A stretch of DNA of 64,000 nt from Cylindrotheca closterium (taxonomy: Eukaryota; Bacillariophyta; Bacillariophyceae; Bacillariales; Bacillariaceae). The DNA lies in contig CAKOGP040002314.1 of NCBI GenBank assembly GCA_933822405.4, positions 1-64,000 on the forward strand, given 5' to 3'. This document shows, one piece after another, positions 1-64,000 of this stretch. The translations under genes were made by a program, and so were the position numbers. Numbering within the stretch: the first letter of the stretch is position 1; every line of letters starts with the position of its first letter. The notes under the pieces were generated by a model that had not been told where the DNA came from, did no database searches, and was given only the letters and a program-made list of their open reading frames with translations.

Positions 1-2
1 GG

Positions 3-200
3 GACAACTCGGGAACCTGCTCGTCAGTGGAGACTGTTGACAGTTGCTTTGCTACTCCTATGGATCCCACAAGTCCTACTGACGCCCCCGCCAACGGTAC
101 AGCAACCGATCCTCCAGCTTCTGCTGCCGTCTCCGCACTTGTATCCGCCTCGGCCCTTTTGGCTAGTATTGTTGGGTTCCTTTTGGTACCATTCTACTAA
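3..200 (+). CDS. 3' end of a secreted/GPI-like surface protein (partial)
   Basis: The frame opening at base 3 runs 65 codons to a TAA and is cut by the window edge at its 5' side. It starts with a Cys-containing stretch (CSSVETVDSCF), passes through a Pro/Thr/Ala spacer (PTSPTDAPANGTATDPP) and ends in a hydrophobic tail (SALVSASALLASIVGFLLVP) with almost nothing after it. That order of small-residue spacer then terminal hydrophobic tail is typical of a GPI-anchor signal; a C-terminal membrane helix is the alternative. Another open frame starting at 37 overlaps it, but its translation is a featureless hydrophobic/proline mix. The family cannot be named from this fragment. Confidence 0.55.
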   Translation, partial: DNSGTCSSVETVDSCFATPMDPTSPTDAPANGTATDPPASAAVSALVSASALLASIVGFLLVPFY

Positions 201-746
201 GCTGTATAATTGGCTTATTGACATTATCTAACAGAATATAATTGACAACAGATCAATCAATAGTATGTTTGACAGTGCAAGTTGTACAATAGTAGGCTGG
301 TGTACACACGCCAATGACGATGATAGCCGTACAAAGAGACGTGTCGAGAGCTCTTACTCTGGGAGTTCACTAGACTGCTTCCTACAGAGTTAGTTAGGAT
401 TCCTACCTTCACGTATGAACATCTTGTAGGAGCACAGATAATCATCCTCGTCCGTGTTTTGAACTTGGAATGATCGACATGCGCACGCATCCTCATGAGT
501 TTGTTTACATGTGAAGGGAAAAGTGTGTAACACGTATAATATTTTCATATTTTTTAAAGTCATGCCAAATAATCAGAAGCAAAGTCCACCAAGCGGACAT
601 TTCTAAATCATTGCACCGCCTTCGTGATAGTGTAATTGCATAGGAAAAAATTTGCCATCCCCAGTAAAATTTTGAATATAGATAAAAACATTTTGCAATC
701 CATCGTGGAAACGACCAGGTTGTCCCATGTGAGAGAAAACATTTTA
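201..746. other. intergenic, no gene seen
   Basis: This AT-rich stretch lies between the end of the edge gene (+) and the 3' end of family member A (-), so the two genes converge. I find no coding-like frame, RNA gene or repeat in it; the small frames present look random. Confidence 0.5.
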
Positions 747-3700
747 CTACTGGCAATGGCAGCAAACATCAGCCGCTGTTTCAAAAAGGAAACCAAGAAC
801 AAAATTGATACAAGTGAGCGAACTAAAGAAAGATTCATCCGAGGAAAACTTTTGGAAAATACTTACCATTGCAAGGTTTGGTACCAATCTTACACGAGCC
901 GCCATAGGTTGTTGGGTGCTGACATGTTTGGTCGTATTGATTGTACCAATTGCAACCGTCTTGTGAATTGTCTTTGAATGTGGGATCGTCTACACAGCCA
1001 GGAGTTCCAAGGCATACGCAACAGGAGTCCCTCGCTGGATGAAACAGGAGTAAGAATCAATCAATCATGTTAGATATCAAAGAAAGGTCAAATTATGATC
1101 GGAACTGTGAGTAAGAAACGTACCAAAGCATTCACCAATGTCGTCACAAGTCCCCGGATACGAAGTTCCGAAGTTTGGGCACCCTGACAGTGTATTATTA
1201 GAGGGATGAGCTGTGAGCCACGAATTTTTGAACAAACGTCCGAATCCAGCGGGAAAATGGTACTTACCAGGAGCGTCGGCGTTTATGTACCAAGAGCAAG
1301 GGTCCCCACCACTGTCACTGAATGATGTATCCTCTAGAGTATACACAGAACATTACAAAAAGGAAGAAAAACATTGGAACGGTGAGTGAGTCGTCGATCG
1401 ATCGATTGATATTGATTTGATATTTCTTGCTTATCAATTAATTGATACGTACCTGTGAAACCAGCTGGACAACTGCTGGGTGAAGGAGTGCCTGGACTAA
1501 CAGTATATGGATTTTCGGCCCATGGATTGTAGGAATATGCATAGGTGGGTGACGGGTCAGAGCTGAAACTATTGGTCAGAAAGGGTGTTGGAAAGGGTGT
1601 TGGTTGCGGAATAAAAACTGGCTGTGGAGTAGGATCAGGATTTGGTTGGGGAGTAGGAAATGGCGTTGGTTCGCGTGTAGGTCCAGGCGTTGGACGGGGA
1701 GTAGGTTCTGGTGTTGCCTGTTCCGTTGGGCCAGGTGTGGGATTCGGCGTTGGTTGTTCCGTTGGGCCAGGTGTCGGTGGTACAGTTGGGCCAGGTGTCG
1801 GTGGTACAGTTGGGCCAGGTGAGGGCTTTTTGGTAGGCACACCTGTAGGAGCCAGGGAAGGCACCATGGTGGGCTTCGCACTAGGAGCTATAGAGGGAAC
1901 TTGAGTGGGGCTGAGACTTGGCGATGTAGTGGGGTCCAAGCCTACAGTCTGCCTGAATTCAATATCGCCAAAGATCTCTGGATTTAACTTGAAAATATTG
2001 ACAAACAACTTGCGGTGGTGTCGTTGTTCTTCAGTCTCGTTATCCAACGTCAATTGCCGGTTGCCAGCATTCCGATCTAGCTCTTCCAGCGATTGCAGTA
2101 CTTGCGCAATCAATGTAATCACATCAAATCCTCTTTCCTCACCCTTCAAGAAGAGTTCCATGACAACTTTGACATTGTTGCATCCGTTCCTTTTGATTTC
2201 ACAATCGGCCGAGACATCTCTGGCAGGATTAATTTGCGAGTTCGCATTGGCGATCACGTAACGAATCTGGGAATCAACTGTTTGCAGTGCTCGTAACGAT
2301 GTTTCTGTTACTGTTTCTTGTTCCAATGTAGTAGTAGTGGACTGCTTCTTTCGCAATCCTGCAGTCTGAGCTACTAGTCCTCTTCGGGTGGTGCTGATAG
2401 GACAACCAGCCAAAGCTGGAATCAAGATTTGATCCACACCTCTCTTGAAGGCAGGAACCCAAGTTTCGGTCAACAAGATGGGATCTTTAATGGTGATATC
2501 AAATTCCATTCGAAAAGGCGAAGTATCCAAATCTTCTTGCCCTTGGACGGGGAGTCCACTTCCGATTCGGACACAATCCTCGATGCTCGGTGGATCGTAG
2601 GTATCAATAGTTGGAGAGCTGGATGGCCCCTCTGTAGCCACGACCATTGTGGGCGCTGGTGTTTGTATGGTGGAAGGTGCCGTTGGAGCCGTCGTGTTTT
2701 GTTCGCGGGGAATGCTTGCAGGTACCACAGCCGCAGCATCTTCGGATTGTGACAAGAAATATCCAGCGACGCCTCCAGCAGCAGCAATAAAGAGGAAGAT
2801 CAGAATGCAAACGTTTCGTTGTTTCTTCTTCTTTCGCAAATTCTCCAACCGTTTTCGTTCATGCTCTTCTGCCTCCTTCTGTGCTGCGACTCTTCGTTCC
2901 TCCGCTTGGTTGTGGTTGTTTGCAACGGGTGCAATCATTTGTTCCATTCGGTCTGCCAATGCTCTGTTTTGTTCTTCCAATGTTCTCATGCGCTCGTTTT
3001 CTTCAGCTTCTTCATCGATTGCCACGGCTTCGACAGCCACTTCACCATCCTCTCCAATGGCTGCTTCCGGTGTATTATCTGCCTTCGGCTCGGCAGCAGG
3101 CTCAGCGGGAGCGTTGTTCTCATAATCCAGCTTGACATTTTGCAAGTTCTTCTTGTTATCTGCAGCTCTGGATGTCGATGCACCAGGGCGTCCTTGTATC
3201 TTTTGTTTTCTCTTGAGATCGTCATCGCCTCGGCTGTCTGCCATTTGAGCTCCAGGAGCAATGCGTCCTCCGGAACGCTCTTCTTTGGCCCGACGCTTTG
3301 CTTCTTGATCTCTGGATCCCCTTGAGGCCGCTGAATCAGCCACTGAACCAGGTCGGCTTCTGCCACTGGAACTTGTTCGTCCTTCCTTGGCACGACGTTT
3401 GGCTTCTTGCTCGTCCTGGGTACGACGAGACATGCGTTCTTCCTTTGTCAGGGGAGCCGCTGGCAAAGAAGATCCTCCACCAGAGGGACGCTTGGAGGCC
3501 GAGGAATCTGCCACGGATGAAGCTCCTGGTGCGGCGGGTGAAGCACCCTCTCGTCTTCCGCGGCGTTTGGCTTCGGCGTCTCGCTCACGGTCGCTAATCC
3601 GACGTTCGGTACGAGCCTGCTTGTCCTTGTCGTCTGCTTCTTTGCCTTCAACACCAGCAGTGCGACTTCTGCTGCGGTGATCCTTGTCACCCTTGTCACG

Positions 3701-4051
3701 GTCACTGCGATGCCTGTCGCTGCGGTGACGATCGCTGCGATGGCTCTTGTCATCGTCCTTAAGCTTACCGTCACTCCGGCTTCGACCGCCACTACGATGA
3801 TGATGTCGATCACGATCACCACTGCGGTGTTCTCGATCACGGTCACGGTCTTTGCGATCACCACCACGTCGTTCTCTGTGGCTTCCAGAACGAGGCACAT
3901 GGGGACGACTGCTTCTGCTGCCACTGCTTCTTGGTGACTTGTGTCTGTCACTCTTTGAGCGTTCACCAGCTTCTGGGGTTTTCGGAGTTTTGGGAGCATC
4001 GTCAACCTTTTTCTTTTCCTCGGTTTGAAGAGTTTCAGGAGTGTCTGCCAT
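747..4051 (-). CDS. family member A: single-pass membrane protein, P-T-S stalk, two Cys-rich C-x-W-Y modules
   Basis: Five exons: 4051-1453, 1333-1268, 1183-1124, 1034-867 and 775-747, all with GT-AG ends; they sum to 973 codons plus stop. I chose the start MADTPETLQ; the frame stays open to an ATG at 4204. Residues about 20-330 are basic and rich in RS, RD and RH, with AKRR..EGR..APG repeats. A Glu-rich, coiled-coil-like segment follows, then a membrane helix at about 412-436 beginning RNVCILIFLF. The ectodomain (about 485-700) holds the family's four Cys and the motif ELFLKGEERGFDVITLI. A P-T-S stalk follows. Exons 2-5 encode two copies of a module with GDPCSWY / GCPNFG / CCVC and GCNWY / CCHC. 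Basic residues before the helix predict an inside N-terminus. This is a paralogue of B and, more distantly, of C-F. Function unknown; a cell-surface or silica-vesicle role is only inference. Confidence 0.75.
1583..1915 (-). repeat. P-T-S stalk coding repeat of member A
   Basis: Degenerate 12-30 bp tandem units encode PGPTVPPT / PGPTEQPTP / PTPGPT-type repeats. The antisense strand therefore reads as a Gly-Val repeat, which is not a gene. Confidence 0.7.
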
Positions 4052-4698
4052 CTTGCTCTTGTAAGTTAATGCTTTACAGTACTTATAATACTTGATACGC
4101 TTCAACCTCTTCTTCTCCAACTGTAGGGATCGTGCAAAATTGGCAGATGTGAGGTCAAAACTGAACACAGATGTGAGGTCATTCAAAAATTTGGATCCAG
4201 ACATTTAATCTCCCATTCTACGCGAGTTGTACGAACGATTTTGTACTGTATCGGACCTGGTACCGGTACCTGGTACCAATTTTGAAAGACGATGTGAAGA
4301 ACACAAAGTTCGGTCCTGTACACGTACAAAGTCCTACAGTACTGTAGTTACAGATGGACAATATTTTTCGCAAGGACATAAGCATGAGCGGAAGTCGAAT
4401 TTAGGAATTTTCCGTTGTGCCGACCATATATAATCATTCAGAACCGTTTCTTAAATAAGTTTCTTTGAGGCATCTCAGTATTTCATTCACGAACCACAGT
4501 CCAGTCCAATGATTGATTCGATTCACACAACTGCTGTAAGAATAGAAGACTGCACACTCTATATCATCACAGCTGATAGAAAGTAATAAGTACTCAAATC
4601 TACTGCATTGTAGGATCTACTACAAACTCCAACAACAATATTAGAACTGCACAATTTGGGTTTCTATACACTAGCTGTCAGGTCCAGATATAATTTTT
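4052..4698. other. intergenic between A and B with a GTAC-rich palindromic cluster
   Basis: This spacer holds the promoter of A (minus strand) and the 3' region of B. At 4258-4284 there is a run of overlapping GGTACC/TACCGGTA palindromes. A TATATAA-type string lies at about 4427-4433, and the segment directly upstream of the A start is AT-rich. No gene is visible here. Confidence 0.4.
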
Positions 4699-7660
4699 TT
4701 AATTGTTGGCATATTCTTCTTGGTTGCAAAAGCAGCATGCATCATACGCTGTGAGTACACCAAGAGAGCAATAAGCAAAAATAAATCAGATGTGAGGACG
4801 ACATGTGCATCGTTTCGGTTTCGGATCTTTCTAGCAAACCACAGCGAGGAAACTTACGATAACAAAATCCAATTGGTTTGGAGCATGGAGTAAACGAATC
4901 AAATCCATAGTTTGGGCAACCTTTTTCATCATTCGCTTGGTACCAATAACACCCTCGACCCTTGTCGTCTTTCCAGGTTTCGTCGTCTGTCAAGAAAATT
5001 GTTGGCAAATATTGAAAGAGAGGAATGAGTGGATGGGCGAGAATATAGATGATTCATTCAAGGCCGAGGTGAGCGTCCGGAAAAAGACAGCTAGCGGTGG
5101 TGACTCGCATGAATTGAAGGAATCAATCAATCAGTTTCTTCTTACCTGTACACGCCTTGGGCGTTGCCAAAGTCGCAAGCTTCCTCTCGCGGAATCCAGG
5201 ACTGTAGGGATCCTCGTAGGATGGTCCACTATAAGGATCATAGGGTGGTCCTCCATAAGGATCATATGATGGTCCTCCATAAGGATCATATGATGGTCCT
5301 CCGTATGGATCATGAGATGGTCCTCCATAAGGATCGTAGGATGGTTCTCCATAAGGATCATACGAAGGTCCTCCGCCGTATGGATCATATGATGGTCCCC
5401 CATAAGGATCATAGGATGGTGCAGGTACTGGAGATAGACTTGGACGAGGCTCTGGAGCTAAACTTGGGCGAGGCTCTGGAGCGGATGTCGGGCCCGGTGT
5501 TGGTGAAGGTGTTGGGCCGAGAGTAGGGGCAGGAGTCGGACGGGGACTAGGACCAGATGTTGGCCGTTCGGTTGGACCAGGTGTGGGCTTGGTAGAGGGC
5601 GTCCCGCTGGGTCCTGACGTTGGGAATTGTGTTGGCTCATTGGATGGAGCGATAGATGGAACTCTAGAGGGCACAATACTAGGAACCCAAGAGGGCACAA
5701 TACTAGGAACCATTGAAGGCACTTGACTGGGACTGATACTTGGCAATGTTGTTGGATCAACGTTTTCAATACCTCGATAGCCGACAGCTTCAAATATATC
5801 TGGGTCCAAGCCAAGGATGTTCGCCAACAATCTTCGATGGTGTTCCTGGCCATGGCCGCTTTCCAATTCTCTTCGGTTGTCATTGTTGTCTTGTGCTGCC
5901 AAGGACGCTAAAATTTGTGCAATCAAAGCGATAATGTCAAATCCTTTTTCTTCGCCCTTCAAGAAGAGTTGCATCAATACTTTTACATTGTTGCAGCCTG
6001 ATTGTGTCACGGCACAATCGGCAGTAACATCTCTGCTGGGATCAATGGAAGTCTCCATATTGGCAATAACGTAGCGAATGGCTGAATCCACATCCACATC
6101 TACTAGATCGGGTTCCCATGTCTGTTCCACCAAAGTGGAGGACATTTTTCGAAGTCGTGGTTGTGCCTCCTCCAAGTCATCCTTTCCACCAAGTTGCAAT
6201 CGTCTTCTTGAAATATCACATCCTACCATGGCTGGTACCAATATATTGTCCACGCCCTCCTTGAATTGAGGAACCCAAACATCGGTTGACATGCCTGGAT
6301 CCTTGACAGTGATATCAAACGCAATTTGAAATGGTCGGTCCTCAAATTGCTCTTGGTGATCGATAGGGAGCCCACTTTTGATTCGGAAACAGTCCTCCTC
6401 ACTGGGAGCTTTGTAAGCTTGAATGGTGGGCGCACTCGAAGGCTCCTCTTCAGGAACATTGCTGGTAACTGGAGGTTGGCTTTCGACCACTGATACCATT
6501 GGAGCTGCTGTAGTTTTGTCGTTATTTGTCGAATCTTCACTGCCAGTGGTTTCAACAGGAGTAGTAGCGCCGCTGGACTTTTGACTCAAGAGGTATCCAG
6601 CAACACCACTGACAATGGCAAGAACCAAAACGACCAAGATGCAAATGTTGCGTTTTTTAGTTTTGGCTTTTTTAGCTCTTAGTCTTTGTACTTCTTGCTC
6701 TTCGGCCTCCTTATCTTTATCTGCAACTTGGCCGGCTTCGCCGTTCCTTGCCACCAACTGTTCCACTCGTTGGGCAAGAGCCCTATTTTGCTCTTGCAGT
6801 GCCTTCATCCGTTCAATTTCTTCGGCTTCTTCATCGATGGCAGTTGCTTCGACGGCGACTTTGCCATCATCGCCCATGGCTGCAGTGGCAACTGGTTCCA
6901 CAGTCTTGGAAGGCTCTGAATCCAAACTCTTTGCATGATGAGCTGAATGGGACCTAGATGCTCCATTGTGCCTTTGCTGCTTGTTTTTGCGCCGAACTTC
7001 AGTCGGGTCTCTGTTCGAGGAGGACATAACTCCAGGGGCAGCTGGTCCTCTCGAACGACCTTCCTGGGTCCGACGCTTGGCATCGCGATCTCTTGACTCT
7101 CTTGTCGCTGTGCATGCAGCATTTCGACTTCTGTCATGAACTGATCTTCCTTCCTTGGCGCGGCGCTTGGCATCTTGTTCTTCTCTTGCCCGACGGGACA
7201 TGCGTTCTTCCTTGGTCAAAGCAGATAAGTCTCCCGAACAATTTCTGTCGTCTGCGTGACGTTTGTCATTTTCACGGCGATCTTTGACTGCGACCACTCC
7301 CATGGTAGTGGCACCAGGAGCAGCCGAAGGCTCCTTGCGACCTCCGCGTGTTCGGCGTTTGGCTTCTCGGTCACGGTGTTCAGGGCGAGTCGGAGATCGA
7401 GAGCCATCTGTGGAACGGTCCCTGCTAGCATGAGACTCTTTCGAACGATGAGAGTCTCTAGAATGATCTCGAGACCTGGAACGTGTACCGCGAGAGTCAT
7501 TCGAACGATGCCGAGACTCTCTAGAATGGTCGCGGGAAGAGTCTCTGGAATGGAAATCGCCTCCTTGTCTGTGTTTGCGTTGTCGAGGACGACGAGTGCT
7601 TGGACTTTTGAGGTCCTCTTCAGTAGCCGCGACATCGGGCTTGGAAGGTTTCTTGTCCAT
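4699..7660 (-). CDS. family member B: single-pass membrane protein with PSYDPYGG repeats and one C-x-W-Y module
   Basis: Three exons: 7660-5146, 4986-4858 and 4748-4699; they total 898 codons including TAA. I chose the start MDKKPSKPD; an in-frame ATG at 7726 would add 22 residues. Layout matches A: an Arg/Ser/Asp/His-rich N-terminus, DAKRRAKEGR-type repeats, a coiled-coil-like Glu segment (EEIERMKALQEQNRAL), and a membrane helix at about 335-358 (RNICILVVLVLAIVSG). The ectodomain (about 420-635) includes DCFRIKSGLP, VGCDISRRR and QLFLKGEEKGFDIIALI. The stalk is P-T-S-rich and is followed by eight or nine PSYDPYGG repeats unique to this member. The final two exons encode DDETWKDDKG, GCYWY, GCPNYG and DACCFC. 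All its introns are phase 1. Function unknown. Confidence 0.75.
5211..5421 (-). repeat. tandem repeat encoding PSYDPYGG
   Basis: Eight or nine copies of a 24-27 bp unit (GGTCCTCCATAAGGATCAT on the plus strand) encode Pro-Ser-Tyr-Asp-Pro-Tyr-Gly-Gly in member B, with single-residue variants (SHDPYGG, PPYDPYSG). None of the other family members has it. Confidence 0.85.
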
Positions 7661-8371
7661 GGTGGTGAGAGTGATTTCGAAGTTGGGTGTTGCTGTCGGA
7701 GGCACTTGCTGTGATTTGTGTGACAAGTTAGTTTTTCTTTTATATATCTCGTATCGTATGATCTTGTATCTGTTTCAAAAGCTTGGTTGGTGAACCTGTG
7801 ACCCAGCACAAGGCGTCAACACTGCATGGGTGTTTTGAAACTTATGGGAAGGGTATCTTATGAGTCACATTTGTTAAGTGTCATTGACTTTTTTAATTTT
7901 AAAAAAGAGAGATCTCCTGGAGAAAGAGATCGAATGAATCAATCAATCAATCATTGCGGAAGCTAACATAACATCGTTAGTTTACAACAACACAAGACAC
8001 TCACACTCACTGCATTGCTTGATCATACCTATTCTGATCAGTTTAGGGACATACCGGTATTGCAGGGTATCTTTTATGACTCAATAAGTGTGATGAAGAG
8101 GGTTTCTTCAGGTACCTACGGCACAGTCTACCAGTATTATTTTGTGGACTGAAGATTCACGCAATGACGGAAAGACAACCATCTGGACTTTGATCATCGG
8201 TACCGTACAGTACAGTAGGTACTGGTACGGGTAGATGTAAGTTGTCCGATCTTTTTATCGACCCTGTGTGGAGTGCCTGGTACCAGTACACCATATCTCG
8301 ATCATTCAAAATTCGTGTAAAAATGTACTTCAAAGAATAGATTACAATATGCAACAAGAACTATGCGTAGC
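7661..8371. other. intergenic upstream of B; GTAC clusters and AATC tract
   Basis: This 0.7-kb spacer holds the B promoter and the 3' flank of the cyclase gene. An (AATC)n tract lies at 7932-7954. GGTACC/GTACAGTAC-type clusters lie at about 8110-8116, 8200-8235 and 8277-8292. I see no coding-like frame. Confidence 0.4.
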
Positions 8372-11300
8372 CTACCGCATCTTCTCGTTTTCGTGAAAGT
8401 TTTTCAGAAATGTCGCCACAAGTGCTTCACCTTCTCGGACCCACTCGTCACGGTTTGCTGTGGCATAGTTCAAATATTCGTGAGACGATACACCAAATAC
8501 CCCGCAGTTGTCTAATTTCTTGGCCAATGGGATAATGTAGAAGTCAAAGAAGCCAATTTCGCCCTTGTACCAGTTGATACTTGGATCAACATCAGCTCGA
8601 CCAGCCTTGAAGGCTCCATAACACTCCTTGAAAAACTTTTCATTCCAAGCCTTGTAAATGTGCCAATGTTGCATAGTATGAGATACATCAGACGCTTGAA
8701 TCAAATGCTCAATTACAATCGTGGCTTTGCGATCCTCAGTATCTGCGTCATCGTCAACGCTCTCTGCTTGAGAGAAGGCAGTCTCCCATCGTGCTTTTCG
8801 AAGTGCTTGTAACTCTTTATCGACAATGTCTGTTGCCAAAACCGTATTGACAACCAACTGTCGGAAGCGTTTCAAATCTTCTTCAGTTTGATAGATACAG
8901 GCCCGCAGTTCCCGGTAATCTTCGTGCATTAGCATTTCCCAAGCTAGATCAACGCTATTCTGTTCTGCAACAGACTTTCTGTAGATTTGTGCCTTTCGCG
9001 TGTTCTCCTTGACGAGCTGGGCGTTTGGGACGCCAGGGTGGTCTACATCATGAATGATGGCAGAGAAAACGACCGCAAATTGCGTCAAAGGGTCTGATGT
9101 GATACCATACGAGTGACCAGTCAAGTCGACGAGGCCCAGGCTGCTTCCAGAATCATGCTTTCCAAGGCTATTTCCTTCGCCAACATTGACAATGCGGTTC
9201 AGCAGCTTCTTCACCGAGGACACAACGTGACTTGCGTGTTCAAAGTTGTGGAAGGGGTTGTCCTGATACATGGATGCTATATTGGATAGGTAAGTCCTGA
9301 GTTGAACCTTGGTCTGATCATTTATAACGACGGTGCTGGCACGGCGTCGAACCTGAACGTTTTCAGATTCCATTCTCTTGAGGTGGATGATAGGAGTGAA
9401 TTCTTCCAAGACAGTCTTGTCTGATCCTGCCTTTTCAGCTTTTGCTAGAGTTGGATCTGGTGAAGCATCTTCGCGAGATGCCATGATTTGTTGGAGGAGC
9501 GAACAAAGTACTTCGGCGTTCCACTCCACCAGCCTGTCCGTCTTACTCATTTTCTTGACACCTTCCGTTTCAAGGTGAAGACCGTCTTCATCAGTATCAG
9601 ATTGTGATGACTCAGTATCGTCATCAGATTCAGCAAGTGTCGTCATTTCTGACGCTCGGCTTGCATCCAATGACCGTTTGAAGGCACCGGATTTTTTGTC
9701 GGTTCGAATCCAATAGGTTTGCATGTCGCCCTTCCCCTTGACAAAGATCTTTTTTTCCCTTGCCACCAACGTTTTCCCCAACCCAGATTTCTTCAGCAAG
9801 TCAGCCGTGGCTTGAGAGATTTGAATACGGCCCTTCTCGCCACCACTCTCCATTCTTGATGCCTGGGAGAGGAGGAACGTAAAAAATTAGGGGATGATTC
9901 TGAAATCCAAGTGCCACAATTAGAGAAACCTACCGTGTTCACAGTGTCACCAAATAATTGAAAGCGGCTGCGATCTCCTCGCAATACACCGGCAGTGACT
10001 TGTCCACTAGAACAGAATAGAACCAAATCTGAGTGTAAGAGGATATGCTTTCTGTCATGTTTGGACTACCAAGATTTTTCGTACCTATGAATGCCAATAC
10101 GCAACTCCAAATCAGCCGTATCTGGTCCCAATGTTACCTCTAACATCACAACAAGCTCCTTCATCTTCTTCAAGCAGTCTCTAGCGAACTTTGCTACACA
10201 CACTGTTTCATTTGAAAAGCATCAATTTGTGAGTACAAAATAAATCCATTCATTAATTCGAGTTCAAAAAGTCAATGGATAAACGGGTTCGATCAAAACA
10301 TCATAGCAACTTACACGCATGCTGCTTATTGGGTTCCGGAAGCCCCGCCACAGCAACAAAGCAATCACCGACAGTCTCAATTTTGAACACATTGTGTCGG
10401 TAGGCGATCTTATCGAAAGCCCCGTATATAGTTTCAAGCAGTTTGAATACTTGGTGCGGCTCACGTGCCGAGGACCAGGCAGTAAATCCGGCAATATCTG
10501 CAAACACGACTGTTGTGTTTGGGAAAAGATCGGCCAAAGGTGCACCCCCAACAACATTTGATTGGCCATCTTCATAGTCAAGAGGATCAAACAAGTCAGT
10601 TTGAGACTTATTCGCTTCATCATTGTTGGCATACAAACGATCGCGGATGGCAGTTGGGAAAACGTTCGTGACAATCTTATCTTGCTGCACAATGCGGTCC
10701 AAGAACTTTCTGTGAGCATGAGCGAGCGACGTGAGAGTGTTAGATGTTGTTTTGCAAATCGATCCATCACTTTGGTGTTTGATAGAAATTACCTCTGTTG
10801 TCTACCAACGAAGAAGTCGTAAAGAAGGAAGACGATGGTCGTGAAAACAAAGATCACAATGACAATCGCCATGAAAATGATCGGCCTTGATGTGTAGAAA
10901 GAATCTTCCATTGCTTGAGATGGATAAACGTGCATGGTAAGCTTCGGGACACACTGTCCCTCTGAAAGACTTGCCGAATCCACTTCGAGATCGACAAGTA
11001 CACTTGAAACTGCAAGATACTCATACTTGGGATCATGCGTATCCGTTTCATTGAGAAGTTGAGCATTTGGACCGTTGATTTCATACGTCATGACCCCGAC
11101 CTCCTCGAGAACAGTACGAGACAGTGCATCCACTTTGGGGCAACTGCTCTTCAAGACGACACTGATTCCATCAACACCTTCGATTAGAAGATTTTGGAAG
11201 TAGTCCTTCCATTCCATACGAACCCAAACCATGCCAACAAGCTCCCTGCCCTCGGCATCGGTGTCAACGCCACGAAAAACTGGTTGCATGATCTGGCTTT

Positions 11301-12289
11301 GCGCAGACATGGTGTCTCGCGCTGTAACAACTTGGGTGATTCCAATAGATGGGCCCAGAATATCACTGGTGATGCGGAACAGGTCAGAAATTCTTTGGCC
11401 TGTGAGGAGGTCATAATTTGTTGCCATCAATGGATTGATGGGATCTGTCTCGAACGGATACGTCTGCCAGACAGGCAAAACCGCGCCAGGTCTTGCGACT
11501 GGAGTTGGCATGAATCCATTGGCGGGATCATAGAAATGAATGAATGGTAGTGTCTTGGTCATCAAATCTGGTACGGTGTAGTTTCTTTCCTCGTTATCAA
11601 TGGATTCTTGGTACCATGCAGGCGCCTCTTCCGAAACATAGGCACTCCACGCAGCCTTCTCGCTCTCCTCTACAATGGGCGAGAATAGAATGACAGAAGA
11701 GTTAGCTCCCATGACATTCTTCAACTTCTCAGCCTTTAAGGAATAGTGTGGTAGGGTGACGAATGGCCAGGTCTTGTTCGAGGCCAGTTGCTCAGAAATG
11801 GCTTGCGAGGCGATCGAGACGGAAAACGAATCGAGCGAACTGAACATTTGATCAGCTTTTTGCCGAGCCACCGTTACAATCTCAGAGGCATATGCTTCAA
11901 ACTAGAATAATGGGAAATGTTTGCATTCGGTTAATGGTTAGTGACGTTGAAGTTGGGTCCTTAAGAGCGACTCGACAAAGAAAAAGACGAGCTCGTACCT
12001 GACTTTCAAAGTTATTTTTCTCTTCCTCAGTGACCAGCGCGTATGCGGTTGTCGCTAAGGCACACACTGCCAAGGTGAGTACGACAGCCACAAGTATTTT
12101 GGACAAAAAGACAAACTTCTGTTCCTTTTTGCCCACGACGGGGGCAGAATATGATGCTGCTCGACCAGTAGAATCAGAGCTACTGGACGAATCAAAGACA
12201 GATTTTCCAGCTATGGAGCAACCGCCACTGACACCGCAATCATCGGTGCTACCGGTAGATGTCATATCCTCGTGTTTGGACTTTGTCAT
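8372..12289 (-). CDS. membrane nucleotide cyclase fused to a class I cyclic-nucleotide phosphodiesterase
   Basis: Six exons: 12289-11999, 11901-10793, 10709-10315, 10202-10085, 10006-9934 and 9862-8372; total 1158 residues. It would make and hydrolyse cyclic nucleotides at a membrane. A helix near residues 53-78 and another near 445-470 (PIIFMAIVIVIFVFTTIV) bracket a roughly 370-residue extracytoplasmic sensor region of unrecognised family. The class III cyclase follows: VVFADIAGFT and ETVGDCFV carry the two metal Asp, and GDTVNTASRM the transition-state Asn and Arg. The base-selecting positions read Glu (KIETVGD) and Gln (RFQLFG), so neither the guanylyl pair Glu/Cys nor the adenylyl pair Lys/Asp. 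The C-terminal PDE has HNFEHA, HDVDHPG and ASDVSHT, but the usual purine-clamp Gln appears as Glu in KGEIGFFDF. Cyclase-PDE fusions occur in other algae and protists. Substrate is uncertain. Confidence 0.88.
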
Positions 12290-13236
12290 CCTTCTGTTCG
12301 TGGTTGATTTTGATGTTGTGATGGTTTGAGCGGGGACAAATTTTTTTTTGGTTGGGGGTTTCCATCACTTTCACCAGAGAGCTTTCTATCTATCAATTGC
12401 ATTTCGCAACATTCTCGTACCATAAGTCGAATTATCAAGAAAGACGAACCAGAGAAATTGAAGTAATTGGGCGGAAAGCGAAGTTGTTCGCTGACATTTC
12501 TTTGAATTACCGAAGACCCAGATTAGGACACATACTTGAGATAAAAGCTTCAAATTTTCCCAAAAAAAGGAGGCATATTGCATTGATAACGCACATTTTC
12601 ATTATTTTTGTTTCGCTTCATAGCGGTATCCAGTGACCAAAAAGGTAACGAATCTTCCGATCGAGCTTCTTATCGAATCCATTCTGATCGAATTTTTATA
12701 GGTAGGACCTACACGTATCAAAAGATAAAAAATAAAGTTTGTGGATGCGTATGCTGCAGTACTGAGCTGACGATACTCGCTACTTTTATGTTCGCCTGCC
12801 GCTTTTTTATCTCTTTTGCCCACGACTCCGATAATTCCTTGTTGGTCCTTGTTACGGTTGTTACCGTCGTAAAGAAAGGTTGAAGTCGAACATTGCACAG
12901 CAGAGGGACTTGTGCTTCCACAACGAAGAAAGAACTTAAATCCTGCTTGCACCTTATGGCTCCCACTGGACATGTTCGCCACTCTGTTTCTGAATTTCTT
13001 TTTTAGCTCATTTTTTTCGTGACTGCAACTGTGCAACGATGCCATACCGTTACAGTAGGAAGCTAAGAAACAAGTTGAAACAGTGAATTTTAATCACTGT
13101 GCCGAAAAAAAGAGCGAGAGCAGAATGGTTCCTTCCGTTGCCCACGAGGTCCGCAATTCAGTTTCTTGCTTCAAACAGCAGAGCTGTGTCGACTGACTGA
13201 CTCACACTGTCAATGGATGAAAAGGAACCATTGATA
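12290..13236. other. intergenic between cyclase promoter and Dus 3' end
   Basis: This spacer is about 950 bp. Just upstream of the cyclase start the plus strand has a T-run (about 12340-12350). A 147-codon open frame on the minus strand (13045-12602) has no domain, no signal and a composition unlike neighbouring genes; I do not call it a gene. Confidence 0.35.
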
Positions 13237-15333
13237 CTACCACGTCCGCTTCCCCTTGCAGCAATCAATTGATCGACTGTAGTCCACTGAAATGTCCTCT
13301 GTTTTCTCAAAGTCTTGCATTAGCACCTTGCGATCCATCACACGAAGGAGTGCCATTCGAATCACCGCGGCTGGTCCACAGTTCCGATGGCAAGGAAGTG
13401 CGACAGAGGTTCCTGTAACATTGGCATTGGGTGTAGCTTTCTTGCCTCCTCCTTTGTAAGGCGCTTCCTGTTTCAACAATCGATCAAATTCTTGCCGAAA
13501 CTTGCGAGCATTGGGGACTCCATTCAATATTCCGACCAATGGACGCAAGACACGGCTGAACACGTGCGAGGAAACTTTTGGCTTTGCGGTTCCACCACAG
13601 TCATAATCCATGGGTGCCACTGAAAGATCAGCATTTGGTGGACTGTCATTATCTCTGTCATCCTCGTCAGACATCCACATGGAGGCTGGGCCAAACTTGG
13701 CACACAACGGACACGCGTCATACTCTCGTTCTACTTGAAATGGCATGGGCAATGTCCTTGTATCCTGTGGATTGGAATCGCAGCATCTTGGAGGAACCAC
13801 CTCTTCAATGTACTCCAAATACTTGGCAATGACCTCCCATCGATTCTGACATGGATTGGTGGGCTTTCCGTACAGGTATCGATCCACGTCCCAAAATAAA
13901 CATGGGTTGTCCCGTGCTGCACGACCCAGCATGCAACCTTTCAAGTTTGTTGGGACAACCAAGGGTGCAGCCACACAAGAACCGTTGGGGAATTGGCAAA
14001 CAGAACAGGGGACTTGATGCTGTGGCTGTTGGTGTTGTGATTGATTGATAGTCGACGCTTGTTGGTGTTGGTGTTGAAGATCTAGTGTCTTTGTCGTGTC
14101 TGCGATATCTGTGGTTGCGTCATCGTCGCTTTTCTTTTCATCCTCGCTAGTGATTTCTAGTTTCTCATCATATTCCGCATGCTGCTGTCCATGCTGACTT
14201 CCTTTTGGTTTTGTTGTCATCGTTTGCATTCCAAGACATAGGTGCTTGGCTGCCTTCAGATCGGGTATCCCTCCATTGATATGAAACTCACAATCTGGAA
14301 ATTCGTCACATAAGGCATAGACCCACGGATAGTTCAAGGGCGGAATGGCCCTATTTTGCTTCGTCGTAAACTTTCCACCAAGGACTGCCTTACGGGCATG
14401 AATATAAAAGATTTGAATGTGTGGTGACAGCACTTGAATAAATTCTCTCAAGAGTTCAAAGGAATCCCAATCGTCGACTCCAATCCGGCACTTGACCGAC
14501 AGTCGCATTCGTTTCGCAAAAAGACTAGATGTTGGTTTTTTGTCATGTTGATTACCTCCGTTCTCAACTTGACCGGTGATGCTATGACTAGGATCTTCAA
14601 ACTGTTCGACTGCTTGTTGCATGGCTTCCACTGCTGCTTTGGCTACCTCTCGATGTTTCATCAAGACGGCACCAAACATGTTCTTGCCCGCGACAAGCTG
14701 ACTCGGACACCCCATGTTGATATTGATTTCGTCATAGTCATAATGGGTCATGATTTTTTGCACCGCTTCAAAAATCCTTGAGGGAGAGTTGCCACCAATT
14801 TGGCAGACTATAGGATGACTACTAGTACTACTAGTACTATCAGCATAGCACTTATGGCCAGCGGCAAGTAATGAATCATCGTCCATTCCCAAATGATTGT
14901 CCAGATCTTTAGCATGTATGATTGTTCCATCTACGACCATTTCCGTCCACAAAGTCAATTCTTTGGACAAAATGCGCATCAAATGCCGAAACTCTCGTGT
15001 CGTCACATCCAACATGGGCGCAATGCCCAATACTTTGTCCTTGCCAAAGGTGGGTGCTTCTTGCTGTGATTGTTGTTGCTGTGGTTGTTGTTGATGTGAT
15101 GATTGAGGCACCTCTGAAAGAGAATCAGGCTGATCCTCTGAAAGAGAAGCAGGCTGATCCTGCTGATGGTCTCCACTTTCCTCGTTCAATGGTACGCGTT
15201 TTCTTTTTGAATCTTCGTCATGATCATGATCATGATCATGATCATGATCATCATCATTCGTTTCAGTGTTGCCATCTTGAGCAACTGTAACATCGACTTG
15301 CTTGTCCTTGTTGGTTCCATGATTCATTATCAA
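13237..15333 (-). CDS. tRNA-dihydrouridine synthase, DusA-like
   Basis: A single exon encodes 698 residues. Dus enzymes use FMN and NADPH to reduce uridine in the tRNA D-loop. The barrel begins at GIAPMLDVTTREFRHLMR. The flavin/substrate residues and catalytic Cys sit in NMGCPSQLVAGKNMFGAVLM, the DusA-type form of the motif. Later landmarks are KCRIGVDDWDSFELL, FYIHARKAVLGG, EFHINGGI and GCMLGRAARDNPCLF. The protein is about twice the usual bacterial length. It has a low-complexity N-terminus with a His-Asp alternation, a Gln-rich region, and an acidic/Gln-rich insertion before the GRAA motif that includes CSVCQFPNGSC. A C-terminal extension has CPLCAKFG. No organelle signal is clear. It is divergent with the SohB-like gene. 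The family is confident; the exact tRNA site is not. Confidence 0.88.
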   Translation of the reverse strand: MIMNHGTNKDKQVDVTVAQDGNTETNDDDHDHDHDHDHDEDSKRKRVPLNEESGDHQQDQPASLSEDQPDSLSEVPQSSHQQQPQQQQSQQEAPTFGKDKVLGIAPMLDVTTREFRHLMRILSKELTLWTEMVVDGTIIHAKDLDNHLGMDDDSLLAAGHKCYADSTSSTSSHPIVCQIGGNSPSRIFEAVQKIMTHYDYDEININMGCPSQLVAGKNMFGAVLMKHREVAKAAVEAMQQAVEQFEDPSHSITGQVENGGNQHDKKPTSSLFAKRMRLSVKCRIGVDDWDSFELLREFIQVLSPHIQIFYIHARKAVLGGKFTTKQNRAIPPLNYPWVYALCDEFPDCEFHINGGIPDLKAAKHLCLGMQTMTTKPKGSQHGQQHAEYDEKLEITSEDEKKSDDDATTDIADTTKTLDLQHQHQQASTINQSQHQQPQHQVPCSVCQFPNGSCVAAPLVVPTNLKGCMLGRAARDNPCLFWDVDRYLYGKPTNPCQNRWEVIAKYLEYIEEVVPPRCCDSNPQDTRTLPMPFQVEREYDACPLCAKFGPASMWMSDEDDRDNDSPPNADLSVAPMDYDCGGTAKPKVSSHVFSRVLRPLVGILNGVPNARKFRQEFDRLLKQEAPYKGGGKKATPNANVTGTSVALPCHRNCGPAAVIRMALLRVMDRKVLMQDFEKTEDISVDYSRSIDCCKGKRTW
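15218..15257. repeat. (CATGAT)n microsatellite in the Dus coding region
   Basis: About six tandem copies of the hexamer ATGATC/GATCAT encode an alternating His-Asp run near the Dus N-terminus. The unit is self-complementary, so both strands look alike. Confidence 0.85.
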
Positions 15334-15903
15334 AGAGTACCAGTACTTTATGGTTTAGTCTGGAGGGTTCGTGTGTGTGAAGGCTACAGTATCAAGTACT
15401 GTACCGGGTAGTTCAGTTTTGGTTGGAGGGTGCATGCGGTGAACAAATAATGCATTTCTCCGTTTCTCATTTTGCCGTTTGAGTACGCCTGCAGTGCGTA
15501 CGTGTCCGTGTTATCGTCAAATTCTGACGCAGGACAAACTGGATCCATCGTTGACGTTCGACTTCTGGCTTTTCACCGACACCTACCGACACCGACACCG
15601 ACAAATCTTGAAATCAATGAATGGATCATCCACCAACCAACAATTTGGTTCAGGTTTGGTCGAAAGTTCCACGCTGGCAAGAAATCCCCATCGCTAGTAG
15701 CAGACCATACAATCATCATCTACAGTCTTTGCGTCATTCCTTGATCAGTCAGTTGCATTGGCAATAGAGCAATCCATTCAGTCTATTTGTCCATTCATTC
15801 ATTGACACAACAACACTTGTTGTTTCAGATTGGCAGTGGAAGTGGAAGTGACACTTTTACCCGTCAATCAATCTTGATATCTGTTGATCAATTCACAGCA
15901 AGG
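15334..15903. promoter_or_regulatory. shared divergent promoter region, Dus (-) / SohB-like (+)
   Basis: The two genes are transcribed away from each other across this interval. It contains GTAC-type palindromes (ACCAGTACT near 15348, AAGTACTGTACC near 15392), a CGACACCGACACCGACA stretch near 15585, and a CATTCATTCATTG tract at 15793-15806. An in-frame ATG at 15787 could extend the SohB-like protein by 39 residues. Confidence 0.4.
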
Positions 15904-18331
15904 ATGAAAGCAAGTAGTCGCAAGGTATCGAGCTTTTCATCATCATTGATGATAGTCACAGCGACCATCATTTGTCTAGGATTGAGTGGTAGTGGTAGTG
16001 GTAGAGGCAGTAGTAGTATTCCAACTGTTCATGCAGGACATCCATGGGTTTCCAGCACTACTGCTACGCGAAAATCCAAACCAACATCCACCACAACCGC
16101 TAAAAGACGGTTTTTGGCAACAGATGAAGATCCAATAGCTGTCATTCCTACGAGTTCCAAAACGAGAAAGCATACTCGTATCAAACAGGAAGACGAGGAC
16201 GCGGCTGAAACCAAGCCTCCAAAACGTCGGTCCTTCTTTTTTCAATCGAGAAAAACGGACGATGAGACCAAAACGACGGAAGAGTTGGAACCAAAGGACA
16301 AACCCCAAAACAAGCGCAAGACAGCCCCTTGGAAGGAAACTCGAAAGCCAAATGTAGATGAACCTACCAAGAAGAGGCAACCTCTTTTTCGGTTCAGTAA
16401 TAGACCTTCCAAGAACTCGAAGGAAGAAAAGAAAGAAGCTGACGGCAAGTCTACAGAAAACAATGACCCCAAAAAGGATAAAGATGAAGAAAAGGCAAGA
16501 CGCAAGAGTCGATTCCAGCGTGCCAGAGAAGCTAGACAGGAACGACGACAACAACAACAACAGCAACAAGAAAAGGAGGCAACCCACAAGACAACCCCTT
16601 CCAACGCCACTGATACCACTGAGGAAAGTGCTACCACCAACAATTCAACATCAACGGACGAGGCAACCAATGACGAGAGTAAAACTACCAGTACTACCAG
16701 TGCCAGCAATAATTCCACCTCGGCATCCAATACCAATACCACTATAACTCTTTTTGATGGTGTTCCACCCAGGAATATGCCTCCTACCAGGTACCCTCCA
16801 CCAAGTATGTATTATCATCGACCCTATCCATCTCGCCAGAGCGGAGGGATTACACTCGATGGGTCAGGTGGTCCATCTTCCATGCCATCCAATACGGCCA
16901 TCTTGGCCACTGCCATTATCTCGATCGTGGGGGTTGCGTCACGGTTGTGGCTCGTCTTGTTTATTACCAACAAGTTGGCTTCAGATGCCGAAGATTTGTT
17001 GCCGCCAATTCAACATTTTGTCTGGGAATGCTTGAATGATAAATACTCCAAGGATGCTCGGATCTTTGACAAGGCCTTGAGGCAAGCACCGATGGGGTTT
17101 ACGAAATGGCAATGGAAGGCATACCTAAAACAAGAGAAACAAAAACACAGGAGACTGAGGAAACAAGAAAAGCAAGCGGCATTGTTGCAACTCGAACAAG
17201 CAAGAGATGAGATGGATAGTAACAGTAACACCAGCACTACGCAAGAAGAAAGAAGCAATTCGAACGCAGCTGCCCTAGCAATGGGCTCCTTGGACGAAAA
17301 TCCTATGATGTCGATTCTACGCCGACAATCCCCCGATTTTCCCACACAGACGACCATTGTGGTGGACTTGACGCCCAAGAATGAACCATTGAATCTGTCG
17401 TACCTTTCTGACATTGTTAATTTGTTGATTCAAGTCCATTCTTCCAAGAACCACAACAAGAATTTGGATCGTCGGATTGCTCCCATGCAAACAGAGGTTG
17501 TTTTGTTGCTGACATCACCAGGTGGTGCGGTCACGACATATGGATTGGCGGCAGCCCAAGTGGCCCGTCTAGAAAAGGCGGGGATTCGAACTACTGTTTG
17601 CGTGGATCACGTTGCTGCCTCGGGTGGATACATGATTGCCAGCCAGACATCTCAAATCCTTGCGGCGCCCTTTGCCATGGTAAGTGATTGCTGCTGACTG
17701 TTGACTGTTGACAACAATATCGAAAAGAAGTGCAAAGGCTTTGATGATACTTGAAGCACCACTCCTCACGCCTGTTTGTTGTCCATTTGGATATCTATTG
17801 TAGGTTGGAAGCATTGGAGTGATTCAAGAAGGATTCAACATCAATAAGCTGATGGAAAAGTACGGCGTAAAACCATTGGTATTAAAGGCAGGGGAGCACA
17901 AGAACCAACTTTCGACTTTTGGACCCGTATCCGATAAGGATATGAAGGATGAAACCAAACGAATTGAGGAAGTCCATGAATCGTTCATTGAATTATGTAC
18001 ATCCAATCGGCCTTCTTTAGATCCTGCCATTTGCGATGGGAGCGTCCTCTTGGCCAATCGGGCATTGGAATCGGGTCTCGTGGATCGCATCTTGACGTCC
18101 GACGAGTACCTCTGGGAACGGATTTGTGCCGGAGACCATGTCTTGAAACTCCACCGCTCTCGTACGGATCAACGACGTGTCTTTGCTCGGGCCTTGGATT
18201 TGTTGCCCCATTTGAAACAACGTATTCAAGGGATGCATCTTCAAAAGATGGTTACCTATTTGGTGCAGGGGTACGCATTCTTCAGTATGGCTCGGAATCA
18301 GCTTTTCCCAATTCTATTACAGCATCAGTGA
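15904..18331 (+). CDS. SohB-like peptidase family S49 (signal peptide peptidase-type), long N-terminal extension
   Basis: Two exons, 15904-17679 and 17804-18331, joined AM|VGS in frame; 767 residues. S49 proteases cut membrane peptides with a Ser/Lys dyad. The Ser is in HVAASGGYMIAS and the Lys in VLKAGEHKN; the first conserved block is LLLTSPGGAV. The start gives a plausible signal segment (SSLMIVTATIICLGLSG). A Lys/Arg/Ser/Thr-rich low-complexity spacer of about 250 residues follows, with poly-Gln, then a Pro/Tyr patch and a membrane helix (NTAILATAIISIVGVASRL) before the protease. Bacterial SohB is about 350 residues, so the N-terminal half is extra. An ATG at 15787 is an alternative start. 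The likely site is an endomembrane or plastid membrane; which one is not shown. Confidence 0.87.
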
Positions 18332-18648
18332 CGGTCCTAAAATCAAATCAATAAAAAAGAGTGGATCTTTGTGTTCGTGTCCGTGTCCGTTTGATTCCTC
18401 AAGTGTCCGTAACAAGGCGTATTGGGATCTTTGTAACGGTGGAGTACGAGACTTGGAAGAAAACGACACGTATCAATCGAAGACGTTCATCTCTCCTACA
18501 AAAAAATAGTTACACGTATCAGATTTCTGTTGATGGCCGAGTTCTGCTGTTGACTCTCAAAGATGAATCTTGAAAGCCAAAGTCATCCTTGTTGCACCGC
18601 GCTCATAGATTTATCGTTGGCAACTTCTATCGAACATATACCGCAACA
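18332..18648. other. short intergenic spacer
   Basis: About 320 bp between two plus-strand genes. I find no motif beyond an AT-rich end of the S49 gene (AATCAAATCAATAAAAAAG near 18340, a possible polyadenylation region). The first 60 bases upstream of the chosen FAD enzyme start may be coding (see that entry). Confidence 0.35.
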
Positions 18649-20052
18649 ATGGTTTCTGAAACACGTCCAATTATTATTGCTGGAGCAGGCCCATGTGGTT
18701 TGGTGACAGCCCTAGTGCTTCAGAATCATGGCATTCCATTTCTTATTTTGGAGAAGACTTCACGCTCCAAGCTCTGCTCCGATACAGGGGCAGGGTTTGA
18801 TTTAGCTCCAACAGCCTTGAACATTCTGATCCACCGCCTCGGTCTGAGCAAGGAGAGAATAGATGAAACTTTATCACGATACGAGAGATGGTATATTGCT
18901 ACTATACATGGAGACTTGGTCAAGGACGAAGGAACACCCCAGTCTGCTTTGGAAGACTGTGCCTGCACTCACCGTTCCGCGTTGCAACAGGCTTTGTTGG
19001 ATCAACTGTTGCAAAACGCAACAACAGAGGAAACCGAGTTTCTCAAATGCAATTCATCTCTAGAGTACTATCAAGAAGAAGAGGACCAAGTTAAAGCGGT
19101 AATGAATGATGGGTCCATTCTTGTCGGAAAGGCTCTGCTTGGATGCGATGGAATCAACTCCAAAGTACGAAGCTGCATGAACGAACACAGAGAAGACCCA
19201 TTGCAGTACCTTGGGACGATGTGCTACTGGGGCAAATGCCCGCGTGAAGAAGTCGAGAAATACAGTAGTGCGCACAAGTCTAATAGTAGCACATTTGTTT
19301 GGCTTTTGGGAACAAACAAGGTTCCGGGTTCCTTGTTCATCACACCATCCAATGGAACGTACCGATATCTCTGGTTCCTCAGTGTGCCATCAGGCAAACC
19401 ATTGAGTGGCACATTGGATGACTTGACGCGTCGAGGCGGCGCCGTCCTTTCGGAGATGGCGAAGACAGAGCTTTTAAACACCTTGGACGAAAACGGAGCC
19501 TTGGACCCAGTGTTGAAAACTGTGATTTCAGGGACACCAGCCGGCGAAATCACTGAAGCCGGCTTATTTGATCGAGTGAACTTGGATTTACCCTTTTCAA
19601 GCCCTCGAAAGCTCGTTGCTCTATTGGGTGACAGTGCCCATCCCCAGTCTCCCTACTTGGGGCAAGGAACCAACTGTGCGATTACAGATGCCTACTTCTT
19701 GGCTACAAAGCTTGCAGGGGTGTCCGCACAAGAGGCAATCACTTACTATGATTCAGACCAGCGACGCGAGGAAATGAAGAATCTCATTGAAAAAGCTCGC
19801 CAACAGGGAAACTTTTTGAATTCAAAGAATCGCTTTGAATGCTGGATACTTCGGACCATTCTACGATATGCTCCGATTGATGTGGACGAGCTGAAGAGGT
19901 ACGATTTCTCTAACAAAAACATGCTGAGCCGTCTGGATGGGATTAAGGCGAAATCCAGTGATGGGGGCGCCATGACAAAGCCAATCCTAATTGCTGCTTT
20001 TGTAGTTGCGGTGTTTGCTATTGGACTTCGGATGTTTCTCCAGTACTGGTAG
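18589..20052 (+). CDS. FAD-dependent monooxygenase (aromatic hydroxylase-type) with C-terminal membrane anchor
   Basis: A single exon; 487 residues from 18589 or 467 from the ATG at 18649 (MVSETRP). Family landmarks are the Rossmann motif IIAGAGPCGLVTALVL followed by LILEK, the DG motif LLGCDGINSKVR, and the GD/FAD-ribityl motif ALLGDSAHPQSPYLGQGTN. These define the PF01494-type hydroxylases, which use FAD, NAD(P)H and O2 on small, often aromatic substrates. The last 22 residues (ILIAAFVVAVFAIGLRMF) form a tail anchor, as seen in kynurenine 3-monooxygenase. The first 20 residues from 18589 (MLHRAHRFIVGNFYRTYTAT) have no acidic residue and could be a mitochondrial presequence. The substrate cannot be told from sequence. 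Confidence 0.85.
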   Translation: MLHRAHRFIVGNFYRTYTATMVSETRPIIIAGAGPCGLVTALVLQNHGIPFLILEKTSRSKLCSDTGAGFDLAPTALNILIHRLGLSKERIDETLSRYERWYIATIHGDLVKDEGTPQSALEDCACTHRSALQQALLDQLLQNATTEETEFLKCNSSLEYYQEEEDQVKAVMNDGSILVGKALLGCDGINSKVRSCMNEHREDPLQYLGTMCYWGKCPREEVEKYSSAHKSNSSTFVWLLGTNKVPGSLFITPSNGTYRYLWFLSVPSGKPLSGTLDDLTRRGGAVLSEMAKTELLNTLDENGALDPVLKTVISGTPAGEITEAGLFDRVNLDLPFSSPRKLVALLGDSAHPQSPYLGQGTNCAITDAYFLATKLAGVSAQEAITYYDSDQRREEMKNLIEKARQQGNFLNSKNRFECWILRTILRYAPIDVDELKRYDFSNKNMLSRLDGIKAKSSDGGAMTKPILIAAFVVAVFAIGLRMFLQYW

Positions 20053-20249
20053 CAGAGACTGGAGAAGTAATAAATGACAAATAGAAAAGGAAACCACGAG
20101 AATTTGTTCTCATGATGCCAGCTGTTGTAGAACTAGCGAGCTATTGCAAGAAGGGGGTGCATAATTGACTGATCACGAGGTGTTTCGAGCAAGACACATG
20201 TCAGCCATTCTCCGGTTGCAACGTATAGTCCCAACCTATCGCTATGCCT

Positions 20250-20960
20250 TTATCTCTGATAGGGCTCATTGACAGTGCTGCAAGAGTGTGCTGCAGGTAC
20301 TGTCATGAGCCCAGGAATATTCGCCTCTTGAACTGCAGTGATAGCACAGTACTCATCTTCGTCTCCAGCCGCTCCACTCACACCCACAGCTCCAATCACA
20401 TAGTCACCCACCTTTAGCATAATTCCTCCTGGAAAGGGCGCCATTTGGTTGCCACTAATGGCCACCATGGAGGTCATTTGACAAAACTTCGCGGAAGCTT
20501 CTTCTGCAGTGTAGCGGTCGCGAAAGACACGGGACGGATATTTGTTGACGATGCAACTGTAGGCCTTTGCGCGGCTGAAGTCGGGTATTCCGACCACAGA
20601 GCATCCATCCATGCGTTTGGAGACAATGGTGCATCCAGATGCGTCCAGAACAGTCACCGCAACTGGACTAAATCTGTTTCGCTGGCAGATCGTAATAACG
20701 ATGTTTGCAATCGTATCAGCCTGCTCCAAACTCAATGTAGGGACCACTGTAAATGCTCCGCTCACATTGGCTTTTCCATAACTGCTCCCGACAGGGGTAG
20801 ATCCGCCACCAAGATTGTCCAAATAGCTGCCAATCCGAGTTGAACGTTTAGTGATATCGGTTGATGTCACGTGCGTCCGTTCCTTGACGAGAAAGGCAGA
20901 CGTCTCAGAAACTGAGGACAGTAGTAGGAGCAATGCAAAATTTGTCAGGGGATGCATCAT
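20250..20960 (-). CDS. GlcG/HbpS-like (DUF336) protein with plastid-type presequence
   Basis: A single exon of 236 residues from the MM at 20960; the frame stays open upstream to an ATG at 21122. The start gives MMHPLTNFALLLLLSSV followed by SETSAF|LVK: a hydrophobic signal ending in an ASAF-like Phe, the pattern of diatom plastid bipartite presequences. The mature part is a full GlcG/HbpS fold: LSLEQADTIANIVITICQ, VAVTVLDASGCTIV, MDGCSVVGIPDFSRAKAYS, FPGGIMLKVGDYVIGAVGVS and ITAVQEANI. Bacterial relatives include heme-binding HbpS and GlcG of glycolate loci. In this family the proteins often bind heme or a small cofactor; which applies here is unknown. It is convergent with the FAD enzyme. 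Confidence 0.78.
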   Translation of the reverse strand: MMHPLTNFALLLLLSSVSETSAFLVKERTHVTSTDITKRSTRIGSYLDNLGGGSTPVGSSYGKANVSGAFTVVPTLSLEQADTIANIVITICQRNRFSPVAVTVLDASGCTIVSKRMDGCSVVGIPDFSRAKAYSCIVNKYPSRVFRDRYTAEEASAKFCQMTSMVAISGNQMAPFPGGIMLKVGDYVIGAVGVSGAAGDEDEYCAITAVQEANIPGLMTVPAAHSCSTVNEPYQR

Positions 20961-21226
20961 GGAATAAGGTTTTGATTTGAGGTTGGCAACAGTATGAAGT
21001 CCTTTTCTGACGATGCGTTGACTGATGTTTTGGATTTGGTCTGACATCGCACTCGGGACTGACTGAATCAAATGTGCTGTCCCGCGTGGCGGGAGATGTG
21101 AGACGAATTTTGGGTAATGCAATTACGATTATAACAACCATTAATATGTAACTAAAATGTTACAAAAAGCATTCTTTTGGACAAGAGTGATAACAAAGAT
21201 GATTGATTCATTCATTCGATATGCTC
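20961..21226. other. intergenic, with AATC/ATTC tract
   Basis: The spacer between two minus-strand genes contains GATTGATTCATTCATTC at 21201-21217, close to the 3' end of the DUF6824-like gene. The region 20961-21122 might be N-terminal coding if the GlcG-like protein starts upstream. Confidence 0.35.
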
Positions 21227-22822
21227 TCACAAGTCTTCCACAAGACATTCTACAAACTTGGCGAGGTGCTCTTGCGCCTTGCTCCATTTTTCAATGTTTC
21301 GTTCCATAGCCAAGGCCTCTAACCATTTGATTCCGCCTTCTTCCTTCCATTTGACAACATCCGATTTCATTTGATCCAATTGTAGGAAGTTGGTTTGTAT
21401 TTCCTCTACATTGAGAAATCGATTGATTGACGCAAAGGACCATTTGGCCGCTTCCCCATTCAAGAGCGGACGAATGCTTGTCATCCCCTCCTCTTGGGCA
21501 GTGCGTTTGGCTGCTTCGCATTTGGCTAGGGCATCCGTGATAAAATGCGATGAATCTGTCGTTTCATTGGAATCAATGGAAGCAGCAGCACCAGTTGCAG
21601 TTTTGGCAGCTGCTTTTATTGGTGTTGAATTGCTGTTGGCAGTAGTTTTTGATTTTTGCTTCATTGTAAACAATCGATGGGAAAACGTTTCTGAGACCCC
21701 ATCACCGGCCAGTTTTGTGACATTGTTGTAATGTGAAGCACTAATGGAATTCACTTCTTCATTGTCAGTGATGGATTCTTCAGTTGCGACCGTCGTTGAT
21801 GTGGTGTTGGATGGCGACGACGATCTTTGTGTGTGCGTTGTCGCATTTTTAGGGTTCGCGACCTTGCTATTGTTGCTTGCAGTAGACCCCCGCTTTCCTT
21901 TTGTCTGAGCCCTTCGTCGCTTCTTTACCCCAAGTTCATGTTCCTCCGCGTCTTCGTAATCTTCATTCCCATGCGTAGTCTCTGCTACATCATACTCCCC
22001 CTCAAAGGCAGTCCCTTCGGCCTTATCAATTTGATTATAGATTTCTTTCATTTGTTCTGAATATGGAAAGAGTTGCAACTTGTCTACCCATTGATCAGAG
22101 GTGGCCAAGAAACCCGTGTAATGCACTTTGTACTTGCGACCATCCACGAAATCAGCCATCTCCACAATCTTGCCCCTCCAGAGTTGGTCGTAGACATAAA
22201 CGTTATCACCTTCCTGAAAGTCATTGGCACTATTCTTCATGTTTGCAGTTGTTGTGGTGACCCCTGTAGTTAATTTGTCTCCGTTCGGTGTCCGTCGTTT
22301 CCGTGACTGTTTCTTTTTGCCTCCTCCATTGTCAAAGACGCCACAGGTTCGTTGCTCAATTTCCAACTCGGTGGCGGGTCGAAACTTATTCTTTTTCAGA
22401 AAAACAAAATACCTTTTCCCAAGAAGATGCTTGTCGTTGAGAATCCTTTGATACAACGTCGACGACCAGTAGTATTGATTGCTGTAAGTGCCAACAACAG
22501 AAGCCCATTGTTTGGTTCCAGGATGATTCTCTAAAAAGTCGTAACAACCAAATAGAACGTCGGTATCTTTGGGAGTACTTTCGTCTTCTTCAGTTTCATT
22601 GGAAGCGTTGTTTGCGTTGACCGAGTCGGAACGCGTTCTCCGCCGATGAGTGACCATGATGGATGGGTAGGTCTCTTGTGCTAGATGTTTCTCAGATCTG
22701 ATCAAGGTACGATATACAATAGTTACTGGTAGATCTGATGTTTCTAATTGATTCTTCATTCGTTCATTCCCCCAAATTTTGTCGATTTCGACTAATTTGA
22801 CTCCCATCTCGAAATCGTCCAT
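21227..22822 (-). CDS. DUF6824-like plus chromo-barrel/Tudor-knot-like protein
   Basis: A single exon of 531 residues from the ATG at 22822 (MDDFEMGVK); an open frame upstream to 22966 looks non-coding. Residues about 88-165 read DTDVLFGCYDFLENHPGTK followed by GKRYFVFLKKNKFRPATE. This resembles, in degenerate form, the diatom-expanded DUF6824 pattern (D-V-L-x-G ... N-H-P-G ... R-F-L). Residues about 205-260 have EGDNVYVYDQLWRGKIVEMA, YKVHYTGF and SDQWVDKLQLFPYSEQM, a chromo-barrel/Tudor-knot signature as found in MOF/MRG proteins that bind methylated histones or nucleic acid. The rest is low-complexity with a basic patch (KKRRRAQTKGKRG) and a helical C-terminus. A nuclear, chromatin-linked role is inference. 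Confidence 0.65.
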   Translation of the reverse strand: MDDFEMGVKLVEIDKIWGNERMKNQLETSDLPVTIVYRTLIRSEKHLAQETYPSIMVTHRRRTRSDSVNANNASNETEEDESTPKDTDVLFGCYDFLENHPGTKQWASVVGTYSNQYYWSSTLYQRILNDKHLLGKRYFVFLKKNKFRPATELEIEQRTCGVFDNGGGKKKQSRKRRTPNGDKLTTGVTTTTANMKNSANDFQEGDNVYVYDQLWRGKIVEMADFVDGRKYKVHYTGFLATSDQWVDKLQLFPYSEQMKEIYNQIDKAEGTAFEGEYDVAETTHGNEDYEDAEEHELGVKKRRRAQTKGKRGSTASNNSKVANPKNATTHTQRSSSPSNTTSTTVATEESITDNEEVNSISASHYNNVTKLAGDGVSETFSHRLFTMKQKSKTTANSNSTPIKAAAKTATGAAASIDSNETTDSSHFITDALAKCEAAKRTAQEEGMTSIRPLLNGEAAKWSFASINRFLNVEEIQTNFLQLDQMKSDVVKWKEEGGIKWLEALAMERNIEKWSKAQEHLAKFVECLVEDL

Positions 22823-23402
22823 ACGATATAGTACTACCGGTACCTGGTACAGGGTACATACCAATAATGTACACATCCCGCGATACTGTTCACACCCCGC
22901 CCCCGATACTGAATACTGTACCGGAATGCGCGTGTAATGTGGCTTCCAATTGCGGAGTATCCACATTCATTCCTTGCATTTCCCGCCAGTTTTGCATTGG
23001 CAATTCGTTGGTGGTACCGGTACGTATCGCCCGCTTGGTGATGAAGCATGAATAGTTCGAATATATTTGGCGCGCCAGCCTTGGTGCTCGCCTATATAGT
23101 CGGACTGGCTCGCTCCGAAAAGTCGTCAAATTTTTCTCTTGTGGCCGAATTCGTCTCCAATGTTAATTATGTACTTCCAATGCATCCTCTACTTGAAACA
23201 CCTCCATTGGCTCTTACAAGCGTTCATTAAATAACGACAAGATCCAATATTTCAGTCTTCCTAAACATGTGTGGCGAACGGAAAATCCAAAACCGACGAG
23301 CGACGACCGCTCGAATTCGATTTCCAACTCAGAAACACACCTCGGGTACACTTTCCCCTCGTGTTGTGTGCAATCAATCGCATACGCCTTAGAATTTAGA
23401 AA
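22823..23402. promoter_or_regulatory. shared divergent promoter, DUF6824-like (-) / coiled coil (+)
   Basis: Both genes start at the edges of this 580-bp interval. TACCGGTACCTGGTACAGGG at 22837-22856 and GGTACCGGTACG at 23013-23024 are GTAC palindrome clusters. CCTATATAGTCGG at 23088-23100 is a candidate TATA element for the plus-strand gene, about 300 bp ahead of its ATG. No gene is seen inside. Confidence 0.4.
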
Positions 23403-24884
23403 ATGGTGATGGAAGAAGAACACCCCATGGACGAACCCACGCCCAAGGTTGTTCTTGAAACCTTGAAGGCTGAGGAAGAGGCCAAGGAGGTTCCCGCTCC
23501 TGCTGAAACTGCCCCCGACACTCCAATGGATGAAATGTTGTCTGACAGCAAATCGGTTCGTTCCGCAGTATCCAGCAAGAAGGAATCTCCCGCAACCGAG
23601 GAACAAGTTGAAGAAAAGAAGCCAGAAGACAAGCCTGTCGAATCTGTTGAAACCCCTGAAGTTGAAGAAGAAAAGAAGGAGGAGGAGGGTGCCCCTGCTG
23701 TTGCGCCAACTTCTGAAGGTAAGGATAACAAGGCTGTGAAGGAAGCTGTCGAGGTCGAAAAGGAGGCAGAGGAAGACAAGGAATCCGCCAAGGACGAAGC
23801 TGCTGAAGTCGAGGATGTCAGCGAAGAAGCCAAGCGCGAAACCAGCAAGCTGAAGAACATTTTCAAGTCCATCAAGTCCATCAAGAAAAAAGTCAAAAAG
23901 ATGAAGACCAAGAGATCATCCAAGAACAAGGAGGCATCCCCAGATGAAGTTCAAGAGCCAGAACCTAATCCAGCTGAAGACCACGAGTTGGATGTCCCCA
24001 AGCTTGTGGACAATAAGACTGTGGAAGACAAGCTTGTGGACGACAGTGCCAATCCAGCTCAAGAGACACCTGAAGAAGAAAAGGAAGATACAGATGATGA
24101 AGCCGCTGAAAACGAAGAAATCATCAACAGTCTTCGTGGAACCGTCTTGAGTCTCGATGAAGAAAATAAGGAGTTGAAGCGCCGTATTATGCGCATGAAG
24201 GCTCAACTTAGTGGAGAACCACAACAGCCTTTTGATGAGCGTGTTACCGACACTCTCGCCACCAAGGAATTTGAGAATATGTCTCCCGACGAAAAGATCA
24301 AGCAATTGGATTCTCAAGTCCAAAAGTGGCAAAAGCTTTACTTGGAATCCAATGAAATTGGTGCTTCTCGCATTGAAAAGTTGGAAGAAGGATGCGACGA
24401 GGTCTCTACCATGGCCAAATCCACTTCTGGCAACACCAATGATGATAAGGAATCCATGGGTAATAACGAAGATCGTATCTTGATGCTCGAATACCAATTG
24501 CGTGAGTCTGTCAAGGTCTTGAAGACGGCCCAAAAGAAAATGGTGGCCCAACATGAGAAGGAATTCCACCTCCAAAAGACTGTTGATGATTTGAGTGAGC
24601 AAATCAACGAACTCAATGGTCAAGTCCAAAAGGCTAACGATTCTGAAGCCAACATGAAGGTCCAATGGGAACAAGAACAAAAGAATAAGCTGGAAGCCGA
24701 AGCCCAATTGGCCCAAGAAAGACAACGATTGGATGACTTCCGCGAGGATTTGGGCTTGGCGCCACTCTACAAGAATGAAGCGGCAGTGGTCGATGATCAA
24801 GTGGATCAGCAAATACAGCAAACTAATAACTCTTCAATCTTTTGCTGGGGAGGAGGATCGTCGGCTCAACCCATTTCGCAATAA
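23403..24884 (+). CDS. acidic coiled-coil protein, unknown function
   Basis: A single exon of 493 residues; AAAATGG gives a good start context. The N-terminal 140 residues are Glu/Lys/Pro/Val-rich and disordered. A strongly basic patch follows at about 145-175 (FKSIKSIKKKVKKMKTKR), then another acidic stretch. Residues about 240-460 have heptad-like coiled coil (SLDEENKELKRRIMRMKAQL; LSEQINELNGQVQKAN). The end is SSIFCWGGGSSAQPISQ. There is no signal peptide or membrane segment. Codon choice is unusually uniform (AAG, GTC, GAA), as in highly expressed genes, and this produces long open frames on the opposite strand. I do not recognise the family. A cytoplasmic scaffold or membrane-adhering coiled coil is possible, with the basic patch as a lipid or nucleic-acid contact. 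Confidence 0.75.
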   Translation: MVMEEEHPMDEPTPKVVLETLKAEEEAKEVPAPAETAPDTPMDEMLSDSKSVRSAVSSKKESPATEEQVEEKKPEDKPVESVETPEVEEEKKEEEGAPAVAPTSEGKDNKAVKEAVEVEKEAEEDKESAKDEAAEVEDVSEEAKRETSKLKNIFKSIKSIKKKVKKMKTKRSSKNKEASPDEVQEPEPNPAEDHELDVPKLVDNKTVEDKLVDDSANPAQETPEEEKEDTDDEAAENEEIINSLRGTVLSLDEENKELKRRIMRMKAQLSGEPQQPFDERVTDTLATKEFENMSPDEKIKQLDSQVQKWQKLYLESNEIGASRIEKLEEGCDEVSTMAKSTSGNTNDDKESMGNNEDRILMLEYQLRESVKVLKTAQKKMVAQHEKEFHLQKTVDDLSEQINELNGQVQKANDSEANMKVQWEQEQKNKLEAEAQLAQERQRLDDFREDLGLAPLYKNEAAVVDDQVDQQIQQTNNSSIFCWGGGSSAQPISQ

Positions 24885-25265
24885 ATTAAATATTCCGAAC
24901 AGCGTGGTTCGGAATGATGGATGATCATGATGAGAGCAAGAAACCTGAGTTGGGCAGTTTCGAAAGATGTCCATGTACATCATCATCATCAATAAAAACA
25001 GTTGTATTGCCCTTTTGTAACTATAATACATATAATAATTTCGTTTTCTTTACTGAATTGCTGATGTTGATAATACTGTAGGCTGTAGGTACTTCTTTCG
25101 TCCTGCAGTAGTTGAAGTTGAGTCACGAAAAGTTGAATCCCGGTTGCAATGAAAATGAAAATGCAAGAGATTCCCGCACCTTTGAAACCACCCATGATCA
25201 GACACATTTTGAATTTGCATTTGTTCTACAATTCACAATCACAAAATAAACAGCGTTTGGACACC
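24885..25265. other. intergenic spacer
   Basis: The 3' flank of the coiled-coil gene and 5' flank of the transporter. AT-rich; TACATCATCATCATCAATAA near 24973 is a short trinucleotide run. The transporter frame is open upstream to an ATG at 25149, so its start may lie here. Confidence 0.35.
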
Positions 25266-27412
25266 ATGTCTCCGCCAAAGAGATCCCTCGAAGGGACACG
25301 TCTAGAAACCCCTCTTGGAAACAGTGGAGAAGAAGCAAGAGCACCCCATAACCCACCACGACCAGATGATGATCTACCAAGCAATATTTGCGATTCGAAG
25401 CAACTTGTGTTTGTTCCCCAGGAGTGTTTGAGTGGGAATCATGAGAGACCATTGTTGCACGTGGATGCTTCAGGTCGCAAGTCGACGTACTCTCTCCAAC
25501 CAATGCAGTATTCTGTCATGTTTATCTTGATGGTGGAGTTGTTGGAACGATTTTCCTACTATGGCTACTGTTATACATTGACTCTATACCTCACGGGTGC
25601 CTACAATGAGGATTGGAATGCTGGGTTCGAATCTGTCAAGGCTGCTTCGTTTGTATCTTTGTCAACTATGGTTGCTTACACGACACCCTTTATTGGAGCC
25701 ATCCTGGCGGATTCCGTTTTGGGAGACTACAGATCCATACTTTTTGGACTCTTGTGCTTTTATGTGCCTGGTGTGTCCATTTTCACCCTGACATCAGTTC
25801 CTGGATTTTTTGGAGAAGAATTCAATGAATCCCTCTTGTTACTTTCTTTGGTTGTATTGTGGCCTCTTGGGTAAGTGTTACACTCTTCCTGATGAATTGC
25901 TCTGAACTGAATTGCTTTCATCTGAATTGTTCTCAACTACTCTTTTCTTACCGACGCGATGGTCTCTGTCTCGTTCTCTGTCTCTAGTACTGGCATTGTA
26001 AAGTCCATCGTGAACGTCTTCGGAGCAAAACAATTCCATCCCTTGCTTCAGTCATCCCTCATTGAGGCCTACTATGTCAAATTTTACATGGCGATCAACA
26101 TTGGCTCTATGGTGGGGATTTGCTCCATTCCAATTCTGGCCCAGCACAATGTGACCATGGCCTACTGCGTACCATTATGTCTTTTGTTGTTTGGTGCGAC
26201 GGTGTTTATTTCGGGAACTCCGCGCTATGTTCGAGCACCACCCAGTGGTAATCTATTTCGCAGGAAAAGGGTCAGAAAGACTGCTCAATCCATCCCCCTT
26301 TCCAGTATCTTTCGGATTTGTCTTTTGATCGTGCCCTTTAGTACTGGATACAATCAGATGCCAACGACCTTCATCGTCCAGGGTGCTGTCATGACAAAGG
26401 CATTTGGTTTTATTGATGTTGCAAGTATGAATAGTTTGGACGCTATTTCGGTGCTTTTCTTTGGTTCCATCACGTCAACATACATTTATCCCTACCTCGC
26501 ATCCCGAGGCATCAAACTACCGACTACGTACAAATTTGCCATTGGATCTGGACTGGGGGCTCTTGGCATGTGTTGGGCCCTCGTTGTGGAGAGAATGATT
26601 CACGCTGCATATGAAAAGGACGGTAGTCAAATATGTGTTTTGTGGCAAGCGCCCGCCTACATCCTCATCGGATGGGGGGAGATTTTTGCAGTTTCGGCTG
26701 CCTGTAAGTGATGATGCGTGTTCTATTGAACGCTGTTTGGCAATTCAGAAGTTCTCATAGTCGTATCTCTTGGTTGTCCTCTTTAGACGAGGTCGCATTC
26801 AAAGCTTCCAGTCCCGACAAGAAGGCTTTGGCCAGCGCGACAAACATTTTCTGTGTGGGAGGACTTCCAAACATATTATGTATCATGTTGTATCATTTCT
26901 GCAGTCCTTGGTTCGAGAACTCTCATGGCACAACTGCGATCGGACACATTGATGAATATGCAACTGCAAAGATCGGCAATTACTTCTGTGTCCTTCTTGG
27001 TGTCATGCTGTTTGGAGTAGGGCTCAATCTTCTACCTTCCGTTCGTGACTTTGTGGACGGTATTGAGAACCAATCGGTGGACATCCTCAAGACACCGATA
27101 GTCCAGAAAGGACGGGGCCGTAGGAACGGTGGAACCGATGAGAATACAGCATTGTTAACACCCGGTTCGAAGAGATATCAAGATTACATGAAGTTTGGCG
27201 ACACTCCTGTTCTATACAAAATGGGATCGATGCGTGCTGGAGCTTCGTTGAGCAACAGTGATATCGGGCATACTAAGCCGATGAAATATAAATATGTGCC
27301 CAAGATCTATCAGAGTGTGGGAGAGTTGGGAGATGATGGGAAGCCAATCAAGGACAGTGGTGCTGTGAAAGGGAAGCAAAAGAACGATCTTGGGCGACTG
27401 AATTCCACATGA
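25266..27412 (+). CDS. POT/PTR family proton-coupled oligopeptide-type transporter
   Basis: Three exons: 25266-25870, 25988-26703 and 26787-27412; 648 residues. The reading frame is restored at WPLG|TGIV and SAA|YEVAF. The family import signature ExxERFxYYG is present as ELLERFSYYGYCYTLTLYL, followed by FIGAILADSVLGDYRSI and GIVKSIVNVFGAKQF, which correspond to the classic POT helix 1, helix 2-3 loop and helix 4-5 regions. Twelve helices fit the hydrophobic segments. POT carriers move di/tripeptides, or nitrate and other small solutes in plants, with protons. The N-terminus (about 75 residues) and C-terminus (about 120 residues) are hydrophilic extensions. An ATG at 25149 is an alternative start. 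The substrate cannot be assigned. Confidence 0.9.
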
Positions 27413-27756
27413 GCGTCATCGTTTGTACAGTATTAGACTTTTAAGCAGGATATACATCGTTTGTACAGTATTAGACTTTTAAGCAGGATATAACTAGAGT
27501 TCACAGTTCAGTCTGTATCGATCCATCAGATCAAACACCAATGATGATTCAGTGACTATGAACGATTAACGTGATCAATGACAATGAGTCTTGACACTTT
27601 AGAGGCGTCTGGCCATGGCACGAAAGCTTTCGGACACGGACATTTCCGTGATTAACAGCTATGCCAGTTTCAACATGCCTCCAACACAATCGATGGAAAG
27701 AAAGTCTTTGCAATTCATACCTGGTAGTCTACTGAAAGCCAGAGAATAAGCCCACG
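27413..27756. other. intergenic spacer downstream of transporter
   Basis: Apart from the 38-bp duplication at its start I see no feature. The segment is the 3' UTR of the transporter and the promoter of the glycosyltransferase-like gene. Confidence 0.35.
27417..27492. repeat. 38-bp direct tandem repeat, two exact copies
   Basis: The unit beginning CATCGTTTGTACAGTATTAG occurs at 27417-27454 and again at 27455-27492 with no mismatch. It lies immediately after the transporter stop codon, so in its 3' UTR. Confidence 0.95.
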
Positions 27757-29172
27757 ATGCCCAATATCAGTAGATCAGCCGAAAGGCTCATTTTCGTGAT
27801 TATATTGTCAATTCTTTACGTTATGAATCAGCAGTCGAACAGCGCCAATATCAATCAAGACCATCATGATCAGTATTCATCGGCTGATCCAATTCCATCA
27901 ACAAAATCTGATTGTAACAACGACGGTACGCAACGAGATTTGGGACAAAGCTCGCCGAATTTGGAAATAATGGCTCCTTCACATTCTCTGAACCGCTCGG
28001 AAATGGAGGTTATTGAAAGCACAACGGACCAAGGCGGAAATGCTACGGATCGGAAATGGGTCAAAGATCGATTAGTAATTCATTTGGGCAAGGAACACTT
28101 CTATTGGCACTATGGACAGCGCCGCCTATGCCAAATGTTGCAGGATATGACGCTGACGGGAGAAATTCAGCAGGACCCAAAGTACTTTCGGGATCCTATT
28201 CCTGGACGTCCGATTCCAAAGTTGGTGACTGAGTTGAACTGTAATAGCATTCGTGGATATTTTGGTTTTGGAGAAGGCAATTGGGTCAGTGCTGTATATT
28301 CGTCACGAATGGCTGCAGCCAGAGCCAAGGTGGATTATAGCTTTTCTTGCCGGAGTGATACTCGTAATCGTTTGAAGTTCATACTTCCGTGGTTAGAAGT
28401 TGAGCAAAAAGCTCCCACCATGGATGATCCTTGGCCTTACACGGGACCAATTGCGACTGTCCCGGAAGTTTGTGGTCAAAGATACGATGTGGTAAGGTTG
28501 GACAAGTTTGCCGACCAAATTATTGAAGATATGCGAAAAATGGCTGTCACATTGGTGGGCTCTCAAGATGATGGAATTCGAGTACACCCATCCGTACCAA
28601 TCGACCAGCCACCCATGGTTCCAGATGTTGTATTGGATGATGTGGTGATTCATTTTCGGTGTGGAGATATCATGGGTGGTGGTGGACGGGGAGATTATGG
28701 GATGATCAAGTTCACCGAGTATTTAAAATGGATCAACAAGAACGAAACGAAACGCATTGGTATTTTGACGCAACCATTTGATCCCGCGAAACTGCGACAG
28801 AAGGATGTCTACAATGCTGAAAGATGCAAGGTTGCTACATACTTGCTGTCCGACACGCTGCAAGACTTTGTTCCAGATGCTACCATCACAATTCACAACG
28901 GCGACAATGAGACGATACCTTTGGTGTATGCTCGCTTGGTAATGGCGAAGCAGGCATTCATTTCATTGTCATCTTTAACCTGGTTCCCAATGATTGGTAC
29001 TTTTGGACACGGCTATTTTCAAAAGGGGAACCCAGGAGTGAACCCCTTTGCCGAACATTTACCGGCAAAGATGAATCATTTGACAATGATGACAGCGCCA
29101 TGGCTGTCACAAAAGCAAATTTCGAAAAAGACGTTGAACGAAACATTGAAATGGTTCATCACACCCGAGTAG
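27757..29172 (+). CDS. type II membrane glycosyltransferase-like protein (HxRxGD fold)
   Basis: A single exon of 471 residues. The start MPNISRSAERLIFVIILSIL is a short tail plus a signal-anchor helix, as in Golgi glycosyltransferases. An Asn-rich stem follows, then a globular part. The clearest motif is VVIHFRCGDIMGGGGRGDYG, the H-x-R-x-G-D loop that binds the nucleotide-sugar phosphate in fucosyltransferase-fold enzymes (GT11, GT23 and GT65-68 groups). A later block RLVMAKQAFISLSSLTWFP matches the position where these enzymes have a Ser/Thr-x-x-S acceptor-side loop. A fucosyltransferase-like enzyme modifying secretory-pathway glycans is a reasonable inference; donor and acceptor are unknown. 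Confidence 0.7.
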   Translation: MPNISRSAERLIFVIILSILYVMNQQSNSANINQDHHDQYSSADPIPSTKSDCNNDGTQRDLGQSSPNLEIMAPSHSLNRSEMEVIESTTDQGGNATDRKWVKDRLVIHLGKEHFYWHYGQRRLCQMLQDMTLTGEIQQDPKYFRDPIPGRPIPKLVTELNCNSIRGYFGFGEGNWVSAVYSSRMAAARAKVDYSFSCRSDTRNRLKFILPWLEVEQKAPTMDDPWPYTGPIATVPEVCGQRYDVVRLDKFADQIIEDMRKMAVTLVGSQDDGIRVHPSVPIDQPPMVPDVVLDDVVIHFRCGDIMGGGGRGDYGMIKFTEYLKWINKNETKRIGILTQPFDPAKLRQKDVYNAERCKVATYLLSDTLQDFVPDATITIHNGDNETIPLVYARLVMAKQAFISLSSLTWFPMIGTFGHGYFQKGNPGVNPFAEHLPAKMNHLTMMTAPWLSQKQISKKTLNETLKWFITPE

Positions 29173-29318
29173 TACGGTGGCTCTTTGAGGAAGTGCAATC
29201 TGGACTCCAACCATTGGCGCCAGCGCTCGGAAATCAATAATAGAATATAGACAACACAGCATTTAATAGTCCCTCAGGCTTGTCTTCTGGAAAATTCGTA
29301 GACCTTGTTTACTACTGC

Positions 29319-31316
29319 TTATCTGAGATCTACAGGTAGTCCCATCTTTTCCAGACGGTCCTCCAATGCCGTCTTTTGTTTCATTCCATACTTGCGTTCG
29401 TCTCCAGGCAACAGCTTTCCCAATGTGCTTCCTTCAGCACGCGCCAAGTCTTCGTCCTCCAATCCTTGTTTTCGGATTTGGTTTTCCAAAGCTGCAATGG
29501 TTCGTTTCAACAATCGCTTTTCATTTCGGCGATGTCGAATGGCCATGCGCTGATTGTACGACAACAATCGGAACATTCCCTTGTCCTTGATCAAAGCGGC
29601 ATCGTCTTCTTCGGTATTGGGATAGTTGCCCAATTGTCGTGTTACAGCTTCAATGACCGATCGCAAAACGGATGCCTCGTTTGCGGCAGAAATGGTTCGA
29701 GAATAATCAAATTCACTCAAGGGTCGTCCACGTGTATCTTCGGGAGTCATTTGCATCAATCGCAAGAATTCCAAAAGTTCGACAGGATATCGATCGGCAT
29801 AACAGGGGAAATCGACCATGGATTTACGTCCAACAGAGTCTAAGAACTCGATCTTTTCTTCGGCCAAGGGATCAATGGGGATGCTTTCATCTTTGAGTTC
29901 CTTGACAAAGGATTCGGTGCGGGGAGCAATGGCAACAGTGACATCAACCGAGTTAAAGGGGTTGCGTTCGACAGCGAATCCATACAATAGCAATAGTTCC
30001 GCATTGGATTTGGGTCCGTAGGAAATGTAAATCTAAGCAATTGAAGTGTAACGGAATGGATGAACAAATTAGGAACGACGTGAGTGGGGGCATTCAATGC
30101 AAATTGTAAACAGCTCAGCAGCGAGGTACAATGTTCGATCGACTCACCTGTTCCATGCGACGGTATCCTCGATCGGCATATAGAATTACTTCCTCTTCAC
30201 CACTAGTAAAGAGCCAATCTCCACCTTCCCGAGCATCAATGTAAGCTTGAGAAAAGGGGGAATGATTGATCAAGTCGGCGTATGGGACCAATGCCAAAGC
30301 TTCACCCTCCTTGAGACTGCGGAGTCGAATGGCACGGGAGAAGAGCATGGTAAATGCCCAAAGCCAGTTTTCATAAGTGTATTTCTAAATCGAAAAAAAG
30401 AAAATATGAGTGAAGATGGAAAGTTGCTGATGATTCATTCATTCATCAGTCGATCCACAATAAACTAAATCGAACGAAAGCCGTAGGACTTGTTCTGTCA
30501 GTGTATAAAACATAACAATAGTCAACTCACATCTTTGGGAAATCGATCAGGATACTTGGTGCAGAGACCATCTTCTCCACCCAACAAGGCATCGTATTCC
30601 CGTTGAAGTTTCATTTGCAAACTACGCGTAGCGGCAATCACTGGAGATCCGTCCAAAAAGGACAAATCCTCATCGTTCCACGAAAACGTAGGATTGACTT
30701 CTCCCACTTCGGGCAAGACATCCATGTAGGGTTTCCAGTAGGATTCGTCGCCCATTACAAACTTTTCGTGAATCAAATGACACGCCAGGACGAGATATTC
30801 ATTGACATCCGCGGAAAAGATATCCTTGCCCAAGGCCTTGCGGGCCGATCGTTTGGTCATACACAGCTTGAGAGGAATCTTGAACAAATTGTCGCCATCA
30901 TTAATGTCGCGTCTGGCCAAGAGTCCTCGTCCAGAAGACTCGTTTGTGATTTCATCACGGGTATCCGTCGAAATGGCCATGGGATGTGGAGCTTCTCCCC
31001 AAGAGGACACTTCCGCCAAATACACATCTCCTTCTTCTTCCAACCATTGAATCAGAGCAGCATTAGCACTAAGTTTGTTATTGCCACCATCTTTGTTGCC
31101 AAGGAGACCCTTCATTTTCATTTCGTTTTCAAAGGCTCCTGGTGCTTCAGGAGTATTCTCTAGTAAGGCTTTGACCCATTCACTTTCACCACCTTCACCA
31201 CCTGCCATGGAGAGAGTCGTGGACTTTGAGATTCTTGCATCAGGGGAGACAAAAGATTCAGCTTGTTGTGACTTCAGAAGTGACAGGGAAAGGATTGCGA
31301 GCATTGAGAACTTCAT
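29319..31316 (-). CDS. SET-domain protein methyltransferase, Rubisco LSMT-like, plastid-type presequence
   Basis: Three exons: 31316-30531, 30384-30148 and 30032-29319; 578 residues, all junctions phase 0. The start MKFSMLAILSLSLLKSQQAESF|VSP is a signal peptide ending in an ASAF-like Phe, so plastid import is likely. The SET core has RGLLARRDINDGDNLFKIPL, an inserted iSET part, WLWAFTMLFSRAIRL, and the AdoMet/Lys-site motif ALVPYADLINHSP, then IYISYGPKSNAELLLLYGF. The C-terminal part is the helical Rubs_subs-bind-type region. Known relatives (LSMT, SETD3/SETD6 group) methylate Lys or His in Rubisco, aldolase or actin. The substrate here is not determined. It is divergent with family member C. 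Confidence 0.87.
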
Positions 31317-31854
31317 GTTGAATGGAGTGTAGACTTAGATGCGTATAGTATGGTGGATGATTGCTTCTGACGTTGTCGCTTGTGAACGAGATTAGTACAG
31401 TTCGTCTCTGGGAGGAATGTTTTTCAGTTAGACACTGTTGATTGACTGATTGATTCGTTCAGTCGCTTGTTTGTTAAGAGCAACGAGCAAAAGGTTTATA
31501 TTGAGAGACTTTGGAAGATCCTGAATTCTTCCTCTTTAAAGTTTGTTTTCATGTCCTCGTCATCATCGAGCTGGTTTGTTTTCGTCCCAAAATTCGTCGC
31601 CACGTGGATGCAAAAGGAGGGATCCCCCTTTTCCAAGTTTGTAAAAGTCAATATTTTGGTCGGTGTGCCGGACATATTTGACGTTTCGTTAAATGAGTAC
31701 AAAGTTGCCCCTCTAATTGACAGTTGCAAAGGTGCATAAATCTTTGATCGTACAAGGTAGCCTAGCACAAAAGCCCACAGAAACCGGATTATCTGTCAAC
31801 TGTTTGATCAACTTGCTCAGTGATGAAAGCGATACGTACCCATTCTTTTCAGCA
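31317..31854. promoter_or_regulatory. shared divergent promoter, SET gene (-) / member C (+)
   Basis: A 540-bp interval between two starts. GATTGACTGATTGATTCGTTC lies at 31440-31461. The C frame is open upstream to 31717, but the family-like N-terminus starts at MRSQPTG (31855). Confidence 0.35.
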
Positions 31855-34800
31855 ATGAGGAGTCAACCTACCGGTAGCCATGCACCCGATCTGAAGAATA
31901 AGCAAAATGAAGAGGCAGTAGTGATTGGTGGAATCGAAAGTGGAGACTCCAAGTTGAATGACAAACATCGTTCTTCTTCGTCAAGACGTCACAGCGACGA
32001 GAGAAAATCAAGAAGGTCTTCTCTCGAGAAGGGCACTTCCAAAAAGGCATCGTATCGATCCTCTAGTGATAGACCCCCTCGTAACAGTGGTGGTGCATCA
32101 AGTCGGCCTTCTCATGGAAGCAATTCTAAACGAAGGAGCAGCCGGCACAAGCATTCAAGTAGTAGTAGACGAAGGCTATCGAAAGAAAGCTCACATCGCA
32201 GGAGCGATAAAGAGCGCGGTCATTATTCTCGCCCTTCTACTTATAGGTCTCCTTTGCACAGCAACGAAAGCGATGAAGTAGTAGATACACTCTATGGAAA
32301 GGACAATGCTAATGATAACAAGGAAAAAGAGAAATCATCCAGAGGAAGGTCGGAACGTGCTGTCAACCCAGGGGTGGAGCACATCAGTGGCAAACCTAGT
32401 ACAGCTGACAAAGATACAAAGGAAAAGACAAAATCAGCGAGAAGAAGTCCAAAAGGTGCCAGCGAACCAGGTGTAGAACATTTCAGTAACAGTGGGAGTT
32501 TGGCAACCACCACGCTGTATGGAGACGATGACGTAGATGCCAAGAAAGCCAAAGCAAAAGTATCTCGACATGATTCAGAGTATACTACGAGCGTTCCGGG
32601 TGTACAGCAGGTACCATCGGATAACATTAGCACCAAACAAAGCGACACTATCAGCACACTATACGGCAAAAATGAGTCAGATGCCAAGGCCAAGGCAAAA
32701 GCATCCAGGTCAAGCAGCTCCGAATATGCTAGCTATCCAGGTGCAGATCGTGTGTTCAGCCCTTCAAGCAATTCCATCTGGGAAAAGGCAAAAGCATCGA
32801 GACAACTGGTTACTCCGTCCACACATACCAGCAACACCAAAACCGATTCGACAATGACTACATTGTATGGGGAGGATGCCGATGCCAAGGCAAAGGCAAG
32901 AGCATCACGAGGAAGCTCAGAATTTGGAACCAATCCCGGCGCAAAGACTGTAAGCCTATTTACCGAGAGTTCGCACTCAACCACCAGTACACTATATGGG
33001 AGCGACGCGGATACCAAAGCCAAGGCAAAAGCATTTGGAGGCAATGGAGAATATGCCAGCAATCCTGGTGTGCAGAGTGTCCACACTGCATCGAATCGAG
33101 ACCTTGCCGGTAGCACTAGTGACAACAGCGTCAATATTACACTTTACGGTAACGATGCAGGCACAAAGAACAAGGCGCGAGCAGCTCTGCGCAGTTCAGC
33201 GCATTGCACCAATCCGGGAGTGGAAAGCATAGCTCGTCGATTGACCATGACATCCCTCACTGATTCCGTGGGAAGCATGATGGCACCCGACGAGCAAGGC
33301 GAAAACGGCTTTGAAGCCCCTGTTGCAAGACGAGTGTCAATAGGGACCACTGACTCAGAATCTAGCAATTCAGTTCCAGAACACGGGATGCGTTCAGAAG
33401 CCGTGGATGCTGTCCGACTGCCGAATGATCTGGAGGCAAGTCCTAGATATGGCGAGACGTCCGCCAAGCGCGTCGTCGACAAAACGCAAAAATCAAGAAA
33501 GAAACGGATCTGCTTTTTCCTACTCGTCTTGTTGTTCATTGGTGGCGGGGTTGTAGCCTGGTACTTTCTTTCAAAAAACGAAGGTAGTGAAAGCGACGAC
33601 AGCCAAATCAGCTCTGTAAATATTTCAGATCCAACTAGCGCACCATCGTCGCAAGCAGTGGTGTCCCTGGATCCCATTGGTACCCCTGGTGCAGAAAATG
33701 CGACTACATCTCCCAGTGGACTGACACCAATCAACATGGTGTATGAGCGTCCCAGCAAGTCAGATTGTATTGCAATCTCCTTGAATCAAACAATCGCTGG
33801 TCGTGAAGAGATGGAAAATGTTGATTTTGGTCTGGACTTGGAAGTTGTAGTTGTGGATGACATCATCATTACGGAACAACTGGTGCAAGAGTTGCTGAAT
33901 GCGATCCAAGAAAAGATCCTTCCTTCGCTGGCCGGCTGCAATATCTTTCTCGACGAAGTAGTAGAGTCGTGGCGCTTTGTCATTTTCGACGCCTTTGTGA
34001 ACGGGAATGTCCAGCGTGAGGAAAAATGCCAAGATGGTACATTGTCGGCACGAAATTGCCATCTGATATTCGTGGAATTGGATCTTTTCCTGAAAGGCAA
34101 TGTGAAGTTTCTTGATATAATTCGTCTGATTGGTAATGAAGAAGAAAATTTTTCGAATCACTTGGGACTATCGGATCAATTTCTGGTTGTGAAGATGATT
34201 CGAGCGGAGAGTTTGACACCTACCGCTGCACCGACTACTATGCCAAGTCATGTACCAAGCTTTACACCAAGTACATTTCCAACGGTGCAAGCAAGCGCGA
34301 ATCCTACATTTCTTCCTTCACTGTCACCGACCAGGATTGTCTCTGGGCAACCAACGAGAAGTCCGACTCTGACGCCGTCTTCACAACCCTCCTTTGTACC
34401 ATCCACAGCTCTTCCATCGTCAGATCCATCTCTATCGCCATCGAAAGTACTCTCGAACAGCCCCAGTACGCGTCCAAGTGAGACTCCATCAAGCTCACCT
34501 TCATCACGTCCAACTGTCGACCCAAGTGTGCGTCCAACAAATGTTCCATCAGCGGCTCCGTCTGTGACTCCCAGTGTGATGGCGAGCAAATCACCCACAA
34601 AATCGCCAAGTGCTTCTCCGTCAGGAATGCCAACCAGGAAACCAAGCAGTGCACCGTCCACGCAGCCGACTTCATCACCCAGCAAAGAGCCAACAAGAGG
34701 CCCAAGCGCATTTCCATCATCTTTGCCTAGTGTCGAGCCAACTGGCTCCTATCGACTAAGTGCAACGGACAGGAAATGTCCCTATCAGCACCCAGACCGT

Positions 34801-35010
34801 CTATTTAAGGACTCAGCGGTTGCCGATATCGATGAATGTTACAATTTGTGCCTCTCAACCCCAGATTGCATTGCGTTCTCCATTGGCATTGGTAGAAATT
34901 GTGGAACACTGAACTGCATGGGTTGCAAAAGTACCAGTACAGTTGAATTTGAAACGGGGTTCACTGTTTTTATGCGATGGACTAGAGTACTTTTTCACGA
35001 ATACCAATGA
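31855..35010 (+). CDS. family member C: Lys-rich repeat, membrane helix, ectodomain, P-T-S stalk, PAN-like module
   Basis: A single exon of 1051 residues from MRSQPTGSH. Residues about 35-145 are Ser/Arg/His-rich. Then come seven or eight diverged 35-45-residue repeats built on LYGxDADAKAKAKASRG ... NPGVxxV. A membrane helix (about 553-575, KKRICFFLLVLLFIGGG) follows. The ectodomain (about 630-787) has the family Cys: SDCIAI, LAGCNIF, EEKCQ and RNCHL, and the motif LDLFLKGNVKFLDIIRLI. A stalk of PSxxPT repeats leads to a final 85-residue module (CPYQHP ... DIDECYNLCLSTPDCIAFSIG ... NCMGC) like a PAN/apple domain. Basic residues before the helix predict cytosolic repeats and an external C-terminus. 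It is the most diverged of C-F. Function unknown. Confidence 0.78.
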   Translation: MRSQPTGSHAPDLKNKQNEEAVVIGGIESGDSKLNDKHRSSSSRRHSDERKSRRSSLEKGTSKKASYRSSSDRPPRNSGGASSRPSHGSNSKRRSSRHKHSSSSRRRLSKESSHRRSDKERGHYSRPSTYRSPLHSNESDEVVDTLYGKDNANDNKEKEKSSRGRSERAVNPGVEHISGKPSTADKDTKEKTKSARRSPKGASEPGVEHFSNSGSLATTTLYGDDDVDAKKAKAKVSRHDSEYTTSVPGVQQVPSDNISTKQSDTISTLYGKNESDAKAKAKASRSSSSEYASYPGADRVFSPSSNSIWEKAKASRQLVTPSTHTSNTKTDSTMTTLYGEDADAKAKARASRGSSEFGTNPGAKTVSLFTESSHSTTSTLYGSDADTKAKAKAFGGNGEYASNPGVQSVHTASNRDLAGSTSDNSVNITLYGNDAGTKNKARAALRSSAHCTNPGVESIARRLTMTSLTDSVGSMMAPDEQGENGFEAPVARRVSIGTTDSESSNSVPEHGMRSEAVDAVRLPNDLEASPRYGETSAKRVVDKTQKSRKKRICFFLLVLLFIGGGVVAWYFLSKNEGSESDDSQISSVNISDPTSAPSSQAVVSLDPIGTPGAENATTSPSGLTPINMVYERPSKSDCIAISLNQTIAGREEMENVDFGLDLEVVVVDDIIITEQLVQELLNAIQEKILPSLAGCNIFLDEVVESWRFVIFDAFVNGNVQREEKCQDGTLSARNCHLIFVELDLFLKGNVKFLDIIRLIGNEEENFSNHLGLSDQFLVVKMIRAESLTPTAAPTTMPSHVPSFTPSTFPTVQASANPTFLPSLSPTRIVSGQPTRSPTLTPSSQPSFVPSTALPSSDPSLSPSKVLSNSPSTRPSETPSSSPSSRPTVDPSVRPTNVPSAAPSVTPSVMASKSPTKSPSASPSGMPTRKPSSAPSTQPTSSPSKEPTRGPSAFPSSLPSVEPTGSYRLSATDRKCPYQHPDRLFKDSAVADIDECYNLCLSTPDCIAFSIGIGRNCGTLNCMGCKSTSTVEFETGFTVFMRWTRVLFHEYQ

Positions 35011-35287
35011 CTAGTTTCTACCGGGTACATACGGTAGTATTTTGGTCTTGATACATTGGGTATGTTCATTACTCGTAGGTCGGTTTTTTGGGTTTAGAAA
35101 TATATATATATTGATAATTAAAAAACTAGCGTAATATATAAAATATATATAAATAATAGTTGCACTGTATCATACAGCATGAAATTGGGTTGGGCTTTTT
35201 CGCTATGATCAGCTAGCCGCTAAGCTGCGGTTTCTGGTCTTGAACCCGATACCAGTACCATCATTCTATCAAGGCAGATCACCTGCA
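35011..35287. other. intergenic spacer with AT-rich block
   Basis: Between C and D. 35097-35158 is almost pure A/T, built on ATATATA, ending in AAATATATATAAATAATAG. A GGGTACATACGGTA element lies near 35024. No gene is seen. Confidence 0.5.
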
Positions 35288-38200
35288 ATGAGCAGCCCTC
35301 AAAGTGTTCAAGGAATCACTATAGACGACCTTCCTTCCAAGTCAGCAGCAATAGATGATAATCTTGACTTTAAAGGTTCATCTCATTCGAAAAAGTCTAG
35401 TCGACGTAAACATAGACGAGGGAGACCAAGCCAGAAGTCCCACAGACGGAGCAGTTCTGATGAGCTCGCGTTAAGCCGCTCTTCGCATGAGAAAAGCGAC
35501 GATTCAGAATGGATGTCCAGCCTCTCTTCGCATGGGAAAGAACGCCGTTCGAAGAAGCGGTCGGGATTAAGCCGCTCTTCGTACGGTAACAGCGATGATT
35601 CAGATCGGATGTCTAGTCTCTCATCACATGGCAAAGAGAGCAGTCCGAGAAAGCTATCGTTATCAAGCCGCTCTTCGCAAGGTAAAACTGATGATTCAGA
35701 CCGGATGTCCAGTCTCTCTTCTCATGGAAAAGAAAGCAGCAGTCCGAAAAGCCGATCTAGCCGATATACATCCCATGACAAACGTGACAGTTTAAGGCGG
35801 TCTTCGTCCTATAGAAAGAGCAAACCTGAGCGTGCGTCAAGTATGCGTGGTAGTACTGCTGGTTTAAGTCAGTCTCCTCGTCCTCGTCTGAAAAGGAGCA
35901 GTTCGACGAAGTCATTAACTCAGCCTTCTCCCAAAAACAAAAACAAAAATGACATCTTGAGTCTATCTGTCCACGAGATTGGAAGTGTTGGTCGTCTATC
36001 ACATGCGTCTCCTCGGCGCCGAGTGAGCAATGACGATCGTTCGCCTGGTGGACCATCTTTAAAGAAAAACAAATCGGAGCGAACATCATCAAGCCATTCA
36101 AGCTCACAAAGCAGGCGACATGATGGTGGCGGATTATCAAGGCACCGTTCCTCACGAGAAAAGCGAGATAGTGGCGATCATGGACCATCAAGGCGGTCTT
36201 CGAACGGTGCTTCGGATAGGAAACCAAGCAGTCGCTCGCCTAGGAACGGTAGTAGAAGAAACGATCCCGAACGTGGCCACTCCAGTAGAAGAAACATGAA
36301 ATCAGATAATGTGGACAGTCTATTGAACGTTGGAACCATGAGTGTCCTCACAGAAGGTACTAACGAAGAAAGTTCACGCCACCACAGAAGAACAGCAACT
36401 GATGCGCTGTACAGGTTTGACGCAGATTCCAAGGCTAAGGCAAAATCAACTAGAGGAAATGCACAGTCACCCAGTTTACCAGGTGTGCAACAAGTATTCA
36501 GTTCATCTGCCACTGTGGCTACCAACATGTCTAGTGCAACTACCAGTACGCTGTACGGAAACGATGAGGATGCCAAGGCCAAGGCAAAAGCGTCCAGAGG
36601 TGGTTTGCCGCCAGCAACTGTACCAGGAGTACAGACTGTTTGCAGCCCATCAGATACCACCGTTGCTACCAATATGACTAGTGCGACCACCAGTACGCTG
36701 TACGGAAATGATGCAGATGCCAAGGCCAAAGCAAAAGCATCGATAGGGAATTCTCAATTTGCTACAATGCCAGGTGTGGAGACTGTGTTCTCTTCAGGTG
36801 CTAGCATGTTTAGCGGTACGAGTACTACAACTACCAGTACACTCTACGGAAGTGACACCGATGCCAAGGCCAAGACAAAAGCGTCGAGAGGAAGTTCCTT
36901 ATACGCAAGTAAACCAGGTGTGGAGAGCGTCAGTGTGGTGGCTTCTGTTGGAGGCGAAAGTACCTCCAGTAACGCTATCGGGACTCTATATGGGAGTGAT
37001 GCCGATGCCAAAGCAAAGGCAAGAGCTGGACGTGGGGGCTCGACATATGCGGCAAATCTGGGTGTATCACGTGCGACCCTTCCCGCAGCAATGGAGCCTG
37101 TAGCCGAGGGTGTCAATGAAAAAGATGGAGAAGGACGTACAGCTTCCGAGTCCGGGAGCATTATAGAACCAGAAAGCAATGACGATGACGACTCTAATGT
37201 AGTGCAAGAGAACGACGACAAGAAGAAGAAAAGAAGGAGGAGGGGGATTGGCTTTTGCTTGTGCTGCTGCTTGTTACTATTGCTCATTGCAGGGGGGATT
37301 GGTGTCTGGTTCGTTCTGTTTCGAGATGACGGTAGTGGCCAAGATAGTCAAATCAACACTTCTGGTATCCAAGATCTATCCACTGCACCCTCGTCGCAAC
37401 CTTCAACATTCTTTGCTCCGGGTCCGTCGATGAATGTGCCCGGTTCGCCTACTGGCGCGCCAGTCTTGGAAGAAATTATATTCGAGCCTCCCAGCGAATC
37501 AAATTGCGATGCCATTGCCAAGAACGAAACCATCGCCGGACGAGATGAGCTGGACAATGCTGATTTTGGCCTGAGTTTGGAAGTCGTGTTGTCGGAGAAT
37601 ACCACCATGACAAGATCATTGGTGGACGACTTGTTGATCGCAATTCAAGAGAAAATTCTTCCTTCCATCGCTGGTTGCAATATTCGTGCGGACGAATTTG
37701 TAGAGGCCTGGCGTTTTGTCATCTTCGACGCCTTTGCAAGTGGCAATGCTATGCCCGACGAAGCGTGCACCAATAGTGATTTGGTAGGGCAGAACTGCCA
37801 TCGGGTGAATGTTCAATTAGACGTGTTCCTGAAAGGGTTTGTAAGGTTTCTTGACATTATTCGACTGATCAGTGAAGAGGAGTTGAACCTTGCGAATAAT
37901 CTGGAGTTGTCGGAACCATTTTCGATCATTCAACTGGTTGCGATCGACAGCTTGACCCCAACAAATGCGCCGACAATCATGTCAAGCGATGCACCAAGTT
38001 CTTCGCCATCGAAAGGTCCGACATCAATGCCGACTTCTCTTCCGACAGGATCACCTTCAAAGTCTCCGACACAAATGCCGACTGTACCGGGTCAGACACG
38101 TGTGCCAAGCGTAGAACCATCATTAGCACCAAGCGCTTCTCCAACCGCCACAACAGTACCTACAGCGTTGCTTGTTGTGCCGACAGCTTTTCCAACGGAG

Positions 38201-39022
38201 AGTCCAAGTTCACGTCCAAGTATGGCACCAATTGTGGGTCCTACACCACCCCCAACAAAAAGTCCCACAAAAATTCCAACGGAGAGTCCAAGTTCACGTC
38301 CAAGTATGGCACCAGTTGTTGGTCCCACGCCACCCCCAACGAGAAGTCCAACAAAAAATCCAACGGAGAGTCCAAGTTCACGTCCAAGTATGGCACCAGT
38401 TGTGGGTCCCACACCACCCCCAACGAAAAACCCAACAAAATTCCCAACTGTTAGTCCAAGCCCGCGTCCAAGTATGACACCAGTTGTGGGTCCTACACCA
38501 CCCCCAACGAAAAGCCCGACAAAAAGTCCAACTTTGCTCCCAAGTACTATGCCAAGCGCACGACCAACTCCCTTTCCCACGGCGAGACCCAGTGCGACGC
38601 CGACCAAATTGCCCACGAAATCACCGACCAAAACGCCCACGAAAAATCCAAGTGCTTCTCCTTCAAGCAGGCCTAGTAGCAGACCAAGCAGCTCGCCATC
38701 AGCGCGGCCAACTTCTTCGCCCAGTGCAAAGCCTTCGAGCAGTCCCAGTGTAGGTCCGTCAGCGTTACCAAGTCCAGTACCAATTATTACCTATACGCAG
38801 CTTGCGAAAAACGAAAATTGCCCTGTGGGCAACGCCAATTATTTGAGCACGGTTGGAGGTCTTGCTGATGAAGACGAATGTGCCAAAGAGTGTTTCTACA
38901 CGTCAGGCTGTGTCGTGTTCGTAGTTGGGAAAACTAGAGGCCAGTTAGACTGTTACTTGTGCAATGGCGGTGGCAACTTGGTGCAGGATGGTGGTACAAC
39001 TGCATATTCATTGACTACATAG
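35288..39022 (+). CDS. family member D
   Basis: A single exon of 1244 residues; the start MSSPQSVQGITIDDLPSK matches that of E. An Arg/Ser-rich region carries repeated SSxGKSDDSDRMSSLSSHGKE units, followed by five LYGxDxDAKAKAKASRG...PGVxxV repeats (about 375-590). A KKKKRRRRG stop precedes a Cys-rich membrane helix (about 651-675, FCLCCCLLLLLIAGG). The ectodomain (about 734-888) has ESNCDAIAKNETIAGRDEL, IAGCNIRADEFVEAWRF, DEACTN, GQNCHR and DVFLKGFVRFLDIIRLI. A long P-T-S stalk includes four 28-residue repeats, then a PAN-like end (NCPVGN ... DECAKECFYTSGCVVF ... CYLC). From 37220 to past the stop it is nearly identical to E; upstream it is clearly diverged. Confidence 0.8.
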   Translation: MSSPQSVQGITIDDLPSKSAAIDDNLDFKGSSHSKKSSRRKHRRGRPSQKSHRRSSSDELALSRSSHEKSDDSEWMSSLSSHGKERRSKKRSGLSRSSYGNSDDSDRMSSLSSHGKESSPRKLSLSSRSSQGKTDDSDRMSSLSSHGKESSSPKSRSSRYTSHDKRDSLRRSSSYRKSKPERASSMRGSTAGLSQSPRPRLKRSSSTKSLTQPSPKNKNKNDILSLSVHEIGSVGRLSHASPRRRVSNDDRSPGGPSLKKNKSERTSSSHSSSQSRRHDGGGLSRHRSSREKRDSGDHGPSRRSSNGASDRKPSSRSPRNGSRRNDPERGHSSRRNMKSDNVDSLLNVGTMSVLTEGTNEESSRHHRRTATDALYRFDADSKAKAKSTRGNAQSPSLPGVQQVFSSSATVATNMSSATTSTLYGNDEDAKAKAKASRGGLPPATVPGVQTVCSPSDTTVATNMTSATTSTLYGNDADAKAKAKASIGNSQFATMPGVETVFSSGASMFSGTSTTTTSTLYGSDTDAKAKTKASRGSSLYASKPGVESVSVVASVGGESTSSNAIGTLYGSDADAKAKARAGRGGSTYAANLGVSRATLPAAMEPVAEGVNEKDGEGRTASESGSIIEPESNDDDDSNVVQENDDKKKKRRRRGIGFCLCCCLLLLLIAGGIGVWFVLFRDDGSGQDSQINTSGIQDLSTAPSSQPSTFFAPGPSMNVPGSPTGAPVLEEIIFEPPSESNCDAIAKNETIAGRDELDNADFGLSLEVVLSENTTMTRSLVDDLLIAIQEKILPSIAGCNIRADEFVEAWRFVIFDAFASGNAMPDEACTNSDLVGQNCHRVNVQLDVFLKGFVRFLDIIRLISEEELNLANNLELSEPFSIIQLVAIDSLTPTNAPTIMSSDAPSSSPSKGPTSMPTSLPTGSPSKSPTQMPTVPGQTRVPSVEPSLAPSASPTATTVPTALLVVPTAFPTESPSSRPSMAPIVGPTPPPTKSPTKIPTESPSSRPSMAPVVGPTPPPTRSPTKNPTESPSSRPSMAPVVGPTPPPTKNPTKFPTVSPSPRPSMTPVVGPTPPPTKSPTKSPTLLPSTMPSARPTPFPTARPSATPTKLPTKSPTKTPTKNPSASPSSRPSSRPSSSPSARPTSSPSAKPSSSPSVGPSALPSPVPIITYTQLAKNENCPVGNANYLSTVGGLADEDECAKECFYTSGCVVFVVGKTRGQLDCYLCNGGGNLVQDGGTTAYSLTT

Positions 39023-39068
39023 GGAACTCTTCTGTTTTTGTAAAGATTGGAGAAAAAGCAGTGGGAAT
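37220..39068 (+). repeat. near-identical segment shared with 42412-44320
   Basis: This segment covers the membrane helix, ectodomain, stalk, C-terminal module and first 46 bp of 3' UTR of D. It matches E at a constant offset of 5192 bp (5252 bp after the 60-bp insertion in E). By eye I saw only a few substitutions (for example the G/A in GGGGG[A/G]TTGG at the start and CCAG[T/A]TAGAC near the end). Confidence 0.9.
38198..38533 (+). repeat. 84-bp minisatellite x4 in the stalk of member D
   Basis: Units start at 38198, 38282, 38366 and 38450 and encode ESPSSRPSMAPxVGPTPPPT plus eight more residues. The same array, with a 60-bp extra block, occurs in E; F has a shorter version. Confidence 0.85.
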
Positions 39069-39214
39069 GAAAGGTATTGTAACAGTATTATTCTAATAAA
39101 ATATAAGCGAATGATGTCAGGAGAAATTGGATTGAATAGGCAGAAACTCCAAATGAATTATGGCTACCCTGGATCTATCGGATGCACTTTTGATTATAGT
39201 GTGGTCGCGGTCGA
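39023..39214. other. 3' flank of member D
   Basis: It resembles the 3' flank of E more weakly beyond 39068 (shared pieces such as TTATTCTAA..AAATATAAG and GGATTGAATAGG). This suggests the older duplication reached further than the recent one. Confidence 0.45.
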
Positions 39215-39998
39215 CTCTTGAAACCGAAGACCCGACCGACGATGATGCCAAGCTCTTTACCGATTGGATTGTCGACTGAGTTTGCGACCAAGGAAGTATC
39301 TTGGAATCCTAGACCAAGTCCTTCGTGCCTCATATGCAAATGCACTTATTTCAACGACGCCGAATGTAATGCCTTCCTAGTCCCCGACTCCGATGGTAGC
39401 AACATAACTATTTTTGCACAAAGTGCTTCGCCACCAACACCACTAGTTCCCATATAAACGGCTCTTCCTTCGTCGAAGCCGTCTGCACATACCAGCGGAG
39501 AGCCCAAGTAAGTGCCCGAATACTACTCCTGTTCAAACTCCCAATGGAACGCCCAAATGCACAACCGATTCCTTTTCCATTGGTGGTCCCTCCTGGACCC
39601 CCTTCGCTACTCCCAGTATCATGGGTAGCAAGAACTCAACGACAAAAAGAAGCATACTGAGTGATCAATCAGCTCTCCGTCCAGGGGGGCAGGCTCATTG
39701 ATGAGCTAGCTGCTATCGAAGGACCCTGTTGCACAACCATCGACGTTGCAAACTGAAGAGCCAGCTGTCTCCATTTGCAGAGAACCGAAAGTACCCCTCC
39801 GTTACCCAGCTCGTCGGAATAATATCGAAGATGTAGATGAGTGTTTCAACGGTTGTATCAACAATTCAGTTGCCTCGAATTCTTTGCTGGAAGTTTCCTC
39901 ACCTTCGGTCGGATTGAGAGGACTGTCACCTTTGCAAGAGCAGCGGAAACTTTCAACGACAAAGAAATGGCATCAATACGTATAAAGTGACTCCGTAG
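39215..39998 (+). pseudogene. decayed copy of the C-F family (stalk and PAN-like end)
   Basis: Broken by stops and frameshifts. One frame reads KPKTRPTMMPSSLPIG and ends SASPPTPLVPI; a second, from about 39508, reads PNTTPVQTPNGTPK and SIMGSKNSTTKRSI, like SVMASKSPTKSPS in C. A third, at about 39746-39985, has CREPKVPLRYPARR and NIEDVDECFNGCINNS, matching DIDECYNLCLSTPDC in C. The last codons, INTYKVTP then TAG, fit the closing residues IVYQLNP of F. The helix, ectodomain and N-terminal half are gone. I have not rebuilt an intact frame. Confidence 0.6.
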
Positions 39999-40473
39999 AG
40001 TTGCATTATTCAACGCTGTCGAATAGGAGATCCCTGAATGAATACGTTGTTTCAAAACGGGAAGCAATTGCGACAGGTACCAAGAGTTTTTATCCAAAAT
40101 GTGGGTATTTTTTCATCAGCTAGAAGCTTGCTAAAAGTGTCGGGAAGTTTATCTCCGAAGTCACGGCGACCACAAAATGTCTCAATAAAACTTCCTCGTT
40201 TTTTTTCTCGATTCGTTCGCTCTTTAGCCACTTTTGTGTGGTCTTGTTTGGTAGGTTTTGATAAATGTTTGATAAAAATGACTCTATGTACCGGGAACTC
40301 TACGAAAACATACATACTGTAGTCATCATTGGTAAACTTACCTCTACAGAGTCGGATTGCTGTGTCACTGGATTTCGCTGCTACCTATGCAAACTTCAAA
40401 GCTATTTGGAAATTATACTGTCGGCTGTATATGATAGTAGGTGCAGTGCATCAAACAAACACGGTAACCTGCA
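39999..40473. other. intergenic upstream of member E
   Basis: Promoter region of E; AT-rich, no gene. The few bases before the ATG (ACCTGCA) match those before the D start, but the rest does not. Confidence 0.4.
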
Positions 40474-43400
40474 ATGAGTAGCCCACAAAGTGTTGAAGGA
40501 ATCGCTATGGATGACCTTCCTTCCAAACCAGCAGCAATTGATCATGACGATGAACTTCGAGGTTCATCTCATTCGACTGGGAATAAGAAATATGATCGAT
40601 CTTCGCCTAGACGAGGGAGATCAAGCCGAAAGTCTCACAGAAGGAGCAGTTCTGATGAGCTGGCATCAAGCCGCTCTTCGTATGGTAATGGCGATGATTC
40701 AGATCGGATGTCCAGTCTCTCGTCACATGGGAAAGGAAGCAGCAGCCCGAAGACGCAATCGACATTAAGCCGCTCTTCGCGTGGTAATGGCGATGATTCA
40801 GATCGGATGTCCAGTCTGTCTTCGCATGGGAACGAAAGCAGATCGAGAAAGCTATCTTTTTCGAGCCGCTCTTCATCTCGTGACAAATGCGACGGCTTAC
40901 GGTCTTCTTCGCATAGAAAGAGCAAACCTGAACGTACGTCAAATTCGTTTGGAAGTACTGATTCTAAAAGCCAGTCTCCCCGTCCTCGTATGAAGAGGAG
41001 CAGTTCGACAAGGGTATCAAGTAGATCTTCTTCTCGAAGCTCAGGAGTCGTAAGTCAGTCTCCTCGTCCGCGAAGGAGCAATTCAGATAGGTTACCATCT
41101 CGATCTTCTTCGAATAGCAAAATTGAACGCTTGAATCTGTCTGAAAATATGACGGACAATACTGAAAGTATATCACGTCACTCTCCTCGGCGCCGAAGGA
41201 GCACCGATGATGGTTCGCCAAGCCGGCCATCTTTAGAGAAAAGCAAATCGGATCGAGTGTCAGCAAGGCGCCATTCCTCACAAGAAAGGCGAGGCAGTAG
41301 CGATGGAGCACCAAGGCGGTCTTCGAGTGGCGGTTCGGATAGAAAACACAAAATCCGCTCGCCTAGAAAGGGTGGAAGGCGCAGCACCGAACGTGACAAC
41401 TCAAACAGTGAAATTCGAAGAAATTTGAAAACCGATAACATGGACAGCCTGTTGAATGTTGGAACCATGAGTATTCTCACAGAAGGTACTAACGAAGAAA
41501 GTTCACGTCACCAAAGAAGCATAGCAACTGATGCGCTGTACGGATTGGACGCAGATTCCAAGGCTAAGGCAAAAGCATCCAAAGGAAATGCGCAGTCACC
41601 CAGTGTACCAGGTGTGCAACAAGTATTCAGTTCATCTGCCACTGTGGCTACCAATATGACTAGTGCAACCACCAGTACGCTCTATGGAAATGCCGATGAT
41701 GATGCCAAGACGAAAGCAAAAGCGTCCAGAGGTGGTCTACAGCCACCAATCGTACCAGGAGTGCAGACTGTGTACAGCCCATCAGATGCCACCGTGGCTA
41801 GCGGTAGGAGTACTGCAACCACCAGTACACTCTACGGAAGTGATGCAGATGCCAAGGCCAAGGCAAAAGCGTCGAGAGGAAATTCTCAGTTTGCTACAAT
41901 GCCAGGAGTACAGACTGTGTCTAGTTCAGGTGCCACTGTGGCCAGCAGCATGAGCAGCGCAACCACAGCTACGCTCTATGGACACGATGAGGATGCCAAG
42001 ACAAAGGCGAAGGCTTCCAGAGGAAGTTCTCAATACGCAAGCAATCCAGGTGTGGAGAGCGTCAATATGGTGGCTTCTGTTGGAGGCGAAAGTGCCTCCA
42101 GTACTGCAACCACCGCTACACTATATGGAAGTGATGCAGACGCCAAAGCGAAGGCAAGAGCTGGTCGAGGTGGCTCGACATGTGCAGCAAATCCGGGTGT
42201 GGAAAGGGTGGCCGTTGCGGCAGCAATGGCACCTGTGGCTGAAAACGAGAATGAAAACGAGAATGAGGATAACGAGGAAGAGAAAGATGGAGAAGATCCT
42301 GTTGCAAGTCGAGTGCCAATGGTGGCAACAGATTCCGAGTCCGGTAGTATTGAAGATGCGGAGAGGAGTGCAGCGTCGGAGAACGGTGAGAAGAAGAACA
42401 CAGACGACGAAAAGAAGAAGAAAAGAAGGAGGAGGGGGGTTGGCTTTTGCTTGTGCTGCTGCTTGTTACTATTGCTCATTGCAGGGGGGATTGGTGTCTG
42501 GTTCGTTCTGTTTCGAGATGACGGTAGTGGCCAAGATAGTCAAATCAACACTTCTGGTATCCAAGATCTATCCACTGCACCCTCGTCGCAACCTTCAACA
42601 TTCTTTGCTCCGGGTCCGTCGATGAATGTGCCCGGTTCGCCTACTGGCGCGCCAGTCTTGGAAGAAATTATATTCGAGCCTCCCAGCGAATCAAATTGCG
42701 ATGCCATTGCCAAGAACGAAACCATCGCCGGACGAGATGAGCTGGACAATGCTGATTTTGGCCTGAGTTTGGAAGTCGTGTTGTCGGAGAATACCACCAT
42801 GACAAGATCATTGGTGGACGACTTGTTGATCGCAATTCAAGAGAAAATTCTTCCTTCCATCGCTGGTTGCAATATTCGTGCGGACGAATTTGTAGAGGCC
42901 TGGCGTTTTGTCATCTTCGACGCCTTTGCAAGTGGCAATGCTATGCCCGACGAAGCGTGCACCAATAGTGATTTGGTAGGGCAGAACTGCCATCGGGTGA
43001 ATGTTCAATTAGACGTGTTCCTGAAAGGGTTTGTAAGGTTTCTTGACATTATTCGACTGATCAGTGAAGAGGAGTTGAACCTTGCGAATAATCTGGAGTT
43101 GTCGGAACCATTTTCGATCATTCAACTGGTTGCGATCGACAGCTTGACCCCAACAAATGCGCCGACAATCATGTCAAGCGATGCACCAAGTTCTTCGCCA
43201 TCGAAAGGTCCGACATCAATGCCGACTTCTCTTCCGACAGGATCACCTTCAAAGTCTCCGACACAAATGCCGACTGTACCGGGTCAGACACGTGTGCCAA
43301 GCGTAGAACCATCATTAGCACCAAGCGCTTCTCCAACCGCCACAACAGTACCTACAGCGTTGCTTGTTGTGCCGACAGCTTTTCCAACGGAGAGTCCAAG

Positions 43401-44274
43401 TTCACGTCCAAGTATGGCACCAATTGTGGGTCCTACACCACCCCCAACAAAAAGTCCCACAAAAATTCCAACGGAGAGTCCAAGTTCACGTCCAAGTATG
43501 GCACCAGTTGTTGGTCCCACGCCACCCCCAACGAGAAGTCCAACAAAAAATCCAACGGAGAGTCCAAGTTCACGTCCAAGTATGGCACCAGTTGTGGGTC
43601 CCACACCACCCCCAACGAAAAACCCAACAAAATTCCCAACTGTTAGTCCAAGTGCGCGTCCAACTCCACCCCCAACGAAAAACCCAACAAAATTCCCAAC
43701 TGTTAGTCCAAGCCCGCGTCCAAGTATGACACCAGTTGTGGGTCCTACACCACCCCCAACGAAAAGCCCGACAAAAAGTCCAACTTTGCTCCCAAGTACT
43801 ATGCCAAGCGCACGACCAACTCCCTTTCCCACGGCGAGACCCAGTGCGACGCCGACCAAATTGCCCACGAAATCACCGACCAAAACGCCCACGAAAAATC
43901 CAAGTGCTTCTCCTTCAAGCAGGCCTAGTAGCAGACCAAGCAGCTCGCCATCAGCGCGGCCAACTTCTTCGCCCAGTGCAAAGCCTTCGAGCAGTCCCAG
44001 TGTAGGTCCGTCAGCGTTACCAAGTCCAGTACCAATTATTACCTATACGCAGCTTGCGAAAAACGAAAATTGCCCTGTGGGCAACGCCAATTATTTGAGC
44101 ACGGTTGGAGGTCTTGCTGATGAAGACGAATGTGCCAAAGAGTGTTTCTACACGTCAGGCTGTGTCGTGTTCGTAGTTGGGAAAACTAGAGGCCAGATAG
44201 ACTGTTACTTGTGCAATGGCAGTGGCAACTTGGTGCAGGATGGTGGTACAACTGCATATTCATTGACTACATAG
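40474..44274 (+). CDS. family member E
   Basis: A single exon of 1266 residues, starting MSSPQSVEGIAMDDLPSK. Same plan as D: Arg/Ser-rich region with DDSDRMSSLSSHG repeats; five LYGxDADAKAKAKASRG...PGVxxV repeats (about 350-580); an acidic Asn-Glu run (ENENENENEDNEEEKDGE) absent from D; then KKKKRRRRG and a Cys-rich helix (about 653-679). Ectodomain, stalk and PAN-like end follow. From 42412 onward it is nearly the same DNA as D, apart from a 60-bp insertion in the stalk (about 43650-43709) that duplicates ARPTPPPTKNPTKFPTVSPS. Topology and unknown function are as for C and D. Confidence 0.8.
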   Translation: MSSPQSVEGIAMDDLPSKPAAIDHDDELRGSSHSTGNKKYDRSSPRRGRSSRKSHRRSSSDELASSRSSYGNGDDSDRMSSLSSHGKGSSSPKTQSTLSRSSRGNGDDSDRMSSLSSHGNESRSRKLSFSSRSSSRDKCDGLRSSSHRKSKPERTSNSFGSTDSKSQSPRPRMKRSSSTRVSSRSSSRSSGVVSQSPRPRRSNSDRLPSRSSSNSKIERLNLSENMTDNTESISRHSPRRRRSTDDGSPSRPSLEKSKSDRVSARRHSSQERRGSSDGAPRRSSSGGSDRKHKIRSPRKGGRRSTERDNSNSEIRRNLKTDNMDSLLNVGTMSILTEGTNEESSRHQRSIATDALYGLDADSKAKAKASKGNAQSPSVPGVQQVFSSSATVATNMTSATTSTLYGNADDDAKTKAKASRGGLQPPIVPGVQTVYSPSDATVASGRSTATTSTLYGSDADAKAKAKASRGNSQFATMPGVQTVSSSGATVASSMSSATTATLYGHDEDAKTKAKASRGSSQYASNPGVESVNMVASVGGESASSTATTATLYGSDADAKAKARAGRGGSTCAANPGVERVAVAAAMAPVAENENENENEDNEEEKDGEDPVASRVPMVATDSESGSIEDAERSAASENGEKKNTDDEKKKKRRRRGVGFCLCCCLLLLLIAGGIGVWFVLFRDDGSGQDSQINTSGIQDLSTAPSSQPSTFFAPGPSMNVPGSPTGAPVLEEIIFEPPSESNCDAIAKNETIAGRDELDNADFGLSLEVVLSENTTMTRSLVDDLLIAIQEKILPSIAGCNIRADEFVEAWRFVIFDAFASGNAMPDEACTNSDLVGQNCHRVNVQLDVFLKGFVRFLDIIRLISEEELNLANNLELSEPFSIIQLVAIDSLTPTNAPTIMSSDAPSSSPSKGPTSMPTSLPTGSPSKSPTQMPTVPGQTRVPSVEPSLAPSASPTATTVPTALLVVPTAFPTESPSSRPSMAPIVGPTPPPTKSPTKIPTESPSSRPSMAPVVGPTPPPTRSPTKNPTESPSSRPSMAPVVGPTPPPTKNPTKFPTVSPSARPTPPPTKNPTKFPTVSPSPRPSMTPVVGPTPPPTKSPTKSPTLLPSTMPSARPTPFPTARPSATPTKLPTKSPTKTPTKNPSASPSSRPSSRPSSSPSARPTSSPSAKPSSSPSVGPSALPSPVPIITYTQLAKNENCPVGNANYLSTVGGLADEDECAKECFYTSGCVVFVVGKTRGQIDCYLCNGSGNLVQDGGTTAYSLTT

Positions 44275-44320
44275 GGAACTCTTCTGTTTTTGTAAAGATT
44301 GGAGAAAAAGCAGTGGGAAT
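42412..44320 (+). repeat. near-identical segment shared with 37220-39068
   Basis: Partner of the D segment. The only length difference I see is the 60-bp stalk insertion. Similarity falls abruptly just upstream of the KKKKRRRRG codons and just after GCAGTGGGAAT in the 3' UTR. Confidence 0.9.
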
Positions 44321-44680
44321 AATGAAAGTGATTGTTTGGGAATTTGATCCATGTTGATAATTCGGCTTCGTCATTCGACAAAGCCTTCATTTTCTCCTAC
44401 ATGTTTGTTGTAACATTGTTATTCTAACAAATTATAAGTGAATCACATCGGGAGAATTGGGATTGAATAGGTAGACCTTTTATACGGATGATGAGGAGTA
44501 TCTTGACATTAGGTGCTTGATAGATCGACCCTATATGAATGATATGATAGATCTACCGTATCGCATCATGATATCAACAATGGTTGATTAAAATTGATTC
44601 ATTCGACCGTTTTCCAGAAGTCCAACGAGTCGATACCTTGCTGCTTGTAGAAGAGGAATCGCAATGAATCCCAAACAACG
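44275..44680. other. intergenic between E and THOC2
   Basis: Begins with the E 3' UTR. ATTGATTCATTCG lies at 44593-44605, shortly before the THOC2 gene. No separate gene is seen; a short upstream ATG at 44664 opens a six-codon frame only. Confidence 0.35.
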
Positions 44681-47600
44681 GTGAATGGGATGATGGGCGA
44701 GGCACTCCCTACTGCTGCGGCCATATTGAAAGCCGCGTCTAAACCATCAGAATGCGAAGCTCTTTTGCTGGAAGTGATGGAATATGGGACCAAGAATTGC
44801 GATTCTATAGAAAAACGGAGCGAACAAGCTGGTGCTGTACTCCGCCAAGTATGGGAGAAGTCTAGTGATCTGGAAGCGGCTCTTGTTAATGTATTCTGGC
44901 TCTCTTCGTCCATGATCACTACGGTTGGTAACACAGAGTCGACTAAATCGCTGGTTGGTATCGTGCACTTGGTAGTACAGGTGAAGAATCGACCAAGCTT
45001 TTGGGGAAAGCTGCAAACCAACTTACCACCAACCATTTTGGAGCAGGTTGGATTGGGGTCCGAGCAGGAGCTGTTAAAAAAAATGAAGGTTCATAATACG
45101 CAGGTGAACTACAAGCAACAAAAGTATAGTCTATTGCAGGAAGAATCTGAGGGATATTCCAAACTTATCAGTTTTTTGGCTTCAAAGCCTGATAGTAGGC
45201 AACTTTCAGATGTTGCGAGACGAAAGGTGCTTTGCCTAATTGGGATGTTCGAGTTGGATCCCAATCGAGTATTGGATATTACTTGGAATGTTCTTGAATC
45301 TACGCTCGACATTTCTACTCTGAATCTCGAGGAAGCCATGTCCAAGGCTCCCGAAGTCACCCCTCAACTGTCTCGTCTGATTGATATTATTCAGGAATTT
45401 CCCAGCGATAAGTTACAGGCGTTGGTGGCATTTAAGGTATCCACAGAGAAGATGTCACCTGTTCTGCTAGGGACCATTGCATTTCTAGCGGCCCGTGATT
45501 TGATTCAGATTGGAGGTCTGGATCAATCCTTTCCCAATGATGTGAAGGCAGAAACCAGAGAAGCGTACAAACTGTTCTGGTCCAACGGTAGGCGACAAGT
45601 CAAAAACATTTCAAAGCTCAGTTTGGGATCAGGGACTCAAGAAGACGAACGGGTCGCTGGTATCTCGCAGCACTTCGATGAGACGATTGGTATGCTAAAG
45701 AAGAATCCTATACTGCGAGTCATGCTAATGTTAATCCACTGGGGGCACTGGAACAAGGTGAAAAGCTTGCTGCCAAGAATTATTTGGGGCGATCTTTGTG
45801 CACTGATGCCAAAAACCTTTGGGGATGCGTTGTGCAACGATTCTAGCAAGAAGATACTTCCTTGGAAGGCAGCCTTCGTCAGCTCTCCCGGCCTTACCGC
45901 ACCAGAGTCGAACTGTAGTGTTGAAGATTTTGTGCCAGAGAAACTCGACAACGTGTTGAACACTTTTGTTGAAGCAATTGCAGATCCTCTTTCACTCACT
46001 TTGCGATCGGGATGTATGGCTTCGCATGGAGTCTTATACTCCCAGATCTGCCGAACAGCAGCTGCCATACTCGAGAAACACCCGGCGCGGGATTCCTTCA
46101 GTGAAGGGACAATCGGCTTTTTCAGAAACTTCTTGCTGCCCTCGGTGTGCTTGTTTCCTTCAAACCCGGCAGTTGCAACGGAACTATGGGCGGTCTTGAA
46201 GCACTTGCCGTACTCCATCAGATATCAGCTGTACAAACAATGGACTGCCTCTGATATGCGAAGCTTTCAAGATCTGGAATTGCCTGTATGGAGCCTAGAG
46301 AGCGAAGCCAAAGCTTCCAAGGAGATTCGATATCTGCTCAAGCGTCTGTCGCGGGAGAATGTGCGAGAGATGAGTCGACAGATTGCCAAAGTGGCGCACT
46401 CGAATCCACTCACTGTCTTTGGTACGATGCTGCAGCAAGTTGAAAGTTACGACAACTTAGTAGATGTCATGGTTGAATCTCAACGGTTTGTTAATCCGCT
46501 TGGCTCAGATGTTCTGGTTTATTGTCTTTTGAACCGATTCACGGCCGCTCCTGGAGGTGTAGACCGAAGCCGCTTAAAAGGTATGCATTTTGTGTTTTGA
46601 GAACCAATGAATCTTTGCATGAGTCTCATTCAATCCATTTCAGAGGATGGTGTCAACGTATCTCAGTGGTTGCAATCTCTGGAGACGTTCACTGGTTCAT
46701 TTTTCACGCGTTTTCCTCATGTGGAATTGCGTGGAATGATTTGCTATCTCTTGCGACGACTTTGTGATGGTGAAGTGATGGAACTTGGTCTACTGCGAAC
46801 TTTACTCAAGGTGGGGGGTGGTTTCGCTTTTGCAGACTACTCCCCAGCTGCATCCTTGTCCACTAGTCAACTGGATGGCCGTGCGGGATGGGAGACTCTA
46901 CAACGGCAAACGATGTCATTTGGGATTGAGGAAGAATTCAGTGCCAATGCGGCAACCAGAATGCACAAATTGCTCGACACCGATGGTCTTGGAGTCTCCA
47001 TCTTGCTACTTCTAGCACAAGTACAGGCTCGCGAAACATATGATCTGTCTGGCAAAAAGGCAAAGGACTTGAAGCGCATTGGATATTTGAATGATTCCAG
47101 TAGTTCCGTTAGGTCCATTCTTTTGGATTTCTTGACGAGCGATGACGGGAAGAAAGATGGCAGTAAGGAAAACCTCCCTTCATTCCGAGAAGTGTTTGAA
47201 GAGTACAACCTGAGTGTTTCGAACACCTGGATGTTTAATAAATTTCTCACTGGACAAGGTGACACAGAGTCGATGGATGGAAATACGCCAAGCATTTCGG
47301 ACGCAATACGTCTTTGCGACAAAGTACTAGCACCAAGTCCTTCCTGGTCTTACATCTCGACAGAGCTCTTCGACTTCTTTGCTTCAAACACCTTGAGCGA
47401 TATTTACTATCCAAAAGAGGCATACTCTTCTGAAATCTCCCGGGTCAATAAGGAAGTAAGCAGACACAAGTCTCGTGATAGAATGGGCGTCGAAGTTGCT
47501 CTTCATGCTCAGCAAGGAAACCAAAGAAGCGATGCTAGTGAAGTCAACCGTCTTGAATTGGTCGCAAAGAACCTACAGAGAGACTCTGACGCCCAAAAGA

Positions 47601-48937
47601 AGCATGTCAACGCTGTTCTGGATGCAATGCGAGAGAAGTCGAAGGAATTCTTTTGCTTGACCACGGCTCCCAAAGACACTGCGGTTGCTCTCTTGCAGTC
47701 TTGTACGTTTCCCAGAAGCCTACAAAGTCCTGATGACGCGCTATATTCCGCCCATTTTGCCTTCCAACTACATGCAATGGACACCCCTGGGTTCAGCACC
47801 TTCAGTTACCTTGACGAGTTAATTCCAGCCATCACAGGTTCACTTTTTGGTTGTACGGAGGGCGAGGCTGCAAACTTAGCCATATTTTTGTGGGAGACTT
47901 GGAAAGTTTCAAACAAATGGAGGTACGATGAAAAGTCGTTCGAAGAAGACATTTCGAACAAAGCATGCTCCGGGTTTTTGGGGCAGGATGGGGAATCAAA
48001 GGTGATGACGCACAAGGAATTTGGTGTTCTTTACAGCAAATGGCACGCGATCCTGGGCAACACCCTGCTTGCTTGTCTCCAATCATCAGAATATATGCAT
48101 ACGAGAGCAGGACTCGTAGTGCTTGCTCGTCTTTGCGGTGTCTTTCCAACCCGTCCAAAGCTAGGAAACAAGCTATTACGTATTCTGAATCAATTGCAAG
48201 AAAATGAAAGTGTCCGTGCAGACATTCGAGCATCATCAGCGGCATATGCTACAATGCTTCTGAGAACACGCGATGAAGGAAAGTGGGTTGAAGAGGATGC
48301 TGGTGCTGCGAAGGCCCGAAAGGAGAAGGATCGCACAGCAGCAGCCAAGCGGAAACGAAAGATGAAAGAACAAATGCAAGAGATGGATCGTGACAGTGCA
48401 AAGATTGCTGAAGGTACTGGTTTGAACTCCGGTTCAAGAGATCGTCACGATAACAGGAGACAACCTCGTGGTCACAGTAATTCAAGACCCGAACGCCAGA
48501 GCGACAGACGAAGGGGACCAAAGCGTACAAATGATGAAGACAATGTTGAGTCGGGAGAAATAAATGGAGTGGGAAGGGGTCGACAGGGATCCCCATCCAG
48601 AAGATTGCCACCTTCTCGAGATTCTGGTCGCGATAGTCGTTGGGCCCGCGGTGAGTCGGCCGCAGATTTCTCGAGTCGACAAGGTGACAGGAGGCCTGGT
48701 TCAGACTCGCGCCACCGTGATGGAGGGCACGACCACGACAGGGGTGGTGCTTGGAAACGAGATGAAGGAAGACCAGCGTTTTCTGATAGCAGAGGCAAGA
48801 GCGGCAAGCGTGCCCGACCGTCTTCACCTCAAGACGACAATGATACGAGAGGTGAAAGGAGCAAACGAGCAAGAGTGGACGAAGGACGGGATGCGTCACC
48901 ACCCAGAAATAGACGGCGCCGCAACACTCGAAACTAA
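44681..48937 (+). CDS. THOC2: THO complex subunit 2
   Basis: Two exons, 44681-46580 and 46644-48937, joined K(G|AG)EDG; 1397 residues. THOC2 is the large scaffold of the nuclear THO/TREX complex, which couples transcription to mRNA packaging and export. Recognisable blocks are LIGMFELDPNRVLDITW (about 188), the central helical repeats around FPHVELRGMICYLLRRL, DLKRIGYLNDSSSSV, and STELFDFFASNTLSDIYYPKEAYSSEI (the Tho2 region). The last 230 residues are a Lys/Arg/Glu helix then an RS/RD/RG-rich tail ending PPRNRRRRNTRN, as in animal and plant THOC2 proteins. The start is uncertain because the N-terminus of this family is poorly conserved; an upstream exon cannot be excluded. Confidence 0.82.
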
Positions 48938-49285
48938 AAATTGTAAAAATCGAAGTATATTCACCAGGACTCGCCATGAAAGTAGGGTATTGAGTACTAC
49001 ACAGAAGGGATTATAGCATGGAAACGATTGACAGACGCAATTGGGTTGACTCCTCTTCCATCGATGTAAGTTAGTTCAATGCAGGCCTCTGAAGAGAAGC
49101 TATTCTTGCTACTTGAAATCATCCCTTATCGCCTTAAAAAAGAAAATTAACTTTTCAAATGACAAGTATTATAATACAAGTCTGCTTTGTTCATGAGAGA
49201 GTGAATGAATCAACCAATCATTGCAAGACCAGCATGGAAAATTCCAAATTCTCTGTTGTGCTCAAATTTTGCAATGTATGCAATC
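48938..49285. other. convergent intergenic, THOC2 / member F
   Basis: Contains both 3' UTRs. GTGAATGAATCAACCAATCATT lies at 49201-49222. AT-rich around 49135-49170. No gene is visible. Confidence 0.4.
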
Positions 49286-52200
49286 CTAAGGATTCAACTG
49301 ATACACGATAAAATCGGTGCTCGTGGTCAAAGGTGCATTGTCGTTGCACCCCCCACAGTTTACCCCGCTATTGCTTTCACTGTAGGAGAACTTGGAACAT
49401 CCTGCAGCGTTGACGCACAAGTCAAAGCATTCCTCCAAGCTTGAAATTGCTCTGACACTGAAAAAAGTATCACGACCGCCTTGGGGACACCTTGAACCTT
49501 CTGCTAGTACAACAAAGGAGACAGTTTGCACGATTGGTGAAGTAGATGGAGAAGAACTTGGTTTTGAAGAGGGTGATGTACTTGGTCTCTTCGTTGGCGC
49601 TTCGGTTGGTCTCTTAGTAGGTGGTTTTGTTGGAGCAGCACTTGGTGTTTTTGTTGGTGATTTGCTCGGTGTGGCACTAGGTCTCACCGTGGGAAAGGGA
49701 GTTGGCCGTGGGCTCGGCATAGCACTTGGGAATACAGTTGGACTTTTTGATGGGTTTTTCGTTGGGGGTGGCGTCGGACCCACAACCGGTGCATTACTCG
49801 GACGCGCACTTGGACTCACAGTTGGGAATTTTGTTGGGTTTTTCGTTGGGGGCGGTGTAGGACCCACAACCGGTGCCATGCTTGGAAGCGTACTTGGACT
49901 CTCCGTTGGATTTTTTGTTGGACTTTTTGTTGGACTTTTTGTTGGGGGTGGTGTAGGATCCACAATTGGTGCCATACTTGGACGTGAACTTGGACCCTCT
50001 GTTGGAAAAGCCGTTGGCACAACAAGCAACGCTGTAGGTACTGTTGTGGCGGTTGGAGAAGCGCTTGGTGCTAATGATGGTTCTACGCTTGGCACACGTG
50101 TCTGACCCGGTACAGTCGGCATTTGTGTTGGAGACTTTGAAGGTGATCTTGTCGGAAGAGAAGTCGGCATTGATGTCGGACCTTTCGATGGCGAGGAACT
50201 TGGTGCATCGCTTGGCATGGTTGTCGGAGCATTCGTTGGGGTCAAGCTGTCGATCTCAACCAGTTGAATGATCGAAAATGGATCAGACAACTCCAGATTA
50301 TTCGCGATGTTTACCTCTTCATCACTGATCAGACGAATGATATCAAGAAACCTAACAACGCCTTTCAAGAAAACGTCCAATTGAACATTCACCCTATGAC
50401 AATTCTGCGCTACCAATTCTTCATTCTTGCACGTTTCGTCCGGCTTAGCATTGCCACTTACGAAGGCGTCGAAGATGACAAAACGCCAGGCCTCTACAAA
50501 TTCGTCCGCACGAATATTGCAACCAGCGATGGAAGGAAGAATTTTCTCTTGAATTGCAATCAACAAGTCGTCCACCAATGATCTTGTCATGGTGGTATTC
50601 TCCGACAGCACGACTTCTAAACCCAAGCCGAAATCAGCATTATCCAGCTCATCTCGTCCAGCGATGGTTTCGTTTTTGGCAATGGCATCGCAATTTGATT
50701 GGCTGGGAGGCTCGAATAGAAGTTCTTCCAAGACTGGCGCGCCAGTTGGAGAACCGGGCACACTACCCGACGGACCTGGAGCGAAGATTGTTGTAGCCTG
50801 CGACGACGGTGCTGTGGATGGATCTTGGATGCCAGAAGTGTTGATTTGACTATCTTGATCACTGCCGTCATTCCGAAAGACAAAGAACCAGACAGCTATG
50901 CCCGCACCAAGTAATAAAAAGCAGCATAACAAGCAGAAGACAACCCCCCTCCTCCTCTTTTTCTTTCCTTCTTTCTTCTCTTCTTTCTTCCTTTGGTCAT
51001 CGTTGTGGATCTGACTTTGGCCTATCGGATGGCTATCGGACTCGGAATCTGTTCCTCCGATTGACACTGGTCTTGCAACAGGTTCTTCCCCACCTTTCTC
51101 CTCATCCACATTTTCAGCCACGGGTCCCATTGCTGCCGTAAGCGCCACTCTTTCAACACCCGGGTTGGCTGCATATGTCGAGCCACCTCGTCCAGCTCTT
51201 GCCTTGGCTTTGGCGTCTGCATCACTTCCATATAGAGTCCCAACAGCACTACTGGAGGTACTTTCGCCTCCAACAGAAGCCGCCATACTGACGCTCTCCA
51301 CACCTGGGTTGCTTGCGTATTGAGAACTTCCTCTGGAAGCCTTCGCCTTCGCCTTGGCATCCTCGTCACCATTCCCGTAGAGCGTACTGGTGGTTGCAGC
51401 ACTCATATTGGTAGCCACGGTGGCACCACCCGAAGGACTTAACATGAAGTGTTCTAAGCTTTCCTTTGGCACCTTTGCCTTTTTCGAGACGGCGCTATAG
51501 GACGGAGTGAATTGCACTCCTGGTACGGTTGCTGGCGGGAAGCTACCTTTGGAAGCTTTCGCCTTTGCCTTTACATCCTCATCAGCATTTCCGTAGAGAG
51601 TGCTGGTAGTTGCACTGGTCATACTGGTAGCGACGGTGGCAGATGAAGGGCTGAACATAGACTCTAAGCTACCTCTCGATGATTTTGACTTTTTCCGCGA
51701 TGCTTTTGTCCTTTTTGAGGTATTGGATGGGCTTAATAAACTTGCTGGTTGTGTTTCAGGATTGATTGCGCGTTCTGAATTATCATCAGCTTCCCCATCA
51801 CTTTCGGTGAGAACAGCCATGGATCCCAAAGTGTCGGTGCTAGTCCTCTTGGCAGGTTTACTAGTCCGGTGTCGACTGCTGCTACGGCTTCTGTTGGATG
51901 TGTCAATCATGCGTTCAGCCTCCTCATCTGGGAGGATTGCGTGATCTGAATTGTCATCAGAATCATCGTCACTTTCGGTGAGAACAGCCATGGATCCCAA
52001 AGTGTCGGTGCTGGTCCTCTTGGCAGGTTTGCTACTCCGATTGCGACTGCTACTACGGTTTCTGGCGGATGCGTCCTTCATGCGTTCAACCTCCTCATCT
52101 GCCTTCATACGATCAGCCTCCACATCTGGCTGGATAGCGTTTTCTGAGTCAGCATCAGATTCTCCGTCACTGTCGATGGCACCAGCCAACGGTGCGGCAC

Positions 52201-53071
52201 TTGAGACAATCTCGGTACTAGTATCGCCCTTGGATGGTTTGCTCCTGAAATCAAGAGGTCGCGGAACTGTTCTTTTACCTCCCCTTCTAGGCGATCGGCT
52301 GCTTGATTTCTTGTCTGAGCCACCGTTGGAATAACGCCTACCATCACCACTGTGTCGTTTACCATCGCCACTGTTTCGCCTATCTCGTGACGACCGCCCA
52401 CCGTGATCTGAGCGACTCATCGAATGCCTGTCAGATTTCGATAACTTGTCAGCGCTCTTCCTTCTATCCGAGCTCGATATACCATCAGCACTATAGCTTC
52501 TATTGCGTGGTGAGCTTTTTACACGCCCAGTGCTGCTTTTCCGACGTGGAGTCAGATTCAATTCAACGTCAGCACGACGGGGTCTACTGCTGTGCCTTGA
52601 ACCACTGCGGTGTCTACTACTGTGCCTCGAACCACGATCGCCACTGGATTTTCTTGGACGAGGCGACAGACTCATCTCCTTTGAATCATCACTTGTAGCA
52701 TAATTTGAATCACGATCGGCACTGAGCTTTCTTCGACGACGTGTCGGACTCAATTCCTTAGAATCGTCACTTCTGCCATGAGAGTTTGATCGACTTTCTG
52801 CCCTTTTCTCATTGCTTTTCCTTCTGCGATTGTGGTGTGAAGACGAACGGCTCGGCGACGACTTTTTGAAATTGCTCCCACGAGGCGTCCGAGGCGACTT
52901 GCTTGATCTACCTCTGCGATTATCTGGGCTTTGCAGTTCTCGAATATTCAAGTTAGAGGGAGGGTCGTCATCAGTCGCTGCTGAATTAGAAGGGAGACCA
53001 TGCATTGTGGCTCCTTCATCTTGTCTCTTGCGCTGATCACCTGGCTCGCTTTGTTGGTTCCGTGTACTCAT
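49286..53071 (-). CDS. family member F
   Basis: A single exon of 1261 residues; start MSTRNQQSEPGDQRKRQ (an in-frame ATG at 53110 lies 13 codons upstream). A Ser/Arg-rich region is followed by two copies of a 57-residue block (KRTSTDTLGSMAVLTESD), then three LYGxxDEDAKAKAKASRG...PGV repeats. A KKRRRG stop precedes the helix (about 707-731, VVFCLLCCFLLLGAGIAVW). The ectodomain (about 790-944) is close to D/E: QSNCDAIAKNETIAGRDEL, AGCNIRADEFVEAWRF, DETCKNEELVAQNCHR and DVFLKGVVRFLDIIRLI. The P-T-S stalk has fewer 84-bp units than D/E. The end is PAN-like: RCPQGG ... SLEECFDLCVNAAGCSKFSY ... NCGGC. Its opposite strand to C-E means it was inverted or duplicated independently. Confidence 0.8.
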   Translation of the reverse strand: MSTRNQQSEPGDQRKRQDEGATMHGLPSNSAATDDDPPSNLNIRELQSPDNRRGRSSKSPRTPRGSNFKKSSPSRSSSHHNRRRKSNEKRAESRSNSHGRSDDSKELSPTRRRRKLSADRDSNYATSDDSKEMSLSPRPRKSSGDRGSRHSSRHRSGSRHSSRPRRADVELNLTPRRKSSTGRVKSSPRNRSYSADGISSSDRRKSADKLSKSDRHSMSRSDHGGRSSRDRRNSGDGKRHSGDGRRYSNGGSDKKSSSRSPRRGGKRTVPRPLDFRSKPSKGDTSTEIVSSAAPLAGAIDSDGESDADSENAIQPDVEADRMKADEEVERMKDASARNRSSSRNRSSKPAKRTSTDTLGSMAVLTESDDDSDDNSDHAILPDEEAERMIDTSNRSRSSSRHRTSKPAKRTSTDTLGSMAVLTESDGEADDNSERAINPETQPASLLSPSNTSKRTKASRKKSKSSRGSLESMFSPSSATVATSMTSATTSTLYGNADEDVKAKAKASKGSFPPATVPGVQFTPSYSAVSKKAKVPKESLEHFMLSPSGGATVATNMSAATTSTLYGNGDEDAKAKAKASRGSSQYASNPGVESVSMAASVGGESTSSSAVGTLYGSDADAKAKARAGRGGSTYAANPGVERVALTAAMGPVAENVDEEKGGEEPVARPVSIGGTDSESDSHPIGQSQIHNDDQRKKEEKKEGKKKRRRGVVFCLLCCFLLLGAGIAVWFFVFRNDGSDQDSQINTSGIQDPSTAPSSQATTIFAPGPSGSVPGSPTGAPVLEELLFEPPSQSNCDAIAKNETIAGRDELDNADFGLGLEVVLSENTTMTRSLVDDLLIAIQEKILPSIAGCNIRADEFVEAWRFVIFDAFVSGNAKPDETCKNEELVAQNCHRVNVQLDVFLKGVVRFLDIIRLISDEEVNIANNLELSDPFSIIQLVEIDSLTPTNAPTTMPSDAPSSSPSKGPTSMPTSLPTRSPSKSPTQMPTVPGQTRVPSVEPSLAPSASPTATTVPTALLVVPTAFPTEGPSSRPSMAPIVDPTPPPTKSPTKSPTKNPTESPSTLPSMAPVVGPTPPPTKNPTKFPTVSPSARPSNAPVVGPTPPPTKNPSKSPTVFPSAMPSPRPTPFPTVRPSATPSKSPTKTPSAAPTKPPTKRPTEAPTKRPSTSPSSKPSSSPSTSPIVQTVSFVVLAEGSRCPQGGRDTFFSVRAISSLEECFDLCVNAAGCSKFSYSESNSGVNCGGCNDNAPLTTSTDFIVYQLNP
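51811..52110 (-). repeat. 171-bp tandem duplication inside member F
   Basis: The block GAACAGCCATGGATCCCAAA recurs at 51811 and 51982, a period of 171 bp (57 codons). It duplicates a Ser/Arg-rich segment with KRTSTDTLGSMAVLTESD; the copies have drifted. Confidence 0.8.
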
Positions 53072-53522
53072 TGCGGAAATGAAAGAACCATACGGTATGA
53101 AGGGTTTCAACTGTCAACAACCTCTTCTGGTTGTTCAAGAAAAAAACGCGAACGGATTCTTCGACATTGTTTTGATTACGCCCGACACCTATCTGCAGTC
53201 ACTCTCACTATGTGGGCTTTTATGAAAATGGGTCACAGATAGGCTTTTGTATTTCGCCTTTTCATATTTCTACGTTTTTAATTATAGAATGCACTTTAAC
53301 GATCAAAACACGTTTCTAACGCTAATTCAATCTCCAACCAGGCGTGGTTTCGCGAGTCTAGTGCGAAAATGATGAATTAATGAATGGTTCGAAACTGCAA
53401 AATAGAACAACGGCGGTGTACACACGTTCGCTTTGCTTCACTTACTGGTACAGTTAAAATGACCAAAAATATTATTACGTTCACTGCCATTGTTATTACC
53501 GGTAGTAAAAGATCTCTATGTG
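53072..53522. other. intergenic upstream of member F
   Basis: Promoter region of F and 3' flank of the sulfotransferase gene. AT-rich; I see no gene and no clear motif apart from TACTGGTACAG near 53443. Confidence 0.35.
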
Positions 53523-55274
53523 TTATGATTGTGGTACTTCTGGAACATTATATTCAAAAAGATCCATGAATGCCGGATTGAAATGTGTCGCCGCAAACTC
53601 CATGTCTTCTTTGGTGAGACTGTCCAATCGATGCGTTTCTGACCCATATTTGATCATTGCGGATATCATATTAGTCTTGGCTTGTTTCTTTCCCCCGTGC
53701 CCTGGTCCAAAGGATTTCGCACTGTCCACCACATAGGAAAAGGACGCATCCTCATTTCGAGCCACCCCACCCGCACATTGACAAATGGCATCAATCATTT
53801 CGCGACTATGAAACTGCAAATCCTCAAAACGGACCATCAGTCGCGGATAGTCGGCATGGAGGTATTGTTCGTACCATTGCGTCCAGTAGTCTGCTAGGGA
53901 ATCAAAGTAGGCTGTGGCCTTGTATTTGACAGTGACATCGAGAGTCGATGACTTGTAACCCCGGTCCTTGTCCAAGGCCAAGGGAACCAATCCTGGACAG
54001 TGTCCTTTTGGTCGTAACCATTTAGCAGTGTAGGGGTGCTTACACATGCTTTGCATCCAACTGTAAGGATCTCGAACCATGACTACCGGCAATACATTCG
54101 TCTTGTTTGTATTTTGATCATTTCCAGCCGTATTCTGTGGCGTGATGGAATGAAGGAATGAACGAAAGACTAATGAGATGACCAGTCACCAAGCACCCGT
54201 AACGCTCACTCGCGATGGTGAAAAAGCACTTACATTCCACTTCCAACTTGCTGGAACATGCTTTCCCCATGGCACTTGAAATCGCATTCCTCCATGTCGT
54301 TCACGTTTGATATGGGGCATGATGCAATTCTCTTCCAAATACATATTCATTGGATTCGTCCCCGTATTGAACAATCCAGCAATCCCGATGCTGGCCTGAT
54401 CCAGCGGAATAGTCTCTTGAAACTGTTTACAGGTATCCAATCCGATAATGACAGGCCCATTGTCTCCATACAATTTTGTGACGACATCCCATTTGGGCAA
54501 ACTCAATACAGCCGCCACATCCAATTCCTGGACGCCCGCATCGTGCAAAATGTCGACCAAGGGCTCTCGGCCCTTCAAGGCATCTTCCATGGTGGTCGTA
54601 TTCCAGCCATCAGGAATGGGAATATTGAGATCTTCCAGATCTTCCTTTCGGACCGCATGAATGGCGTTGTGCAAAATGTTGCCTTTTTTGTCCTTTTTGA
54701 CAACTTGATCGTGTATGGCTTCCTTGTTGAAGAGGGATTTTTTCAAAAAGGTTTTGGTCGAAACCTTGTACTTGAAATATTCGTTGGTGGTGGACGACGA
54801 GTCGTGGTCTTGTTGGACGACTTTTGAATCTACTTGTTTTTGCGACTTAGACTTTTCCAGGATTTCCTGTTCGACGGCTGCTGCAGCTGCATGCTGATCT
54901 TTGATTTCTTCAATGGACATGGGGTGTTCCTCGACCTCTGCGTCGTCATCTCCATCTCCTAGATTGCCATGGTCGATATATTTTTTGCCGTTTTGTCTTA
55001 ATCCCGATGCTTGTTGTGGTTTTCCACCAAAGTTGTGCATAGGAGTAATAATTTCATGTAATATCTCGTAGTCCAATGAAGCGTTTTGCGATTGCACTCC
55101 AGATGGCTTTCGAAATTGAATGACCACATACATCCAGCAACCAGTCATCATCACCAAAAGTAAAATGACGGCGCATTGTATGCAAGCCAACAACTTCGGT
55201 GTGCCTTTTCCTCCTCCAACGAGTGCATTATCGCCACTTCGAGTTCGTTTTCGTTGAGACATGGGTATAGGCAT
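53523..55274 (-). CDS. type II membrane (Golgi-type) sulfotransferase-like protein
   Basis: Two exons, 55274-54234 and 54134-53523 (joined KWN|NTAG); 550 residues, or 546 if MSQRKRTRSG at 55262 is the start. A short basic tail and a signal-anchor (KLLACIQCAVILLLVMM) precede a long acidic/Gln stem, then the catalytic domain. The 5' loop is IGIAGLFNTGTNPMNMYLEE, in the place of the PAPS-phosphosulfate loop. The 3'-phosphate motif is clearer: NVLPVVMVRDPYSWMQSMC, with later YPRLMVRFEDLQF. These are Golgi sulfotransferase landmarks; such enzymes transfer sulfate from PAPS to glycans or proteins in the secretory pathway. The 5' loop is atypical, so activity is not certain. Divergent with the PHD gene. 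Confidence 0.75.
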
Positions 55275-55958
55275 AATGAGAAAAAGTGAATCAGTGATGC
55301 TGACGTTCTTTTATTGCTTTCTTGCTTTTAGTTGCGTTCGGCGTCGTTCTTGGCGGATATTGCTTCCGCAGAATCTTTCAAAAATCTCTTTGAAATGTCT
55401 GTGATAACAAACTCAATATCTGCAAAGAGGGTTACTGTCACGCTGGATGGTCTTCAAGGGATGCCAATAAGGAAGTGACTCGGTTATGTGATCATAGAAA
55501 AAAGTGAACCAGAAACAAGACTCCCACTCTCATCTCAAATGTCTCTTTCGCGTGGTCGATGCGCATACCTACAATTTTTTTGAGCCTTTGTAAGGACTAC
55601 AGTAGTACCACGTCATGGCCAACAACCCCTCTTCAATGTCTCTTTCGCGCGGTCACTTCGCGCAAAGCTTTTTGGGCCTTTGTAAGGACTTTTGACCCAT
55701 CTGATTTCCGACCAAACTTGTCTTGTCCAAAACTCATAGAAACCCATTGCAAGGCAAGGCAAAATGCACATCTTGGAGAGCCCACTTGGCTCCAATGTCA
55801 GGCCACAAGAGCCGACGGCGTTTCCTCGACGAGATCCAAGGATAGGGAGCCAATTTCAGACCAAGATTCTTCAAAACTGCACCAAAAACGATGGGAGAAG
55901 ACCACCTGATCGCATTTCGCACGAGCATGTGTACTCATACTGTTGTTACGACTCGAAG
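55275..55958. promoter_or_regulatory. shared divergent promoter, sulfotransferase (-) / PLU-1-PHD gene (+)
   Basis: This interval contains two related copies of a block running from AATGTCTCTTTCGCG to GCCTTTGTAAGGACT at 55538-55597 and 55635-55690. The PHD gene frame is open upstream to an ATG at 55764, so part may be coding. No other gene is evident. Confidence 0.4.
55538..55690. repeat. imperfect direct repeat, two copies, in a divergent promoter
   Basis: Copy 1 is 55538-55597 and copy 2 is 55635-55690. Both open with AATGTCTCTTTCGCG and close with GCCTTTGTAAGGACT; the middles contain GC-rich dyads (GATGCGCA / CTTCGCGC) that differ. Confidence 0.75.
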
Positions 55959-58900
55959 ATGGACTCCAATGAAGGTGAGACTCAGATATGTTATCTTTTG
56001 TGTCATGATCTTGCACTGTGGGGGGATGGATCGTGGTTTATGTGACCTTTGCGCCATTTTCTCGCCCATTTTCAGTCTTCGTGGTCCTCTGCCAAAATCT
56101 ACGTGGTAGTGAGTTTTCCGATCGTATATTCCCTTGATTTGGAATCTGGAGACGGAAATGGCCACCACAGTGTCGCTCTTATTCAAATTGATTGATGGTA
56201 TATCACTCATTTACCGCTCAATGGCTCTCATTGTCCACTATGACCTCATTTGCCTCTTCACCTGTTGTTTTACAGACGACTCTACGGAGGAGCAGGCAGT
56301 CGCCAACTCCACCTCTATGACAGCGACAAGGCCAATTCCGGCTCCCTGTGACCTCGAAGCTAGCCTACAAACCGAAACTGTACCGCGCGGTGGACTCAAG
56401 GTCCACTCTCCCTCGACAGAAGCCCATCGATTTGCCCAGTCAGTCGAACCGATGGTTCTGTCGTTGGCCTCGTCGTACACGGTGTCGAATCCCACGACCA
56501 CAATTTTGAAAAATTCTTCCCTTGAAACTACCGGTACATCCAACAATAAGAACTCACCCACTAAGGGATATACTTTTAAAGGTGGAAATGAAACACCCGA
56601 AGGTTTCATGGCATCCTCCCAAAATGAAGATTGGAGAAAAGACGTTTTTTGGCAAAAATACATGCTCCAACTGCAAGGACGCGTCGCAGATCGCTCCAAG
56701 AAGCGGAGGCCCCAACGCGGTGCCCGTAAGCGCAGACGCGGGAGTAATACATCAGAAGATAGTACTGTGAGTGATGGGGCTACAAGTGACATGCCGGTCT
56801 GTTTGGAAGAAATGGTGGAAGAACAGCAACTTATTGCCCCACAGTTTGGAGAAGACATGGCACATTCCATGGCATTTTTGCACTACTATCACAATGGGAA
56901 TGCCAAAGCGGCCAATATGCGTTTGTTTACCAATTTGACGGCTGGTAAAGGTAGGTACATCAATTATATCTCGGGGGTACAAAATTTGTTTGGCAGTGTT
57001 GGTGTGGAGTGGGTGAGAGTCAATCGAATGAATCATCGATCAACCAAATCCCAATGGCTGAACGCCACATCCACACATGTATTTCATTCTGCTTTGCTAA
57101 CCATCCTATCGCTTGTGTATTTCTCTCTATTCCGAAGCATCCAAACGGCGAAAGCTGGTAAAACTGAAACGATTGCAGCAAAAGAAGCTTCCGTCAATCC
57201 AGTCTTCCGAATCTTGGAGACGAGTGTACGAGCAGACGCAGTTAATGTCCATTATCGATCACTTGGAACAAACGGCATCCATTCCCTATGCTTTGCAACA
57301 ACAGCGTTTGCCACAAAATCAATCGACTGCCAAAGAGGGATCCAATGGAGATGTAATTATGTTGGATGCCGCTGAAACCAGCAAGGATGACCTCAAGGAA
57401 GCATGGACTTCCATCCTGTCCATTGGACGATCCGTGAAGGACCAACTGGATGGTTGGGAAACTGCTGGTAGCAAGACCAAGACTGATAAAAAGATCGCTT
57501 GCTCGGCACTATTGGCGTTCATCCGGAATGCCTATCGATTGGAACCACCAGAAGTCTGCTTTGGATCAAACCATGTCATGATTGAAGAAGTCTCGTATTG
57601 CCTGTTGGCCATTTTGGAACATATTGAGAGTGCTCGGAGTGCCCAAGCGGAGATTCGGGATAAACTCTATCAGGAGTCGATCACTACTGGATCGGATTCA
57701 GATGCCTTGCAAAAATATGTCCAAGAATTGTGCAAGGTATTGCCCATACGATTGGATGAGGTAAGCTTGTTGGAAGAATTTCGAGACGTTGTCATAGAAT
57801 GGGAAGGCAAGCTGGCATCCTCTCGGGAAACGACCAATAAGGACGATGAAGGGGGCGATCTGGAAGCTGCTAAACAAATGGCCCTGGAAGCAAGGTCGCA
57901 CGGTTACGTGTCCAAAGAGATGATTGATTTGCAGGTGAAGATTGAGAAATCAAGAGAACTCAAGCAAAAGATACTAGAGTGGAAACAATTGTGTGACGAA
58001 GGCAACGGAGGTACCATGCGTACCGTCAGTGCCTTGGCCAAGGAATTGAAGAAACTCAAACTCGACTTTGCCGAAAAGCGAGACTTTCTGGAGTTTTATA
58101 CTGTGGTTCAAAATTGGTTGGACCGAACCAACATTGCAATTCGTTCGAGAATGTCTTTCGTTGAAGTGCGGGCCCTCCTAACACAAGGAGCTGACTTTCC
58201 GCTGGACCTTGCAGAATACGTTGGCAAATTGAAATCAAGGGTGTCTTCAGCAGAGGCCTGGCTCGAACGGCTGGAGGATTTGGTACCTTGTCCCAAGACT
58301 GCTTCGGGAGAACATGATATGTTGGAATGGTCCAAAGGCATGCGCTCAGCATTGCACGACGGGCAACAAGGCTTGCTGCAAGATATGGTGTCTGACGGAA
58401 GCCGGATGCCCGTAGAGGTGGAAGCCTTGAAGGTGCTCCAAGTGGAAATTGATGCCAAGAATTGGATCAGCAAGGCTCAAAAGTGGTTGCCAATTAATGA
58501 AGACAGCAAAAAGGGCAAGCTAGTCGACCTGAAGGATCACATTGAACGTGCCCATAATCTGCGTGAGCGATTGACATTCTCGGGAGATAGAAAGTCATCT
58601 TGGGAACTTAAAGGAGAGGCTGAGTTGACAGCGATTGTGGATGCTGCGGATTCTTGGTTACATCAAGTAAGTTGGTTGTCACTTGTGTTTTGGATTTTTT
58701 TCATTTTCATTTCTAACTTTTTCGAAAATCAGTACAAGCCATTCGTGGACGGAGACAATCGCCGAAACAAAAACCGTCGATGCCTCTCAATTTCCAAGCT
58801 ACGCGAAATTGTCGCAGAAGAGAAGGAAATTTTTGCCAACCTTGGACCGGCTGCTGTCAAGATGGCCCGCATTCTAACGCAGGCGGAACATTGGTACAAT

Positions 58901-61900
58901 GAACACCGGCCTTTGTTGCAACGGTGCAACTTGGAAGAGCGAAATGAAATTGCGACAAAGCCAATTGTTGACCCGGCCGAGATGAAGAATGCAGTGCAGG
59001 CAGCAACTTCATCTATTTCTTTGGACTTGGAAGAAGCTATGGCGTTGAAGAAACTTGCCGAGAGGATACAACATTGGTTCGGCCAAGTTGGAACAGTCGT
59101 AAAACCAAAGAGCAAGAAGCAGTACCAAAAGTTTACTGTTGATGAGATTCTCGAGCTCATTAACGAATCAACGACGCTTCCTATCAACGTTGAGAACGAA
59201 GTCTTGGAACTGAGATCCCATCTGCGAGCTGTTGAGGAGTGGAAGAGTCATGCCACAAAGGATCTCGACGAGATTGGGACATCCTTTCTGAAGATCCAAG
59301 AGAAAATGATAGCAGCGTATGGCCCTCCGAGTAAATTCAACATTGACCTATTGGTGAAGAACAGCGACTGGGGTGCTGAGAGTACTGGAAATGAGTCCGA
59401 ACAGAAGGAACCTCTGGAGGACAATGGAGTAGAATCTGCAACCAGTACTCTAGAAGCATCGTCCACCAAGGATGGTCCACCGGATGTAATTGCGCAACAT
59501 GATTGCTCGGGGGAACGCACCACAATTCAAAAGCTGCAAGCCGAAGCTCGTGACATTGGTGTCGCGACAATCGAGGCCGAACTATTAGATCTTTTCGATG
59601 GAATTTCAAAATGGTGGTTACGATCTTTGAAGTACCTCAAGTCTCCCCGTGAAGTCTTTGACAAGCGCTACTTTGGTGCCTTTGACCGCTTTACTGACGA
59701 TGGAGATAGGCTTGTATCCACATGCACCACTTATGAAAAGAAGTGTATCGATTCTGCAGAAGGAAGTTGTGAATCGACCTGGAGCAACTTTGTTATAGCC
59801 CAGCTGGATCGAATGAAGATCCTCCGTTCTGAGCGAGCCAAGTTTGTCGCATGGTGTGATCAAGCGAAAGAGATCTTGGCTGACGAGAAAAAGCTCACAT
59901 TGGAAAAACTCAAGAGTTTAGTGAAGAACAGCCAGAAATTCCCTCCATGTGAGTCATATGTATGCTCCAAACACAACCCAAACACAACGCATCCGCTCCA
60001 GCTAACATACCCTATGCTTTTTTAGTGAATGATATGGTGCAAGAGGTTCGAGTACTTGCAGAGGAAGTCTCAAAATGGTCGGAGCAGGCGCGGCCGATCA
60101 TACTTTCTGGGAAAAAGCTGGATATGCCCACGGCAAAGGCGCTTGTAGAGGCTGGCGAGAAATTGAAGGTGAATACCGAAGAGCTTCGCACCTTGAGGGC
60201 TGCGTTGAAAGCTGTCCGCAAATGGGTAAACAGAGTAAAAAAATGCGATTTGGATCAAGGAGATACGAAGATTTCTACTGTCACCGATTTGATCAATGAG
60301 CATGAATCATTGTTAATTGAAATGCCAGATGATTTGGCCCGGCTACAGCAAGCAACACAAGCGTACTGCATATGCAGACGGCCATATGAAGGCTTTATGA
60401 TCGGCTGTGACGAGTGTGGGGAGTGGTATCATGGGCCATGTATTGGAGTTTCACAAGCTCGAGCAGATCGATTCGACAAATTCGTCTGCGTCCGTTGCTC
60501 GATGAAAAATCTCTTCAAGAATAGTGCTGTTGGTGCCGTTGACATAACAAAGAAATGGACAAGCCGCAAGTGCCTAAAGAAAGCAAGGCAGGTAGAGCAT
60601 CAAAAGCATCAGCGAAAGGTTCGTAAAGAAACAAAGGATATGGAAAAGCTGCAGAAAAAACTAGAGAAACTGCGAGGGCAAAAGTCGCCGCAGAAAAACG
60701 CATCCGAAAATCCCAAAGCTATCAACACAGTAGGAGGGAATGCTAGTTCGGATTTGACTGCTAAAAAACCAGCAGATAAGTCTACTACATTAGTTGCTGA
60801 TAAACCTGATGAAACTCCAGCTGCAGCAGTTGCTGATGAAACTCCAAATGAAAAGATGCCTGATAAAGCTCCAGAAACGCCGGTTGGTACAGTTGTTGAT
60901 AAGCAATCCGAAACCACGGTCCAAACAGTTGTCGACAAACCTGGTGATACAGCAAGCGACATGGTTTCTAAGAAATCTGCTGAAGCACTGGCTGAAACAG
61001 TTGCTGAGAAAATTGCCGAAACGCCAGCTGAAACACCTGCTGTTGAAGCACCCGTTGAAACACCAGCCGAAAATGCTACTGGAAAGTCGTCCGACAAAGA
61101 TGAAGAACATGATACTAAAAAACCTGTAGAAGCGCACACGAAGGGCTCAGAGAAACCCCAAGGTAAGTCAGTTGTAAACTTGAAACTTTGCGTTGGTAGC
61201 TTGTCTCACATGATTTTCAGATGAAATGCAAAGCGAAATCGACAAGATCAGCAATACCATGAGACAAATTCAAGAAAGATTGGTTGACCTCCAAAATAAT
61301 CTGAAAGAACAGAAACAGATGGAAGCTACGGAAGACAAAAATGCCGAAAAATTACGAAAGTGGTGCATCAGAGTTAGGTCGTTTGTTCTCATTCCTTCAA
61401 ACGATGAGTTTCGTGAGAATGCTCGACCGCCTCTCGATGGCAGTATTTCCAAAATGATGGAATCCGTATTGTCAGAAGCAGAGTTCTTTGGTGTCGCGTC
61501 TCTCAATGATGTTGACGCCATGAGAAACCTTTTCAAGTGCATGTCTTGGAGTTTGCTCGGGCTATCAATCATTAATAGAAAGCCAACGCTCGAAGAAATG
61601 AAAATGCTATTGTCAAGAGCGGCAGAACTCCGGCTCCCCGACGAAAAGGCTCTAAAGACGATGAAGGTTATGGTGCACAGAACGGAGCAAGTGAGATGCA
61701 AGATCGAGAAAATTTTGGTCACTCGTCCAGGAGAGTCAAAACCGATTAAGCAATCTCTTTTGAATGAACTTGTAGCTAGCTCCGAATCCGTTGCACTGAT
61801 CATTCCAGAGTCAAAAAGAATTTATGCTACAATTGAGAATAAAGGAATCCCACCTGTTGTAGGCGAGGAATCCGACAGCGAGTATCATGTCAACCACGGT

Positions 61901-63004
61901 TGCATCTCTGCTCATGGCCATGATCCAAGGAAACTTTGGCCACCTTTTGCATTGTTCGGATCACCGGAAGTAATCGAAGTTCTTGGTGCAGAGTGCTCTT
62001 TGATTCCCGAAGATACTAGCGTGCTTGTTCGAGAAGAATCCAAGGTCACCGTTGATCAGCCGAAAGAGTGTACTGCGCAAGTGCAGTTGCAATTACAAAC
62101 CACAGCTCATGCGACTGAAGTGACTTCATCATCTGTCCGAATGAAGTCGTTGTCGCCCACTGTTGTCCAAAGCGAAGAGCAAAACACAACTGAAACACAA
62201 AGCCCTTCAATGGAGGTAGATAAACCAGTTTCTCCAACATCAACACCCACTGATAGAAATGCAGTTCCAGTTGCGGATACAATAGTATCAGAGGCAGCAG
62301 CTGGTCCAGAAGCACCGATCGAGCGCGCTTCGCAGAAGACAGAGTCGCAACCCATACCAGAGGCAGATCCGCTGATTAATTCAACTAGCATGTCGGAAAT
62401 TTCGGTGACAGAAGCCACTCCAAAGGTGACGGCAAGTATAGCAGCAACTGTTGTGAAAGGTCAAACAGAAGACACTGAAATGCTTGATGTACAAGCCTCT
62501 GATGCAAGTAATGCAAGTGAAATTGCACCTGCTGTAGCAGAAGAAGCACCGGCGGGAACTTCAAGCGAAAAGAGCTCTGCCACTACGGGCGGAGCTTCCC
62601 CTTCATCAGCAAATGGACCTCCTCCACCGGTTCCAGCAAACGAAGAAGCGGCCGGACAAGAGGCCCAAGACCCGCCAATTTCAGCAGCAAGTGAATCCGC
62701 GCCTGCTACTACTAGCGAGGCACCAAGGGTTGTATCGAATGAAGTATCAGCAATGGCAGGAAGGAAAAACCATGATGCCGCTGCTAGCGAAATTGCGATT
62801 GCTGCCGCAAGAGATCGTTTGATTGCTGCCATGCGAGAAGTACCAACTGTTTCGACAGCTGATGCTGCAGTTGCTGTTGCCAAAGAAAGACTGATTGCTA
62901 CAATGGAAGAAGTCCCAATCTCTTCATCAAATCAGACGTTTAATGAAAAACAGGAAACTGCGAAAGTGCAATTACCCATACCTATGGATACTGATAATGA
63001 ATAA
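55959..63004 (+). CDS. PLU-1-like/PHD-finger chromatin protein without a Jumonji domain
   Basis: Six exons: 55959-55974, 56276-56950, 57138-58666, 58733-59948, 60026-61162 and 61221-63004; 2118 residues, every junction in phase. An in-frame ATG at 55764 is an alternative start. The N-terminus is Ser/Thr-rich with a basic patch (KKRRPQRGARKRRRG) and an EDMAHSMAFLHYYHNGNAKAA helix like those beside ELM2/SANT domains. Residues about 300-1230 hold PLU-1-like helical repeats (FVEVRALLTQGADFPLDL, SKLREIVAEEKE, TVDEILELINESTTLP). These run directly into a C4HC3 PHD finger (YCICRRPYEGFMIGCDECGE, WYHGPCIG, FVCVRC), the order seen in KDM5 demethylases. No JmjN, ARID or JmjC is present. The C-terminal 600 residues are Pro/Ala/Glu/Thr-rich. 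Likely a nuclear histone-tail reader. Confidence 0.82.
58667..58732 (+). other. 66-bp in-frame, stop-free intron of the PHD gene
   Basis: It has a good donor (CAA|GTAAGT) and acceptor (AAAATCAG|TAC). The length is divisible by three and there is no stop, so retention would add 22 hydrophobic residues (SWLSLVFWIFFIFIS...) to the PLU-1 region. Composition (T-rich, unlike both sides) argues that it is normally spliced. Confidence 0.75.
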
Positions 63005-63919
63005 CGCTACAACTCCGCAAAGATTTGCAACATGGGGGAGCATGGAGTATGGAATATTGGGCGAAAATCGCGATTGGACCTAAAAGTAATGTTGTGTTTC
63101 AACTCTCTCGTTTGATTCAATTGTTGTCATATATTGGAGGTAGGAATCAGCCAAAACACCAGAAAATCGAAACGCCGCTGTAGTCGCGGTCCCGTAGACA
63201 TTTGTACAATCAGTTGCAATACCAGTTTTGGATCCATGCCAGTAGCGGTTGAAATCAATTCAGCCTCAGCAAAATGAGAAGTGGGTTCAAAACAACTTTC
63301 CGTTGGTATCAAAGATTGCATCAAATTTCCCATTTTTTCATCTTACTCGTACAGGCAATAAATAAGGTCACGATGTGACGTGCGAGAGAACCTTGACCAA
63401 AGATTTCATCAAATTTCCCATTTTTTCATCATACCGGCAATAAATGAGGTCACGATGTGACGTGCAAGAGAACCTTGGTTACTTTCCCATTGGCGCTTAG
63501 GTAGAAAGCAGCTCATCACAATTTTGCCAAATGCGGTTTCTCCTCTCATTATATATGGAATATATATGGCGCCACTGCTAAAATAAGAACCAGAATATCG
63601 AAATTTCGCACATATATTTTGGTGTGAACCAGTCGCGGTTCAACCGAGCTCAGTGGCGGATGACCTCCAATTAGAGAAGATGGCACCAAGACCTGCAAAG
63701 AAGTTTTACTCATCGGGATCCCCCAGTGGCGGTTATAAAGTCTTGAAGAAAACGAGGTTTCTCGTCTCATAATTTTCCAATTGTCCCTCAACAGGCAACC
63801 AAAACAAAATAATGAACTGCATCTTGACACACCAACCTCTCCATGTATCACTGCTTTCACAGCGATACACCAATGCCAGTCACCGTGATATCGTCGACCC
63901 AGTGCTGCCGAAGAAGCTG
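63005..63919. other. 3' flank with tandem repeat; no confident gene
   Basis: Two minus-strand open frames (63333-63127 and 63923-63549) are short and featureless. The second could include exon sequence of the gene ending at the window edge. I see no tRNA: the GGTTCAA at 63635 lacks the rest of a cloverleaf. Confidence 0.35.
63311..63480. repeat. diverged tandem repeat, two copies (88 and 82 bp)
   Basis: Copies at 63311-63398 and 63399-63480 share AAAGATT..CATCAAATTTCC, a T-run, GGCAATAAAT and GTCACGATGTGACGTG followed by AGAGAACCTTG. Each copy has TGACGT next to a CACGATGTG imperfect inverted repeat. Confidence 0.85.
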
Positions 63920-64000
63920 TCACTCACCAGTAGTTTGTGTGTCAATGATGCGTGCATGTCCAAACTGGGAGGCTGTGTCCCGCACTCGAATCCATTGGCA
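63920..64000 (-). CDS. possible 3' end or exon of a minus-strand gene (partial)
   Basis: Reading in from the window edge, one frame gives QWIRVRDTASQFGHARIIDT then QTTGE and TGA at 63922-63920. The sequence looks coding. The last codons, ACTACTG|GTGAGTGAC, also form a strong splice donor, so the exon may instead end at about 63928 and continue further left. The product is not recognised. Confidence 0.3.
   Translation of the reverse strand, partial: CQWIRVRDTASQFGHARIIDTQTTGE

Follow-up and report, generated by a model that had tools for sequence, protein, structure and literature searches.

The question raised by this locus was whether six similar genes within 64,000 nucleotides of the Cylindrotheca closterium genome (the whole stretch analysed, hereafter the window, part of contig C552) form a small local family without recognisable function, as a preliminary description had proposed, and what such proteins could do for this raphid pennate diatom. 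The observation behind that description was confirmed. The six genes (A-F) are long open reading frames sharing one plan, each with a single hydrophobic helix (KD 2.4-2.8, remaining hydrophobic peaks ≤1.4) preceded by a K/R-rich stop (Table 1). D and E are most alike, followed by F and then by C, while A and B form a divergent pair whose ectodomain is 24% identical to that of F. Gene C encodes the same protein as the database entry P0008 from its ATG onward. The possibility that the modules belong to separate genes was argued against by P0004, a protein from the transcriptome of a relative, with tail, helix, ectodomain and stalk in a single frame; this argument stops short of the tip.

Table 1. 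Coordinates of the family features in the window.
Feature	Span	Strand	Open reading frame	Helix	Ectodomain	Tip	Remarks
Gene A	747-4204	(-)	1334-4204	2756-2812	1916-2602		Tail with coiled-coil segment; ectodomain given as HMM envelope; stalk; tip split by intron(s), two WY..CC modules; 747 is the stop codon, reached after tip introns (exons of the tip and stop codon assigned visually)
Gene B	4699-7774	(-)	5123-7774	6590-6646	5738-6418		Tail with coiled-coil segment; stalk; intron-split tip, one WY..CC module (exons of the tip and stop codon assigned visually)
Gene C	31717-35010	(+)	31717-35010	33508-33564	33739-34236	PAN-like, 34753-35007	KR-PG repeats; stalk
Gene D	35183-39022	(+)	35183-39022	37265-37321	37478-37975	PAN-like, 38768-39019	Stalk
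D block nearly identical to E	37248-39022	(+)					Begins shortly before the helix and runs to the stop; 2 substitutions plus a single 60-bp repeat-unit indel in the DNA alignment
Decayed family remnant	39206-40000	(+)					Out-of-frame pieces resembling a PAN tip, along with a stalk-like stretch
Gene E	40468-44274	(+)	40468-44274	42457-42513	42670-43167	PAN-like, 44020-44271	Stalk
Gene F	49286-53113	(-)	49286-53113	50891-50947	50222-50719	PAN-like, 49289-49537	Stalk; first ATG at 53071

The pseudogene described earlier was recovered as a decayed remnant of the family between D and E, since the tip of the database protein P0002 matched this region in two out-of-frame pieces (39740-39868 and 39921-39992, E 1.7e-6) and the best match to 20 shuffled copies of the region had an E of 0.003. 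With ordinary filters, no family match was found in the window outside the six genes, and with the filters off the stalk-like matches at 39206-39862 were no better than those of an unrelated low-complexity stretch at 48314-48895. Other features of the window included, at 8375-9886 (-) and adjoining genes A and B, the end of a guanylate/adenylate cyclase domain followed in the same fusion by a cyclic-nucleotide phosphodiesterase. A Pseudo-nitzschia GC/PDE of this kind is named as a homologue of the S. robusta one among sex-regulated genes in the part of the source available (PMC5485032). A THO complex subunit 2 gene (THOC2_N, Thoc2 and Tho2; 44651-48934, +) was located between E and F, and two long frames at 57101-63001 (+) with PLU-1 matches, the second under the cut-off, are perhaps one KDM5-like gene. 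An 82-bp tandem repeat of two copies with 88% matches was found at 63310-63477.

The size of the family and its supposed local expansion had both been underestimated. Single-ectodomain searches of the 47.6-Mb assembly, with 150 of 158 to 212 candidates scored in each, showed at least 174 loci on 77 contigs across the genome after the matches listed at E 0.001 or better were merged, and 9 of these had internal stops; the merging was done by hand, and the total may include allelic contigs and pairs of loci that are exons of a single gene. These searches ruled out a purely local expansion, and the biggest cluster among the listed loci was on contig C571 with 15 loci. Protein searches produced 10, 2 and 4 relatives, and all named ones were from C. 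closterium or 'Bacillariaceae sp.'. No account of this architecture was found among the papers listed by a literature search that covered few subscription papers and no preprints. For comparison within the family, 68 sequences were collected (6 window ORFs, 52 loci and 10 database proteins), all brought in by the earlier ectodomain searches, and an iterated HMM found the ectodomain in 68/68, with two copies each in L024 and L035. A set of 54 members was obtained by dropping 14 rows: L019 and L022 (internal stops), L031 (contig end), L057 and L063 (near-copies), L047 (frame beginning just before the ectodomain, without helix), P0002 (gene model without helix), P0009 (partial) and P0001, P0005-P0008 and P0010 (genes already present as loci or window ORFs). 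In addition, 48 members were scanned with Pfam from just before the helix onward.

The four cysteines of the ectodomain, which probably pair as disulfides, were conserved in 69, 70, 66 and 65 of 70 aligned domain rows, some of which represent one gene twice. No Pfam family at E 1 covered the ectodomain of the six window proteins, its profile had no match to PDB sequences at E 10, and a search of a viral structure library gave nothing at E 0.001. The predicted fold appeared closest to SEA domains, with a weak resemblance, and had a beta-alpha-beta-beta-alpha-beta order predicted for F (pLDDT 71.1, pTM 0.70) and B (pLDDT 66.8, pTM 0.67) that is also common to other ferredoxin-like folds. The SEA profile PF01390 did not match the six window proteins or the 48 scanned members, and its single match in the genome (17.4 bits, cut-off 26.4) was on contig C223, far from the listed family loci. 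The SEA autocleavage string is of GSxxV type, lies between strands 2 and 3 and is absent from some SEA members; here, a loose GS string was present in 6/70 domain rows, at no single conserved place. The earlier view that no function could be recognised thus stood for Pfam and PDB sequence matches to the ectodomain, and had to be qualified by the weakly SEA-like predicted fold and by the many tips that are known modules of binding or repeat type.

The plan of a single-pass protein with its tail inside and its stalk and tip outside was supported by the helix, the charge asymmetry and the sequons. A hydrophobic helix was present upstream of the ectodomain in 54/54 members, and a second weak hydrophobic stretch (KD 1.8-1.9) in 6/54. 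Within 20 residues of the helix, the mean number of K+R was 6.9 before and 1.4 after it, a direction which held in 53/54 members with L051 as the exception, and the ectodomain of 44/54 members had an N-glycosylation sequon, where glycans would be attached. From the K/R asymmetry and the ectodomain sequons, the arrangement of the family is read as N-inside. Two of the dropped rows contradict this arrangement: the frame of L047 begins 14 residues ahead of the ectodomain, and P0002 is a gene model, taken from a Bacillariaceae metagenome genome, that lacks the helix. Exon structure or annotation may account for the missing helix in both. The preliminary description had also named the cell wall and silica vesicle as possible points of attachment. 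Another reading is thus of silica-vesicle or cell-wall scaffold proteins organising frustule building, and Lys/Ser-rich regions do recall silaffins. However, charge and sequons apparently place the Lys/Ser-rich part on the cytosolic side and not in the lumen, and many tips are lectin-, LRR- or DUF285-like, which makes such a scaffold very unlikely. The proposed link from the cytoplasm to the outside fits, with its silica-vesicle option weakened.

The tails had a median length of 368 residues, some being cut by locus ends. Lys/Arg repeats ending in PG, noted before, exceeded chance with 83 matches compared to 0.4 in shuffled tails; they occurred in 37/54 members, by a pattern chosen visually from these very proteins. 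In 13/54 members, spread over several tree branches, the tail had a VEAxAVD-type motif and a coiled-coil-like stretch 24-41 residues before the helix, and this segment had 0 matches in 270 shuffled tails, its profile having been trained on the same tails. In the tails of the C-F clade and relatives, the pattern AR[KRP][VIML]S, chosen by eye, was present before the helix in 7/54 members compared to 1.0 expected and was often followed by an acidic Ser stretch. Together these resemble a protein-kinase-A site beside CK2 sites.

Beyond the ectodomain, the PT stalk (PF04886) was recognised in 26/48 scanned members. A relationship with the circumsporozoite protein, indicated by database names and PDB matches, was rejected as the best PDB stretches fell in the Pro-Thr-Ser stalk. 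The tips were diverse. At Pfam E 0.01 the 48 members showed DUF285 in 11, DUF7640 in 5, WSC in 2 and F5/8C, Xlink and LRR in 1 each, and F5/8C (PF22633) was over the cut-off in P0007, P0014 and P0016. About 12 tip labels were assigned from ends read by eye, with members ending in an intron or at a locus end left unlabelled; the labels WY..CC, ARLCT, JR1, JR2, LINK and CTL are our own. The single 'Cys-rich tip' of the preliminary description was resolved into two modules, PAN-like in C-F and another Cys-rich one in A and B. Six cysteines were invariant in all four C-F tips, two of which are near-copies. The PAN profiles scored below their cut-offs for F (PAN_1, 20.9 bits against 21.4) and C (PAN_2, 16.4 against 21.1), while MANEC was the best profile for D and E (16.3 and 15.8 bits against 25.5) and no Pfam model at E 1 matched the A and B tips. 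Sub-threshold Pfam matches to CDC45, SNARE, CD1107-like, ETRAMP and FGE-sulfatase were set aside as chance or unproven. From the side of the tips, 33/59 listed DUF285 loci and 4/10 WSC loci lay within 5 kb downstream of this ectodomain on the same strand, and 26/59 DUF285 loci did not.

These tips bear on two other readings of the family. Golgi enzymes typically cross the membrane once with the N-terminus inside, so these proteins might stay in the secretory pathway as type II residents, for example as glycan-processing scaffolds; however, no catalytic domain was over the cut-off in the scanned members and a long stalk with diverse tips makes little sense there, and we regard this as extremely improbable. 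A stronger candidate, still unlikely in our judgement, is that the proteins are signalling receptors and not adhesins, with tips that sense ligands and a coiled coil and phosphorylatable basic tail that relay the signal, in the manner of LRR receptor-like proteins without a kinase. The LRR tips found on this chassis and the AR[KRP][VIML]S pattern point that way, as does the mating-type bias of kinase-less transmembrane LRR proteins in Pseudo-nitzschia, for which the accessible text of PMC6261938 proposes a role as pheromone receptors or in adhesion. Against it, no signalling domain turned up in the six window proteins, in whole-length scans of eight database relatives or in the 48 members from just before the helix onward, the stalk suits mechanical display, and the tails vary widely.

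Comparison of the members showed that the tips are mostly inherited with some exchange, since tip labels on the ectodomain tree required 17 changes compared to a minimum of 11 and a shuffled mean of 35.7 (58 rows, 51 labelled, on a quick tree with several long branches). The sister ectodomains L015 and P0007 (SH-aLRT 97) carry different tips, and so do the neighbours L005 and L007 on C135, which are 86.6% identical over 981 columns. On C165, L060 with an LRR tip and L058 with an F5/8C tip are 95.7% identical over 1957 bp and begin to diverge about 35 bp before the stalk end, at the stalk-tip junction. Exon shuffling as the sole route of tip exchange was rejected, as the divergence of L060 from L058 begins within a single open frame in both. 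In the window, the D/E block differed at 5/591 codons in a codon alignment that placed the repeats otherwise, compared to 107 synonymous codon differences among 605 aligned in the tail, where the cytoplasmic half upstream was far diverged; identity dropped again past the stop. The only two substitutions in the DNA alignment of the block, at 38945 and 38969, were close together in the tip. DNA identity between F and D was 88% over helix and ectodomain, 85% over the stalk, 45% over the tip and 56% over the tail. Part of the block-exchange pattern could be mimicked by assembly artefacts.

Several known systems resemble the family in part. In the SEA-domain membrane mucins MUC1 and MUC16, the helix, the SEA domain and a mucin stalk follow each other outward from the membrane. 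The diatom proteins would share this outward order with a SEA-like predicted fold and mucin-like stalk; in contrast, their chain is reversed (N inside), has four cysteines and a tip beyond the stalk, and lacks a SEA profile match or conserved cleavage string. Type II transmembrane serine proteases have a cytosolic N-terminus, a helix, SEA and C-terminal modules and thus agree in topology and, by predicted fold, in a juxtamembrane SEA-like domain, but no peptidase family was found in the 48 members and a P-T-S stalk follows here. Yeast flocculins and parasite variant surface families present a head on a Ser/Thr-rich stalk from a recombining gene family; compared by description only, they differ in anchoring and orientation. 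MRP2 and MRM2, kinase-less transmembrane LRR proteins of pennate diatoms, resemble the LRR-tipped subset in helix and LRR with no kinase found, a likeness of plan. Diatom adhesive-trail and GDPH/vWD proteins, as far as the available parts of the sources describe them (PMC7335047, PMC11420354), are likewise modular surface proteins linked with adhesion; however, this family is membrane-anchored, the GDPH tetrapeptide was present in 0/68 sequences and vWD had no match in the 48 members.

Overall, we consider it probable that this is a genome-wide type II single-pass surface family displaying exchangeable binding tips on a mucin-like stalk, and diversified display of adhesins or recognition heads is its best-supported role. 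The basic, disordered-looking cytosolic tail, with its PG-ended repeats and, in part of the family, a juxtamembrane coiled-coil-like segment, would bind a cortical partner and pair the chains. A disulfide-held SEA-like domain would sit on the membrane as a collar, and the Pro-Thr-Ser stalk, probably O-glycosylated, would extend through the wall and present a tip that could bind glycans or proteins, whether these belong to bacteria, to partner cells, to extracellular polymer or to the wall of the cell itself. Exchange in blocks is seen in the sequences; through ectopic recombination and gene conversion, tail, chassis and tip would be reassorted as units, and one anchor could show many specificities. 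Besides the mating-type bias in Pseudo-nitzschia, the accessible parts of other studies describe a transmembrane lectin-like family as a sex marker in four diatoms (PMC12618581) and Seminavis vWD/GDPH adhesives that respond to bacteria (PMC7335047); by analogy, these reports fit a recognition or adhesion role for this family and do not prove it.

Gliding models posit transmembrane links between actomyosin and adhesive strands, and the parts of these sources available name no molecule for the link (PMC11962607, PMC11420354, PMC13056149). A speculative and improbable extension is that the family is the hypothesised membrane-spanning connector of raphid diatoms, with tails joined to raphe actomyosin and recombining tips that grip polymers, substrata, bacteria or mates; if true, it would mean a combinatorial, fast-evolving diatom surface repertoire on a single chassis. 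DUF285 is given as the only domain of unknown function in the top 100 diatom Pfams by sea transcript abundance in the accessible part of PMC11992049, and the listed loci downstream of this ectodomain suggest a place outside the cell, at the stalk end, for that DUF285 subset. Finally, a tip-swapping surface family would offer a concrete system for how diatoms tell apart bacteria, mates and surfaces.
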